Source of the DNA: Globisporangium splendens
Lineage: Eukaryota; Oomycota; Peronosporomycetes; Pythiales; Pythiaceae
DNA length: 64,000 nucleotides
Reading direction: 5' to 3'
NCBI GenBank assembly: GCA_006386115.1
Contig: VFIW01000006.1
Location: forward strand, 1,632,706 to 1,696,705
This document shows positions 1-64,000 of this stretch, in pieces. Both the position numbers and the translations under genes were made by a program. The number at the start of each line of letters is the position of its first letter. Position 1 is the stretch's first letter. The notes under the pieces were generated by a model, which was not told where the DNA came from, made no database searches, and worked only from the letters and a program-made list of their open reading frames with translations.

Positions 1-2
1 CG

Positions 3-128
3 ATCGAGGGACTCGCGAACCACGACAAGCAAATCTGCTACGACAACGCCGTGCACGAGGCCAACACCATCGCCGACCAGGTCGTGCGCAACCACAAACT
101 GCGATTAGACGCGAACAACGAGGACTAA
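3..128 (+). CDS. C-terminal end of an unidentified protein (5' part outside window)
   Basis: The third plus-strand frame is open from the window edge to a TAA at 126-128 and encodes about 41 residues, rich in Asn, Asp, Ala and His and ending in NNED. The GC-rich third positions resemble those of the neighbouring conserved genes and change sharply to AT-rich sequence after the stop, which suggests a real exon end. I do not recognise the family. It converges tail-to-tail with the PIG-M gene, whose stop is at 405, with about 275 bp of AT-rich sequence between them that probably holds both 3' UTRs. It could also be a chance open frame. Confidence 0.45.
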   Translation: MEGLANHDKQICYDNAVHEANTIADQVVRNHKLRLDANNED

Positions 129-404
129 TGCGTAAGGAGAGGTGCAACACAGTACAAGATCGAGAACTCAAGTGAAAAGGTGGAAATAGACCGCTGCGTA
201 GTCAGTGTGAATGATGTTGTGTACATATCTAATCGATATTTTTCCAATATTGTTGCCGTCTTTGCCTTGTTTTTTGTCGTTTTGATTGCTGTTAATACGC
301 TTTCGAGATAAAGGCAAATCAATCATTGGTGCGGTAGAATCAAGTATCTGCGCTCTGTTTCAATTTGGCTTTACTGTTGATTGTTCACAGAATGCCGTCT
401 TCAT

Positions 405-2362
405 CTACTCGGCTTTGGTTCGCTCGTTCGGCACCAATTGCGCGACTTTTCCCTTCATAAACAGAGGCGAGAACGTGTGGTGGCGCATCAGCGTCGCCAG
501 GATCCCGGTATTCACGAAAAAGAACACGAGACCAGCGATCCAGAGCGGGAAAAACGTATTCTCGCCCTTCATCTCGAGGTGGAACGCCCAGAACAGCCAG
601 TGGAGCTACGAGCCAATAGGCAATACCAAACACAGGAGATTATGAGCCATGCGTTCACGAGAACCAACCAATTTCACATGCAATGCATGCACGGGTACTT
701 TACCTCACTGCCAAACCAAAGCGCGATCATGAACGCACCCTTCGATCTCAAGCGCAAACTCGTCAGTGGGAACACCAAGGGCAGGAACGCCGTGTACCAC
801 AAGAAATACTGCAAGAACCAACAAATCAGCATGTCCTCGTTAAAGTCAGCGTCGTGCACGCTTCCCATTTTAAAGAGTGGACTCACCTGGGCCGTGCACA
901 CTTTATTAAAGATGACAAACACCATCGTCAGCGCAAAGAGCGCAAAGGTGATGTCTTCTCCGTACACGAGCGAGATCGTCACCAGCGACACCAGTTGTGG
1001 CAGGAATGCGAGCAGACCGACGCCAAAGCCCGACGGTGTATTGTATCTGTTGCAACAACGACGAAGAGGGCATGACTATGAGAAAGAGAGGAGAGACACA
1101 CCCTGAAACAAAACGGTACCTGAGGTAGAGATCGTAAAAGTAGACGGAGAAATTGTGGCGATTGTCGGTGCGCGTGAAGTGGTACAAGTATGCTTCGTAC
1201 AGGAACTGGAAGCCATAGAGTCTGTAAAAGGCAGCGATGAGCGCGAGGAAGAGGCCGCCGCTGATCAATCCGAAGAGCACGCGATCGCGGTTCAGCCAGC
1301 CGCCCAGGTGGACCCAAAAGCAGAACGACGACGAACACGACTGCGACCACTTTGCATTCGACACATTGTAGCGTCCATTGAGGAACTGCATTGCCACACG
1401 TTGTAGCATAGTAAAGAGAGAAAGTGAGTAAGAGAAAGTGATTTACTGGTATGACCTGACACAAGGACGTACCACAAGAAACGCGAGCGCGTATACAATC
1501 GGATAGATCTTGAAATGCACAGCAGCACCGTAGCTACATACACACATCCCATCCACGTATCGTTGAGTACCAGTGTGCGTGCGTTTGATGAGGAAGCTGA
1601 GCATGTCAACAAGGCTCTCACGTGATCGCAGCGAGTACGAGCTGTTTGCGCATGAGGAAGAGCAGCGTGAGCAGCACGAGCAGCACCACGATCGAGTCCG
1701 CGTTGCCTCGCGTCGAGATGTTGATCGAAAACGGGTGGAATAACCACACACTGCACGCATCCGCATTGCACAAACACATACGCTATGGTCAAGTACTCAG
1801 CTCGCATGATGAATAAATGCTCTGTGTTGCAAACCTGGAGTAGAGAGCAGCACCTACATACAAGGCAAGGAGTGGCCAACTCTCAATACATTACAAACAC
1901 AGCAACTGCAAAGGTCCACACACACAAACGCACTCTTTTCTGGAAGTCCACGCAGCCGCAGAATCTGAAACAGCACGTGGCCGGCGAGCAAATCGCAGCC
2001 CACAAAGAACAGTTTGCCAAACGCTTCGTGCAGCAGTACGTTCGGCAGCAGCAAGAATGCCCTACAGGTTCAATAGCATCAATGTATAGATGAGCATGCA
2101 TGCACATGTTAACCAAATGCGAACGTCACTAGCGTGTAGTATAGACGAGCAGGACGTACAGGACGGGCGTGTAGCGGTACGTCGTGCGGTCGAAGGGCGA
2201 GTTGCCCGCGGCCATCTCGCGGGACGCGTCCGTGTACACGTCGTAGTCGATGTCCGTGTACTTGACGCTCATGAGGCGGTCCTGCAGCTCGCCGTACGCG
2301 ATGAGCGCGAGCCGCAGGAGCAGCGCGCCGCCCAGCAACTGCGTCTGGAGCTGCGACGCCAT
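405..2362 (-). CDS. PIGM: GPI mannosyltransferase 1 (PIG-M family), nine exons
   Basis: This enzyme adds the first alpha-1,4 mannose to the GPI-anchor precursor in the ER lumen, using dolichol-P-mannose. Family motifs occur in order on the minus strand: [13 protein letters not shown] (with the DxD-type acidic motif), [12 protein letters not shown], a LLPN..FGKLFF segment, [65 protein letters not shown] and LEMKGENTF. My exon model is 2362-2160, 2061-1934, 1800-1782, 1750-1622, 1533-1473, 1385-1120, 1046-887, 808-704 and 605-405. It gives about 423 residues, the usual family length, and several hydrophobic helices. The start is ATG at 2362 in an AACATGGCG context; an in-frame ATG 27 nt upstream is possible. 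The weakest part is the 19-nt exon 3 with the 31-nt intron after it. The gene lies 163 bp downstream of the CFAP46 stop on the same strand. Confidence 0.9.
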
Positions 2363-2525
2363 GTTGGATTTGCAAGTGCAGCTGTTCAATTGTGAATGAT
2401 AAAAGCGTACTTAATCGAGCATGGAGATGCACAGTGACCCACAAAAGTCTTTGTAGTGATTCCAGCGAGAATCGAATGGCTGCATTGTTCACAATCGGGA
2501 GAATGCGCATTTGATGACCTCATTT

Positions 2526-5500
2526 TCACTCGGGACTCTTGAGTGCAATGTGCGCAAGACCGTATACGACGGTGTTGTACCGCGTGCGGTTCTTGAGGCG
2601 CTGTTTGCCCAGTTGGGAGGCGGTCTTACCGCTGGCAGATGCCATCTTTTGAAGGTTCGTGGGGCTGGTGCCGTCAGGTTGGAGCGCGCTTGAGCTGTTC
2701 GAGTTGCTAGTGGATGGCGCGCCTGTGGACGTACTAGTGTTTCCGCCTGGCGGTGGTAAATTAGAGCTACTTGACGTCGCGGATGTCGTGGTGCTCGGCG
2801 GAGCACTGGCGAGAGCTCCACTTGGCGAGATCAACTCGCCGTACTTTTTGAGCGCCTTACCGATAGAGAAGCCTTTCGCGAGCCCTGCAAACAATCCACT
2901 TGCGCGCCGGCGATCCCCGTTGAACGTCGTCGGCCACTGATTGGTCACGAGAATGTTCACGCCCGAAAGCGACCAGAGCATCGCGTTTGCGTACGCATCG
3001 TCTTCGAGTTCGAGCTGCCAGGCATCTTTCTCACTGTCGACTTTGCTCTGCCGCCTCACACTCGACGGGTTTTCCGCACGATCAAGAAGGCACGCAACAT
3101 GACAACTCAGCGCCATGCTCATCGCAGTGAGGTCGTGGAACGACAAACACGAGCCAAGGACCCGGTTTGCGCCAAGGAAGAACAAGCCACCTCCTCGGCG
3201 ATTCAGCAACGTGTATTGCCAATCGGTTTTTGTGGGTGGCTGGCCATGCTCGACTGCTTCTTTCCAGTTGGTGAAGGCACCGCCAGCGCGTTTGACGTGC
3301 CGGTGCATTGCTGACTCCATTGTTTGGTCTTCCAAACTAGGGTCGTCACGGTATGGATCAACTATGTATCGCATGTCGTCTCGCTTGAGCGGTTGCGCCT
3401 TTTGCATTTGCAGTCTCTGGTATAGCACATGGACCGAGAAATCGCGTGTAATAGACTCAGCTTTCTCGAGTACTGGTAAGGATTCCAGTGGTAGGCATTC
3501 CAGCTCCCGGTCTACAAGGAGCACGAGCGCGGTCCCCACGAGTTCGTTCTGGAGAGTACTTTGCAACGAGGAATGGCTGAGAAGAGGTGCGAACAAATCG
3601 TTTGTGTCCACCAAAATGGCACTAAACTCTTTCTCGAGCACGTCGTTTTCAGACGAGAGTGCATGGTTTACGACGGAATCAGTGGCTGAGAATTCAAAGT
3701 TGGGGTCGTTTGCATGCAACTCCTCCAACTCAGCGAGCATTTTCGTGTACGCGCGTCGCCAACGACGAACGCGGTCTCGAAGTTGATCAAACGCCTTCAT
3801 CATGGGTTCAGTGCATTCGATCCGTGCGATGGCATACTGCTTTTCTCCGCTTCCAGCCATTGCGCCGTAGAGAAAACACTTATCGGGCGAAAACTGGAAC
3901 GACAAAATGCACTTGCGTGGTGGCAGTGCACCAAGAATCGTGTCGACAGGTACGGCGACGCTCATTCGCTTAAACGCAGACGACTGCTGGTCCAAGTACA
4001 TAAGTGAGAGCTGGTACGAGGGGCTATTTTGCATGGCGTTTGTGTGCGTGTCCTGCAGTCTTTGCATTCGTCGAAGATGCAATTGCTGGACATCTCGAGG
4101 CGACACGCAGCGATGGAACACTTCTGTCAAATGGTCTCGAGCGACCACACTCTGATAGAGAAGAAGACTGCGAATGCAATCCAGAGGGCGATGGCACCCG
4201 TACACTTGCACCAGCTCGTAGGGGCAGAGACGAAGTAGCTTGTAATCGCGCTTTTCCAGCACCAGTTTCTGGATATTTTGCAATTGGGTACTGCAGTCAG
4301 TCAGGAAAGATTCGATCTTTTCGTTTTCCATGAGATCGTCTTGGCTCGACGTGAGATCTTCTCTGTCACCTTGGTCCACTTGTGCAATAGCTGCAGTCTT
4401 GTCAGTTAACTGGAGAGAGCTGCTACCACTACCGCAAACCCACGTACACTGAAGTGCATCCGCTGACGTGAACTTGGTCCACAACTTGTGCCGGACTTTC
4501 TCAGTAACGAGTCTACTCTCGCTATGAAAGAGCGCTAATCGCTGACACTGCAAGACCTGTAATTTCGCCAGCAGGACATTCTCGTCCAGACCGGAATGAC
4601 GCAGTATCGCAGCTGCAGAAGTTGCAAGCATCATCGCGAATGCCAAGTCGCCGCCACGCAGTTTCTGGATGCCACTTGAGGTCTGGTGAAGCCATTTCTC
4701 CACAATGTTGCGCTTTGCATTGGCTTCGTGAACATACTACGTCATTTCTTCTTCCTTGATCTTTGCAGGCGGTGTTTCTATTGCAATCTCAATGCTAGCC
4801 AATGTGCACTTTGCAACAGTCAATTGAATCTCCAGCGGAGAGGCAAATGCTGACGAAGATGACTCGATGCTTTCTAGTCCCGCAGATGTAGAAGAGCAAG
4901 ACTTTTCGTAAAACTGACGAATTTGCAATCGCAGAGCTTCCATCTTGATAATCGCTTGCTGCAAATTAGATCTCGTGAACTCCCCAATGTCGAGAGCCGA
5001 AGAATCAATATTACGGTCGATAGCTGCGTGTACTCCAAGCCATTCCTTGACATTTGCCACGAGACACTGGCTGAGCGTTGGTTTGCAATCCAGTTGCGTT
5101 AGAATCTGAACACATTTGCTAAACACATTACGGCTTTGCGTGAGAATTTGTACGCAATCGCTGTTGTTTTTGCCACCGACTTCTTGCCCTTGAGACTTGC
5201 AGCTTGCACCATGTTTTAAAAGCAAACTCGCACGCTTGCACTTCAACTGCGCAATCCAGGTCAGAATATCAAGCTCTCCCCAGATGCTCGATGCTGTACT
5301 CGCATTACCTCTACTAGCCATGGCGTCGTCAGACGGCGAGAATGAGAGAAGCCACTTGGTCAATCGTTTTTCCGTGTTTTCCAGCAGCTTTATGCCATGT
5401 TCGTAACTCTCCGTCGCGTTGAGGATATCGCAGCATCGAATCGTCCAGCGAACCATCTTTTGAAGATCAAACGACAGACTCTGTAAAGCCTGTTGGCTCT

Positions 5501-8500
5501 CCGCGAGCGCACTCTCCATGTGGCCCTCGACGTCGTACACGTACCCAAAGAGTATGTGCAGCTCGCTTTGACGCGCGTAATCACCATCACGAAGCGTATA
5601 CTTGAGCATTTCGAGCGCTGTTTTCGCCTGGTGAACGTACCCAAATCGAAGGAACAGCTCGGTCGTGTGCAGCATCTTGTCCAACACGCTCGCACTGCTG
5701 GATTGCACGATTGGACACTGGATGCCTTTACTCGCATACCTACCTGCAACCTGTGCTGAAGACTCTTCCGCCTGTTGTAGCTCCTCGAGAATAGTCTTTC
5801 CATGAGTTTGGAATCTCTCCAGTGCGCTTTGTAGTGGCAACCCACAAGCTCCGGTCGCATTGAGGCGCTCGAGGACGCCAAACATTGTCAACTCGAGCCA
5901 GAGCTCCATGATTTTGGTTTTCTTTGCGGTGTACCTATGGAAAAGAACTTGGTACAGGCAAATCGTAGGCAGCGCTATCTCATCCAGCAGGCCGTCATGC
6001 AACATTCCCAGCAATTTCTCAAGGTAGACGCCCGTAACAACCGGCTCGGTGAAGTGAAGGACGACCGCGCTTTGCATCGACGTTAGCTTGCTTGTCCATT
6101 CCATGAAGAATCGCGCATCGGGACTCTTTGCGTAGCGTGAATACATTGAAATCCACTCGCGACTGGATGTTGGCGGCTCATATTTGGCTTTCTGGTTGCG
6201 CTTCCACTCATCAAAGTCCACGTCAGTGATGCCAGCTTTCGTGAACGCATCCTGGAGCTCCATCTCATTCACTGCAGAGAAGGTACTGGTCCAGGTACGT
6301 TAAGCGCAATGCAGTGCGTTCTCAATAGCACGCCAACGATCTTTGCCCGCATTCGCACACATTGCGCGCATCACGAAGATCCGAAGGAGCTTTTCGTCGC
6401 GCCAGAGCCCGGAATAGGTCACTATCGGCTCTTGTTGTGATTTCAGCGCAGACATCGAGTTGGCTCGCGCGAGCTGCCCTGTGCGCGATGGCGTGCGTGA
6501 GTCCACCGCACAAGACTTGCTTCTCGCATCTTCTGCACTTAGCTCGTTCGCAAGCAGCAATTTCACTGCAGTATCAAGATAAGCGTCGATATCCTGCCCG
6601 GCAACTCGATTTGAAAAGAACCATTCCGCCAAATCGAGCAGTACCAAAGCTTGTTCCTCTGGTTTCCCATCAAGCTCACCATACGCGCTCGCGAGAGCCG
6701 TCAACTGCGCTGGTGGGTCCTTCATGGATGAGAACGCGATTTTCTTTAAAATCTTGGCTCGCAGAATCGGATCTTGCTGCTGGTCGCTTCTTTTGCCGCT
6801 GCCAGCCCCAGTACCACGCGCCTTTCCAGCTTGATCAGTGCCAAGATGCGCGATAGCAATGGCGTGCGCAGCGTGGATTTCATTGGCGATCTCGGTTCCA
6901 AATGAAGACGCTGCTGCAAGTGCGTCCTCGCACACATCACGCGCGTCCTTCCATTCACTGCCCTTTTCACAAACCGACAGTGTCAGTAGGACCAGATCTC
7001 CATATTGACGAGGAAGTTGTTGGCTGCCAGACTTCGTGTTGGCCTCGCTAAGAAAGCGTAACGCTTGTCTTAATCGTTTGATGATCTCCTTCATCGTCGG
7101 TGTGTCGTAGTCGGTTGTCGCGTTGGGGCTACTGCTGGCATTCATCGCCATTAGGACAGCGTTCCACACGATTTCGCTGGCTTTGATAATCAATGCTCCT
7201 GCATTGGAGCGATGACCATACTCCGCAGCATGCACGAGATGTTCCAAGGCTGCCAGCACAAGCTGTCGAGGGATCGCTCCTTCGTCACCATTCCCGAGCG
7301 CGAGAATAGCGCGTCCACAAAGAATTTCGCTCGCAGCGAGCCATCGCCAGACAGAGCCTGGAAAAAGAACCTTGTGTCCCTGAGAATGCGGCTCAGCGGG
7401 TAGAGCGAGCAAAGACTGGGTCGCGCACCCGATCGCAAATCGAAAATTGTGAAGGCGAAACGCGGCATAGCCGAGTCGTACCCATAATTCGACGTAGACC
7501 TCCCTCTGCTGCTGCACAGCTTCCAGCGTCAACTCGAGTGAATTCTCCTGGAACGCTGCAAAGACTTCTTGCGACAGGCTGCCCTGCCAAAGCGCCACGG
7601 CTTTCTGGTACAGCGCCAGGTTCTTATTGCCGCTCTGTCCTTGTTGGAAGGAATTCTCAAGAGCTTCGAGGTTCGCATCACTCGAAGTTGCGCTGTTTGC
7701 CGGTGAGAGAGATGAAGCCGCAGATTTTCGCTTCAGAAAACTCTCCGCGATCGCCAGCACTTTCTCCCAACGTGCCATTTTTTCATAGGTCGCGATGAGT
7801 CCCAGTGCGAGGCTAGCGAAAAGCTCCATATCCACTCCTGAGAAGCTGTCCATCGATTGGTAAGCAGCTTCCAGTGCCGCGACACATTCGGGGAGAATCG
7901 CCTGGGCAGCATTGGAAACAGATGGGGCCGTGACCATTCGAAACAAGTGGAAGTGATAGTTCCAGAGGTACACACATGTGTTTTCAAGCACGAATTTCCA
8001 TCCAATGCGTCCTGCTGCCGCTAGCATTGCGGAAAATTGCTCGATGATACCGCGTTTCATGGCGAGAATCTCGTCGAGGACTGTGCTTGTGTGGATCTGA
8101 ATAGCTTCAATGCGGTTCTTGTCATCATCGGTCGCTGGAGTTGCTGTTTGTGGGAAAAGGTCATTCGTCTCTGGGAGCTGCATGCCGAGCACAAAGGTGT
8201 CTTGGCCGAGGCGGAGCAGCGCTGCCATCTCCACTTCGTGATCTCCCGTTCGTTTATCTTCGCGTTTGCGGCTGGCTGCCCGGCTTGCGTTTGTTGCACC
8301 CCGCGATACAACGTCCGCTTGGTGCTTTACAGCATCTTGTTGCTACTCTGACCGACGCTTGATGTGGGCCGCGAGGATGTCGACTAGTAGAAACCGAAAG
8401 TCCAATTCCACGACCATCAAGCTCTTTTCCCTCCGCAGAGTGCTTTTATCAGAGCTTTCAGGAGCGCTGGGGAAGAAGAGTTGCAGTCCTTGCCGCACAA

Positions 8501-10513
8501 GCTGCTCCGCCATGTGAGCATCATTTAATCTATCCCATGCGAGTCGGCACACGTCGTGCCAAAGTACAACGAGAGAGTCACTCGCATGCACCCGACCTGC
8601 CGATGTCACTTCTGCCGACATCTGCGAGGCCGACTGAATCAGAAGTGAGCGCTGAGTCGCTGCGTCTTTGCATTCTCTGGCTTGCTCAACCGCGACTCGA
8701 ATGCTGTCCTCGGGTGCTGCTGGCTCCGAGTCGCCGTCGTCCATTGCCAATTTCCATTCGAGTTGTTTTTCAACCGCTGTAAATGAATGTCCACGGGACG
8801 GGTCGCAATATCGTGCTCGTGTTGCTGCACTTCGTTCAATGTCGTGGCCGCTGACACGCCGTAATCGAGCGACAGCGCCTTGTTGACCATGTCATAGGCT
8901 TTGGTGAGAAACTCGGATCCAATTTCCAGTTTCGTGATTTCCAGGTCCAGCCGAGCGCGGAAGCTCACGAGCAGTGACTGCATGTCCTCCAGCGCAGCCG
9001 CGGAAAGCGTAAACACGCGATTCACGTGACTTCGCAAATGCGGTTGCAAGAGTGGGAGCGACATGTTCCATGCACAAATGCACACCGTTTCGACTAAATT
9101 GGAGTCTTCTTGGCGCTTTGCCGCAACGAGCGCTCGCTCCATGGCTTTCATGACGTCAACGCGCCGCCCTAGTAGCATCCTGTGACGTGTGACCGCGTTC
9201 TGCGTTCGGTCGTGTCGAGAGAGAGGCACAAGCAAGGCAAGCATCGCCTTCAAGACCTGATGTAGCACTCGAAATCGAGGTTCGAGCGCTTTTCCCTTGC
9301 GGTGCAATACCAAGTCACAGCACGTCGTCATGCGCAATTCCATGGCAAACGCCGCGTGAATTCCAGCCTCCACGATGATCTCTGAGTCGATCGCCTCGAT
9401 CGCCTTGGCATTGAGGGAATGCAGGAACGCTGTTAGGTCGTCGTCCGTCGTGGTTGCCAACGAAAACGACGTAAAGCCTACCGCTTCTTGGAATAGTTCG
9501 GTGTATGCAGCTTCCGAGGCTCCGGACGACTTCACGCACTGCAGCCTCACAAGCAGTGCAGCACGCTTACTACCCGTAGCCAAATTCTTCTTCACGTTTG
9601 GCAAGATTTTCTGGCACTCGGCATCTTTCAATGAGCCAACGTGCACTTGGACGCGCAGTGCGGCATCGTACATCGCTTTGAAAGGCGCACTGGACGTTCA
9701 CGCGGGATCGTGCAGCAGTGGAGACAATTGCCCATCGACGACGTCGTTGATGGCTTTCGCAGCGGCTGCGAATTGCTTGGCGTCAGTGAGCGCGGATACA
9801 AGCGCGAGTTGCAACGTGGCGAGCCACAGGATGTCGCGTTCGCCCACTGCCTTCAGAGCGTCGATGATCTTTGTGAGCGACGGCACAAGGAACTGGAACG
9901 TCGCGTTCTTCATCAGCTGCCGCGCGACGTGCCAGTACGTGACCGACGCATTATACACCAGGAAGTCGTAATGCGGTCGCTTCCTCGGATCGCACGCGAT
10001 GGACAGCACCAGCACGATGAAATGCACCGCATTCAGCACTTTTCGAAGCTTCGTCGCGCCAACATCGTTCAAAGCACCCTGAGACGCGCAATACGCGCGT
10101 GCCAGCTGGATGCGGCAATAGAACTAAACACAATCACACACACTGTTAGCTTCCATGAGCAATTCCACAGTCATACACATACATCACATCCTCCGTACCT
10201 GGTTCTTGACTGTGCAATCGTTCAGAAACCACTGCACCGTGTCCGCGGCCGTGCTGAAGTCTTTCTGATACAGCGCGGCTTCTGCTAATAGCGCCAGCAA
10301 TTCGGGGAGATGCACGTCGCTCCTCGCGCCGACGCCAGGCAGCAGCGTTTGCCTGTGCACACTGCGCAGCCGCGTGTAGATGGCGTGCGCGGCGACGCGC
10401 TTGGGGACGTCCGTGGACAATGCGGATGACGCTGGCGTCGTGCTTCGCGCTGCTTCTGCCTCTGGAAGCCGCGCATACTCGAGCAGCAGTCGGAGCTCCC
10501 TGTCGATCGCCAT
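2526..10513 (-). CDS. CFAP46: CFAP46 (TTC40)-like flagellar protein, coding frame disrupted; probable pseudogene
   Basis: CFAP46 is a very large TPR-rich protein of the C1d projection of the ciliary central pair. Family hallmarks are seen from end to end: an N-terminal TPR region with YDFLVYNASVTYWHVAR, long helical repeats, and a C-terminal region with LLVDRELECLPLESLPVL, RDFSVHVLYQRL and LSGVNILVTNQWPTTFNGD. Exon 1 is 10513-10199 (ATG at 10513); a GT-AG intron at 10198-10124 is clear. From 10123 coding continues in long open blocks ending at 9698, 8343, 6300, 4737 and 2526. Adjacent blocks are in the same frame but separated by single stops: TGA 9698-9700, TAG 8343-8345, TAA 6300-6302, TAG 4737-4739. 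One frame slip of 1 nt lies at the T5 run 8766-8770. The TAA may sit in a 60-87 nt intron with acceptor TTCTCTGCAG near 6273; the others have no convincing intron. Identity is firm; whether it is functional is open. Confidence 0.78.
10124..10198 (-). other. First intron of the CFAP46-like gene
   Basis: On the minus strand the intron starts GTACGG after codon 105 (phase 0) and ends GTGTTTAG before a TTC codon. Removing its 75 nt joins a TPR-like N-terminal exon to the block beginning FYCRIQLARAYC, which matches the family's order of segments. Confidence 0.8.
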
Positions 10514-10688
10514 GTCGCCAATTCCACACTCAAGGTCAATCTTTACATATGGGCTTCAGTATGCTGTGACCTTTCGGGGTTCAACATGCAAACATGGCAG
10601 TCGGGATTGGGCAAAAATATATTAAAGAGTCTCCATTTTCAACCTATCACGTTCTTCTGACTGCTGTGTTGTGTGTCCATCAGCGCGA

Positions 10689-12633
10689 TCAGTTTTTCTT
10701 CTTGGCCAAGCCCGAGACGATGTCGTCGATGCGCAGGAGCATGCACGCGGCCTCGACAGCCGTCTTGATCGTCTGCGTCTTGACCTGGTACGGCTCCCAC
10801 ACGCCGAGCGTCTCGGCCGCTGTCACCTTGCCCGTCACGCCGTCGATGCCGTGCGCATTCTCGGTCTCCGCCTGCTTCGCGCGCAGTGCCGTCATCACGC
10901 GCACCACGTCGGCGCCGCAGTTCTGCAACAGCGTGCGCGGGATTACCTCGAGCGCCTCGCCCACGGCGCGGAACGGGAACTGCTCGACGCCCTCGATCTC
11001 GTCGGCGCGCTTCTTCAGCTCGTGTGCAATGCGCATCTCGGTCGCACCGCCACCTGGCAAGAGCAACGGCTCAAACACGACGTTGCGCGCCACCTGCATC
11101 GCGTCTTGCAGGTTGCGCTCGATCTCGTTCAGCACGTCCTTGCTGCCACCACGCAGGAGGATGCTGCAAGCGCCTGGGTCCTTGCAATCCTCGAAGAACG
11201 CAAAGTACTCGTCACCGATCTTGCGCACCTCGAAAAGCCCACACTTGGTGCCAATGTCAGCTTCCTGGATCTCGTCGGCGCGGCTCACGATCGTCGCACC
11301 TGTGGCACGAGCCACACGGTTGTTGTCCGTCTTGCGCAGGCGACGGAATGCTGTGATGTTTGCCTTGACAAAATAGTGCTGCGCGAGATCCGACACGCCC
11401 TTCTCCGTGATCACAATGTCGGGCTTCATCGCCACGATCTGCGCGCACAGGTTCTCAATGTATTCTTCTTCGAGACGAAGCAACGTGTTCCAGTCCTGGT
11501 CGTTCGTCAGCTCGACGTTCGTCTGGCTCTCGCCCTTCTTGTACTCCAACGGGCAGTCGAGCAAGAGCACGCGCGGGTTCTCAATGCGACGGCGCATCTT
11601 CGAGTGGGTCACGTCCTTGTTGAACATCACGCCCTTGAGCACGCGGCAGTCCTCGAGCTCGCCACCAGGGATCTTTTCGACCTTGGCGTAGCGCTTCACA
11701 TCGACTTCCTTCTTGCCCGACGGCGTCGTGCGCACGACCGTAAGCACGGCATCCAGTGCGAGGTCGCTCACCAAGTTGCCAATGCGAGGCGAGAACTTGG
11801 TACCCACCGACGACTGAATGAGGTTGCGCATCTCGACCTTGTCCTGGATGTCGATTACGCGCGCCATGCGCTTGGCGATCTCGAGCGATGCCTCCAACGC
11901 GCGGTGGAAACCGCGGATAATCACGGTCGGGTGCACCTGGTGCGACAGGAACGGCTCCGCGACCACCAACAATTCGCCAGCTATAAGCACAAGCAAGTGG
12001 ATCAGTAAGCAGCGCATGCAGTTGTGAACACGTTTCCACCGTCAGATCAGAACAAGGACGGCACATCGTAAAGCCACCTCCACATACCGAGAATGATCAC
12101 GGACGTGGTGCCGTCGCCGACTTCTTCGTCTTGCGCGCGACTGAGCTCGATCATGCTCTTGGCCGCCGGGTGCGACACGTCCACTTCGCGCAGAATCGCG
12201 TTGCCGTCGTTCGTCATCACGATGCCGCCCATCGGGTCCAGGAGCATCTTCAGCATCGAGCGAGGACCCAACGTCGTGCGCACAATATCCGACACCGCCT
12301 TTTATAACGCAGAGATCCATCCATTTCCGCCCACACACACAAGGCAATTTCATACACACCATCAGCAACATGCCACATACACCACGTAATAACACATGCA
12401 CTCATATACACTATGGCTCGTGCCTTCGCGGCTTCGATGTTACCGAGCTGCGCGGTTCTTCCCGTCTCGCGACGGGTGTTTGTGTCTGCACCATGGTGCA
12501 AAAGACGACAACGAGACGAATGCAAACATAAAGAGAGACATCAGGCACGAGGCAACAGGCGCATAGAGAGAGAGAAGCAGAGGGAGGACAGAGGCGCGCA
12601 CGTACTCAACACCATCACCGGGGCTTGCATCAT
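10689..12633 (-). CDS. CCT3: T-complex protein 1 subunit gamma (CCT3 chaperonin)
   Basis: This is a subunit of the cytosolic group II chaperonin TRiC/CCT, which folds actin, tubulin and other proteins with ATP. Diagnostic segments are [22 protein letters not shown], the ATP-binding GDGTTS motif, [38 protein letters not shown] and [13 protein letters not shown]; the N-terminal [15 protein letters not shown] resembles the CCT3 N-terminus. My exons are 12633-12606, 12485-12424, 12298-12088 and 11980-10689, giving about 530 residues, normal for the family. The start is the first of two adjacent ATGs (12633). Introns 1 and 3 are GT-AG. Intron 2 must start AAG|GC to keep the conserved [12 protein letters not shown] join, so it is apparently a GC-AG intron. 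The protein ends in KKKN. It lies 175 bp upstream of the CFAP46 start, on the same strand. Confidence 0.93.
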
Positions 12634-13631
12634 CGTGGCGGTCGGGAGCAGAGGGGGAGCGGACGGACGCTTGGGATCTTCTTTTTGGTTTGCTCGGGTC
12701 TGTGGTGTCCAAAGCTTTAGAGATGCTTATGTTGCACGTGACAAGATCTTCCAGCAACATAATAGGGACTTCAGTTTGACAAAACACGGTAGATGTAGTT
12801 CAGTAGTTTACATGTTACAAGTCATCGTTGGCGCACTGCAGTGTTTGCAATCAAGACATGCAACATGGAGATGACTGAACCTACCATCTGTAAAAATCGG
12901 TGCATCAGGTTATGAAACCCACAGGAAAATAAAGGACGTTGGTCACGCAATAGAGGGGTTTAGGAAACGTGATCACAATGTGAAACATGGTTACATATCG
13001 TTTATTGGAGGGAAATGCCCTTCGTGTAATCATCTTTCGCCGAAACGGCAGATTACAATTCTGCTGAAAAACTACGAAATTCCTCTGTAAAATGAATACT
13101 TTCTATTGAATGACAATCGCGGGGCACCTAAACCTACTTTTCAACCGTAACTATGTTGACTCTCGATTATAAACATAACGATTTGGGACAGTGTACTTCG
13201 ACTTCCTAAACCTCTCCAATACAACTCAACTAGTTGCACGTTCCATTGTTGCTCTACACATTGAAAACACATGTAAAAGACAATTGTCTGGAGAACACTT
13301 GCTCCCCCTGTCTCTCTAAGGGGCGGAACATTGGACGTCAAGTATTTTCTGATTGTAGTATATCGTTAGTATACAAATTCCAGTGCAGAGGAACCAACCA
13401 CAAACACCACAACGACTTCTCTGGACGAAGAACCAGTGCAAGAAGATAGCTGGCGCAGTCGTCGATCAGACCGCATCCGAGGGCGAGGTCACGCGAGCAC
13501 GAGCTAACACCATTTCAGCATGGTCTCGCGCATGCTACCAGAACTCAACTGTGAGCTTTTTGAAACGGATGATGCAAATTAAGAGCGCAATGTTGCGAGA
13601 TGATATTGTTGCTGCTTCTGGTGGTCCGAGG
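12634..13631. other. Region without a supported gene
   Basis: About 1 kb upstream of CCT3. The first 150 bp is the CCT3 5' region. From about 12720 the sequence becomes AT-rich with only short open frames that lack codon bias or recognisable motifs. I see no tRNA fold and no terminal repeat. It may hold old transposon debris next to the Ty3/gypsy insertion site. Confidence 0.5.
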
Positions 13632-13636
13632 ACGTG
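13632..13636. repeat. 5-bp target-site duplication, left copy
   Basis: ACGTG directly precedes the first LTR and is repeated at 31017-31021 directly after the last LTR. This marks the ends of one Ty3/gypsy insertion; 5 bp is the usual duplication size for this superfamily. Confidence 0.8.
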
Positions 13637-14171
13637 TGTAACCGGACACTTCCGAGTTACGCAGCACGGTACGTGTGTGAGGAAGCGTATTCAACGCTTC
13701 TCTCAAGGACTCCGTTCCGAGAGCGGTTGCCTGCTTCCTGCAGTGCAACAATCGGTTACCTATAGGTCTCTATAGAGTAACCGTCGATAACCAAAGGCTT
13801 TAGTTAACGGTAAAAATGGAACTGTTTATTTGTCGGAGGTTGCCCTCTGTAGAACAACCTGGATTATCTTTATGTAGCTATGAACAATAGCAATCTCAAG
13901 TGTAATTACTCCCCATGGGGCAATGAGTGGCTATGAAAGACTAACGCTAGTTGTCTTATGTGATTGGGTGAAATGCATGTTCAATTATGTCCAATCGTAG
14001 GCGCCGTCACTCAGACTGGCTGCCGGCTCCACCGTGAAGGTTCGAGCAAGTACGACGAACCTCATGGTTCGGTCTTAAACTTGTTGCGCGTACTCTACGT
14101 ACCGCAAGGTTCGGTTTGTTTGTGTGGCACAACACAAGTGCGTAACCATGTTACAGTGTAACCCCATTACA
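13637..14171 (-). repeat. LTR 1 (short form, 535 bp)
   Basis: It begins TGTAAC and ends ATTACA, next to the purine-tract region of unit 1. Compared with the two 943-bp LTRs it lacks an internal block of about 410 bp. The join falls in a duplicated stretch beginning AGTAACCGTCGATAACC, so it looks like a deletion between direct repeats inside the LTR. Confidence 0.85.
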
Positions 14172-14185
14172 CCACCCCCACTTAA
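14172..14185 (-). other. Polypurine tract of unit 1
   Basis: Read on the minus strand, AAGTGGGGGTGG lies immediately before the 3' LTR and would prime plus-strand DNA synthesis. The equivalent tract of unit 2 is at 22590-22604. Confidence 0.65.
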
Positions 14186-14354
14186 AGTGCGAAACACTCG
14201 AAGGGTCGGTGTGAGAAACGTGTGGATCTCGCGCGTGTGCGCCGAGAAAGGGGAACATTCGTGTATTCCTCGGGAAAGAGCACAGCGGCGACGCGTGCGT
14301 TAATTTCACCGAGTGTTGGCACATATAGTCACTGTGCTCGCGCACGTTAGTATC

Positions 14355-15898
14355 ATGGCCACCAACAAAGCTGTCCGCGAGAAGCTCGCGCGACAAAAAG
14401 GGGAAGGCGTCGGCACTCTCGTCGAAACTCTGCGCAAGCGCGAGGAAGACAGAGAGGTCGCGTCGAGCGCAAGGCGAACGACGGTCACCGCGGATGCGGT
14501 CGACGTGCCTGCGGAGAGCGACGGCAGGTCTGCTCTCACATCTGATAGCGCTCCTGCTATAAGCAGTGAGCTGCGATTCGGAGATCTCCCTTCCGTGAAG
14601 CCGCTGTTCGCGCGTGCTTTGGAAGAGGAGGAAGCGACTGAGGAATTCCTCGTCGTTGACAATGACGGGAGCTCGCTTGAAGACGAGGGAGCGCTCACCG
14701 TGAAGCTCGGCTCCATCGACGAGTGGGTCGAGTACGAGGAGTTGCAAAGCGAGCGACACGCCGCTTATCTCCACGAGCTCGAGCGAGATCCATCCGCTGA
14801 CGTCTCGATGTATCGGACGAAGGAGGAAAATGACGCCGTTGAGGCTGTCAACAATCGTAAGAGGAAGCACGAAGTCCTCATTACAAACGAAGAGGCAGGA
14901 ATGCGAGCCATCGTTCACGATGAGCTCAAGTACTCACTGCCCGAAATGCCGCCGCCAGAACTATGGCCGGCTGGCAAGACCGCATCGAATCTGCTCGCGA
15001 GAGCCAGACTTTGTGCGCGGGACTGTGACGCTCAATTTAAAAATTGGCGTGAAAAGCGATTGCGGGATGAAAATGGGGAATTGCGTATTCACCCGATCCC
15101 AGTCGTCCTCTTTGTTGGAGAGACGGAAGAAGAGTACGATGCCGACTTCATGTCGTGCATCAATAAATTAAGGGAGGTAGCACTCGCACAGTGTCTACCG
15201 ATCCGACAGCGCAACGCAGTCAACGTATGCAATTTGCAGTTGACCGTGTTCGTCTGTTTCGCTCCAAGCAGGGCGGTGGCACGCCTCTGCGAGCGGGTGG
15301 TCGCGCTGGTAACAGGCGACAAATTACTCGCGCGAATGACAGTCCCTCAGTTGCGCCTCAAAGGCGTCAACAAGATCCGGGACGTCTTCGCGAAGACGCT
15401 CAGCAGGCTCCCACGAGCTCTGCGACACATCGTACCCACGCCACTTCACAAGGTAGTGGGCGTTCCCCTTACGCCGCTGCACACGCAGCAGGCGCTCAAC
15501 ATGGTAGTGGCGCTGTCCCTGCTTGTCAATCAGCGGGACAGGTGGCGCCCTACTTCGCTTCAGCATCGGTGGTTGCACCAGATGCGGTGGTTCAGATGGT
15601 TCACGCGAACGCATCGTCTTTGGGGGCGCTACAGCAAGCCGTCCGTACCCTTCGCCAGCAATACCTGGACGAGACCTCGCTGTTGAAGCAGAGGGTGACG
15701 GCGCTTGAGACGGAGCTGAAGGAAGCTCGTCAGATGCTGGAGGAGTACCATGTCCGCGGGAAGCACTTCCACGCGAGGTACGCTCAGCGAGTGAAGACGC
15801 TTTGGGAGAGGCACAACGCGCTCGTGTCTCGATGGGCGGCGTCTGAGCCCCCTGATGAGACCGACGTGCTCCCGCACTGGGATAAGAATCCACAGTAG
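14355..15898 (+). pseudogene. Antisense ORF of unit 1 (frameshifted copy)
   Basis: This is a plus-strand ORF, opposite to gag-pol, starting MATNKAVREK in an ATCATGGCC context. It matches the intact unit 2 ORF at 22774-24318. Near 15168 an A4 run is A3, a 1-nt loss that shifts the frame; the correct frame resumes as an open block from about 15176 to the TAG at 15896. The N-terminal half is acidic and the C-terminal half has a coiled-coil-like heptad region. Its last 575 nt lie over the 3' end of the minus-strand pol gene. Function unknown. Confidence 0.6.
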
Positions 15899-18800
15899 CG
15901 TCGTGGTAGCGTTTCAGCAAACCCACGTAGAACACGGGGTGCGTTGCCATTCTCGTTGGGAGATCGAGCTTGTAATTCAAGTCTCCAATCTTCTCCACAA
16001 CAGTGTATGGCCCGATGAATCGTGGCAACAACTTACTCCCGCTGGGGAGCGTTGTGACTGCATCGTTTGGTAGGTTTTTAATGCTTAAAGGCACTTTATC
16101 ACCCACACAAAACGTTTGTTTGTTCTTTCTACCCGATTTATCGGCGTAGAGCTTTTGCTTGTCTTGCGCAGCAGCTAGTTGGTCGCGTACGCGACGCAAC
16201 AATGCTGCGCGCTCATCAACAAATTGCCGCGCTGCCGCGACGGCTTTGTCTTGCTTTTTCGTTGCTCTCGCAGCGCGTGCTGCAGAGAGATCTATTTCTG
16301 CGCCGGTGGGTGACACCGCGCGTCCTTCCATTCGTGGCTGACGCTCACGCGAGCAGTCGCCTGATTCCGTCTGAGACTGGCTATTTTTGGCACGAGTACC
16401 GTAACTCGGTACCGTGGGAGAGCCATCTATAGACACACGAGTACCGTAACTCAGTACCGTGGGTGATCCATCTTTAGGGACACGTGTACCGTAACTCAGT
16501 ACCGTGCCCGAGATGTCAATACTCTGCGTGCTGTCCGGTAAGACCGTGACAGATTCGGAACGCGATCGCACAGGCGGCGCATCGCGCGCGTCCACGTGAG
16601 CGGTCGACGCCACGTCCGGTGACGGGGATCGCGCACTCGCATCGAGCGCAGCGAGTTGCCCTCCCACCGCAGAGCGTTCGACGCCCTCGAACAGAGTGGC
16701 GGGTACGCGCGGGTGCCGCAGCGAGTTAAAATAGAACGGAGTCACGGCCGTAGAGGCGTGCTCGCTGCTATTTATAGCAAACTCGGCGTACGGCAGCCAG
16801 CGGCTCCAGTCGCGGGGATGATCGACAGCGATGCTGCGAAGAATATCCTCGACGACACGGTTCACGTGCTCGGTTTGCCCGTCTGTCTCGGGGTGATCGG
16901 CAGTGGACAACGCCAGATCTGTGCCGAGCAGGCGAAAGAGTTCGCGCCAAAAGGCGGCGGTAAAACGCGGGTCCCGGTCTGATACAATAGACTCGGGCAA
17001 GCCGTGATAGCGGAACACGTGCTCTAAAAATAGGCACGCCGTCTCTTGCGCAGTGACATGCTTGCGCACGGGTGCAACGTGCACCATTTTGCTCAGTCGA
17101 TCGACGAACACGACGACGCCTGTGTTGCGCGCCTTGTCTTCCGGGAAACCGAAGACGAAATCCATGCTGACCGACTTCCAGCAATCTTGCGGAATCGGCA
17201 GCGGATGCAGCGGCGCTTTGTTCTTGCCCGCAGGCTTCACGCGCTGGCACTGCTCGCATGAGCGTACATAATTGGCCACCCATTTGTAGTGGTGTGGCCA
17301 CCAAAACACATTATACACTTGCAAGAAGGTCTTTTCACGTCCGAGATGCCCACTCGCTGGTGCATCGTGAAACTCATGCAGGATCGAAAGTTTCAGATCC
17401 TGGTCATGCGGTACATACACACGCGGGTAATCAAAGTTGGACAGTCGATGCCACAACAACCCGTCGTGGTAACTAAACCGAGCAAGCTTTGACTCGAGTT
17501 TGGCAGGCAATGACTCTTTGGACGAGCCGTCAAAGTGAGCAATCAACAAGCGACATTCATCGTCCTTTGCATAAAGCGACTGAATGTTGTCCTTGAGCTT
17601 TGTTTGCACTCGACTGATGCTCAGATGCATGAGATCAGGAGTGCGCTCCAAACACAGGGCGTCAGAGCTGTCGTCAACGCTCGACTCGTAATCTGGACGG
17701 CGCGAGAGCGCGTCCGCCAGAACATTTTCCTTTCCCGGCTTGTATTCGACCCGAAAGTTGGACTCGGAGAAGAATGCAAGCCATCGCGCCATTCGCTGCG
17801 ATAAATGGGGGGAATTAATCGCGGTCCGCAAGGACGCGTGATCCGTGTACACAACGAACGGTGTCGCACCCAAAAGGTGGACCCTGAACTTCAAGAGAGC
17901 GTACTTGATCGCAAGCAGCTCCTTGTCGTGCACAGGATAATTCTTTTCAGCTGCCTTAAGCAGTCTGCTTTGGTATGATACGACGCGCTCATGGCCGTCA
18001 TCATCCTTCTGCATCAGCGCACAGCCAATTGCAAAATCGCTGGCATCGCACACGACACTGAAGGCTTTCGTGTGGTCCGGCAACGCCAGGACAGGAGCGC
18101 GAACTAGCGACTCCTTCACGTCAATGAATGCATTCATGACATCATTCGTCCAGTCCCACTCAACATCCTTTTTCAAGAGATGCGTGAGTGGACGGACTCT
18201 TGCCGCATAGTTGTGGCTGTACTTGTGCAAGTAATTTGCCAAGCCACTTGCGCAAGTCCTTGACATTCTTTGGGATCGGCCAGTCGGCGATCGCCTTGAT
18301 CTTCTCTGGGTCCGCGCGGACGCCAGCTTTGCCAACATAGCAGCCCAGGATCGGAATCTCTGAGGCGCCAAAGATGCATTTCTTCAGGTTGCAATACAGA
18401 CTGTTGTCTCGTAAGCACTGCAACACTGAGCGCAAATGTCTCTTGTGCACGTCAACGGCACTGAGACCTCCTTCGGCACGACTGTGCACGAAGATGTCAT
18501 CGAAATAGCTCGGTGCATACGCACGATGAGGACGCAGAAGATGCGTTACCAGACGATTGAACGTCGCTGGTGCATTCTTCAAACCTTGCGGCATAACGAG
18601 CCACTCCCACAGCATCCCGCTGGGTGTGCTTACTGCCGTCAAGGGAACGTCACTCTCTCGCATGAGGATCTGATAGAACCCATCCATCAGATCCAGTGCG
18701 GAGAACACTGTCGAGCCGCCCATGGAGTCGATCAAGACATCCTTCCTTGGGATCGGCGTTTGTGCCGGAATGGTGGCGGCGTTCAGCTTGTTGAAAGCGT

Positions 18801-20546
18801 GAACAATGCGCCATCCACCAGTCGCTTTCCGCACACAAAACGTGGGTGAGCTGTGTGGAGACTTGCTTTCTCTCACATGACCGGCGAGGGCTCGTTTCGC
18901 GAAGAACTCGTCGATTGCCTCAACCTGCTCGCGGGGCAGCGGCCATTGTCTGGTCACGCAATATTTGCTCCCGGGCTCGAGGTCAATCTCGTGCCGTACG
19001 CCACGATCAACGGGCAGGGCACTTGGCACTTTGTCGGGGAACACATCTTTGAACTCCCACAACAAGTCAAAGTATGGACTGCCTTTCACGGCGTCCCAAT
19101 CCTGAGCAGCAAACCGTTTCTGTTTGTCTGGCTCCAAAACACTCTCATCCGCAGTGGACGAGGTGCATAGTTCGCTACGCGTGAACGCAGTCGGAACGAC
19201 GATCTCGCGGATCTGATCACGCTCTAGATCCGTAAGAAAGAGCTCATAGCTCATTTCTTCGAGGGATACAATCGCCTCAGCGGTACTCGGCAGCTCATGG
19301 AGCGCCGCAAATTCAGCGAAGAACACTTCGTCTGATGCGTTTGCTTCCGGACTGCGTGTCGCGCGTCTGAGCGCCACGTCAACGTGAGCGCGATCTATCG
19401 ACGGATCCGAGATCCTGTCGAAGGCGCGCAGCGAAGTTGCAGCTGCATTGAGAGATGGGGCAATCATATGCGAGGCGGCCGTTTCCTCAGCAACAGATGC
19501 CAATGTACTGTCTCTCTCGCGAGCTGACAACTTGCGTCGCCCTCGTCGGTTGATGCGAACACGCGACCTCGCGGTTCTGAGCTCCAGTACTGCACCGTCA
19601 GGGTGGTACGAGCTGGTTGACGCGTGTACACCTGTACTGTCGCTGTCACTTGCGGGGGCTGGCTCGGGTGCTCTGGAGCCGCACACTTGCGCACCAGTGT
19701 CCACGTCTGGACTTTCTGGCGCTTCCGCACAAACTGGGCTACCTGCCGCAGTTGATCTCTTTGCTGGGCTCCCTGCCTCAGCGCATCTTCTAGCTGGGCT
19801 CCCTGCCACAGCGTGAGTGTTTTGAGCGGGGCTCGCTGCCGCCGCATGTCTTCCTGCTGGGCTCCCTGCCACAGCGTGTTCAAAGCTCGCATCCATTGCG
19901 TGGAAATTTTCCCGCAACCTTCGCTCTTCATCAGAGGAAGGGGCGGAGCTTCCGATTGTGCGTGCTCGCCAATCGATCCAAGGCTGATGTTTCGCCAGCC
20001 AAGGCATCCCTAGGATGAGGTCGTACCTCGACCCCATCGCTAGTACCACGAACGTTTCTTTGCAGACAAAGTCGCAAAAACTGAAAGAGAGTTCGACTTG
20101 AACCCCTTCAGTGTGTACTGTCGACCCATCGGCCAGACGTACGATCATCTTCTCGCGCTTGCCACTGTGGACAAGTCGCTCATACGCTTGCAGACTCTGT
20201 TCCAGAGCTCCTTCGAGACGAAGTTCTGTGACGCACCGCAGTCAACAAGAACCGTCATTTTCTTCCCATAGCCCTTCACATCGGCGCTATATACCAACAT
20301 CTCACTCGGAGCCTTGTTGCCAAGAGCTCCTGGGACTAAGCTTCCCATCTGCACGACTCTAGTAGTCGGCGACGCCGAAGCTATAGAGTCTGTCTCAGTA
20401 GAGCGTCCCGCTTCTACTGAGACATTCCGTTTCCCTTTCTTGCCGCAGCGGATCTGCCACCTCGGTGAGCGTGGTTGCCGCGCGGCGGTTGGTAGTCCCT
20501 CGCCTGATTTCCAGTGCGAGGAGCGGGCTGCCTTGGAGCGGGACAC
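15324..20546 (-). pseudogene. pol: Pol polyprotein of unit 1 (chromovirus, two frameshifts)
   Basis: Domains in order on the minus strand: aspartic protease (LVDCGASQNFVSK), reverse transcriptase with the YFDD box, RNase H (CDASDFAIGCAL), integrase with HHCC zinc finger and DDE residues, GPY-type segment, and C-terminal chromodomain (HYLVKWRGYDVSQSSWEP). The open blocks are 20546-20145, 20148-18160 and 18371-15324. Compared with unit 2, one base is missing near 20210 inside the protease region, and five bases are missing near 18240 between RT and RNase H, so this copy cannot make full Pol. An integrase change, TEH instead of TER, precedes the catalytic Glu region. Confidence 0.88.
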
Positions 20547-21574
20547 TTCGACTGATAGTGTCCCCGCTTGCCACAGTTAAAGCAGGTCACTTCGGCGCTG
20601 CTGAGATCCATTGGTGTCGGACCATGGAAGCGCCGCTCATTCGTGACTGCTCGGTGGCTGTGATGCGCACCGTTGTGGCGGCCAGCGTTCCAATCAGGTC
20701 GGCTGACTCTGAACGATTGCTGCTCAACGAGCGCAATGCGGATCGCATCTTCCATCGTGGCCGGCAAGCGTCGGTACAACTCCTGACGCGCTGGTCCACT
20801 GTTGAGGCCGTTGAGAAACGCAGGCACTTTCACAGACTCAGGCAAAGGGCTGGTCGTGATCGCCGCGCACAGGCTTCTCATCTCCTGGATGTATCGTTCC
20901 AGTGAGAGCTTCCCTTGTCTCAAGGAGAAGAAACGACCTTGCAACAGCACTTCGTTGTTCGGAGGCTGATACATGGCGGTGATTCTCGCACGGAAAATAT
21001 CCCACGTGTCGAATGCACACTCATCGGCGAGCAGCGTCGAGAATGCCCATTCCGACGCTCGACCGCGCAGGTTCGAGATGGCGTAAGACACCATCTGCTC
21101 GTTGCTGTCGATGAGCTGAGCCTTGGCGCAACGCTCCACGGCGAGTAGCCAGTGGATGAGCTTGTCGCCATCCGCACCATCGAATTTCGGAGCGTCGATC
21201 TTGACAGCTCTCGGGCGGGGAGTTTGGGACGCGGGTGTCTGAGGCGCAGAAGCCGCACTCGACAAAGACGTGGCTGCACCAGCAACCACAGATACCACTC
21301 GCTCGAGCGCTTCGCGCGACTCAGCAGCTGAGCGCAGCATCTCTGCGGTCAAGCTTGCGGTGGCTTGCATTTGTGCTTGCGCACTTCGTTCTCCTTCGAG
21401 GCGCTGAGCGTTCGAGAAGTTCTCGAACTGCTCGAGTCGAAAGATTTGCTGTTCCGGCGACGCCGAGAGCACGTCTAGAGCGACTTGGTCGCCTAGCGCT
21501 TGTGCCATTCGGGTCAGCACACTCCGGTGTTCAGCCGAGATGTGCGGGAACTGCGCAGGGTCAATTGACGCCAT
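20414..21574 (-). CDS. gag: Gag of Ty3/gypsy unit 1
   Basis: 386 codons starting MASIDPAQFP. A capsid-like helical region is followed by an arginine-rich stretch and one CCHC zinc knuckle (CFNCGKRGHYQSKC) at about residue 330, the nucleic-acid binding part of Gag. It packages element RNA in virus-like particles. The stop at 20414-20416 lies inside the start of the pol frame, which is in the -1 frame, so Pol is expected as a Gag-Pol frameshift product. It is intact in this copy and nearly identical to the unit 2 Gag. Confidence 0.9.
   Translation of the reverse strand: MASIDPAQFPHISAEHRSVLTRMAQALGDQVALDVLSASPEQQIFRLEQFENFSNAQRLEGERSAQAQMQATASLTAEMLRSAAESREALERVVSVVAGAATSLSSAASAPQTPASQTPRPRAVKIDAPKFDGADGDKLIHWLLAVERCAKAQLIDSNEQMVSYAISNLRGRASEWAFSTLLADECAFDTWDIFRARITAMYQPPNNEVLLQGRFFSLRQGKLSLERYIQEMRSLCAAITTSPLPESVKVPAFLNGLNSGPARQELYRRLPATMEDAIRIALVEQQSFRVSRPDWNAGRHNGAHHSHRAVTNERRFHGPTPMDLSSAEVTCFNCGKRGHYQSKCPAPRQPAPRTGNQARDYQPPRGNHAHRGGRSAAARKGNGMSQ
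20429..20435 (-). promoter_or_regulatory. Putative -1 ribosomal frameshift heptamer GGGAAAC (unit 1)
   Basis: Read on the minus strand in the gag frame as AAG GGA AAC, this fits the X XXY YYZ slippery pattern. It lies 12 nt before the gag stop and inside the gag/pol overlap; pol is in the -1 frame. Confidence 0.7.
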
Positions 21575-21629
21575 TATGAATCCTTGAGGAAGCGATTCAG
21601 GCAGTCACCTCTGCCGGGTCGTAGATTGA

Positions 21630-21646
21630 CTACAAGTGCTACCAGT
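21630..21646 (-). other. Primer-binding site region of unit 1
   Basis: Directly after the 5' LTR in element sense the sequence is ACTGGTAGCACTTG, suited to pairing with a tRNA 3' end of the type ...GCTACCA. Unit 2 has ACCGGTAGCAC at the same place, so the TGG core is not perfectly kept. Primer identity is not determined. Confidence 0.45.
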
Positions 21647-22589
21647 TGTAACCGGACACTTCCGAGTTACGCAGCACGGTACGTGTGTGAGGAAGCGTAT
21701 GCAACGCTTCTCTCAAGGACTCCGTTCCGAGAGCTGTTGCCTGCTTCCTGCAGTGCAACAATCGGTTACCTATAGGTCTCTATAGAGTAACCGTCGATAA
21801 CCAAAGGCTTTAGTTAACGGTAAAAATGGAACTGTTTATTCGTTGGGGGTTGCCCTCTGCAGGACACCCTGAGTTATCTTTAGTTCACTATCTAGCATAG
21901 TGAACTTCCGCTCATTTCAATGTGAACATAAGTGAATGGCTCTGAATTGCCGTGTTATTCAATTGGTCTAAAAGCATATAGTTTTAGCCTATGAGAGTCG
22001 TGTCTGTGACCGACCTCTAATCAGAGTAGCTTGGCTACCTTTGTGGTTCGAGTAAGTGCGGCGAACCTAGTGGCTCGGCTGCTTTGGTGTTTCTCGTAAC
22101 TAAGTACGGAAACTTTAGTTGCATGCGGACTTAGTCCAATGTCAACGGATTGAGCTAAGTTGCTGTGGTGCAACTTAGCGTGTGACCCCGTTACAGTAAC
22201 CGTCGATAACCAAAGACTCAGTTAACGGTAAAAATGGAACTGTTTATTTGTTGGAGGTTGCCCTCTGTAGGACAACCTGGATTATCTTTATGTAACTATG
22301 AACAATAGCAATCTCAAGTGTAATTACTCCCCATGGGGAAATGAGTGGCTATGAAAGACTAACGCTAGTTGTCTTATGTGATTGGGTGAAATGCATGTTC
22401 AATTATGTCCAATCGGAGGCGCCGTCACTCAGACTGGCTGCCGGCTCCACCGTGAAGGTTCGAGCAAGTACGACGAACCTCATGGTTCGGTCTTAAACTT
22501 GTTGCGCGTACTCTACGTACCGCAAGGTTCGGTTTGGTTGTGTGGCACAACACAAGTGCGTAACCATGTTACAGTGTAACCCCGTTACA
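21647..22589 (-). repeat. LTR 2 (long form, 943 bp), shared by both units
   Basis: It begins TGTAAC and ends GTTACA. It is the 5' LTR of unit 1 and the 3' LTR of unit 2. Two related blocks inside it, starting near 21785 and 22195, both contain AGTAACCGTCGATAACC and GTTAACGGTAAAAATGGAAC, giving an internal repeat period of about 410 bp. A GTTACA ending also occurs at 22195, so it can be mistaken for two adjacent LTRs. Confidence 0.8.
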
Positions 22590-22604
22590 CCACCCCCCAC
22601 TTAA
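22590..22604 (-). other. Polypurine tract of unit 2
   Basis: On the minus strand TAAGTGGGGGGTGG abuts the 3' LTR. It has one G more than the unit 1 tract. Confidence 0.65.
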
Positions 22605-22773
22605 AGTGCGAAACACTCGAAGGGTCGGTGTGAGAAACGTGTGGATCTCGCGCGTGTGCGCCGAGAAAGGGGAACATTCGTGTATTCCTCGGGAAAGAGC
22701 ACAGCGGCGACGCGTGCGTTAATTTCACCGAGTGTTGGCACATATAGTCACTGTGCTCGCGCACGTGAGTATC

Positions 22774-24318
22774 ATGGCCACCAACAAAGCTGTCCGCGAG
22801 AAGCTCGCGCGACAAAAAGGGGAAGGCGTCGGCACTCTCGTCGAAACTCTGCGCAAGCGCGAGGAAGACAGAGAGGTCGCGTCGAGCGCAAGACGAACGA
22901 CGGTCACCGCGGATGCGGTCGACGTGCCTGCGGAGAGCGACGGCAGGTCTGCTCCCACATCTGATAGCGCTCCTGCTATAAGCAGTGAGCTGCGATTCGG
23001 AGATCTCCCTTCCGTGAAGCCGCTGTTCGCGCGTGCTTTGGAAGAGGAGGAAGCGACTGAGGAATTCCTCGTCGTTGACAATGACGGGAGCTCGCTTGAA
23101 GACGAGGGAGCGCTCACCGTGAAGCTCGGCTCCATCGACGAGTGGGTCGAGTACGAGGAGTTGCAAAGCGAGCGACACGCCGCTTATCTCCACGAGCTCG
23201 AGCGAGATCCATCCGCTGACGTCTCGATGTATCGGACGAAGGAGGAAAATGACGCCGTTGAGGCTGTCAACAATCGTAAGAGGAAGCACGAAGTCCTCAT
23301 TACAAACGAAGAGGCAGGAGTGCGAGCCATCGTTCACGATGAGCTCAAGTACTCACTGCCCGAAATGCCGCCGCCAGAACTATGGCCGGCTGGCAAGACC
23401 GCATCGAATCTGCTCGCGAGAGCTAGACTTTGTGCGCGGGACTATGACGCTCAATTTAAAAATTGGCGTGAAAAGCGATTGCGGGGTGAAAATGGGGAAT
23501 TGCGTATTCACCCGATCCCAGTCGTCCTCTTTGTTGGAGAGACGGAAGAAGAGTACGATGCCGACTTCATGTCGTGCATCAGTAAAATTAAGGGAGGTAG
23601 CACTCGCACAGTGTCTACCGATCCGACAGCGCAACGCAGTCAACGCATGCAATTTGCAGTTGACCGTGTTCGTCTGTTTCGCTCCAAGCAGGGCGGTGGC
23701 ACGCCTCTGCGAGCGGGTGGTCGCGCTGGTAACAGGCGACAAATTACTCGCGCGAATGACAGTCCCTCAGTTGCGCCTCAAAGGCGTCAACAAGATCCGG
23801 GACGTCTTCGCGAAGACGCTCAGCAGGCTCCCACGAGCTCTGCGACACATCGTACCCACGCCACTTCACAAGGTAGTGGGTGTTCCCCTTACGCCGCTGC
23901 ACACGCAGCAGGCGCTCAACATGGTAGTGGCGCTGTCCCTGCTTGTCAATCAGCGGGACAGGTGGCGCCCTACTTCGCTTCAGCATCGGTGGTTGCACCA
24001 GATGCGATGGTTCAGATGGTTCACGCGAACGCATCGTCTTTGGGGGCGCTACAGCAAGACGTCCGTACCCTTCGCCAGCAATATCTGGACGAAACCTCGC
24101 TGTTGAAGCAGAGGGTGACAGCGCTTGAGACGGAGCTGAAGGAAGCTCGTCAGATGCTGGAGGAGTACCATGTCCGCGGGAAGCACTTCCACGCGAGGTA
24201 CGCTCCGCGAGTGAAGACGCTTTGGGAGAGGCACAACGCGCTCGTGTCTCGATGGGCGGCGTCTGAGCCCCCTGATGAGACCGACGTTCTCCCGGACTGG
24301 GATAAAAATCCACAGTAG
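22774..24318 (+). CDS. Intact antisense ORF of the chromovirus (unknown protein, 514 aa)
   Basis: This long plus-strand ORF is opposite to gag-pol. I chose ATG 22774 (MATNKAVREK) for its good context; an in-frame upstream ATG at 22732 adds 14 residues. Residues about 1-250 are acidic with charged helices, the middle is Arg, Gln and Ala rich, and about residues 430-475 form a coiled coil with regular Leu spacing (LKQRVTALETELKEARQML). The ORF starts close to the 3' LTR and its last 575 nt overlap the pol 3' end, which encodes the chromodomain on the other strand, so that DNA is open on both strands. I recognise no family. Extra antisense ORFs near the 3' end are known in some plant gypsy elements. 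It could be a transduced gene or a regulator; expression is not shown. Confidence 0.6.
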   Translation: MATNKAVREKLARQKGEGVGTLVETLRKREEDREVASSARRTTVTADAVDVPAESDGRSAPTSDSAPAISSELRFGDLPSVKPLFARALEEEEATEEFLVVDNDGSSLEDEGALTVKLGSIDEWVEYEELQSERHAAYLHELERDPSADVSMYRTKEENDAVEAVNNRKRKHEVLITNEEAGVRAIVHDELKYSLPEMPPPELWPAGKTASNLLARARLCARDYDAQFKNWREKRLRGENGELRIHPIPVVLFVGETEEEYDADFMSCISKIKGGSTRTVSTDPTAQRSQRMQFAVDRVRLFRSKQGGGTPLRAGGRAGNRRQITRANDSPSVAPQRRQQDPGRLREDAQQAPTSSATHRTHATSQGSGCSPYAAAHAAGAQHGSGAVPACQSAGQVAPYFASASVVAPDAMVQMVHANASSLGALQQDVRTLRQQYLDETSLLKQRVTALETELKEARQMLEEYHVRGKHFHARYAPRVKTLWERHNALVSRWAASEPPDETDVLPDWDKNPQ

Positions 24319-27300
24319 CGTCATGGTAGCGCTTAAGCAAACCCACGTAGAACACGGGGTGCGTTGCCATTCTCGTTGGGAGATCGAGCTTGTAATTCAA
24401 GTCTCCAATCTTCTCCACAACAGTGTATGGCCCGATGAATCGTGGCAACAACTTACTCCCGCTGGGGAGCGTTGTGACTGCATCGTTTGGTAGGTTTTTA
24501 ATGCTTAAAAGCACTTTATCACCCACACAAAACGTTTGTTTGTTCTTTCTACCCGATTTATCGGCGTAGAGCTTTTGCTTGTCTTGCGCAGCAGCTAGTT
24601 GGTCGCGTACGCGACGCAACAATGCTGCGCGCTCATCGACAAATTGCCGCGCTGCCGCGACGGCTTTGTCTTGCTTTTTCGTTGCTCTCGCAGCGCGTGC
24701 TGCAGAGAGATCTATTTCTGCGCCGGTGTGTGACACCGCGCGTCCTTCCATTCGTGGCTGACGCTCACACGAGCAGTCGCCTGATTCCGTCTGAGACTGG
24801 CTATTTTTAGCACGAGTACCGTAACTCGGTACCGTGGGTGATCCATCTTTAGGGACACGAGTACCGTAACTCAGTACCGTGGGTGATCCATCTTTAGGGA
24901 CACGAGTACCGTAACTCAGTACCGTGCCCGACATGTCAATACTCTGCGTGCTGTCCGGTAAGACCGTGACAGATTCGGAACGCGATCGCACAGGCGGCGC
25001 ATCGCGCGCGTCCACGTGAGCGGTCGACGCCACGTCCGGTGACGGAGATCGCGCGCTCGCATCGAGCGCAGCGAGTTGCCCTCCCACCGCAGAACGTTCG
25101 ACGCCCTCGAACAGAGTGGCGGGTACGCGCGGGTGCCGCAGCGAGTTAAAATAGAACGGAGTCACGGCCGTAGAGGCGTGCTCGCTGCTATTTATAGCAA
25201 ACTCGGCGTACGGCAGCCAGCGGCTCCAGTCGCGGGGATGATCGACAGCGATGCTGCGAAGAATATCCTCGACGACACGGTTCACGCGCTCGGTTTGCCC
25301 GTCTGTCTCGGGGTGATCGGCAGTGGACAACGCCAGATCTGTGCCGAGCAGGCGAAAGAGTTCGCGCCAAAAGGCAGCGGTAAAACGCGGGTCCCGGTCT
25401 GATACAATAGACTCGGGCAAGCCGTGATAGCGGAACACGTGCTCTAAAAATAGGCACGCCGTCTCTTGCGCAGTGACATGCTTGCGCACGGGTGCAACGT
25501 GCACCATTTTGCTCAGTCGGTCGACGAACACGACGACGCCTGTGTTGCGCGCCTTGTCTTCCGGGAAACCGAAGACGAAATCCATGCTGACCGACTTCCA
25601 GCAATCTTGCGGAATCGGCAGCGGATGCAGCGGCGCTTTGTTCTTGCCCGCAGGCTTCACGCGCTGGCACTGCTCGCATGAGCGTACATAATTGGCCACC
25701 CATTTGTATTGGTGTGGCCACCAAAACACATTAGACACTTGCAAGAAGGTCTTTTCACGCCCGAGATGCCCACTCGCTGGTGCATCGTGAAACTCATGCA
25801 GGATCGAAAGTTTCAGATCCTGGTCATGCGGTACATACACACGCGGGTAATCAAAGTTGGACAGTCGATGCCACAACAACCCGTCGTGGTAACTAAACCG
25901 AGCAAGCTTTGACTCGAGTTTGGCAGGCAATGACTCTTTGGACGAGCCGTCAAAGTGAGCAATCAACAAGCGACATTCATCGTCCTTTGCATAAAGCGAC
26001 TGAATGTTGTCCTTGAGCTTTGTTTGCACTCGACTGATGCTCAGATGCATGAGATCAGGAGTGCGCTCCAAACACAGGGCGTCAGAGCTGTCGTCAACGC
26101 TCGACTCGTAATCTGGACGGCGCGAGAGCGCGTCCGCCAGAACATTTTCCTTTCCCGGCTTGTATTCGACCCGAAAGTTGAACTCGGAGAAGAATGCAAG
26201 CCATCGCGCCATTCGCTGCGATAAATGGGGGGAATTAATCGCGGTCCGCAAGGACGCGTGATCCGTGTACACAACGAACGGTGTCGCACCCAAAAGGTGG
26301 ACCCTGAACTTCAAGAGAGCGTACTTGATCGCAAGCAGCTCCTTGTCGTGCACAGGATAATTCTTTTCAGCTGCCTTAAGCAGTCTGCTTTGGTATGACA
26401 CGACGCGCTCATGGCCGTCATCATCCTTCTGCATCAGCGCACAGCCGATTGCAAAATCGCTGGCATCGCACACGACACTGAAGGCTTTCGTGTGGTCCGG
26501 CAACGCCAGGACAGGAGCGCGAACGAGCGACTCCTTCACGTCAATGAATGCATTCATGACATCATTCGTCCAGTCCCACTCGACATCCTTTTTCAAGAGA
26601 TGCGTGAGCGGACGGACTCTTGCCGCATAGTTGTGGCTGTACTTGTGCAAGTAATTTGCCAAGCCAAGCCACTTGCGCAAGTCCTTGACATTCTTTGGGA
26701 TCGGCCAGTCGGCGATCGCCTTGATCTTCTCTGGGTCCGCGCGGACGCCAGCTTTGCCAACATAGCAGCCCAGGATCGGTATCTCTGAGGCGCCAAAGAT
26801 GCATTTCTTCAGGTTGCAATACAGACTGTTGTCTCGTAAGCACTGCAACACTGAGCGCAAATGTCTCTTGTGCACGTCAACGGCACTGAGACCTCCTTCG
26901 GCACGACTGTGCACGAAGATGTCATCGAAATAGCTCGGTGCATACGCACGATGAGGACGCAGAAGATGCGTTACCAGACGATTGAACGTCGCTGGTGCAT
27001 TCTTCAAACCTTGTGGCATAACGAGCCACTCCCACAGCATCCCGCTGGGTGTGCTTACTGCCGTCAAGGGAACGTCACTCTCTCGCATGAGGATCTGATA
27101 GAACCCATCCATCAGATCCAGTGCGGAGAACACTGTCGAGCCGCCCATGGAGTCGATCAAGACATCCTTCCTTGGGATCGGCGTTTGTGCCGGAATGGTG
27201 GCGGCGTTCAGCTTGTTGAAAGCGTGAACAATGCGCCAGCCACCAGTCGCTTTCCGCACACAAAACGTGGGTGAGCTATGTGGAGACTTGCTTTCTCTCA

Positions 27301-28973
27301 CATGACCGGCGAGGGCTCGTTTCGCGAAGAACTCGTCGATTGCCTCAACCTGCTCGCGGGGCAGCGGCCATTGTCTGGTCACGCAATATTTGCTCCCGGG
27401 CTCGAGGTCAATCTCGTGCCGTACGCCACGATCAACGGGCAGGGCACTTGGCACTTTGTCGGGGAAGACATCTTTGAACTCCCACAATAAGTCAAAGTAT
27501 GGACTGCCTTTCACGGCGTCCCAATCCTGAGCAGCAAACCGTTTCTGTTTGTCTGGCTCCAAAACACTCTCATCCGCAGTGGACGAGGTGCATAGTTCGC
27601 TACGCGTGAACGCAGTCGGAACGACGATCTCGCGGATCTGATCACGCTCTAGATCCGTAAGAAAGAGCTCATAGCTCATTTCTTCGAGGGATACAATCGC
27701 CTCAACGGTACTCGGCAGCTCATGGAGCGCCGCAAATTCAGCGAAGAACACTTCGTCTGATGCGTTTGCTTCCGGACTGCGCTGTCGCGCGTCTGAGCGC
27801 CACGTCAACGTGAGCGCGATCTATCGACGGATCCGAGATCCTGTCGAAGGCGCGCAGCGAAGTTGCAGCTGCATTGAGAGATGGGGCAATCATATGCGAG
27901 GCGGCCGTTTCCTCAGCAACAGATGCCAATGCACTGTCTCTCTCGCGAGCTGACAACTTGCGTCGCCCTCGTCGGTTGATGCGAACACGCGACCTCGCGG
28001 TTCTGAGCTCCAGTACTGCACCGTCAGGGTGGTACGAGCTGGCTGACGCGTGTACACCTGTACTGTCGCTGTCACTTGCGGGGGCTGGCTCGGGTGCTCT
28101 GGAGCCGCACACTTGCGCACCAGTGTCCACGTCTGGACTTTCTGGCGCTTCCGCACAAACTGGGCTACCTGCCGCAGTTGATCTCTTTGCTGGGCTCCCT
28201 GCCTCAGCGCATCTTCTAGCTGGGCTCCCTGCCACAGCGTGAGTGTTTGAAGCGGGGCTCGCTGCCGCCGCATGTCTTCCTGCTGGGCTCCCTGCCACAG
28301 CGTGTTCAAAGCTCGCATCCATTGCGTGGAAATTTTCCCGCAACCTTCGCTCTTCATCAGAGGAAGGGGTGGAGCTTCCGATTGTGCGTGCTCGCCAATC
28401 GATCCAAGGCTGATGTTTCGCCAGCCAAGGCATCCCTAGGATGAGGTCGTACCTCGACCCCATCGCTAGTACCACGAACGTTTCTTTGCAGACAAAGTCG
28501 CAAAAACTGAAAGAGAGTTCGACTTGAACCCCTTCAGTGTGTACTGTCGACCCATCGGCCAGACGTACGATCATCTTCTCGCGCTTGCCACTGTGGACAA
28601 GTCGGTCATACGCTTGCAGACTCTGTTTCAGAGCTGCCTTCGAGACGAAGTTCTGTGACGCACCGCAGTCAACAAGAACCGTCATTTTCTTCTCATAGCC
28701 CTTCACATCGGCGCTATATACCAACATCTCACTCGGAGCCTTGTTGCCAAGAGCTCCTGGGACTAAGCTTCCCATCTGCACAACTCTAGTAGTCGACGAC
28801 GCCGAAGCTATAGAGTCTGTCTCAGTAGAGCGTCCCGCTTCTACTGAGACATTCCGTTTCCCTTTCTTGCCGCAGCGGATCTGCCACCTCGGTGAGCGTG
28901 GTTGCCGCGCGGCGGTTGGTAGTCCCTCGCCTGATTTCCAGTGCGAGGAGCGGGCTGCCTTGGAGCGGGACAC
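23744..28973 (-). CDS. pol: Pol polyprotein of unit 2 (chromovirus, one frameshift)
   Basis: The protease block (28973-27738) has LVDCGASQNFVSK. The main block (27808-23744, 1354 codons) carries RT with YFDD near 26930, RNase H near 26300-26480, an integrase HHCC finger near 25660-25790, the DDE residues near 25575, 25400 and 25268, a GPY-type module and a chromodomain near 23760-23910 that should guide integration to marked chromatin. A single extra C near 27782, absent from unit 1, breaks the frame between protease and RT. The rest is open, so this copy is close to intact. The pol frame is -1 relative to gag and overlaps it by 132 nt. Confidence 0.9.
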
Positions 28974-30001
28974 TTCGACTGATAGTGTCCTCGCTTGCCA
29001 CAGTTAAAGCAGGTCACTTCGGCGCTGCTGAGATCCATTGGTGTCGGACCATGGAAGCGCCGCTCATTTGTGACTGCTCGGTGGCTGTGATGCGCACCGT
29101 TGTGGCGGCCAGCGTTCCAATCAGGTCGGCTGACTCTGAACGATTGCTGCTCAACGAGCGCAATGCAGATCGCATCTTCCATCGTGGCCGGCAAGCGTCG
29201 GTACAACTCCTGACGCGCTGGTCCACTGTTGAGGCCGTTGAGAAACGCAGGCACTTTCACAGACTCAGGCAAAGGGCTGGTCGTGATCGCCGCGCACAGG
29301 CTTCTCATCTCCTGGATGTATCGTTCCAGTGAGAGCTTCCCTTGTCTCAAGGTGAAGAAACGACCTTGCAACAGCACTTCGTTGTTCGGAGGCTGATACA
29401 TGGCGGTGATTTCCGCACGGAAAATATCCCACGTGTCGAATGCACACTCATCGGCGAGCAGCGTCGAGAATGCCCATTCCGACGCTCGACCGCGCAGGTT
29501 CGAGATGGCGTAAGACACCATCTGCTCGTTGCTGTCGATGAGCTGAGCCTTGGCGCAACGCTCCACGGCGAGCAGCCAGTGGATGAGCTTGTCGCCATCC
29601 GCACCATCGAATTTCGGAGCGTCGATCTTGACAGCTCTCGGGCAGGGAGTTTGGGACGTGGGTGTCTGAGGCGCAGAAGCCGCACTCGACAAAGACGTGG
29701 CTGCGCCAGTAACCACAGATACCACTCGCTCGAGCGCTTCGCGCGACTCAGCAGCTGAGCGCAGCATCTCTGCGGTCAAGCTTGCGGTGGCTTGCATTTG
29801 TGCTTGCGCACTTCGCTCTCCTTCGAGGCGCTGAGCGTTCGAGAAGTTCTCGAACTGCTCGAGTCGAAAGATTTGCTGTTCCGGCGACGCCGAGAGCACG
29901 TCTAGAGCGACTTGGTCGCCTAGCGCTTGTGCCATTCGGGTCAGCACACTCCGGTGCTCAGCCGAGAGGTGCGGGAACTGCGCAGGGTCAATTGACGCCA
30001 T
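28841..30001 (-). CDS. gag: Gag of Ty3/gypsy unit 2
   Basis: 386 codons, intact, nearly the same as the unit 1 Gag. It has a helical capsid-like region, a basic stretch and one CCHC knuckle (CFNCGKRGHYQSKC). ATG at 30001 is 72 nt inside the 5' LTR border, after the primer-binding region. The stop at 28841-28843 is 12 nt after a GGGAAAC slippery heptamer. Confidence 0.9.
   Translation of the reverse strand: MASIDPAQFPHLSAEHRSVLTRMAQALGDQVALDVLSASPEQQIFRLEQFENFSNAQRLEGERSAQAQMQATASLTAEMLRSAAESREALERVVSVVTGAATSLSSAASAPQTPTSQTPCPRAVKIDAPKFDGADGDKLIHWLLAVERCAKAQLIDSNEQMVSYAISNLRGRASEWAFSTLLADECAFDTWDIFRAEITAMYQPPNNEVLLQGRFFTLRQGKLSLERYIQEMRSLCAAITTSPLPESVKVPAFLNGLNSGPARQELYRRLPATMEDAICIALVEQQSFRVSRPDWNAGRHNGAHHSHRAVTNERRFHGPTPMDLSSAEVTCFNCGKRGHYQSKCPAPRQPAPRTGNQARDYQPPRGNHAHRGGRSAAARKGNGMSQ
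28856..28862 (-). promoter_or_regulatory. Putative -1 ribosomal frameshift heptamer GGGAAAC (unit 2)
   Basis: Same position and reading (AAG GGA AAC) as in unit 1. The pol frame continues open after the slip, whereas gag stops four codons later. Confidence 0.7.
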
Positions 30002-30056
30002 GATGAATCCTTGAGGAAGCGATTCAGGCAGTCACCTCTGCCGGGTTGTAGATTGA

Positions 30057-30073
30057 CTACGAGTGCTACCGGT
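30057..30073 (-). other. Primer-binding site region of unit 2
   Basis: ACCGGTAGCACTCG directly follows the 5' LTR in element sense. It differs from unit 1 at two positions. Confidence 0.4.
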
Positions 30074-31016
30074 TGTAACTGGACACTTCCGAGTTACGCA
30101 GCACGGTACGTGTGTGAGGAAGCGTATGCAACGCTTCTCTCAAGGACTCCGTTCCGAGAGCTGTTGCCTGCTTCCTGCAGTGCAACAATCGGTTACCTAT
30201 AGGTCTCTATAGAGTAACCGTCGATAACCAAAGGCTTTAGTTAACGGTAAAAATGGAACTGTTTATTCGTTGGGGGTTGCCCTCTGCAGGACACCCTGAG
30301 TTATCTTTAGTTCACTATCTAGCATAGTGAACTTCCGCTCATTTCAATGTGAACATAAGTGAATGGCTCTGAATTGCCGTGTTATTCAATTGGCCTAAAA
30401 GCATATAGTTTTAGCCTATGAGAGTCGTGTCTGTGACCGACCTCTAATCAGAGTAGCTTGGCTACCTTTGTGGTTCGAGTAAGTGCGGCGAACCTAGTGG
30501 CTCGGCTGCTTTGGTGTTTCTCGTAACTAAGTACGGAAACTTTAGTTGCATGCGGACTTAGTCCAATGTCAACGGATTGAGCTAAGTTGCTGTGGTGCAA
30601 CTTAGCGTGTGACCCCGTTACAGTAACCGTCGATAACCAAAGACTCAGTTAACGGTAAAAATGGAACTGTTTATTTGTTGGAGGTTGCCCTCTGTAGGAC
30701 AACCTGGATTATCTTTATGTAACTATGAATAATAGCAATCTCAAGTGTAATTACTCCCCATGGGGCAATGAGTGGCTATGAAAGACTAACGCTAGTTGTC
30801 TTATGTGATTGAGTGAAATGCATGTTCAATTATATCCAATCGGAGGCGCCGTCACTCAGACTGGCTGCCGGCTCCACCGTGAAGGTTCGAGCAAGTACGA
30901 CGAATCTCATGGTTCGGTCTTAAACTTGTTGCGCGTACTCTACGTACCGCAAGGTTCGGTTTGGTTGTGTGGTACAACACAAGTGCGTAACCATGTTACA
31001 GTGTAACCCCGTTACA
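30074..31016 (-). repeat. LTR 3 (long form, 943 bp)
   Basis: TGTAAC to GTTACA, the same length and internal about 410-bp repeat structure as LTR 2. It is the 5' LTR of the whole locus in element sense. Confidence 0.85.
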
Positions 31017-31021
31017 ACGTG
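31017..31021. repeat. 5-bp target-site duplication, right copy
   Basis: ACGTG, matching 13632-13636. Confidence 0.8.
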
Positions 31022-31770
31022 GATAAGGTTCCATGCCCCATGATATAAATCGTCGGCTTTCTTCAGTGACAGAATCCATGTCACATAATCGCGAGAAGTG
31101 TTTTAATCGAAGTAGCAGGAGCCGACAAGAGCGCTACAACGATAGACCTGGTGGTCTCTCTTCTGTCCAAGTCGATAACGAGGGCAGTGTAGTACGCCGT
31201 AGAAACTGACGCCTTTGGGGAATCTGGTGCTTCCTGGCAAACCTTCCAGCATTGAGCTTCTTGCAGTAGATTGTTTGAGTGAATGCTTGCTGAGTTTCCT
31301 CCAGCAAGCCACTCATTCTGCTTCTGCGTAAGAGTACCTAACGTCGATCTAAATGTTCAACATTCTTAGCCAGCTCAGCTCCACGCGACGTGGAGCTCGA
31401 TGAGTGGCCAGGTTCTCGACTCACGACAGTCATCGATCTACTTTTAACAACCTTTTTCGCGACTACCACCATCTGTGTCGCTGAGGTTAAGGCGTGAGCT
31501 GAGTTGCCATTTTAAAGGACTACAGCATCAAGTGGTAGAGGTTGTAAGCAGGTGGAAATGACTTAATCAAGATCAGCAAGGATCATACAACTATCGGTAT
31601 TTGCCGTCGCGTTGCGAAGGAAATGCAACACAGCGCATCTCGAGAAATGATTATTGCCCGCACATTCATGATACTGTCGTGGAACAAGGTGTAACGAGCT
31701 GCCGTCACCATGTCCGCTTGCGAAAGCCACCAGGAGTGGAGTGAAGGTGCACTATGAGTATACCTCAATC
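31022..31770. other. Region without a supported gene
   Basis: About 750 bp between the Ty3/gypsy element and the tRNA array. Only short open frames are present (up to about 69 codons, minus strand near 31103-31312), with no motif I recognise. It marks the left border of the repeated array. Confidence 0.5.
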
Positions 31771-32329
31771 ACATGAAGTATGTTCAGCGAGGACCTGCGC
31801 ACAAACAAACGTCACGTCATATTCACACACAACACCACGCGCGTCGCCACCCCCGCGACCTCCCACAGCCTCCGACAACCCCCTCTGCGCACACATGTTC
31901 ATACCATGCATGTCGCCCCTCCACGAACCGAACCGAACCGAACCGAACCGAACCGAACCGAACCGCACGCGCGCACAACACAACACAACACAACACGGAT
32001 CGCGTCTCTTGACCCCGTGTCCTGTCCTTGCGCTCGTCCTCCAGCTTCGCTCCAGACATCGCCCACACTCCACAAAAGCGGCTACACGGTCCACTGAGCG
32101 ACGTCCGGTACGAAACCTACTCGCTTCAACATACATACATGCTTGATTGCTTGATTGCGTTATTGTGGAGGCGGCGTCGGAGAGGCAAGAGCACCCCGAC
32201 GAACTCACAAAGCACCTGGGAAGCATCCTCGACACCTGCCAAAGCACACATCCATCTGTCCATCGTGTGCGCTCGTTCAGCATCCAAAAGCATCCAAAAG
32301 CATTCAAAAGCATCCAAAACGAAAAGGAT
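31771..32329. repeat. tRNA array spacer 0 (left-truncated)
   Basis: It matches the other spacers from about 31824 (ATATTCACACACAACACC) to the tRNA but lacks their first 100 bp or so, so it is the left edge of the array. It contains an ACCGA pentanucleotide run at 31924-31966 and repeats of CATCCAAAAG just before the tRNA. Apparent open frames of RFGSV repeats here are translations of the pentanucleotide. Confidence 0.75.
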
Positions 32330-32402
32330 TGCTCCCTACCAGGATCGAACTGGTGACCTTCAGATTATGAGACTAACGCTCTACCGACTGAGCCAAAGGA
32401 GC
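32330..32402 (-). tRNA. tRNA-Met (CAT), elongator type, copy 1
   Basis: 73 nt. The acceptor GCTCCTT pairs with AGGGAGC; D arm GCTC..GAGC; anticodon loop CTCATAA with anticodon CAT; T arm ACCAG TTCGATC CTGGT. The internal A and B boxes are intact. A TTTT terminator follows within 5 nt of the 3' end. LINE-A begins 2 nt upstream of the tRNA 5' end on the opposite strand. Confidence 0.93.
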
Positions 32403-32792
32403 ACTTCTCAATTTGCCGGCTACCCCTCAAGTTGAATCCAAGACCTCTCAGTCACCTCCCCCGCCTCTCAACCTCCGACTTTCCCATGGAAAATCCAGCT
32501 CCTCCCTCCACCCACCAGCTGCCAGCTGTCGACACTGGCTCGAAATCTGGGTCCATACCCTCTGTCGTGCCTCGTCCAACTGTCAGCCCATCCCCCCTCC
32601 AAAAATTTGGAAGGGTCCGAACCCACCCAAACGGGAAACCTGGTGGCGCCACCTGGGGTCAACCGCCATGTCTCTCCCACGACGAGCAACTTGAATGCAA
32701 CAACTGGTGTCGCTGGCCAAGCCCCTGCTCCTCCAACCCACGCAACTGCTCCGCCTCCCGCTGATCCCGCTCCTGTCGCTGACCCCGCCGCC

Positions 32793-35096
32793 ATGGTGGA
32801 CGATCCGATGGAGTCTGGCGGGAATGCTCAAGTGACGACCCTCGATCTCTCTGGCGACGACCCGATGGATCCTGCTGTCGCTGTCGCTCCTGCGAACGTG
32901 GACACTCGACTGTCCATGGCTGAGCTTCTGCGGCAACAAGAACATCTTCGTCGAGACCGAGCTGTGATCGAAGCAACTCGCAGACGCGTCGAGACTCCGA
33001 AGCCTCTCGCTGTCGACATCGAAGCGATTGAGCGCCAGTATGCTGCTGGAGGTGACTGGTCGCACATCGCGTCGCGAATGGAGCAAGCGCGTCCCTACCA
33101 GCTCCCGACCGCCAAGTACGACATGGTGATCGAGACTGGAAGAGCGCTCGCGAAGACTCCGCTCCAAAAGATCATGGCGTCGTTGGCCGGCACGAGCCAC
33201 GGAAACGCGACACTCGATGAGCTGTACCAGCGCTTCGAGATCGGTCAGATCTCCAAGCTCCCCGGCGGCAACCTCCGAGTCAAGGTCAAGACGAAGGAAG
33301 CCTGTGTGCGCTTGGAACGCACCAAGGTGAACATCCTCGGTGGTACGTTCACGTTCAAGGAGTTCGACATCCTTGGCGACAGGTATTTCATCGACATTGT
33401 CAACGTCGATCCCGACGTGGACATTCGAGTGATCGTGCACCGACTGTTCCTCCTCGGGTGCCAGCCGGTGTACCACACCTTTCGCGAAGTAAACCTCGCG
33501 ACGGGGATGACATCGGCGACCTGGCGAGTGTACTTCTTGTCCAGCTCGTGTCCAAGCGCGTTGGTCGTGAACGGGTCTGTGTGCGACCAGGTGTTGTTTG
33601 ACAACAAGCTGCACCCGGCACATGGAAAGAATGCTCCGTTCCAGTCGGAGCGACAGCCGTATGGGTATCGCTCGCACCATGGAATCGATCTCGGGTCTCC
33701 AGACAGTGTGTTCCCTCCCTCGAAGCCAGCTCCAGAGCAACCCCAGCAGCAACGACAACAGCCGCTGAGAACCTACGCTCAAGCTGCGAATGCGATGCCG
33801 AAGCAAACCTCGCTGCAGAAGGCAGTCGAGGAAGGAAAGAGACGGGAAGCCCAGCTCCAGCAGAGAGCTCAGTATGGCAAGTCGTCAGCTGAAACAGCAC
33901 TGGCCAAGCCGCGAAGCAACTCCGATGTGCTGTCGATCTCCACGTTCGACGACTCGCAAGGCAAGGTGACTCCACCAGGAAGTCCCAAACCGCCAATGAA
34001 GTCCCCGACGCTGCTCTTGACGAATGGAAACGACGGTTCCTCCACCGTGACAAACAAGAAGAAGCGCTCGAGAAACGGAGTCGACTTCTCCAACATGCTG
34101 GTGAAACAGCAACCGCAGCCTCTGGATGGTGTTGCCACCACCAACTACTTCCAGGTGCTGCAGTCGATGGAAGTGTCCTTCGAAGTGAAGAATGTGGTTG
34201 CGGACAAGAAGTATGGTCCTCGGTACCAAGTGATCCCTGTCGATGTGAAGCGTCCCGAGGCGCTCAAGACATCGACCGAGTCGGCTTTCTTCGTCGAGAA
34301 GCACCACACGAAGATCAGGAAAGCGTCGAAGGCGTCTCCGATCTTGGAGGTGTCCGAGTCGATGCTGAACGACGAGAACACGGCGTTGCTCAACACCCTC
34401 CCGGATCGTCTTGTGCTCGCAGACACTCAGGTCGAGGGTGCGAGCAAACTCATCGACAACGCCACGAACCCCGACCACGTCATCAAGAAGGCAGTGGACT
34501 CGCCGTTGGCTTTCAACAGCGCTCTGTCGCTCAAGATGGCAGGAAGTGGACGCGAGATCGCCGAGATTGCCCAGCTGCATGTGATCAACCGCGTGTTGAG
34601 TGCGACCCAGCCGAGCGAAGACACGACGTTCAGTGCGAAGTGGAAGAAGCTGATGAAGACGACGGTCCCGTCGAAGCGAGAAGAGTTGTTCAGAGCTTGC
34701 GCCAATTGGTGGACATCGTCGAACGAGATGAAGGAACTATCGCGAGCGGCGAAGGCTCTTGGGTTCTTCGAACTCATGCTGATGTCGATCGCGCCGACGA
34801 TCTTCAGCAACGACCACTGGATCCACTACATCACTGGTCAGCCGGTCGAGTGGATCCCCGCACACCACACGAGACTCCTCCACCCCAACACTCTCCTCAT
34901 GCTCTTGCGGTCGGACCTTGGTGCGCACTGCTTGAGTCAATGTAACGAAGTGCAGTGGCAGGGGTACTTGTTCGACGACCTGGAAGAGCTTCGCAAGCTC
35001 GATGGGTACTACCCGGTCGACGAGTCGGTGTTGCAGCTCCGAGTTGTCGAGGGAGAGGTGGTGATGGTAGCGGGAGGCTTGGCCACTCGCTGCTAA
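32793..35096 (+). CDS. ORF1 protein of LINE-A
   Basis: The open frame extends upstream to about 32550 without ATG; the first in-frame ATG is 32793 (GCCATGG). A start matching the other copies (MENP at 32486) lies in another frame, so the N-terminus may be frameshifted near the CCAAAAATTTGG run at 32600. A Pro/Ala-rich leader is followed by a conserved core (VETPKPLAVDIEAIERQYAAG, MTSATWRVYF) that may adopt an RNA-binding fold. LINE ORF1 proteins coat element RNA and act as nucleic-acid chaperones. The stop is TAA 35094-35096, and ORF2 is in the +1 frame. Confidence 0.75.
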   Translation: MVDDPMESGGNAQVTTLDLSGDDPMDPAVAVAPANVDTRLSMAELLRQQEHLRRDRAVIEATRRRVETPKPLAVDIEAIERQYAAGGDWSHIASRMEQARPYQLPTAKYDMVIETGRALAKTPLQKIMASLAGTSHGNATLDELYQRFEIGQISKLPGGNLRVKVKTKEACVRLERTKVNILGGTFTFKEFDILGDRYFIDIVNVDPDVDIRVIVHRLFLLGCQPVYHTFREVNLATGMTSATWRVYFLSSSCPSALVVNGSVCDQVLFDNKLHPAHGKNAPFQSERQPYGYRSHHGIDLGSPDSVFPPSKPAPEQPQQQRQQPLRTYAQAANAMPKQTSLQKAVEEGKRREAQLQQRAQYGKSSAETALAKPRSNSDVLSISTFDDSQGKVTPPGSPKPPMKSPTLLLTNGNDGSSTVTNKKKRSRNGVDFSNMLVKQQPQPLDGVATTNYFQVLQSMEVSFEVKNVVADKKYGPRYQVIPVDVKRPEALKTSTESAFFVEKHHTKIRKASKASPILEVSESMLNDENTALLNTLPDRLVLADTQVEGASKLIDNATNPDHVIKKAVDSPLAFNSALSLKMAGSGREIAEIAQLHVINRVLSATQPSEDTTFSAKWKKLMKTTVPSKREELFRACANWWTSSNEMKELSRAAKALGFFELMLMSIAPTIFSNDHWIHYITGQPVEWIPAHHTRLLHPNTLLMLLRSDLGAHCLSQCNEVQWQGYLFDDLEELRKLDGYYPVDESVLQLRVVEGEVVMVAGGLATRC

Positions 35097-35136
35097 ACCA
35101 ACCTCGACTCAGCCCTCGTGGAGCAACATTAGTGCC

Positions 35137-38100
35137 TTGTCCGTCAACACTAACGGCATCAAGAAGAACGGTCACTTATTTATCGACAGCGTGCTATCGA
35201 AACACTCGGTGGCATGCGTCCAGGAAACCAAGTTCAGCGACAAGCAACACCTCTTGACCTTCAAGTTTCACCTCGACTCAAGCTTCAAACACCAAGTCTT
35301 CGTGAACGACCCGAACTCCCAGTTGGATCGACCCACACGCGGGCGTAGTGGCGGTGTTCTCACTGTTCTTCGCTCTGACGTGCCGGGTTTCGAAACGGCT
35401 GCGGAACAACCAAGCCTCGCCGTCCCAGGTCGGTACCTCGTTGTGAAGCTGATGGTGAGCGACGCTCCCGTCTACATTCACAACGTGTACGCGCCAGTGG
35501 ACCGACAAGAAAAGCAACAATTCTTCTCGAGTCTCTCGACCGAAGACTTTGAAGATCAAGCGACACACCTTGTGTTGGGAGATCTGAACACGCCTTTGGA
35601 TCCCAGACTCGACTCGTCGTCTCCAGATCTGCGCTACGACCCGGCGCGGTCGAGCTGCCTTGCGTGGCTTGCTTGTCTTGGCGTTGTGGATGCGTGGCGT
35701 GTCCACCATGACACGAGGCGAGTCTTCACTGGTCCCTTGCCTCGCAAGAACCGGTTGGACTATATCCTTCTCTCGGAGGCGTTCTACGAACGCTTCTACG
35801 ATGACTCCAAGTACTTCGTTCCCCAGAACGCTGGTGACCACCTTGCTCACTGTGTGAGTTTCAAGACTGGCTCCCAGCTGCATGGACGCGGGTACTGGAA
35901 GTTTCCCCGTTACCTGCTGGAGTACCCAGTGGTTGTTTCCGCGGTCGAGAAGGAAGCGGAAGCAGTCCGAGATCAGCTCCGTGGCTCTATCAATCCTGGC
36001 CAAATCTGGGAGAGGTGGAAGACGAGAATCAAGACCCAGCTCCAAGACGTGCAGAAGAAACTGCGGATGCAAGACACTGCTGCGATCGAAGAGGCTCAAG
36101 CTGCGTTGGGCCAAGCGGCTGCTCGCTATCGAGATGCGTCGACCGAGAACAACCGCAGCGAGTTCGAAGAAGCCATGAAGATGTACAAGGAGACGGTCAC
36201 GAGGACAAGTCAATACAACCAGGACAGTGCGTTTGACTTCCAAGCGGCCAACTCCGAAAAGTCCACCAAGCACTTCTTCCGTCCGCTGGACACGAGCTTG
36301 CGAAGGGTCTCGATCGAGGAGGTGATGACACCGAGTGGAAGTGTCTCAACAAACCCTCACGAGATCTCTCTCCGCTTCCTGGAACACTGGGGGTCCGAGA
36401 TGGGAGATCCCGATAGTCCAGCAGGAAGAGCTCCTCCACCCGACGATGGCATGCAACGCAAGCTTCTCGACTCGATCGTCCGCTTCGTCTCGGAGGTCGA
36501 CCGTGCCATCCTGGATGCGCCGGTCACCGCTGCAGATATGGCAAGCGCGATCCGCCACATGAAGGCGACGTCGGCACCAGGCATGGACGGATTGTCGGCT
36601 GGTTTCTACCAGGTCGCTCCGGACGTGTTTGGCGAGTGCTTGAGCATCGTGTTCAACGATCGGCTTCGACGCGGCGTGCTGCTTCCATCTCAACGCAAGT
36701 CGGCAGTGGTGCTGCTGCACAAGAAGGGTTCGCGAGCGCAGCCTGGCAACTACCGACCCATCGCACTCGTGCAGGTCGATGTGAAGGTGCTGTCGAAGGC
36801 GCTGACGTACCGACTGCAACAAGTGATCCTCGACTTGATCCACCCCGACCAAAAGGGCTTCGTCAAGGGTCGCTCGATTCACCACCACGTTCGGTTCCTC
36901 GCGGATCTGCAAGACTTGGTGACCAGCCTGGATGAAGAAGCGTACGCGCTGTTCTTGGACTTCGAGAAGGCGTTCGACCGAGTCAACTGGGACTACATGT
37001 TCCGGCTGCTCGAGCGAATGGGGTTCGGCTCGGAGTTTACTCAGTGGATAAAGCTCCTGTATACTGACCCGCAAGCGCATCTTCTCATCAACCAGAACAT
37101 CCAACCCGCGCTACATCCGACGCGAGGAGTGAAGCAAGGCGATCCGTTGTCCGCGCTGCTCTTCGTCTTGACCATCGAGCCGCTCGGCAACCTGCTGCGG
37201 TCCCACGAAGAGTATGGAGTGTGTCTCAACGCAGACCACACCGCCACGAGCACGTTCTTCGCGGACGACTCGACTCTCCTGGGCAGCTCGATACCGAACC
37301 TGCAGGCGCAGCTAGGACTCGTGGAAGAGTACTGCAGAGGCTCCGGCGCGAAGCTGAACCTGTCCAAGTCGATGCTGCTGGCGCTCAACCGGAACCAAGA
37401 CTGCCCCACGCTGCCTGGCGTCCAAGTGCTCGGTCGCACGGAGACAGTGAAGTACCTCGGCATCCCGTTTGGACAGTCGCCCGTTAACGACAACATCGTC
37501 GAGTTCCTCGACCAGCGCTTCTACGACGGCTTCAAGATGTGGTACCGACGTGCAAGGACACTTCGTGGTCGGCTCTTGGTAGCTCAAACGATGGTGCTCT
37601 CGCGTCTGTGGCACTACACACAGCACGTAGCGATTCCAGCGACAGTGGTGAAGCGGTGGCAGTCGATGCTGAATCGATTCGTGCTGAGTCGAAAGTATGA
37701 TCGAGACGCGTCGCACATCCAGCTCATTCCACGCGAGTTCTTGTTCCATCGCAAGAGAGACGGCGGTCTGGGGATCCCAAGTCTAGACGCACAGCTCAAG
37801 AGACAGCGTCTTGCACTGCTGCTACAGTTCATGCGTGCGGCAAACAACGCAAGTGCTCGGAACTGGACGACAGCGAGCGTCGAGTTGCTGACGTCAGTGC
37901 TCCCTCGTTACGGAGAACGACAAGCCTTGGACTTCCTTGCGATCTCCCCGCTTCGACATGGCGACATGATCAAGTGGAGTCTGACCTCGGCGTGGTGGCG
38001 AGCGACTTGGGTCTGGTGGTACAAGATTCGCTGGGAAGTCACGTGGCGGGACCTTCCTTTGGATAAGCACGCTGCGTACGGTCTTCGACAGCCGATCTGG

Positions 38101-39219
38101 TTCCACTCGGACGCTAAACTGCACTACGAGCAGACTGCAAGGACGCACACCAGCTCAGCACATCGACGATGTATTGGGATGGTTCCCGAACCGCAACGCA
38201 GCTTTCGACTACACGTGTCGAGAGTCTTCGGCGTGCGTTCACTGGCTGACTTCATGCGCGAAGGTTGTGCTTGGCCGACGCAGCAAGACTTCGTGGAGCG
38301 ACACATCGACTTCACGCTCGTGTCTACGACTCCTGGACAACAGGTGAAGTGGCTGCGAGTGCTGTACAACGAAGCCACGCACATCGTCGAGCGTCTGAAT
38401 GCACGAGATTTTGTGCTACAGACCCCGCACACTGAAAGACGAGCACTACCACACCTGGGATGCAAGAGCGACGTCAAAGTGTGCTTGATTCCTGCGATTC
38501 CACGGTCAGCTATGCTTCGCGTGGTGTGGACACCAACACTGCCGACGAAACCACACCCGATGACTATACACTCGCGGAGTGTGCGTGAAGAGCAGATCAA
38601 GTCGTTTGTGAAATACAGCAAGCATCTGCGCAAGATCTTGCTTCCAGTCTTTGAAGACCTGCAGTTTCGTCTCGCGTTCCGTCTTCTGCCTGTGCGCGCT
38701 CGGTTCTGGTTCCTCGAAGCTGTACACCCACGCATCCAGTATTGCGTGCGTGACGGATGCGACGCAATCGAGACGGAGGAACACTTGTTCTTCGAGTGCA
38801 CTCTTGCAGCACAGCTGTGGAGTCACTTGAACCAACTGGTGTCGCCGCTCTTCCGTACGCGACCGACTTGGCATGACATCGCCTTGGCGACGAAGATGCA
38901 CGTGCGTGATGAGTGGGGAGACTGTGAAGAAGTAGTCCATGACGCTTGGCACACACTCCGCGCTGTAACGCTTCATTTCATTTGGACAGATCGAAATCGG
39001 TGCCTGTTCGACGGAAGACAGCCCACACCGTCGCTCCCTGCGCTCCAAGTGGTCTTCACGACATTTGCGGCGCACATCTGGTTCTTCGAAAGACGGTTGT
39101 ACGAGAGCGAAGACAAGCTAGCCTTGGCCACGGTTGTGCGCGCGATGAAGTCTCAGCCGGCTTTCGGCAGGTTTACCGACCTCCACCCTGGTATCACCAG
39201 TGTCCGCCAAACTGTCTAA
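35137..39219 (+). CDS. ORF2 of LINE-A: APE endonuclease and reverse transcriptase
   Basis: 1360 codons, intact. The APE-type endonuclease has VNTNGIK, QETK, LGDLNTP, RLDYIL and GDHLA; the RT has DFEKAFDRVNW, GVKQGDPLSALLF and FADD near 37260; a C-terminal CCHC motif (CVRDGCD..EHLFFEC) lies near 38745-38795. It nicks the target and primes reverse transcription. The block begins at a TTG, and no ATG lies at the conserved N-terminus. Conserved residues continue back to the ORF1 stop in the +1 frame, so translation probably depends on ORF1. Confidence 0.92.
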   Translation: MSVNTNGIKKNGHLFIDSVLSKHSVACVQETKFSDKQHLLTFKFHLDSSFKHQVFVNDPNSQLDRPTRGRSGGVLTVLRSDVPGFETAAEQPSLAVPGRYLVVKLMVSDAPVYIHNVYAPVDRQEKQQFFSSLSTEDFEDQATHLVLGDLNTPLDPRLDSSSPDLRYDPARSSCLAWLACLGVVDAWRVHHDTRRVFTGPLPRKNRLDYILLSEAFYERFYDDSKYFVPQNAGDHLAHCVSFKTGSQLHGRGYWKFPRYLLEYPVVVSAVEKEAEAVRDQLRGSINPGQIWERWKTRIKTQLQDVQKKLRMQDTAAIEEAQAALGQAAARYRDASTENNRSEFEEAMKMYKETVTRTSQYNQDSAFDFQAANSEKSTKHFFRPLDTSLRRVSIEEVMTPSGSVSTNPHEISLRFLEHWGSEMGDPDSPAGRAPPPDDGMQRKLLDSIVRFVSEVDRAILDAPVTAADMASAIRHMKATSAPGMDGLSAGFYQVAPDVFGECLSIVFNDRLRRGVLLPSQRKSAVVLLHKKGSRAQPGNYRPIALVQVDVKVLSKALTYRLQQVILDLIHPDQKGFVKGRSIHHHVRFLADLQDLVTSLDEEAYALFLDFEKAFDRVNWDYMFRLLERMGFGSEFTQWIKLLYTDPQAHLLINQNIQPALHPTRGVKQGDPLSALLFVLTIEPLGNLLRSHEEYGVCLNADHTATSTFFADDSTLLGSSIPNLQAQLGLVEEYCRGSGAKLNLSKSMLLALNRNQDCPTLPGVQVLGRTETVKYLGIPFGQSPVNDNIVEFLDQRFYDGFKMWYRRARTLRGRLLVAQTMVLSRLWHYTQHVAIPATVVKRWQSMLNRFVLSRKYDRDASHIQLIPREFLFHRKRDGGLGIPSLDAQLKRQRLALLLQFMRAANNASARNWTTASVELLTSVLPRYGERQALDFLAISPLRHGDMIKWSLTSAWWRATWVWWYKIRWEVTWRDLPLDKHAAYGLRQPIWFHSDAKLHYEQTARTHTSSAHRRCIGMVPEPQRSFRLHVSRVFGVRSLADFMREGCAWPTQQDFVERHIDFTLVSTTPGQQVKWLRVLYNEATHIVERLNARDFVLQTPHTERRALPHLGCKSDVKVCLIPAIPRSAMLRVVWTPTLPTKPHPMTIHSRSVREEQIKSFVKYSKHLRKILLPVFEDLQFRLAFRLLPVRARFWFLEAVHPRIQYCVRDGCDAIETEEHLFFECTLAAQLWSHLNQLVSPLFRTRPTWHDIALATKMHVRDEWGDCEEVVHDAWHTLRAVTLHFIWTDRNRCLFDGRQPTPSLPALQVVFTTFAAHIWFFERRLYESEDKLALATVVRAMKSQPAFGRFTDLHPGITSVRQTV

Positions 39220-39373
39220 CCGAATGACCCAAAATTTCGAACTGTCGAATAGCATGGCATGCTATTTGGAAGGGTTTTTCTCCCGATGCTGTCCGCCACG
39301 CGTTCGACAAGCTCATTTTCAAATTTTCCGGCTCCAGCTCAAGCGACTCAAGCGACGACCCCAGCAACTGAAG

Positions 39374-40675
39374 ATGGCTCCAGAACAAGTTCCAGCTCTC
39401 CTCCCAACTGAATCTCTACTCGCCGGCTCGAAGGCGGGCTCTCCTCTGCGGACTGTGTTGTCTCCGGCTGCACCCGAAAGGGAGACGGGGGGCATGAGCC
39501 CTGAGGTGTGCCCAACTGAAAGCCAGGCTGAGGAAGGTGACGGAATTGAGGCGGAGTCTGGCAACTGCGAATCAGCGTCCATGGACACGGGCAGCGCGAA
39601 CGACACTGAAAACCCTGCATCGGCGGATCTGTCAGTGCTTCTACCAGAGAGCCAAGAAGCTGATGCGGCGACGTCCGACGGCGACAACGTGAAAGATCGT
39701 GGCAGTGAAGGCAACAAAAGCGATGATGATGGCGACAGCGACGACAATGACAGCGACGGCATGGAGTCAACTGCCCAGCCGAATCCGACCGCCATTCAAG
39801 CATCCGCGGCGCCTGCAGTGGAGAACCCGCGTACAGTGGACACTGTACGCCGGTACACCTTACGGAAGCGGACTGCAGAGCAACTTGAAGCGATGCGTCC
39901 AGTCAAGCGTACCCGGCGATCAGTAATGACGGAGGAGACGGGTGAAATTGACTGCATCGACAACCGAAGGACCGTGGCGACTGGGCTCGAGTATCGCGTG
40001 ACATGGGTCGACGACTCGGACCCGATTTGGCTACCGCGAGACCAGTTGATCGAGGATGGCAATGCGAATCTCGTCGAGACGCTCGACGCATACCTACTCC
40101 GGTACCCGAACCGTGAGCTGACGTACCAAGCATACATCAGCAGAAACGCGAGAGCCTTCAGTGCGGTCGCCGACGGGGAGGACAATGCGTGCTTGCCTCA
40201 CGCTGTCCAGATGGCACTCGAGCTCCTCGGCCACCAGCAGGAGAGCGCACGACTCCCGGAGATTTGGACGGAGTACCTACAGAACGCGGTCGACGCCAAG
40301 GTTCCGCTCTACGAAGGTTTTCACAAGCTCGGCGAGATTGTGAGGTACTGCTCCAACGCGGTCCCAAGGTGCGGTGTGGAGCTCAACATCAAGACTCTCC
40401 GCAAGAACCTCTATGATGGGGAAGGTGCCGGTCCTATGGCGATTGTGCGCCGTGTACTTCCTGAGGACAAGGGAGATCGTGTGCTCAAGCCAGGCGTGTA
40501 CCTTGTCGGGGGGTACAAACGCAACATGCGGGCTCACTGCTTCGCAATGGAAGTCACTACGGACGAAGACATCATCGTACGCGAGAACGGGATTGACTCA
40601 GGCATCGGCGACCAGACGTGGCTTCGCATGATCAAGTTCATCCGCAGGATCAAGGTGCAGCATAACGAAGACTGA
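39374..40675 (+). CDS. ORF3 of LINE-A: chromodomain-like plus OTU-like cysteine protease
   Basis: 433 codons from ATG 39374 (AAGATGGCT), 155 nt after the ORF2 stop. Order: an acidic Ser/Asp-rich region (about 40-140), a basic tract (YTLRKRTAEQLEAMRPVKRTRR, a likely NLS), a chromodomain-like segment at about 203-240 (GLEYRVTWVDDSDPIWLPRDQ), then a protease-like domain with DNACLPHA (Cys273) and RAHCFAM (His388). The Cys motif resembles the OTU family. Possible jobs are targeting to chromatin and removal of ubiquitin-like marks, or processing of element proteins. The same ORF occurs in LINE-C and is absent from LINE-B. Function is inferred from motifs only. Confidence 0.72.
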   Translation: MAPEQVPALLPTESLLAGSKAGSPLRTVLSPAAPERETGGMSPEVCPTESQAEEGDGIEAESGNCESASMDTGSANDTENPASADLSVLLPESQEADAATSDGDNVKDRGSEGNKSDDDGDSDDNDSDGMESTAQPNPTAIQASAAPAVENPRTVDTVRRYTLRKRTAEQLEAMRPVKRTRRSVMTEETGEIDCIDNRRTVATGLEYRVTWVDDSDPIWLPRDQLIEDGNANLVETLDAYLLRYPNRELTYQAYISRNARAFSAVADGEDNACLPHAVQMALELLGHQQESARLPEIWTEYLQNAVDAKVPLYEGFHKLGEIVRYCSNAVPRCGVELNIKTLRKNLYDGEGAGPMAIVRRVLPEDKGDRVLKPGVYLVGGYKRNMRAHCFAMEVTTDEDIIVRENGIDSGIGDQTWLRMIKFIRRIKVQHNED

Positions 40676-40899
40676 TGAGTGACGCCACCTCTGTATACCT
40701 GGAGCCGTTGTGTCAGCGCCTCATGGGGTACAATGTACCCGGAGACTGGACAGAAGGAACTCCGCCATTTGGACTTAGTATACTCGCGGTGGATCTTTCT
40801 CACCCTTTCCAAGTTTGTTCGGCTAGGGTTATCTAACCCATATCGGCCATTCTACGTTATGGAGGAGCGGTTAAGAACAGGCTGGCTCGAAATCAAATG
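40676..40899 (+). other. Conserved 3' UTR of the ORF3 cassette, LINE-A
   Basis: About 190 bp match LINE-C 60376-60565, including inverted repeats GGGTAC-AAT-GTACCC and GGGTTA-TC-TAACCC, and end near ATGGAGGAGCG. The two elements diverge right after this point into different tRNA-like sequences. It may be the RNA structure recognised by the RT. Confidence 0.6.
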
Positions 40900-40972
40900 T
40901 GGACCACGGCGGGATTTGAACCCGTGTCTCCTGAGTGGAGAGATGGACCTCAGACAACTGAGCCAAAGTGAC
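40900..40972 (-). tRNA. tRNA-like sequence in LINE-A 3' region (degenerate)
   Basis: This 73-nt block has a T-arm-like GGGTTCAAATCCC, a GGCTCAG A-box-like start and an anticodon-arm-like TCTCC/GGAGA hairpin. The acceptor ends do not pair and the D stem has a mismatch. Isotype is not assigned. It is probably a tRNA pseudogene or remnant beside an element end. Confidence 0.4.
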
Positions 40973-41083
40973 AATACGCAAATATCAGGGAGTATGTACA
41001 ATAGTATTTATATCAGTTTCAGTCATTTTGCTAGGTAGATTGAGTAGTCACCCGGTCTATTCTAGTAATATAGACAACTTTCA

Positions 41084-41100
41084 ACTGAGCCAAAGGAGCA
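41084..41100. repeat. 17-bp target duplication (tRNA-Met 5' end)
   Basis: ACTGAGCCAAAGGAGCA, equal to tRNA nt -1 to 16 on the minus strand. It is the right-hand duplicate for LINE-A. Confidence 0.85.
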
Positions 41101-41706
41101 ATATACTCGCCCTACCCCACACGCTCACAACACATTCAAAACAACACACACAACACACGCGCTCCACACGCCACACCTCGCACACAACACACAACATCAC
41201 ACCATATTCACACACAACACCACGCGCGTCGCCACCCCCGCGACCTCCCACAGCCTCCGACAACCCCCTCTGCGCACACATGTCCATACCATGCATGTCG
41301 CCCCGAACCGAACCGAACCGAACCGAACCGAACCGAACCGAACACGCGCGCACAACACAACACAACACAACACGGATCGCGTCTCTTGACCCCGTGTCCT
41401 GTCCTTGCGCTCGTCCTCCAGCTTCGCTCCAGACATCGCCCACACTCCACAAAAGCGGCTACACGGTCCACTGAGCGACGTCCGGTACGAAACCTACTCG
41501 CTTCAACATACATACATGCTTGATTGCTTGATTGCGTTATTGTGGAGGCGGCGTCGGAGAGGCAAGAGCACCCCGACGAACTCACAAAGCACCTGGGAAG
41601 CATCCTCGACACCTGCCAAAGCACACATCCATCTGTCCATCGTGTGCGCTCGTTCAGCATCCAAAAGCATCCAAAAGCATTCAAAAGCATCCAAAACGAA
41701 AAGGAT
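41101..41706. repeat. tRNA array spacer 1
   Basis: Full-length spacer beginning ATATACTCGCCCTACCCC, with CA-rich stretches, an ACCGA run at 41304-41343 and CATCCAAAAG repeats before the tRNA. It is nearly identical to spacers 3 to 5. Confidence 0.85.
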
Positions 41707-41779
41707 TGCTCCCTACCAGGATCGAACTGGTGACCTTCAGATTATGAGACTAACGCTCTACCGACTGAGCCAAAGGAGC
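41707..41779 (-). tRNA. tRNA-Met (CAT), copy 2
   Basis: Same 73-nt sequence as copy 1, with paired acceptor stem, CAT anticodon, intact A and B boxes and a nearby TTTT terminator. N1 copy 1 starts 2 nt upstream of its 5' end. Confidence 0.93.
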
Positions 41780-41780
41780 A

Positions 41781-42504
41781 CTTCTCAATTTGCTCGCTAC
41801 CCCACAAGTCGACTCTTCAGAAGTACCCAAGCCCATCACCACTCCACTTCCTCCACCTCTCTCTCCCACCCACTCTGCCTGCAGTATGGGTGTAGGGAGA
41901 ACGAAGAAGAAGCGCAAGAAGACGCGCGTTTGGAGTCTGCATCGACATCGCCTTCCAGTTCGCCTCGCAACTGTCCGTCGATCGGCTCCGTCGGTAGAGC
42001 CGATGCACTTCGCTGAGCGAAGCGACCCGCATTGCGCGTGAGCAACTGCAAGACGACCGAGAGAGGTCGCGCTTGTGCGAGCGGGGAGTGCTCCGATCGC
42101 CAGCACGATCTCGAAGAATCAACCCAGAAGTGAAGAATCAACCCACAAGACAAGAATCAACCCACAAGCGAAGAATCAACCCACAAGACAAGAATCAACC
42201 CACAAGTCAAGAAATCAACCCACAAGACATGGTTCAACCCACAAGGGAAGAATCAACCCAGAATACATCCTCGAGTGTCTCACACCGACACTCACACCTC
42301 AAAACAGCAAGGTTTAAAGACCTGACACACAAGCAACCTTCACCAAGCCGACACAAACGACTGCATAGCACAACCAAAATCTCACCCCAACAGAATTAAA
42401 GAGAAGCCTTAGTGCTAGCATCATAGAATACGCAATGGCATAGCGAGCAAGTAGAAGTCAGTTTGCCGTACTATTTATTAACAACAATATACGGACACCT
42501 TTCA
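41781..42504 (+). mobile_element. N1 copy 1, non-autonomous LINE-related element
   Basis: 724 bp from CTTCTCAATTTGCTCGCTACC to CACCTTTCA, flanked by 17-bp tRNA duplications. Its first 40 bp resemble the LINE 5' ends. There is no RT. A short ORF (MGVGRTKKKRKKTRVW..., about 52 codons from 41886) is kept in the other copies. A hairpin CTTCGC-TGA-GCGAAG and an AAGAATCAACCCACAAG minisatellite (42114-42262) lie in the middle. Probably mobilised by LINE proteins. Confidence 0.75.
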
Positions 42505-42521
42505 ACTGAGCCAAAGGAGCA
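42505..42521. repeat. 17-bp target duplication (tRNA-Met 5' end)
   Basis: ACTGAGCCAAAGGAGCA to the right of N1 copy 1. Confidence 0.85.
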
Positions 42522-43253
42522 ATATACTCGCCCTACCCCACACGCTCACAACACATTCAAAACAACACACACAACACACGCGCTCCACACGCCACACCTC
42601 GCACACAACACACAACATCACACCATATTCACACACAACACCACGCGCGTCGCCACTCCCGCGACCTCCCACAGCCTCCGACAACCCCCTCTGCGCACAC
42701 ATGTTCATACCATGCATGTCGCCCCTCCACGAACCGAACCGAACCGAACCGAACCGAACCGAACCGAACAGAACCGAACCCGAACGAACCGAACCGAACC
42801 GAACCGACCGAACCGAACCGAACCGAACGACCGAACCTAACCCGAACCGAACCGAACCGAACTGAACCGAACCAAACCGAACCGAACCGCACGCGCGCAC
42901 AACACAACACGGATCGCGTCTCTTGACCCCGTGTCCTGTCCTTGCGCTCGTCCTCCAGCTTCGCTCCAGACATCGCCCACACTCCACAAAAGCGGCTACA
43001 CGGTCCACTGAGCGACGTCCGGTACGAAACCTACTCGCTTCAACATACATACATGCTTGATTGCTTGATTGCGTTATTGTGGAGGCGGCGTCGGAGAGGC
43101 AAGAGCACCCCGACGAACTCACAAAGCACCTGGGAAGCATCCTCGACACCTGCCAAAGCACACATCCATCTGTCCATCGTGTGCGCTCGTTCAGCATCCA
43201 AAAGCATCCAAAAGCATTCAAAAGCATTCAAAAGCATCCAAAACGAAAAGGAT
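42522..43253. repeat. tRNA array spacer 2 (expanded pentanucleotide)
   Basis: Like spacer 1, but the ACCGA run is about 160 bp long (42730-42889) and interrupted, against about 25-43 bp in the others. This explains its larger size. It also has one extra copy of the CATTCAAAAG unit before the tRNA. Confidence 0.85.
42730..42889. repeat. Expanded ACCGA/GAACC pentanucleotide array
   Basis: About 30 units with variants such as ACAGA and ACCCG. Translations of it produce the misleading RFGSV and PNRTE repeat frames. Confidence 0.9.
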
Positions 43254-43326
43254 TGCTCCCTACCAGGATCGAACTGGTGACCTTCAGATTATGAGACTAA
43301 CGCTCTACCGACTGAGCCAAAGGAGC
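43254..43326 (-). tRNA. tRNA-Met (CAT), copy 3
   Basis: Same 73-nt sequence as copy 1. LINE-B starts 2 nt upstream of its 5' end, on the opposite strand. Confidence 0.93.
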
Positions 43327-43426
43327 ACTTCTCAATTTGCCGGCTACCCCACAAGTCGACTTGAGAAATACCAAGCCAACCGCCGCCTCCACGCCGCCGC
43401 CTTCCTACCCTCAAGCTTCTTTCGCA

Positions 43427-46184
43427 ATGGTCTCTCCCAAGAATCCAGCTTCGACCGTAGCTGCCAACCCAGCTAACGCCACTCGTCGCCCTGGATCCGG
43501 GAAAGAATCCAGTGAGAAGCCTGCCTCGTCTGCTCTTCCATCCTCCTCAACCCATGCTTCTGGCCAATCAGAGGCGCGGATTTGTGGAACGGGAGGGAAC
43601 GGTTCCGTGTCGCAAGACTCTGAACCCACCCCAAGTTCAACTTCAAGGAACGAAAATTTGGGATCTGGTTTTCAACCCACCCCAAGTTCAAGTTCAAGGA
43701 ACAAAAATTTGGGATCTGGGTACGAACTCATCCCAAGTTCAACTGCAAGATCAAGCCGACCGAAGCTGGGATCCAGTTCCGAATCCACACCAAATGCAAG
43801 TTCAACTTGCAAATATTTGGGAAGTGGGCTCGAGACTGGAGAACATTCCAGCTCCGACCCATCTTCGGAGGGACTTCCAGGATTGGATGAAGCGACCACC
43901 ACAGGTGGTACTTCAACCGAGAATCCGCCTGACACCACCATTGACGACGGGGATGTCGTCATGGGGGAAGGAGGTACTGTGGAAGCGCCAGCCGAAGACA
44001 CGCGTCCGACCATGGCCGACGTGATCATGCAACAAGAGCACCTCCGACGCGACCGAGCTGCGGTCGAAGCAACCCGCAAGCGCGTCGAGACCCCGAAGCC
44101 CCTTGCTGTGGACATCGAGGCGATTGAGCGCCAGTATGCTGCTGGTCACGACTGGTCGCTCATCGCTTCGAGAATGGAACAAGCGCGACCCTACCAGCTG
44201 CCGAGAGCCAAGTACGACATGGTGATCGAGACTGGCAGAGCGCTCGCGAAGACTTCTGTCCACAAGATATTGGCGTCCCTTGCCGGTCCGGAACACGGAA
44301 ACAGCGCGCTCGAAGAGCTGTACAAGCAATTCGAGATTGGCCAGATCTCCAAGATGCCGGGCGGCAACTTGCGCGTCAAGGTCAAGTCGAAAGAAGCCTG
44401 TGTGCGCTTGGAGCGCACCAAGGTGAATATCCTTGGAGGTGTCTTCACTTTCAAGGAGTTCGACAGCCTTGGCGACAAGTACTACTTGGATATTGCCAAT
44501 GTAGACTGCGACATGGACACGGACGTGATCCTGCACCGACTCTTCCTTCTTGGATGCAAGCCGGTGTACGACACGTTCCGTGAAGTAAACTTGACGACGG
44601 GGATGACGTCCGCGACGTGGCGGGTGTACTTCCTGTCGAGGTCGTGTCCTCCCGCTCTGATCATCAACAACTCGGTGTGTGATCAGCTGGTCTTCGACAA
44701 CAAGCTCCATCCCGTTCACGGGAAGAATGCGCCGTTCAGTTCAGAGCGAATGCCGTTTGGCTATCGCTCACTGCATGCGCTCGAGCTTGGTGTTCCGGGT
44801 GACGTGTTCCCACCGCCACTCGACTACACCCCTGCTACGACGCAGAATCATCCACAGCAGCCAAGGACCTACGCACAAGCTGCGACAGCGAAGACTTTCA
44901 ACTCGTCCCTGCAGAGATCGATCGACGCAGGCAAGAAGAAGGAAGTGCAGCTCACGCTCAGAGCTCAGCATGACCAAGCACCAGTGGTGACAACGCTGGC
45001 AAAGCCACGAAGCAACTCGTTGGTGTCGCTCGAGACGCTGAAGAACTCGACCGGTCCGATCACGCCTCCAGGGAGTCCGAAGCCTCAAGCAAAGCCGGCT
45101 CTGTTGACGAATGGTGATGGGTTCACCACAGTGAGAAACAAGAAGAAGCGATCCCGAAATGGCATCGACTTTTTCAATTTGATGGTCAAGGATCAACCTT
45201 CCCAACCACTCGACGGCATCGCCACGACCAACTACTTCCAAGCGCTACAGACGATGGAAGTTGCGTTCGAAGCGAAGGATGTGAGTGCTGATGCGAAGTT
45301 CGGTCCCCGATACCAGATCCTCCCCACAGAAGTGAAGCGTCCTGAAGCACTCAAGACCTCACCAGAGTCTGCGTTCTTCGTGGAAAAGCACCACACGAAG
45401 ATTCGCAAGGCATCGAAGGCGTCCTCGCTTGCCGAGGTAGCGGAGTCGATGCTCAACGACGAGAACACGGCACTTCTCAGCATCCTCCCTGACTGTCTTG
45501 CGACTGCAGACACGAAGGTCGCGAGCGTACTCAACATCGTCGAGAACGCCACGAATCCTGACCACGTCATCAAGAAGGCAGTGGACTCGCCGTTGGCTTT
45601 CAACAGCGCTCTGTCGCTCAAGATGGCAGGAAGTGGACGCGAGATCGCCGAGATTGCCCAGCTTCATGTGATCAACCGCGTGTTGTGTGCGTCTCAGCCG
45701 AGCGAAGACACGACGTTCAGTGCGAAGTGGAAGAAGCTGATGAAGACGACGGTCCCGTCGAAGCGAGAAGAGTTGTTCAGAGCTTGCGCCAATTGGTGGA
45801 CGTCGTCCAACGAGATGAAGGAACTATCGCGAGCGACGAAAGCACTCGGGTTCTTCGAACTCATGCTGATGTCGATCGCGCCGACGATCTTCAGCAACGA
45901 CCACTGGATCCACTACATCACTGGTCAGCCGGTCGAGTGGATCCCCGCGCACCACACGAGACTCCTCCACCCCAACACTCTCCTCATGCTCTTGCGGTCG
46001 GACCTTGGTGCGCACTGCTTGAGTCAATGGAACGAAGTGCAGTGGCAGGGGTACTTGTTCGACGACCTGGAAGAGCTTCGCAAGCTCGATGGGTACTACC
46101 CGGTCGACGAGTCGGTGTTGCAGCTCCGAGTTGTCGAGGGAGAGGTGGTGACTGGTAGCGGGAGGCTTGGCCACTCGTTGCTAA
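43427..46184 (+). CDS. ORF1 protein of LINE-B (frameshift near its end)
   Basis: The start is ATG 43427 (GCAATGGTC). The N-terminal third has four imperfect repeats of about 18 residues built on PSSxSRNxNLGSG. The conserved core follows (VETPKPLAVDIEAIERQYAAG, MTSATWRVYF, RTYAQAAT). Compared with LINE-A, one extra base near 46151 in GTGACTGG shifts the frame, so reading continues to 46324 in the wrong frame; the expected stop is TAA 46182-46184. Role as for the LINE-A ORF1. Confidence 0.72.
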
Positions 46185-46224
46185 ACCAACTCCAACCCAG
46201 ACAACGTGGAGCAACGTTAGTGTC

Positions 46225-49200
46225 GTGTCCGTCAACACTAACGGCATCAAGAAGAACGGTCACCTATTTATCGACAGCGTGCTATCGAAACACTCGGTGG
46301 CATGCGTCCAAGAAACCAAGTTGAGCGACAGAACGCATCTGTCCAAGTTCAAGTTCCACCTCGACTCGAGCTTCAAGCACCGAGTCTTTGTGAACGACCC
46401 GAACTGCCAGCTCGATCGACCGACGCGAGGAAGGAGCAATGGAGTTCTCACGGTGCTCCGCTCCGACTTCCCTGGCTTCGACACGGCTGTTGAGCTTCCT
46501 GGTCTGTCGATCTCCGGTCGCTATCTGGTCGTGAAGGTGATGGTCGAGTGTGCTCCCATCTACATCCACAACGTGTACGCGCCAGTGGACCAGCAAGAGA
46601 AACAACAATTCTTCTCGAGTCTGGACACCGAAGGGTTCGAGGATCAAGCGACGCATTTTGTGTTGGGAGATCTGAACACTCCGTTGGACCCGAGACTCGA
46701 TTCGTCGTCTCCAGATCTACGCTACGACCCCGGTCGGTCCAGCTGCTTGGAGTGGTTGGCGAAACTGAGTGTGGTCGATGCGTGGCGGATCCACTACGAC
46801 ACCAAGCGAGTCTTCACCGGTCCCCTTCCTCGGAAGAACCGACTCGACTACATCTTGATGTCGGAGGACTTCTACGAACGCTTCTACGACGACTCCAAGT
46901 ACTTCCTGCCGAAGCATGCTGGAGACCACCTCGCACACAGTGTGAGCTTCCGGTCTGGTTCGCAGCTCCACGGTCGAGGGTACTGGAAGTTCCCTCGCTA
47001 CCTCCTCGAGTACCCACTCGTGGTCTCGGCGATCGAGAAGGAGGCAGAGATGGTGCTCGACAAGCTTCGCACTTCTACATACCCTGGCAAGGTGTGGGAG
47101 AAGTGGAAGGAGAGCATCAAGTCCCAGCTCCAAGACGTGCAGAAGAAACTGCGGATGCAAGACACTGCTGCGATCAAAGAGGCTCAAGCGGCGTTGGACC
47201 AAGCGGCTGCTCGCTATCGAGATGCGTCGACCGAGAACAACCGCAGCGAGTTCGAAGAAGCCATGAAGATGTACAAGGAGACGGTCACACGGACAAGTCA
47301 ATACAACCAGGACAGTGCGTTTGACTTCCAAGCGGCCAACTCTGAAAAGTCGACCAAGCACTTCTTCCGTCCGCTGGATACGAGTCTGAGGAAGGTATCG
47401 ATTGAAGAGGTCGTGACACCGAGTGGAAGTGTCTCATCGAATCCTCAAGAGATATCGCTTCGCTTCCTGGAACACTGGGGGTCCGAGATGGGAGATCCCG
47501 ACAGTCCAGCAGGAAGAGCTCCTCCACCCGACGAAACCATGCAACGCAACCTTCTCGACTCCATCGTCCGGTTCACATCGGAAACGGATCGAGACATCCT
47601 GAATGCACCAGTCACATCTCACGATCTGGCGGATGCGATTCGACACATGAAGGCGACGTCGGCTCCTGGCATGGACGGCTTGACTGCTGGTTTCTATCAG
47701 GTGGCACCGGACGTCTTCGGTGAGTGTCTCAGTCTTGTCTTCAACGACCAACTCCGACGCGGGGTTCTGCTCCCTTCTCAGCGCAAGTCTGCCGTCGTGC
47801 TTCTCCACAAGAAAGGCTCGAGAGCACAACCAGGCAACTACCGACCGATCGCACTCATCCCGGTCGACGTCAAGGTTCTCTCGAAGGCTCTCACCTATCG
47901 ACTGCAAAGTGTCGTACCGGACCTGGTCCACACGGATCAGAAAGGGTTCGTCAAAGGTCGATCGATCCACCACCATGTGCGGTTCCTCGCGGATCTGCAG
48001 GACTTGGTGACGAGTCGAGACGAAGAAGCGTATGCGCTGTTCTTGGACTTCGAGAAGGCGTTCGACCGAGTGAACTGGGACTACATGTTCCGTGTGCTCG
48101 AGCGAATGGGGTGTGGTTCGGACTTTGTGCAGTGGGTGAGACTGCTGTACACCGAGCCGCAAGCGCATCTTCTCATCAACCAGAACATCCAGCCTGCGCT
48201 GTTCCCGACACGGGGAGTGAAGCAAGGCGACCCGCTCTCTGCGCTTCTCTTCCTTCTCACGATCGAGCCACTAGGAAACCTGCTGCGGTCCCACAAAGAG
48301 TTCGGAGTGTGCCTCACCGAGGATCACACATCCACCAGTGTCTTCTTCGCGGACGACACGACTCTCCTGGGAGGCTCCATTGCGAGTGTGCAAGCGCAGC
48401 TTGAGCTCGTGGAGGAGTACTGCAACGGGTCTGGCGCGAAATTAAACCTTGGCAAGTCGAACCTGATGGCACTGAATCGGAACGAGATCTGTCCCCAGCT
48501 CCCTGGTGTGCATGTGCTTGGTCGAGCCGAGTCGGTCAAGTTCCTCGGGATCCCCTTCAGTCAGTCGCCAGTCAACGACGACATCGTCAACTTCCTCGAG
48601 CAACGCTTCTACGACGGCTTCAAGATGTGGTACAGACGAGCAAGGACTCTTCGCGGTCGTCTTCTTGTGGCGCAAACGATGGTCTTGTCTCGCTTGTGGC
48701 ACTACACCCAGCACGTGTCGATTCCACCCTCGGTCGTGAAGAGGTGGCAGTCGATGCTGAATCGGTTCGTCTTGAGTCGGAAGCACGATCGAGACGCAAG
48801 CCACATCCAGCTCATTCCGAAGGAGTTCTTGTATCTCCCGAGGAGTGAGGGTGGTCTGCAGATCCCAAGCATCGAAGCGCAACTGAAGCGACAACGCCTC
48901 CAGCATCTGCTCCAGTTCATGCGAGCAGTGAGCAAGCCAGACGAGCGAAGCTGGACGACACCGAGTGCGGAGCTGCTCACAGCGGTTCTTCCTCGAGTCG
49001 GTCGACGCACGGCGCTCGACTTCCTCACGGTCTCTCCTCTTCGACATGGCACGATGATCAAGTGGGAGTTGATCTCTGGTTGGTGGGAGGAGACGTGGGT
49101 CTGGTGGTACAAGATCCGATGGGAGATCTCGTGGCACGACCTTCCGACGGACAAGCGTGTCTGGTATGGTCTGAACCAGCCGATCTGGTTCCACTCGGAT

Positions 49201-50313
49201 CCAGACCTCCACTACGAGCAGACTCCGAGGTCGCAAACCACCGCTGCACACCGTCGGTGCATCGGGATGGTGCCAGAACCCCAGCGCGGGTTCCGTCTGC
49301 ACATCTCGAGGGTCTTCGGCTTGCGCTCGCTGGTCGACTTCATGAGCAATGGTGCTTCCTGGCCGAGCGAGTCCGACTTCGTCCAACGGCACCTCGACCT
49401 CACTCTCGCGTCTGTGGCTCTCGGCGTGCAATCCCAGTGGTTGCGTTCTCTGTACCGAGAGGCGACACAGATCGCGGTCCGACTTGGAGTGCGTGAGCTT
49501 GCACCTTTGTCTTCGGACACATGGAGTGAGTGTGCATTCCCTCACCTGGGATGCAAAAGTGGCTCGAAGGTGTGTCTGGTCCCAGCGATCCCGAGGAGCG
49601 CGCTTCTTCGTGTCGTGTGGGAACCGAAGACACCGAGCAAGTCCCATCCGATATCGCTGCACTCGCAAAGTGTCGGTGACGAAGAAGTCAAGTCGTTCGT
49701 GAAGTACGGGAAGCATCTTCGCAAGATCCTGCTCCCCGTGTTCGAAGACCTACAGTTCCGCCTCGCGTTTCGGCTTCTCCCCGTGCGCTCGCGGTTCTGG
49801 TTCCTGCAACACTCGAACCCGCGCATCATCTACTGCATCCGCGACGGGTGTGACGCAGTCGAGACGGAGCAGCACTTGTTCTTCGAGTGTGCTCTCGCAA
49901 CAAGACTGTGGGAGCACATACGGAACATCATGGCGCCATTTGTCCGATCCCAGTTGACATGGACCATGATTGCGACAGCAAGGAAACCAGTCGTGCGAGA
50001 TGAATGGAAGGAGTGTGAGGACGTCATCGGAGACGTGTGGCACACGTTCCGCGCTGTGACCCTCCACTTCATCTGGTCGGACCGCAATCGGTGTCTGTTC
50101 GATGGAAGACAGCCCACACCGACGACGCCAGCACTGCTGGTCATCTTCACCACTGCCAGTGCGCACTTCCGGTACAACCTGAGGTGTCGATACGACGACG
50201 ATGAGAGAGCATCACTCGAGAAGGCGCTTACCAAGATGAGGAAGTATCCGCCTTTCGGTGACTTTGCGACGACCCACCCAGCAATGTTCCAAGTTCGTCA
50301 CCTCCAGCACTAG
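46225..50313 (+). CDS. ORF2 of LINE-B: APE endonuclease and reverse transcriptase
   Basis: 1362 codons, intact. Endonuclease motifs VNTNGIK, QETK, LGDLNTP, RLDYIL and GDHLA; RT DFEKAFDRVNW, GVKQGDPLSALLF, FADD; C-terminal CCHC (CIRDGCD..QHLFFEC). It begins at a GTG with no ATG at the conserved N-terminus. Residues upstream (TWSNVSVVSV) match the other copies in the same frame back to the ORF1 stop. Some blocks are almost identical to LINE-A while neighbouring blocks are clearly diverged. Confidence 0.93.
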   Translation: MSVNTNGIKKNGHLFIDSVLSKHSVACVQETKLSDRTHLSKFKFHLDSSFKHRVFVNDPNCQLDRPTRGRSNGVLTVLRSDFPGFDTAVELPGLSISGRYLVVKVMVECAPIYIHNVYAPVDQQEKQQFFSSLDTEGFEDQATHFVLGDLNTPLDPRLDSSSPDLRYDPGRSSCLEWLAKLSVVDAWRIHYDTKRVFTGPLPRKNRLDYILMSEDFYERFYDDSKYFLPKHAGDHLAHSVSFRSGSQLHGRGYWKFPRYLLEYPLVVSAIEKEAEMVLDKLRTSTYPGKVWEKWKESIKSQLQDVQKKLRMQDTAAIKEAQAALDQAAARYRDASTENNRSEFEEAMKMYKETVTRTSQYNQDSAFDFQAANSEKSTKHFFRPLDTSLRKVSIEEVVTPSGSVSSNPQEISLRFLEHWGSEMGDPDSPAGRAPPPDETMQRNLLDSIVRFTSETDRDILNAPVTSHDLADAIRHMKATSAPGMDGLTAGFYQVAPDVFGECLSLVFNDQLRRGVLLPSQRKSAVVLLHKKGSRAQPGNYRPIALIPVDVKVLSKALTYRLQSVVPDLVHTDQKGFVKGRSIHHHVRFLADLQDLVTSRDEEAYALFLDFEKAFDRVNWDYMFRVLERMGCGSDFVQWVRLLYTEPQAHLLINQNIQPALFPTRGVKQGDPLSALLFLLTIEPLGNLLRSHKEFGVCLTEDHTSTSVFFADDTTLLGGSIASVQAQLELVEEYCNGSGAKLNLGKSNLMALNRNEICPQLPGVHVLGRAESVKFLGIPFSQSPVNDDIVNFLEQRFYDGFKMWYRRARTLRGRLLVAQTMVLSRLWHYTQHVSIPPSVVKRWQSMLNRFVLSRKHDRDASHIQLIPKEFLYLPRSEGGLQIPSIEAQLKRQRLQHLLQFMRAVSKPDERSWTTPSAELLTAVLPRVGRRTALDFLTVSPLRHGTMIKWELISGWWEETWVWWYKIRWEISWHDLPTDKRVWYGLNQPIWFHSDPDLHYEQTPRSQTTAAHRRCIGMVPEPQRGFRLHISRVFGLRSLVDFMSNGASWPSESDFVQRHLDLTLASVALGVQSQWLRSLYREATQIAVRLGVRELAPLSSDTWSECAFPHLGCKSGSKVCLVPAIPRSALLRVVWEPKTPSKSHPISLHSQSVGDEEVKSFVKYGKHLRKILLPVFEDLQFRLAFRLLPVRSRFWFLQHSNPRIIYCIRDGCDAVETEQHLFFECALATRLWEHIRNIMAPFVRSQLTWTMIATARKPVVRDEWKECEDVIGDVWHTFRAVTLHFIWSDRNRCLFDGRQPTPTTPALLVIFTTASAHFRYNLRCRYDDDERASLEKALTKMRKYPPFGDFATTHPAMFQVRHLQH

Positions 50314-50470
50314 TCTCTAGTCAGAAGATCTTTGACCAGAACGCAACTCGCAAGATCCTGTACCATACCAAGTGTAGAGTATATTTATTCGAAAAGTAGT
50401 AGTATCTATATGTAGCTAGGCAGATTGAGTCGTCACCCGGTCTTATTCTAGTAATATAGACAACCTTTCA

Positions 50471-50487
50471 ACTGAGCCAAAGGAGCA
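50471..50487. repeat. 17-bp target duplication (tRNA-Met 5' end)
   Basis: ACTGAGCCAAAGGAGCA to the right of LINE-B. Confidence 0.85.
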
Positions 50488-51086
50488 ATATACTCGCCCT
50501 ACCCCACACGCTCACAACACATTCAAAACAACACACACAACACACGCGCTCCACACGCCACACCTCGCACACAACACACAACATCACACCATATTCACAC
50601 ACAACACCACGCGCGTCGCCACCTCCGCGACCTCCCACAGCCTCCGACAACCCCCTCTGCGCACACATGTCCATACCATGCATGTCGCCCCTCCACGAAC
50701 CGAACCGAACCGAACCGAACCGCACGCGCGCACAACACAACACAACACAACACGGATCGCGTCTCTTGACCCCGTGTCCTGTCCTTGCGCTCGTCCTCCA
50801 GCTTCGCTCCAGACATCGCCCACACTCCACAAAAGCGGCTACACGGTCCACTGAGCGACGTCCGGTACGAAACCTACTCGCTTCAACATACATACATGCT
50901 TGATTGCTTGATTGCGTTATTGTGGAGGCGGCGTCGGAGAGGCAAGAGCACCCCGACGAACTCACAAAGCACCTGGGAAGCATCCTCGACACCTGCCAAA
51001 GCACACATCCATCTGTCCATCGTGTGCGCTCGTTCAGCATCCAAAAGCATCCAAAAGCATTCAAAAGCATCCAAAACGAAAAGGAT
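50488..51086. repeat. tRNA array spacer 3
   Basis: Same layout as spacer 1, with the shortest ACCGA run (50697-50721). Confidence 0.85.
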
Positions 51087-51159
51087 TGCTCCCTACCAGG
51101 ATCGAACTGGTGACCTTCAGATTATGAGACTAACGCTCTACCGACTGAGCCAAAGGAGC
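51087..51159 (-). tRNA. tRNA-Met (CAT), copy 4
   Basis: Same 73-nt sequence as copy 1. N1 copy 2 starts 2 nt upstream of its 5' end. Confidence 0.93.
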
Positions 51160-51160
51160 A

Positions 51161-51884
51161 CTTCTCAATTTGCTCGCTACCCCACAAGTCGACTCTTCAG
51201 AAGTACCCAAGCCCAGCACCACTCCACTTCCTCCACCTCTCTCTCCCACCCACTCTGCCTGCAGTATGGGTGTAGGGAGAACGAAGAAGAAGCGCAAGAA
51301 GACGCGCGTTTGGAGTCTGCATCGACATCGCCTTCCAGTTCGCCTCGCAACTGTCCGTCGATCGGCTCCGTAGGTAGAGCCGATGCACTTCGCTGAGCGA
51401 AGCGACCCGCATTGCGCGTGAGCAACTGCAAGACGACCGAGAGAGGTCGCGCTTGTGCGAGCGGGGAGTGCTCCGATCGTCAGCACGATCTCGAAGAATC
51501 AACCCAGAAGCGAAGAATGAACCCACAAGACAAGAATCAACCCACAAGCGAAGAATCAACCCACAAGTCAAGAAATCAACCCACAAGACAAGAATCAACC
51601 CACAAGACATGGTTCAACCCACAAGGGAAGAATCAACCCAGAATACATCCTCGAGTGTCTCACACCGACACTCACACCTCAAAACAGCAAGGTTTAAAGA
51701 CCTGACGCACAAGCAACCTTCACCAAGCCGACACAAACGACTGTATAGCACAACCAAAATCTCACCCCAACAGAATTAAAGAGAAGCCTTAGTGCTAGCA
51801 TCATAGAATACGCAAGGGCGTAGCGAGCAATTAGAAGTCAGTTTGCCGTACTATTTATTAACAACAATATACGGACACCTTTCA
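51161..51884 (+). mobile_element. N1 copy 2, non-autonomous LINE-related element
   Basis: 724 bp, the same ends and small ORF as copy 1 (ATG near 51266). The minisatellite is at 51494-51642 with a slightly different unit order. Flanked by the 17-bp tRNA duplication; LINE-C follows directly after the right-hand duplicate. Confidence 0.78.
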
Positions 51885-51901
51885 ACTGAGCCAAAGGAGC
51901 A
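51885..51901. repeat. 17-bp target duplication shared by N1 copy 2 and LINE-C
   Basis: ACTGAGCCAAAGGAGCA. Here it is the only tRNA sequence between two elements, so LINE-C used the 17-bp duplicate itself as a target. Confidence 0.8.
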
Positions 51902-52000
51902 CTTCTCATTTTGCCGGCTACCCCACAAGTCGACTCTTCGGAAGGACCCATCCCCCTCCAGCTCCAAGCTTCTCTCTCCGGTCGCTGTCCCTTCTCTGTC

Positions 52001-54724
52001 ATGGAGAATCCAGTTGCCGCCCAGTCGCTCCGCCCAGCCGCCTCGACCTCCCCTGTCACTCCGGCCCCGGCTCCAGTGATCGCTCCTGACCACTCTTCTG
52101 GCCAAGCGATCGCTCTCTCCCACATGGACCCTGTCGTTGCTCCCGCCGATGGCTTCCGTGCCGTGCCCTCCGACGACATCGAAGACCCTGCGCCGCTGGT
52201 CGTGCTGTCTTCCCCGTCGTCCGTGCTCGTGCCGCCGCCGCCGTCGTCGTCTGCGCTTCCTGTTCCTCCTGCTGCTATCGCACCGCTGGTGGACCTGACG
52301 GGAGCAATCGATAGCGACCAAAGCGACGCAACCGCTGCGCTGCCCTCACCTCCTGACTCCTCCGGCGACGAAGACGACGCGATGCCTCCTCCGCCTCCTG
52401 CTGATGTCGAGCCTGACGTCAACGAGGTGATGCCGTCTGCTGGTGTCGGTGCTGCTGCTGCCGCTGCTGATGCTGCTGAAGATCCACGTCCGACGATGGC
52501 TATGCTGCTCAGCCAGCAAGAAGCCATTCGTCGCGACAACGCCGAAGTCGATGCTGCTCGTCGCCGCGTGGAGACCCCGAAGCCTCTCGCGATCGACATC
52601 GAAGCGATCGAGCGCCAGTACGCTGCCGGCGGTGACTGGTCTGCCATCGCCTCCAGCATCCACCAGTCTCGCCCGTACCACCTTCCCCGTGCCAAGTACG
52701 ACATGGTGATCGAGACGGGCAAGACGTTCGCCAAGACACCGCTGACGAAGATCATGGCCGCGCTCGTGTGAACGAACTACGACAACCGCGCGCTCGACCG
52801 TCTGTACGAACAGAAGCTCGTCGGCCAAGTGTCGAAGCTGCCGGGTGGCAATCTGCGCCTCAAGCTCAAGTCTCGTGAAGCGTGCCTGAAGCTCGAGCGC
52901 ACGACTGTGAGCATCCTCGGTGGTGTCTTCCCGTTCAAGCCGTTCGACGTTCTGGCGAGCAAGTTCTACTTGGATGTCTCGAACGTCGACTCGGACACGA
53001 ACACGGACCTCATGCTGCGTCGGCTGTACCTGCTCGGATGCGAACCGGTGTACGACACGTTCCGCGATGTGAACCTGGCGACGGGTCTCACGTCCGCGAC
53101 GTGGCGTGTGTACTTCCGGTCGAGCGAGTGTCCGCCTCCGCTGGTGGTGAACGGCTCGGTCTGCGACCAGATCGTCTTCAACAACAAGCTGTACCCCGCG
53201 CACGGCAAGGACGTGCCGTTCCAGTCGGAGCGTCTCCCCTTCGGCTTTCGCTCGCATCACGGCATCGACTTGAAGTCGTCCGAATCGTCGAATGCTGCGT
53301 TCGCTCGCTCTGCTTCAGCGTCGGTTGCAACTCCCGCTGCCAAGTCGAACTCGTCGAAGAACCAAGAGAAAGCACTTCCCGCTCCGCCGAAGACGTACGC
53401 GCAAGCTGCTCAAGCCGGACCGGTCTTCTCCTCGCTCCGCAACGCGCTCGAGGACGAAGAGAAGAAAGAGGATGGCCAGCTCCAGTCTGGAGCTCAGCAT
53501 GGCCAGCGATCTGCGGCCAGTCAACTCGCGAAGAGAATCATCGACATCGACGACGCGCTCTCGATCTCGACGTTCACTGGATCCGGTGGTCGTATCTCGC
53601 CGCCTGCGAGTCCGAAGGCTCCGCCCAAGCCGGTGCTGCTGCTGACAAATGGTTCGGACGGCTTCACCACCGTCGAGAACAAGAAGAAGCGCTCGCGCGG
53701 AGGTGTCGACTTCAGCAACATGCTGACGAAGCAGATGCCAAAGCCGCTCGATGGCGTCGCGACCGCGAACTACTTCCAGGTGCTCCAGACGATGGAAGTC
53801 AGGTTCGAGTCGATCGACGCGACCGTGGACAAGAAGTACGGCGTCCGTCACCACGTGCGTCCGGTCGACGTGAAGCGTCCCGGCGCGCTCAAGGCGTCGA
53901 CCGAGTCTGCGTTCTTCGTCGAGAAGCATCACACGAAGATCCGCAAGGCATCAAAGCCGTCGCCTGTCGTCGAGGTGACCGAGTCGATGATCAGCGACGA
54001 GAACACGGCGCTTCTGAACACGCTTGCCGACCGTCTCGAGGATGCGGACAAGAAGGTCGACGGCATCGCCACGATCCTCGGGAACGCGACGAACCCCGAC
54101 CACATCCTGAAGAAGGCGGTCGAGTCCCCACTCGCGTTCAACAGCGCGCTGTCGCTCAAGATGGCTGCTAGTGGCAACGAGATCGAGGAACTCGTGCAGC
54201 TGCACATGATCAACCGTGTGCTGAGCGCGACGAAGCCGGATGAAGACACGACGTTTGCTGCGAAGTGGAAGAAATTCATGGGAGCGTCGGTTCCGTCCAA
54301 GCGCCAAGACATCTTCGTCACATGCGGCAAGTGGTGGAAGGTGACCCCGAAGATCTTCGAGCTCACGCGCTCCACCAAGGCGCTGAGCGCGTTCGAGCTC
54401 TCGCTCATGTCGATCGCGCCGACGCTGTTCGCGAACGATCACTGGATCCAGTTCGTGACGGGACATCCGGTCGAATGGATTCCCGCTCACCACGCGCGTC
54501 TGCTGCACCCGAACACGCTGCTGAGTCTCCTGCGGTCGGAGCTTGGCGAGTTGTGTATGACGCACTGGCGTGAGATCCAGTGGCAAGGCCACATGCTCGA
54601 TGAACTTGAAGAGCTGCGCACACTCGAGGGACACTACCCAGCGGACGAGTCGGTTCTTCAGCTCCAGGTCGCGGACGACGGCTCGGTGACGCCAGTGGCG
54701 GGAGGCGTAGCCACTCGCTGCTAA
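52001..54724 (+). pseudogene. ORF1 of LINE-C, interrupted by one TGA
   Basis: ATG 52001 (MENPVAAQ). A Pro/Ala/Val-rich leader of about 150 residues, then the conserved core. TGA at 52769-52771 stands where LINE-A has a Gly codon; the frame continues to TAA 54722-54724. Role as for the other ORF1 proteins. Confidence 0.78.
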
Positions 54725-54764
54725 GACGGTCCCGACGTCGCAACCGACTTGGAACAACGCCAGC

Positions 54765-57700
54765 GTGTTGACCGTGAACACGAACGGCGTCAAGAAGAAC
54801 GGACACCTCCTGATCGAAAACCTGCTGTCGAAGTACGCGATGTCGTGCGTCCAAGAAACCAAGTTCGCGGACCGCTCGCACCTCGCAAGCTTCAAGTTCC
54901 ACCTCGAGTCCGCATTCGAGCACAAGCTGTTCGTGAGCGACTCGAACTCGCTGCTGGATCGGCCGACGCGCGGTCGGAGCAATGGAGTGCTGACAGTGCT
55001 CCGCTCCGACTTCCCCGGCTTCGACACGGTGCTGGAGATGACCCGAATGACCGTCCCTGGCCGGTACCTCGTCGTGCGTGTGACGGTTGAGCTCGCTCCC
55101 GTCTACATCCACAACGTGTACGCGCCGGTGGACAAGCAAGAGAAACAAGCGTTCTTCTCAAGCCTGCCGACGGAGGAGTTCGAAGATGGCGCGACGCACT
55201 TGGTGCTTGGCGACCTCAACACTCCGCTGGACCTGAGCTTGGACTGTTCGACACCAGATCTGCGCTACGACCCGAGTCGTTCGTGCTGCCTTGAGTGGCT
55301 GGCACGTCTTGGAGTCGTCGACGCCTGGCGGATCCATCACGACTCGGCACGCGTGTTCACCGGTCCGATGCCTCGCAAGAACCGTCTTGACTACATTCTG
55401 GTCTCGGACGCGTTCTGCAACAGCTTCTACGGCGACGCCAAGTACTTCCTGCCGAGGCACGCTGGAGACCACCTGGCGCACAGTGTGTCGTTCAAGCCGG
55501 GCTCGCAACTGCACGGTCGAGGATACTGGAAGTTCCCGCGCTATCTGCTCGACTACCCGTTGGTGGTGTCGGCGATCCAGCGCGAAGCTGAAGATGTCTT
55601 GGCACAGCTCCGCTCCGCGTCAAACCCCGGTAAGACGTGGGAGCAGTGGAAGTCGAGCATCAAGGCGCAGCTGCAGGACCTCCAGAAGAAGCTCCGCGCA
55701 CAAGACACGCAAGCTGTCGAAGACGCTCGTGTCGCGCTGGATCAAGCTGCTGCTCGGTACCGAGTCTCTGCTGACGACGCCAACCGAGAACTGTACGAGG
55801 AAGCTATGCGCGACTACAAGGAGACGGTGACGCGGTCGAGCCAGTATCACCAAGACACTGCGTTCGACTTCCAAGCCGCGAACTCCGAGAAGTCGACGAA
55901 ACACTTCTTCCGACCGCTGGACACGACCTTGAGGCGGGTCTCGATCGAGGGAGTCGCGACACCGAGTGGAAGTGTCTCGACGAGCCCTCACGAGATCTGT
56001 CTTCGCTTCCTGGAGCACTGGGGGTCCGAGATGGGTGACCCAAACAGTCCGACAGGAAGAGCTCCTCCATCCGATAACGCTGTGCAGCGCAAGCTTCTCG
56101 ACTCGGTCGTCCGCGTCCTGTCAGAGCTCGACAGGGAGGCTCTCGACATGGACGTGACCGCTCTCGACTTGACCGAAGCCATCAAGCACATGAAGGCAAC
56201 GTCGTCTCCCGGCATGGACGGCTTGACAGCGGGATTCTACCAAGTCGCGCCGGACGTGTTCGGACAGTGCCTTGAACTGGTCTTCAACGATCGTCTTGAA
56301 CGTGGCAAACTTCTCGCGTCGCAGCGCAAGTCGGCTGTCGTGCTGTTGCACAAGAAGGGTTCGCGTGCAGACCCAGGCAACTACCGACCGATCGCGCTCG
56401 TCCAAGTCGACGTGAAGGTGTTATCGAAGGCGCTGACGTATCGGCTGCAGTCTGCCATACCGAAGCTCATCCACCCGGACCAGAAAGGTTTCGTCCGCGG
56501 TCGCTCGATCCATCACCACGTGCGCTTCCTCGCTGATCTCCAAGACCTCGTCACCAGTCGCGACGAAGAGGCGTACGCGCTGTTCTTGGATTTCCAGAAA
56601 GCGTTCGACCGGGTCAACTGGGACTACATGTTCCGGCTGCTCGAGCGCATGGGGATCGGGGACGGCTTCACGCGCTGGGTCAAGCTGCTGTACACGGATC
56701 CACAGGCGCATTTGCTGATCAACGGTGACATCCAGCCAGCGCTGCATCCAACGCGAGGCGTGAAGCAAGGCGATCCGCTGTCCGCGCTGCTCTTTATTCT
56801 AACGATCGAGCCGCTCGGCAACATGCTTCGATCGCACGAGGAGTACGGTGTGTGTCTGAATGACGACCACACTGCGACGAGCATCTTCTTCGCGGACGAC
56901 TCGACGCTTCTCGGCAGCTCCATCGTGAACCTTCAGGCGCAGCTTGGGCTCGTGGAGGAGTACTGCCAAGGCTCCGGCGCGAAGTTGAACCTGTCCAAGT
57001 CGGTGCTGCTGGCGCTGAACCGGAGTCACGACTGTCCGTCGATGCCTGGTGTCCAAGTGCTCGGTCGCTCGGAGTCGGTCAAATACCTCGGTATCCCATT
57101 CAGCCAGTCGGCTGTCGACGATCGCATCCTTGAGTCGCTTGACCAGCGTTTCTACGACGGCTTCAAGTCGTGGTATCGCCGCGCTCGGACACTCCGCGGA
57201 CGCCTCTTGGTCGCGCAGACCATGGTGCTCTCGCGCTTGTGGCACTACACGCAGCACGTCTCGGTTCCGTCGGCGGTCGTCCGGCGATGGCAGTCGATGT
57301 TGAACCGGTTCGTGCTGAGTCGCAAGCACGATCGCGACGCGACGCACGTCCAGTTGATCCCGAGTGAGTTCCTGTATCTGCGGCGCGCAGACGGCGGTCT
57401 TGGTGTCCCGTGTCTCGACGCGCAGCTCAAGCGACAGCGACTCGTTCTCTCGATGCAGTTTGTGGCGCAGGCTCGCGCGTCGAGCGGACGCTGGTGGACG
57501 ACTGCGAGCACGGAGTTGCTGCGGTCGATACTTCCTCGATACAGCGGCAGTCACGCGCTCGACTTGCTGACGATATCACCGCAGCGACACGGCGAGATGA
57601 TCAAGTGGCGACACGTGTCGACATGGTGGAAGACGACTTGGACGTGGTGGCATCGGACGCGATGGGAGAAGACGTGGCGCGACCTGCCGTCCGATGATCG

Positions 57701-58853
57701 CGTCGAGTACGCGCTTCACCAGCCGATCTGGTTCCACTCCGACGCCGATCTTCACTACGAGCAGCGCATGCGCGGCGGCACGACCGCTGCACATCGACGC
57801 TGCATCGGCATGGTGCCTGAGCCGCAACGAAGCTTCCGTCTTCACGTCTCTCGTGTCTTCGGTCTTCGGTCGCTCGCGGACTTCATGCGCGATGGAAGCG
57901 CGTGGCCGACGCAAGTCGACTTCGTGAATCGGCACATCGACTTCACACTTGTGGACATCACGCCAGCGAAGCAAGCCAAGTGGCTGCGCACGCTATACCG
58001 CGAAGCGACGCAGATCGTGGAGCGGCTTGGTGCACTTGCTGTTGTTCTGCAGGCGACCGACGGAGGTAGCCCGAGGTTGGTACCGTACGTTGGCGTCACG
58101 AGCAACGAGAAGCTGTGCTTGTTCCCGGAGATCCCGCGCTCGGCCGCCATGTGCATCGTGTGGACGCCGAAGTCGCCGACGAAGCCACACCCGATGAAGA
58201 TCCACTGGGATCGCGTCGACGAGGACACCATCAAGGCGCATGTGAAGCTTGGCAAGCGTCTGCGCAAGGTGCTGCTCCCGATCTTCGACGACCTTCAGTT
58301 CCGCCTGGCGTTCCGTCTTCTGCCGGTCCGGTCGCGCTTCTAGTTCCTGGAAGCCGCGAACCCGGGGATACGCAAGTGTGTGCGTGACGGCTGCGACGCG
58401 ATCGAGTCCGAGCAGCACTTGTTCTTCGACTGCACGCTCGCATCCGGACTGTGGCGACAGGTGCTCAGCATCACGACGAAGCTCTTCGCGACACGGCCGA
58501 CGTGGCTTGACATCGCGCTAGCGAGGCAGCTGCGTGTGCGCGACGAGTGGATGGACCACGAGACGATCATAGCCGACGTGTGGCATGTCCTTCGCGCGGT
58601 GACGCTTCACTTCGTGTGGTCGGATCGCCATCGGTGCCTGTTTGATGGAAGACAGCCGACACCGACGCTCGCTGCGCTTCATGTGGTGCTGACGACGTCC
58701 GCTGCGCACATCCGGTACTTCCAGCGACGCCTGTATTCAGCAGATCAGCAGAATCTGCTACGTGAAGCACTCCGGTGTCTGGGCACGCAGTCGGGTTTTG
58801 GCGGTTTTGTTGAACACCATCCCGGTATTACCAGTGTCCGTACAACTGCCTAA
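54765..58853 (+). pseudogene. ORF2 of LINE-C, interrupted by one TAG
   Basis: APE endonuclease, RT (FADD near 56895) and C-terminal CCHC motif as in LINE-A. TAG at 58341-58343 replaces the Trp codon of RSRFWFL kept in A and B; the frame reopens as 58380-58853 with the CCHC region. It begins at GTG with no conserved ATG; the upstream in-frame residues TWNNASVLTV match A and B. Confidence 0.88.
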
Positions 58854-58995
58854 CCGAATACCGGTGGAGGGGTACCAGTCAACACTGGCGATATGCAGTT
58901 TGGCAGTTTGCGGTCCCTGCTCTCCATGCCGAGGAGCTCATTTTCAAATTTTCCAGGTCCAGCTCAAGCAACTCAAGCACCCCAAGCAACTCAAG

Positions 58996-60375
58996 ATGGC
59001 CCCGCAGCAGGTCCCCGTACCCAAGCGATCTGACTCTCCCGTCGCCAACTCGAAGTCGGGCTCCCCTCTGCGGACTGTAATGTCTCCGGCTGCACCTGAA
59101 AAGGGGACGGGGGGCATGAGCCCTGAGGGGGGCTCGGCTGACGGCTCAGGCGACGAAGAGGATGATGTCGATGCTGCGGTCGAGGACCACGCCCAGCCGA
59201 GGACGGGCGAGGGAGACGACCTCGCAGCGACCGATCTCTCCGATCTCCTGCCGGAGGGGGTGAATGCCAACGTCGAGCTTGATGACGGCGACCGCGTGAG
59301 CACTAACGACCTTCCGAGCACCAGCGTGGGCGACAGCGAGAGCGACGACTCCAGCGCCAGCGAGGACGACGCCAACGGTGATGTCGACCGTACCGAGCAT
59401 GAAGAGGGCGAGCGCGAGGAGGAGAGTGAAAGCGGGGAGAGCGACGACGAGGACTCTGACCCGGAGATTGCGACCCCGCCTCCACTGACCACGGCGCAGC
59501 CAGCATCGGCGACGGCGACGAGGACCCTGACAACTGTGACTGGGTACCATCTTCGAAAGCGGACTGCTGAACAGCTCGAGGCTCTGCGTCCAGTCAAGCG
59601 CGCTCGGAAGTCTCGCGTGTGGGAAGGCGAAGGCGAGATCGACACCATAGACAAGCGGCGAACGACTGCCACGGGACTCGAGTATCGTGTAACGTGGATC
59701 GACGGCTCCGACCCGGTGTGGCTGCCGAGAGACCAGCTCATCGAAGATGGCAACCTCAACCTGATCGAGACGCTCGACGCGTACTACCTCCGGTACCCGA
59801 ACCGAGAAGTCAGCTACCAAGAGTACGTCAGCAGGAACGCGCGAGCTTACGCGGCAATCGCGGACAACGTGGACAACTCGTGCCTGCCCCACGCCATCCA
59901 AATGGCACTCGAACTGCTGGGGTATCAGCAGGAGAGCGATCGGCTTCCGGACATCTGGGTGAAGTACCTGCAAGACGCGATCGAGGCAAAGGTCCCGCTC
60001 AACGAAGGGTTCCACAAGATCAGCGAGATCGTTCGCTACTGTGCAAAGGGCGTGCCAGAGTGCGGAGTTGAGATCAGCATCAAGACCCTCCGAGTCAACC
60101 TCTTCGACGGTGAGGGCGCCGGCCCCATGGCTATCGCCAAGCGCGTTCTTCCCGACGAGGACGGTGGTCGCGTGCTCAAGCCCGGTGTATACATCGTCGG
60201 CGCGTACAAGCGCAACATGAGGGCGCACTGCTTCGCGATGCAAGTGACCGAGGACGAGGACATCATCGTGCGCGAAGAAGGCGTGGACTCTGGCATCGGC
60301 GACCAGACGTGGCTGCGCATGATCAAGTTCATCCGCAAGGTGGAAGTGAGGCAAAAGATTATCTCTGATGAGTGA
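58996..60375 (+). CDS. ORF3 of LINE-C: chromodomain-like plus OTU-like cysteine protease
   Basis: 459 codons, intact, from ATG 58996 (AAGATGGCC). Same order as the LINE-A ORF3: a long acidic region (strings of Glu and Asp), basic tract (HLRKRTAEQLEALRPVKRARK), chromodomain-like GLEYRVTWIDGSDPVWLPRDQ, and protease-like DNSCLPHA (Cys296) with RAHCFAM (His411). The Cys-His spacing of 115 residues equals that in LINE-A. ORF3 stays open although ORF1 and ORF2 of this element are broken. Confidence 0.74.
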   Translation: MAPQQVPVPKRSDSPVANSKSGSPLRTVMSPAAPEKGTGGMSPEGGSADGSGDEEDDVDAAVEDHAQPRTGEGDDLAATDLSDLLPEGVNANVELDDGDRVSTNDLPSTSVGDSESDDSSASEDDANGDVDRTEHEEGEREEESESGESDDEDSDPEIATPPPLTTAQPASATATRTLTTVTGYHLRKRTAEQLEALRPVKRARKSRVWEGEGEIDTIDKRRTTATGLEYRVTWIDGSDPVWLPRDQLIEDGNLNLIETLDAYYLRYPNREVSYQEYVSRNARAYAAIADNVDNSCLPHAIQMALELLGYQQESDRLPDIWVKYLQDAIEAKVPLNEGFHKISEIVRYCAKGVPECGVEISIKTLRVNLFDGEGAGPMAIAKRVLPDEDGGRVLKPGVYIVGAYKRNMRAHCFAMQVTEDEDIIVREEGVDSGIGDQTWLRMIKFIRKVEVRQKIISDE

Positions 60376-60579
60376 TCCTACCTCTGTACACCTGGAGCCG
60401 TTGTGTCAGCGTCTCTTGGGGTACATTGTACCCGCGGGACAGGACAGAAGGGACTCCGCCATTCGGACTAAGCATACTCGCGGTGGATCTTTCTCACCCT
60501 TTCCAAGTCTGTTCGGCTAGGGTTACATAACCCATATCGGCCATTCTACATTATGGAGGAGCGATCGAGAACCGGGTGC
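60376..60579 (+). other. Conserved 3' UTR of the ORF3 cassette, LINE-C
   Basis: It matches LINE-A 40676-40870 up to ATGGAGGAGCG, including the CTAGGGTTA..TAACCC inverted repeat. It then runs directly into the tRNA-Thr-like body. Confidence 0.6.
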
Positions 60580-60652
60580 TGCGCGCTGTGGGGATCGAAC
60601 CCACGACCTGCTGCTTACAAAGCAGCTGCTCTACCATTTGAGCAAACGAAGA
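60580..60652 (-). tRNA. tRNA-Thr (TGT)-like sequence with unpaired acceptor stem
   Basis: D arm GCTC AAATGGTA GAGC, anticodon arm GCTGC TTTGTAA GCAGC (anticodon TGT) and T arm GTGGG TTCGATC CCCAC are all perfect. The 5' seven nt (TCTTCGT) do not pair with the 3' seven (AGCGCGC). It is therefore a tRNA gene broken at one end or a tRNA-like module of the element. Confidence 0.6.
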
Positions 60653-60889
60653 TTGTCGACAAGAAGGCGAAGCGACTCCAACCTGACACAATCGGCACGG
60701 ACACAACTTCAAGCAACATCGCATACCTGATTCAAGTAACATTCAAGCAACCGTAGAGCAATATTCAAGAAAAACGACCTTAAAAGTCGAAGATGAGATA
60801 GTATGTACGATAGTATTTATATCAGTGAGGTTAGTCATTACCCGGTAGATTGAGAAGCCACTCAGTCTATTGTAATAGACAAACTTTCA

Positions 60890-60906
60890 ACTGAGCCAAA
60901 GGAGCA
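60890..60906. repeat. 17-bp target duplication (tRNA-Met 5' end)
   Basis: ACTGAGCCAAAGGAGCA between LINE-C and the truncated N1 copy. Confidence 0.85.
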
Positions 60907-61032
60907 CTCACCCCAACACAGAATTAAAGAGAAGCCTTAGTGCTAGCATCATAGAATACGCAAGGGCGTAGCGAGCAATTAGAAGTCAGTTTGCCGTACT
61001 ATTTATTAACAAAAATATACGGACACCTTTCA
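60907..61032 (+). mobile_element. 5'-truncated N1 copy
   Basis: 126 bp matching only the 3' end of N1 (CACCCCAACACAGAATTAAAGAG to CACCTTTCA), flanked on both sides by the 17-bp tRNA duplicate. 5' truncation with target duplication is typical of target-primed reverse transcription. Confidence 0.8.
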
Positions 61033-61049
61033 ACTGAGCCAAAGGAGCA
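61033..61049. repeat. 17-bp target duplication (tRNA-Met 5' end)
   Basis: ACTGAGCCAAAGGAGCA to the right of the truncated N1 copy. Confidence 0.85.
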
Positions 61050-61658
61050 ATATACTCGCCCTACCCCACACGCTCACAACACATTCAAAACAACACACAC
61101 AACACACGCGCTCCACACGCCACACCTCGCACACAACACACAACATCACACCATATTCACACACAACACCACGCGCGTCGCCACCTCCGCGACCTCCCAC
61201 AGCCTCCGACAACCCCCTCTGCGCACACATGTCCATACCATGCATGTCGCCCCTCCACGAACCGAACCGAACCGAACCGAACCGAACCGAACCGCACGCG
61301 CGCACAACACAACACAACACAACACGGATCGCGTCTCTTGACCCCGTGTCCTGTCCTTGCGCTCGTCCTCCAGCTTCGCTCCAGACATCGCCCACACTCC
61401 ACAAAAGCGGCTACACGGTCCACTGAGCGACGTCCGGTACGAAACCTACTCGCTTCAACATACATACATGCTTGATTGCTTGATTGCGTTATTGTGGAGG
61501 CGGCGTCGGAGAGGCAAGAGCACCCCGACGAACTCACAAAGCACCTGGGAAGCATCCTCGACACCTGCCAAAGCACACATCCATCTGTCCATCGTGTGCG
61601 CTCGTTCAGCATCCAAAAGCATCCAAAAGCATTCAAAAGCATCCAAAACGAAAAGGAT
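61050..61658. repeat. tRNA array spacer 4
   Basis: Same layout as spacer 1; ACCGA run at 61259-61293. Confidence 0.85.
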
Positions 61659-61731
61659 TGCTCCCTACCAGGATCGAACTGGTGACCTTCAGATTATGAG
61701 ACTAACGCTCTACCGACTGAGCCAAAGGAGC
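61659..61731 (-). tRNA. tRNA-Met (CAT), copy 5
   Basis: Same 73-nt sequence as copy 1. N1 copy 3 starts 2 nt upstream of its 5' end. Confidence 0.93.
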
Positions 61732-61732
61732 A

Positions 61733-62387
61733 CTTCTCAATTTGCTCGCTACCCCACAAGTCGACTCTTCAGAAGTACCCAAGCCCAGCACCACTCCACT
61801 TCCTCCACCTCTCTCTCCCACCCACTCTGCCTGCAGTATGGGTGTAGGGAGAACGAAGAAGAAGCGCAAGAAGACGCGCGTTTGGAGTCTGCATCGACAT
61901 CGCCTTCCAGTTCGCCTCGCAACTGTCCGTCGATCGGCTCCGTCGGTAGAGCTGATGCACTTCGCTGAGCGAAGCGACCCGCATTGCGCGTGAGCAACTG
62001 CAAGACGACCGAGAGAGGTCGCGCTTGTGCGAGCGGGGAGTGCTCCGATCGCCAGCACGATCTCGAAGAATCAACCCACAAAACAAGAATCAACCCACAA
62101 CACAAGAATCAACCCACAACACAAGAATCAACCCAGAATCAAGTTACAACCCAACAATCCAGCCTCAAGTGTCGCAACACCAACACTCACAGTTATAGGC
62201 CATGACACAAATGCAAACTTCACCAAGCCAACACCAACGATCGCAAAGCAACAAACAACATCTCACCCCAACACAGAATTAAAGAGAAGCACTAGTGCTA
62301 GCATCACAGAGTACGCAAGGGCGTAGCGAGCAAGTAGAAGTCAGTTTGCCGTACTATTTATTAACAACAATATACGGACACCTTTCA
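61733..62387 (+). mobile_element. N1 copy 3, non-autonomous LINE-related element
   Basis: 655 bp with the N1 ends and small ORF (ATG near 61838). The minisatellite (62066-62137) has a different unit ending, CACAACAC, and the following segment is diverged, so it is a separate subtype. Its right flank is a tRNA 5' end of another isotype. Confidence 0.75.
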
Positions 62388-62404
62388 ACTGAGCTATCGA
62401 GGCA
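62388..62404. repeat. 17-bp tRNA 5'-end duplicate of a different tRNA
   Basis: ACTGAGCTATCGAGGCA. On the minus strand this reads TGCCTCGATAGCTCAGT, the start of a tRNA other than tRNA-Met. It lies between N1 copies 3 and 4 and shares only the A-box part with the other duplicates. Confidence 0.65.
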
Positions 62405-63067
62405 CTTCTCAATTTGCTCGCTACCCCACAAGTCGACTCTTCAGAAGTACCCAAGCCCATCACCACTCCACTTCCTCCATCTCTCTCTCCCACCCACTCT
62501 GCCTGCAGTATGGGTGTAGGGAGAACCAAGAAGAAGCGCAAGAAGACGCGCGTTTGGAGTCTGCATCGACATCGCCTTCCAGTTCGCCTCGCAACTGTCC
62601 GTCGATCGGCTCCGTCGGTAGAGCTGATGCACTTCGCTGAGCGAAGCGACCCGCATTGCGCGTGAGCAACTGCAAGACGACCGAGAGAGGTCGCGCTTGT
62701 GCGAGCGGGGAGTGCTCCGATCGCCAGCACGATCTCGAAGAATGAACCCACAAGACAAGAATGAACCCACAAGTCAAGAAATCAACCCACAAGACAAGAA
62801 TCAACCCTCAAGGGAAGAATCAACCCAGAATACATCCTCGAGTGTCTCACACCGACACTCACACCTCAAAACAGCAAGGTTCAAAGACCTGACGCACAAG
62901 CAACCTTCACCAAGTCAACACAAACGACTGCATAGCACAACCAAAATCTCACCCCAACAGAATTAAAGAGAAGCCTTAGTGCTAGCATCATAGAATACGC
63001 AAGGGCGTAGCAAGTAGAAGTCAGTTTGCCGTAGTATTTATTAACAACAATATACGGACACCTTTCA
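62405..63067 (+). mobile_element. N1 copy 4, non-autonomous LINE-related element
   Basis: 663 bp; the 3' half is like copies 1 and 2. Small ORF from ATG near 62509; minisatellite 62738-62830. The left flank is the non-Met tRNA fragment, the right flank the Met fragment, so its flanks do not match. Confidence 0.75.
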
Positions 63068-63084
63068 ACTGAGCCAAAGGAGCA
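63068..63084. repeat. 17-bp target duplication (tRNA-Met 5' end)
   Basis: ACTGAGCCAAAGGAGCA to the right of N1 copy 4. Confidence 0.85.
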
Positions 63085-63696
63085 ATATACTCGCCCTACC
63101 CCACACGCTCACAACACATTCAAAACAACACACACAACACACGCGCTCCACACGCCACACCTCGCACACAACACACAACATCACACCATATTCACACACA
63201 ACACCACGCGCGTCGCCACCTCCGCGACCTCCCACAGCCTCCGACAACCCCCTCTGCGCACACATGTCCATACCATGCATGTCGCCCCTCCACGAACCGA
63301 ACCGAACCGAACCGAACCGAACCGCACGCGCGCACAACACAACACAACACAACACGGATCGCGTCTCTTGACCCCGTGTCCTGTCCTTGCGCTCGTCCTC
63401 CAGCTTCGCTCCAGACATCGCCCACACTCCACAAAAGCGGCTACACGGTCCACTGAGCGACGTCCGGTACGAAACCTACTCGCTTCAACATACATACATG
63501 CTTGATTGCTTGATTGCGTTATTGTGGAGGCGGCGTCGGAGAGGCAAGAGCACCCCGACGAACTCACAAAGCACCTGGGAAGCATCCTCGACACCTGCCA
63601 AAGCACACATCCATCTGTCCATCGTGTGCGCTCGTTCAGCATCCAAAAGCATTCAAAAGCATCCAAAACATTCAAAGCATCCAAAACGAAAAGGAT
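63085..63696. repeat. tRNA array spacer 5
   Basis: Same layout as spacer 1; ACCGA run at 63294-63323. The repeat just before the tRNA is changed to CATCCAAAACATTCAAAG. Confidence 0.85.
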
Positions 63697-63769
63697 TGCT
63701 CCCTACCAGGATCGAACTGGTGACCTTCAGATTATGAGACTAACGCTCTACCAACTGAGCTATAGGAGA
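63697..63769 (-). tRNA. tRNA-Met (CAT), copy 6, with a foreign 5' end
   Basis: Nt 17-73 equal the other copies apart from one D-loop base, but the first 16 nt read TCTCCTATAGCTCAGT, giving mismatches at both ends of the acceptor stem (T1 with C72, A7 with A66). It is probably a chimera with another tRNA's 5' end and may be non-functional. LINE-D starts 2 nt upstream. Confidence 0.75.
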
Positions 63770-63770
63770 A

Positions 63771-64000
63771 CTTCTCAATTTGCTCGCTACCCCACAAGTC
63801 GACTTCCAGAAGAACCCCTCTCCCACCCCGCCCGCCGCTCCCGCCGCCGTCTCGACCTTCCCCATGGAACCTCCGACTGCCGCCTCTGCTCCTCTCGTCG
63901 TCCCCTCGTCTCCGCCTGTCGTGCCTCCACGTGTCGCACCTGGCCAAGAATCTGGGTCCACACCCAGTATCCAGCCTGGTTCCAAGGTCGGCCCATCCCC
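63771..64000 (+). mobile_element. LINE-D, 5' end only (continues outside window)
   Basis: It begins CTTCTCAATTTGCTCGCTACCCC, the shared LINE/N1 5' end, at the tRNA 5' end, and leads into an ORF1-like start. The rest lies beyond the window. Confidence 0.75.
63861..64000 (+). CDS. ORF1 of LINE-D, N-terminal part
   Basis: ATG 63861 (CCCATGGAA) starts MEPPTAASAPLVV and stays open to the window end. The Pro/Ser/Val-rich leader resembles the LINE-A leader (GSIPSVV versus GSTPSIQ). Confidence 0.6.

Follow-up and report, generated by a model that had tools for sequence, protein, structure and literature searches.

Why should a retrotransposon stand at the 5′ end of every tRNA-Met gene in a tandem array? 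The question is raised by a window of 64,000 nucleotides, the whole stretch of DNA analysed here, from contig VFIW01000006.1 (C162 in genome coordinates) of the oomycete Globisporangium splendens, whose genome comprises 53.3 Mb. The window contains a tandem array of six tRNA-Met(CAT) genes, all on the minus strand (Rfam: 64.0 bits for five, 48.3 bits for the sixth), and the array is packed with L1-type LINEs encoding an AP endonuclease and a reverse transcriptase, as well as short copies of an element termed N1. It extends 18.4 kb beyond the window, up to the contig end. As an earlier note on this DNA stated, an element abuts the 5′ end of all six tRNA-Met genes, and the element 5′ end found there is CTTCTCAATTTGC. 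The 2-nt gap described in that note has to be corrected, as mature nt 1 and CTTCTC are separated by 1 nt, which is the element's own A.

Layout of the tRNA-Met array

The first tRNA-Met gene (mature gene 32330..32402, minus strand; Rfam agrees with this and the five calls that follow) is joined to LINE1 (32403..41085, plus strand), a full-length copy of 8.7 kb that runs from A to CTTTCAAC. LINE1 lies between the two copies of a 14-bp target duplication, the 5′ copy at 32389..32402, equivalent to tRNA nt 1-14, and the 3′ copy at 41086-41099. Its ORF2 frame, measured from stop to stop, spans 1382 aa and includes the AP endonuclease and reverse transcriptase (35071..39219, plus strand; Pfam), and its ORF3 frame (39149..40675, plus strand) is the counterpart of ORF3 in LINE3 (58693-60375). 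The array spacer (41086..41706, plus strand) starts with the 3′ target copy and stops at the 3′ end of tRNA-Met 2 (41707..41779, minus strand), which is followed by a non-autonomous N1 element of 0.73 kb (41780..42506, plus strand). Adjacent to tRNA-Met 3 (43254..43326, minus strand) is LINE2 (43327..50472, plus strand), a full-length copy of 7.1 kb whose ORF2 frame is open (46159-50313).

At two of the genes the elements are stacked. Three of them occupy 51160-61034 at tRNA-Met 4 (51087..51159, minus strand): an N1 (51160..51886, plus strand), the 9.0-kb LINE3 (51901..60891, plus strand), which has ORF3 and whose ORF1 and ORF2 frames are interrupted by stops, and a 5′-truncated N1 (60906..61034, plus strand). 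An antisense tRNA-like sequence is located within the LINE3 3′ UTR (60580..60651, minus strand; Rfam, 46.3 bits). The second stack, at 61732-63069, consists of two N1 elements (61732..62389 and 62404..63069, both plus strand) next to tRNA-Met 5 (61659..61731, minus strand). The array continues with tRNA-Met 6 (63697..~63770, minus strand), a chimeric gene whose nt 1-17 match tRNA-Asn, and with the 5′ end of LINE4 (63770..64000, plus strand), which continues to about C162:1705135.

The earlier note had also placed a 17-bp copy of the tRNA 5′ end, ACTGAGCCAAAGGAGCA, at the element ends. Twelve exact copies of this 17-mer are present in the window, all on the plus strand, and when up to 3 mismatches are allowed there are 14 matches against 0.20 expected from shuffles. 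Genome-wide there are 32 copies, every one on the contig plus strand, compared to 0 for the reversed control. Two places in the array differ: tRNA-Met 6 begins with ACTGAGCTATAGGAGAA, the tRNA-Asn 5′ end, on a Met body (C162:1696476), and the junction at 62388..62404 carries a tRNA-Phe 17-mer.

Insertion sites across the genome

Empty tRNA-Met, Lys, Ala and Thr(TGT) units carry a single copy of the repeat, indicating that the repeat is a target-site duplication and belongs to the target. This outcome of an empty-site comparison upholds the proposal that the duplication rebuilds the tRNA; the length given, 17 bp, was too long. A duplication is provable for 14 bp, beginning at nt 1 of the tRNA and ending with the universal A14, and the remaining 3 bp are element ends, A on the 5′ side and AC on the 3′ side, as is proven at other tRNA types. 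In tRNA-Thr(TGT), the empty site reads ...CAGGC|GCAAC and the filled 5′ side reads ...CAGGC|A|CTTCTC, so the A belongs to the element. Similarly, in tRNA-Ala both the 5′ copy and the empty unit read TT|TGAGC... and the 3′ copy reads AC|TGAGC..., which assigns the AC to the element.

That the full 17 bp is the element's own sequence, carried along from site to site, is therefore extremely improbable. The terminal A and AC do conform to this explanation, and two tRNA bodies bear the 5′ end of another tRNA, namely the sixth tRNA-Met and a tRNA-Ile body with a tRNA-Met 5′ end at C35:84330. However, the other 14 bp always match whichever tRNA hosts the insertion and are present in a single copy where a site is empty, which refutes element ownership of these 14 bp. 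The two chimeric tRNAs may represent carried sequence or gene conversion.

Genome-wide, 108 element 5′ ends were found. Scored against a list of 15 14-mers drawn from the same junctions, 86 of the 100 listed 5′ ends directly follow nt 1-14 of a tRNA, with no more than 1 mismatch, and such a 14-mer comes after 91 of 102 examined 3′ ends; these counts cover element ends and hence occupied sites. The random flanks that would have spoken against targeting are thus not observed. One list entry, C182, has no tRNA called and accounts for 2 of the 86 5′ ends, and the tRNA-Gly entry is an Rfam tRNA match whose type was read by eye. The linker between the 14-mer and the element 5′ end is exactly A in 73 of 86 cases and has A as its last base in all 86, while AC separates the element 3′ end (CTTTCA) from the 14-mer in 90 of the 102 examined 3′ ends. 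The elements have entered about 15 tRNA types, whose spacers are unrelated; for three of these types, Leu(TAA), Ser and Arg, the insertions are known from the 5′ side alone. The one unit that we examined for each of tRNA-Gln, Ile(TAT) and Trp is empty. Insertion positions, the duplication, empty sites, element-derived terminal nucleotides and the range of tRNA types can all be read from the sequence itself.

Among 73 paired element ends (51 of LINE length, 22 of N1 length), the tRNA label is the same on both sides in 57 and differs in 16, 7 of which appear to link one tRNA gene or array to a different one. The insertion point falls within the first 14 nt of the tRNA with one exception, on C164, where it is 19 bp upstream of tRNA-Leu(CAA). 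Since up to 8 of the 102 3′ ends also have no listed 14-mer after them, targeting is not absolute. The join has TGA, equivalent to TCA| on the nicked strand, in 5 of these 8 off-target 3′ ends, as well as on C164 and C143.

A target confined to tRNA-Met is therefore too narrow. In addition to the range of tRNA types, sister elements on C63 and C121 are inserted inside 5S rRNA genes, as in Mutsu, and a 5S gene on L189 is cut at GAAGTTAAGC.

The elements and their proposed route into tRNA genes

Pfam identified an AP endonuclease (PF03372) and a reverse transcriptase (PF00078) in one ORF in three LINE copies from the window, with no further domain in these ORF2 frames at E 0.001. The nearest solved relative is the LINE-1 ORF2 protein (E 5e-60 with LINE2 ORF2 as query), with R2 far weaker. 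The elements are AP-endonuclease non-LTR retrotransposons of the L1 group in the wide sense. NeSL-related elements use a restriction-like endonuclease, and the AP endonuclease in the ORF2 frames sets our elements apart from NeSL, LIN and Utopia. In a reverse transcriptase tree, from which named Tx1 references are absent, LINE1, LINE2 and LINE3 form separate lineages. Dewa and Mutsu belong to the Tx1 clade. Downstream of ORF2, LINE2 has no ORF3 frame of at least 200 aa. A Pfam search with ORF3 returned nothing above the cut-off, a phmmer search of the PDB with LINE3 ORF3 gave a weak chromodomain match to cpSRP43 (E 5e-4), and the AlphaFold model of ORF3 is of too low a quality for use (mean pLDDT 43). 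Reading of the sequence led us to consider a candidate cysteine protease at its C terminus.

Both target-site duplications and 5′-truncated copies, such as the N1 at 60906-61034, are present. A 3′ stem, GTCTA/TAGAC in the LINEs and CCGTA/TACGG in N1, appears in many, not all, single folds. N1 elements are best explained as short dependants of the LINEs. Protein relatives are found in Plasmopara (76% identity) and Peronospora (70% identity). No relative with DNA in another host was found in viral contigs, and a genome contig search returned two distant LINE matches (28% and 26% identity), both in bacterial records and probably contamination.

The three LINE lineages bear on passive spread, by which an element would have landed by chance beside one tRNA and the tRNA and element unit would then have been amplified in tandem. 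The Met and Lys genes do form tandem arrays with units of ~0.7 kb, and some adjacent insertions resemble copied units, for example on C35, where Ile units hold five copies of N1. Yet a single duplicated unit cannot explain a position occupied by three separate LINE lineages and by N1. The join is also identical across the tRNA types despite their unrelated spacers, the same arrays contain empty units, and the stacks represent repeated hits at one site. Passive amplification is largely refuted by these observations, and we regard it as very unlikely.

It is instead highly probable that L1-group non-LTR elements and N1 use target-primed reverse transcription to insert inside tRNA genes. Within the A box, the endonuclease would nick the sense strand of the tRNA gene just after A14 (GGCTCA|GT), and element RNA ending in CTTTCAAC would be copied from this nick. 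A second cut, on the other strand, would separate nt -1 from nt +1, where the mature tRNA begins, although the order of the two cuts may differ from that given here. Repair would then duplicate nt 1-14, and as the copy beside the tRNA body completes the tRNA, the gene would be rebuilt with the element 5′ end ACTTCTCAATTTGC as its new 5′ flank. The other 14-bp copy would remain with the old 5′ flank and could be hit again, giving rise to stacks. As the distance between nt 1 and A14 does not vary, one and the same cut would serve in many tRNA types. We also considered pairing of the element RNA 3′ end with the A box, where the terminal AC is the only demonstrably element-derived part. The rebuilt tRNAs may be transcribed, and the anatomy of the sites fits the safe-site targeting that the earlier note suggested.

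The gene would be recognised by its A-box sequence, by Pol III factors, or by both. Direct reading of the A box by the endonuclease alone, as in other target-specific LINEs, is a reasonable possibility that we rate at somewhat below even. The nick is fixed at A14 wherever both sides are known, and the TCA| at off-target joins points the same way. However, TCA is far too short to account for restriction to tRNA genes when so few 3′ ends are off target, and the C164 insertion lies upstream of its tRNA, as would be expected if the gene and not a motif had guided it. We give an even chance to recruitment by TFIIIB/TFIIIC, with the endonuclease then cutting the A-box TCA. Related elements hit both tRNA and 5S genes, which are both Pol III genes, and TRE5-A is described as using this route (PMC5391098, PMC5911963), although the single-nucleotide precision found here is tighter than that of TRE5-A.

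We lean towards a reading in which the two cuts are matched to tRNA geometry, with A14 and the mature 5′ end 14 nt apart; many tRNA kinds, perhaps any, would be entered unbroken, a general safe-site rule would allow several lineages to persist here and perhaps across the oomycetes, and a sister branch would have switched to or from 5S genes. With the gene repaired immediately by the duplication, tRNA genes of any kind could be harmless landing places, and a parasite could spread without breaking essential genes. The system offers a clear way to test how LINEs locate Pol III genes, and might yield a tool for precise insertion. The tRNA arrays of this oomycete have been reshaped in the process: units have moved apart, different arrays have apparently become joined where elements lie, and chimeric tRNA genes have arisen.

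Comparison with known target-specific elements

The literature searched, with subscription papers and Repbase outside its scope, yielded no non-LTR element that targets the A box across many tRNA types and restores the genes. Transposons at tRNA genes include the Dada DNA transposons, several families of which target nt 8-13 of the tRNA, a position within the A box (PMC8869645, PMC3706591). Dada has a DDE transposase and a 6-bp duplication, in contrast to the reverse transcriptase, AP endonuclease and 14 bp found here; its tRNA genes are described as disrupted, and its families are for the most part specific to one or a few tRNA types. Utopia is a target-specific non-LTR element of oomycetes with several lineages in small-RNA gene arrays (PMC4640811). 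It shares with our elements the oomycete host and the maintenance of several lineages in such arrays, and differs in its restriction-like endonuclease and U2 snRNA target.

tRNA-linked non-LTR elements are already known from the sources consulted, in the form of TRE, Dewa and planarian LIN. The Dictyostelium TRE5 and TRE3 elements belong to the L1 clade, have an AP endonuclease and poly(A) tails, and insert at many tRNA types, TRE5 40-54 bp upstream (and also near 5S) and TRE3 40-150 bp downstream of the gene (PMC5911963, PMC5391098, PMC5006619); 80% of TRE5-A insertions are within 47 +/- 3 bp upstream (PMC5391098, PMC5911963). The likeness lies in L1-type elements at tRNA genes of many types. 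TRE insertions are outside the gene, whereas those described here are inside it, C164 excepted; our elements end in their own terminal sequence and not in poly(A), and the excerpts make no mention of tRNA rebuilding for TRE.

Dewa inserts in a tRNA-Leu spacer, Mutsu in 5S and Keno, with an AP-type endonuclease, in U2 (PMC3706591, PMC4640811). Compared by description, they resemble our elements in their strict sites in or beside small-RNA genes; each is reported at one gene kind, with Dewa in a spacer, in contrast to the many tRNA types entered here inside the gene. The NeSL-related planarian elements LIN15_SM and LIN25_SM target tRNA-Arg and tRNA-Glu genes (PMC4640811), and are likewise non-LTR elements targeting tRNA genes, but each is described for one tRNA type, whereas AP-endonuclease elements enter many types here. 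As far as these accounts go, described tRNA-linked LINEs are found outside the gene (TRE) or at a single tRNA type (LIN, Dewa), whereas in G. splendens one rule extends to about 15 types.

Occupied and empty tRNA genes

The Globisporangium splendens genome examined here comprises 53.3 Mb in 195 contigs; passages of the genome note for this oomycete give 53.3 Mb, a longest scaffold of 1.7 Mb and a PacBio/Illumina hybrid assembly (PMC7163027). The tRNA-Met array, whose unit consists of ~0.6 kb of spacer and one tRNA-Met gene on the minus strand, extends to the end of contig C162 (1,715,059 bases). Within the window it carries LINE1 (32403-41085), the short non-autonomous element N1 (41780-42506), LINE2 (43327-50472), a stack of N1, LINE3 and a 5'-truncated N1 (51160-61034), an N1 pair (61732-63069) and the start only of LINE4 (from 63770). 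Away from the array, the window also contains two similar copies of a 45-bp and two of a 30-bp tandem repeat, each pair ~8.4 kb apart (16391-16506 and 24811-24926; 19734-19876 and 28160-28305). The genome holds at least 15 tRNA-Met copies. An element directly adjoins 13 of the 15 found, and the 5' side is empty in the other two (C162:1705802 and C162:1714855), where the order is tRNA, 17-mer repeat, spacer.

The earlier note had described a 17-bp duplication that rebuilds the tRNA, a claim on which the empty units of tRNA-Met, Lys, Thr(TGT) and Ala bear directly. The Lys unit reads GACGGGC/ATGAGTGCC when empty (slashes mark junctions); when filled, it reads GACGGGC/A/CTTCTC on one side and CTTTCA/AC/TGAGCTAGACGGGC/ATGAGTGCC on the other. 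For Thr(TGT), the empty CACAGGC/GCAACTC and the filled CACAGGC/A/CTTCTC differ after CACAGGC, and the A is therefore the first base of the element. For Ala, TT/TGAGC is found at the 5' copy and in the empty unit, and AC/TGAGC at the 3' copies (11 of 11 labelled Ala), so that AC represents the last two bases of the element. With A and AC assigned to the element, the duplication corresponds to tRNA nt 1-14. The repeat is thus real and target-derived over nt 1-14, as the empty units show, and it appeared to be 17 bp long because AC and A chance to match the target in tRNA-Met and Lys. In the single units read for tRNA-Gln, Ile(TAT) and Trp no element is present either, and some tRNA genes are therefore unoccupied; only 63 places received a score in the tRNA search.

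Element flanks across the genome

The element 5' end, sought with up to 3 mismatches allowed, was matched at 108 places (reversed control, 0), of which 100 were listed and all 100 examined. In 86 of these, tRNA nt 1-14 (up to 1 mismatch) lie directly before the element, distributed as Met 15, Phe 13, Ala(AGC) 12, Ile 9, Thr(AGT/CGT) 8, Asn 6, Thr(TGT) 5, Lys 5, Tyr 5, Gly 2, one each of Leu(TAA), Ser(GCT), Ala(CGC) and Arg(ACG), and two on C182 that have no tRNA call. ARAGORN placed a tRNA beside 68 of the 100, with 67 ending 0-6 nt from CTTCTC; one intron-bearing Tyr gene was called as Phe. Fourteen of the 100 are stacked, coming directly after the 3' end of another element. The 14 listed ends outside the 86 comprise a Met copy lacking 1 nt, a Lys copy mismatched at 2 positions, an insertion on C164 that lies 19 bp upstream of a tRNA-Leu(CAA) gene, nine at a 5S rRNA site on C63, and two without a tRNA (C46 and C151).

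At the opposite ends, tail patterns matched 97 LINE and 32 N1 places (backwards controls, 18 and 4), of which 72 and 30 with the family tail were retained and 25 and 2 discarded by eye. tRNA nt 1-14 follow 91 of these 102 3' ends (Phe 23, Met 16, Ala 11, Ile 10, Thr 7 and 5, Lys 7, Tyr 5, Asn 4, and one each of His, Ala(CGC) and C182), with exactly AC between in 90. The remaining 11 are the C164 insertion, an Ile copy with extra bases, a similar sequence on C143 and eight without a listed 14-mer; as tRNA types absent from the 14-mer list could hide among the eight, at most 8 of 102 are off target. The association of tRNA genes with these elements is real, and its reading as targeting is supported and extended.

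When each 5' end was paired with the next listed 3' end, the two sides differed in 16 of 73 pairs. Seven join different tRNAs (C29 Phe/Met, C34 Thr/Phe, C114 Ala/His, C115 Gly/Ala, C122 Thr/Ala, C129 Met/Ala(CGC) and C188 Ile/Phe), which would fit recombination at elements that fused arrays or neighbouring genes. The array in the window accounts for three more (a Phe junction, counted twice, and an Asn 5' end), three lack a tRNA label (C46, C151 and C164), two are tRNA copies whose mismatch or loss exceeds the limit (C111:1854 and C125:10650), and one carries a Met 5' end on an Ile body (C35:84330). This last copy and the Asn nt 1-17 joined to Met in the window (63697-63770) are chimeric tRNA genes, in which either the 5' end of a donor was brought in by element RNA or gene conversion produced the join.

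Element proteins and a 5S rRNA sister group

ORF2 of all three window LINEs encodes an AP endonuclease (PF03372) together with a reverse transcriptase (PF00078). Among solved proteins, the LINE-1 ORF2 protein is the best match (E 5e-60, residues 18-881), and R2 proteins match far more weakly. The ORF2 frames are open in LINE1 (1382 aa) and LINE2 (1384 aa), and stops interrupt ORF1 and ORF2 of LINE3. N1, at ~0.66-0.80 kb, has the same first bases and terminal CTTTCAAC as the LINEs. A tree of 42 reverse transcriptase pieces, built by a quick method with several forks open and long branches outside the group, places LINE1, LINE2 and LINE3 on separate branches: LINE2 groups with a metagenome protein and a further copy from G. 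splendens, LINE3 adjoins a metagenome protein, and LINE1 belongs to a nine-member set together with LINE3, proteins from Plasmopara and Peronospora, and metagenome proteins.

A third ORF is present in LINE1 (39149-40675) and LINE3 (58693-60375), with a weak chromodomain-like match and relatives in Phytophthora cactorum; LINE2 has no comparable third frame. The LINE3 3' UTR contains an antisense tRNA-like sequence (60580-60651, minus strand; Rfam, 46.3 bits). A different tRNA-like stretch, recognized by eye only and with no Rfam call in LINE1, occurs in LINE1 (~40895-40973) and two C111 copies; ARAGORN found no tRNA in 20 LINE 3' ends.

Elements starting CTTTCCAATTTGCCAGC, a start close to that of the tRNA family, sit in 5S rRNA genes. 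One such gene, on C121, is interrupted at GAAGTTAAGC/A, where the element starts. On C63 the nine listed 5' ends follow a 5S 17-mer, mostly ~1.5 kb apart; two units read at length are head-to-tail copies, and the array runs at one end into the remainder of a 5S gene. The sister element breaks the 5S gene, which is not rebuilt.

Target geometry and known relatives

The elements are site-specific LINEs that, through the geometry of their target, leave the tRNA gene whole. The priming nick would fall on the tRNA sense strand after A14 (GGCTCA/GT), an invariant D-arm base inside the A box. As the two bases past this position differ (GT, AA, AT and GA; for Leu(TAA), Ser and Arg the 5' side alone was seen), the nick would track A14 and not the bases that follow. 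The other cut would lie at the mature tRNA 5' end, 14 nt from the nick. TGA stands at the join in five of the eight off-target 3' ends (after AC in four), equivalent to TCA/ on the nicked strand, which suggests that the endonuclease has a short preference and that the element may be guided to Pol III genes by something else.

In searches of openly available papers, we found no prior description of these oomycete elements; the sources, consulted as excerpts, included a LINE review (PMC3747384). Among the elements they describe, Dewa targets a tRNA-Leu spacer and Mutsu 5S (PMC3706591), LIN15_SM and LIN25_SM target tRNA-Arg and tRNA-Glu (PMC4640811), and Dada DNA transposons target nt 8-13 of tRNA genes (PMC8869645). 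TRE5 and TRE3 are placed by such excerpts outside tRNA genes (PMC5911963, PMC5391098, PMC5006619), whereas the G. splendens elements insert within them.
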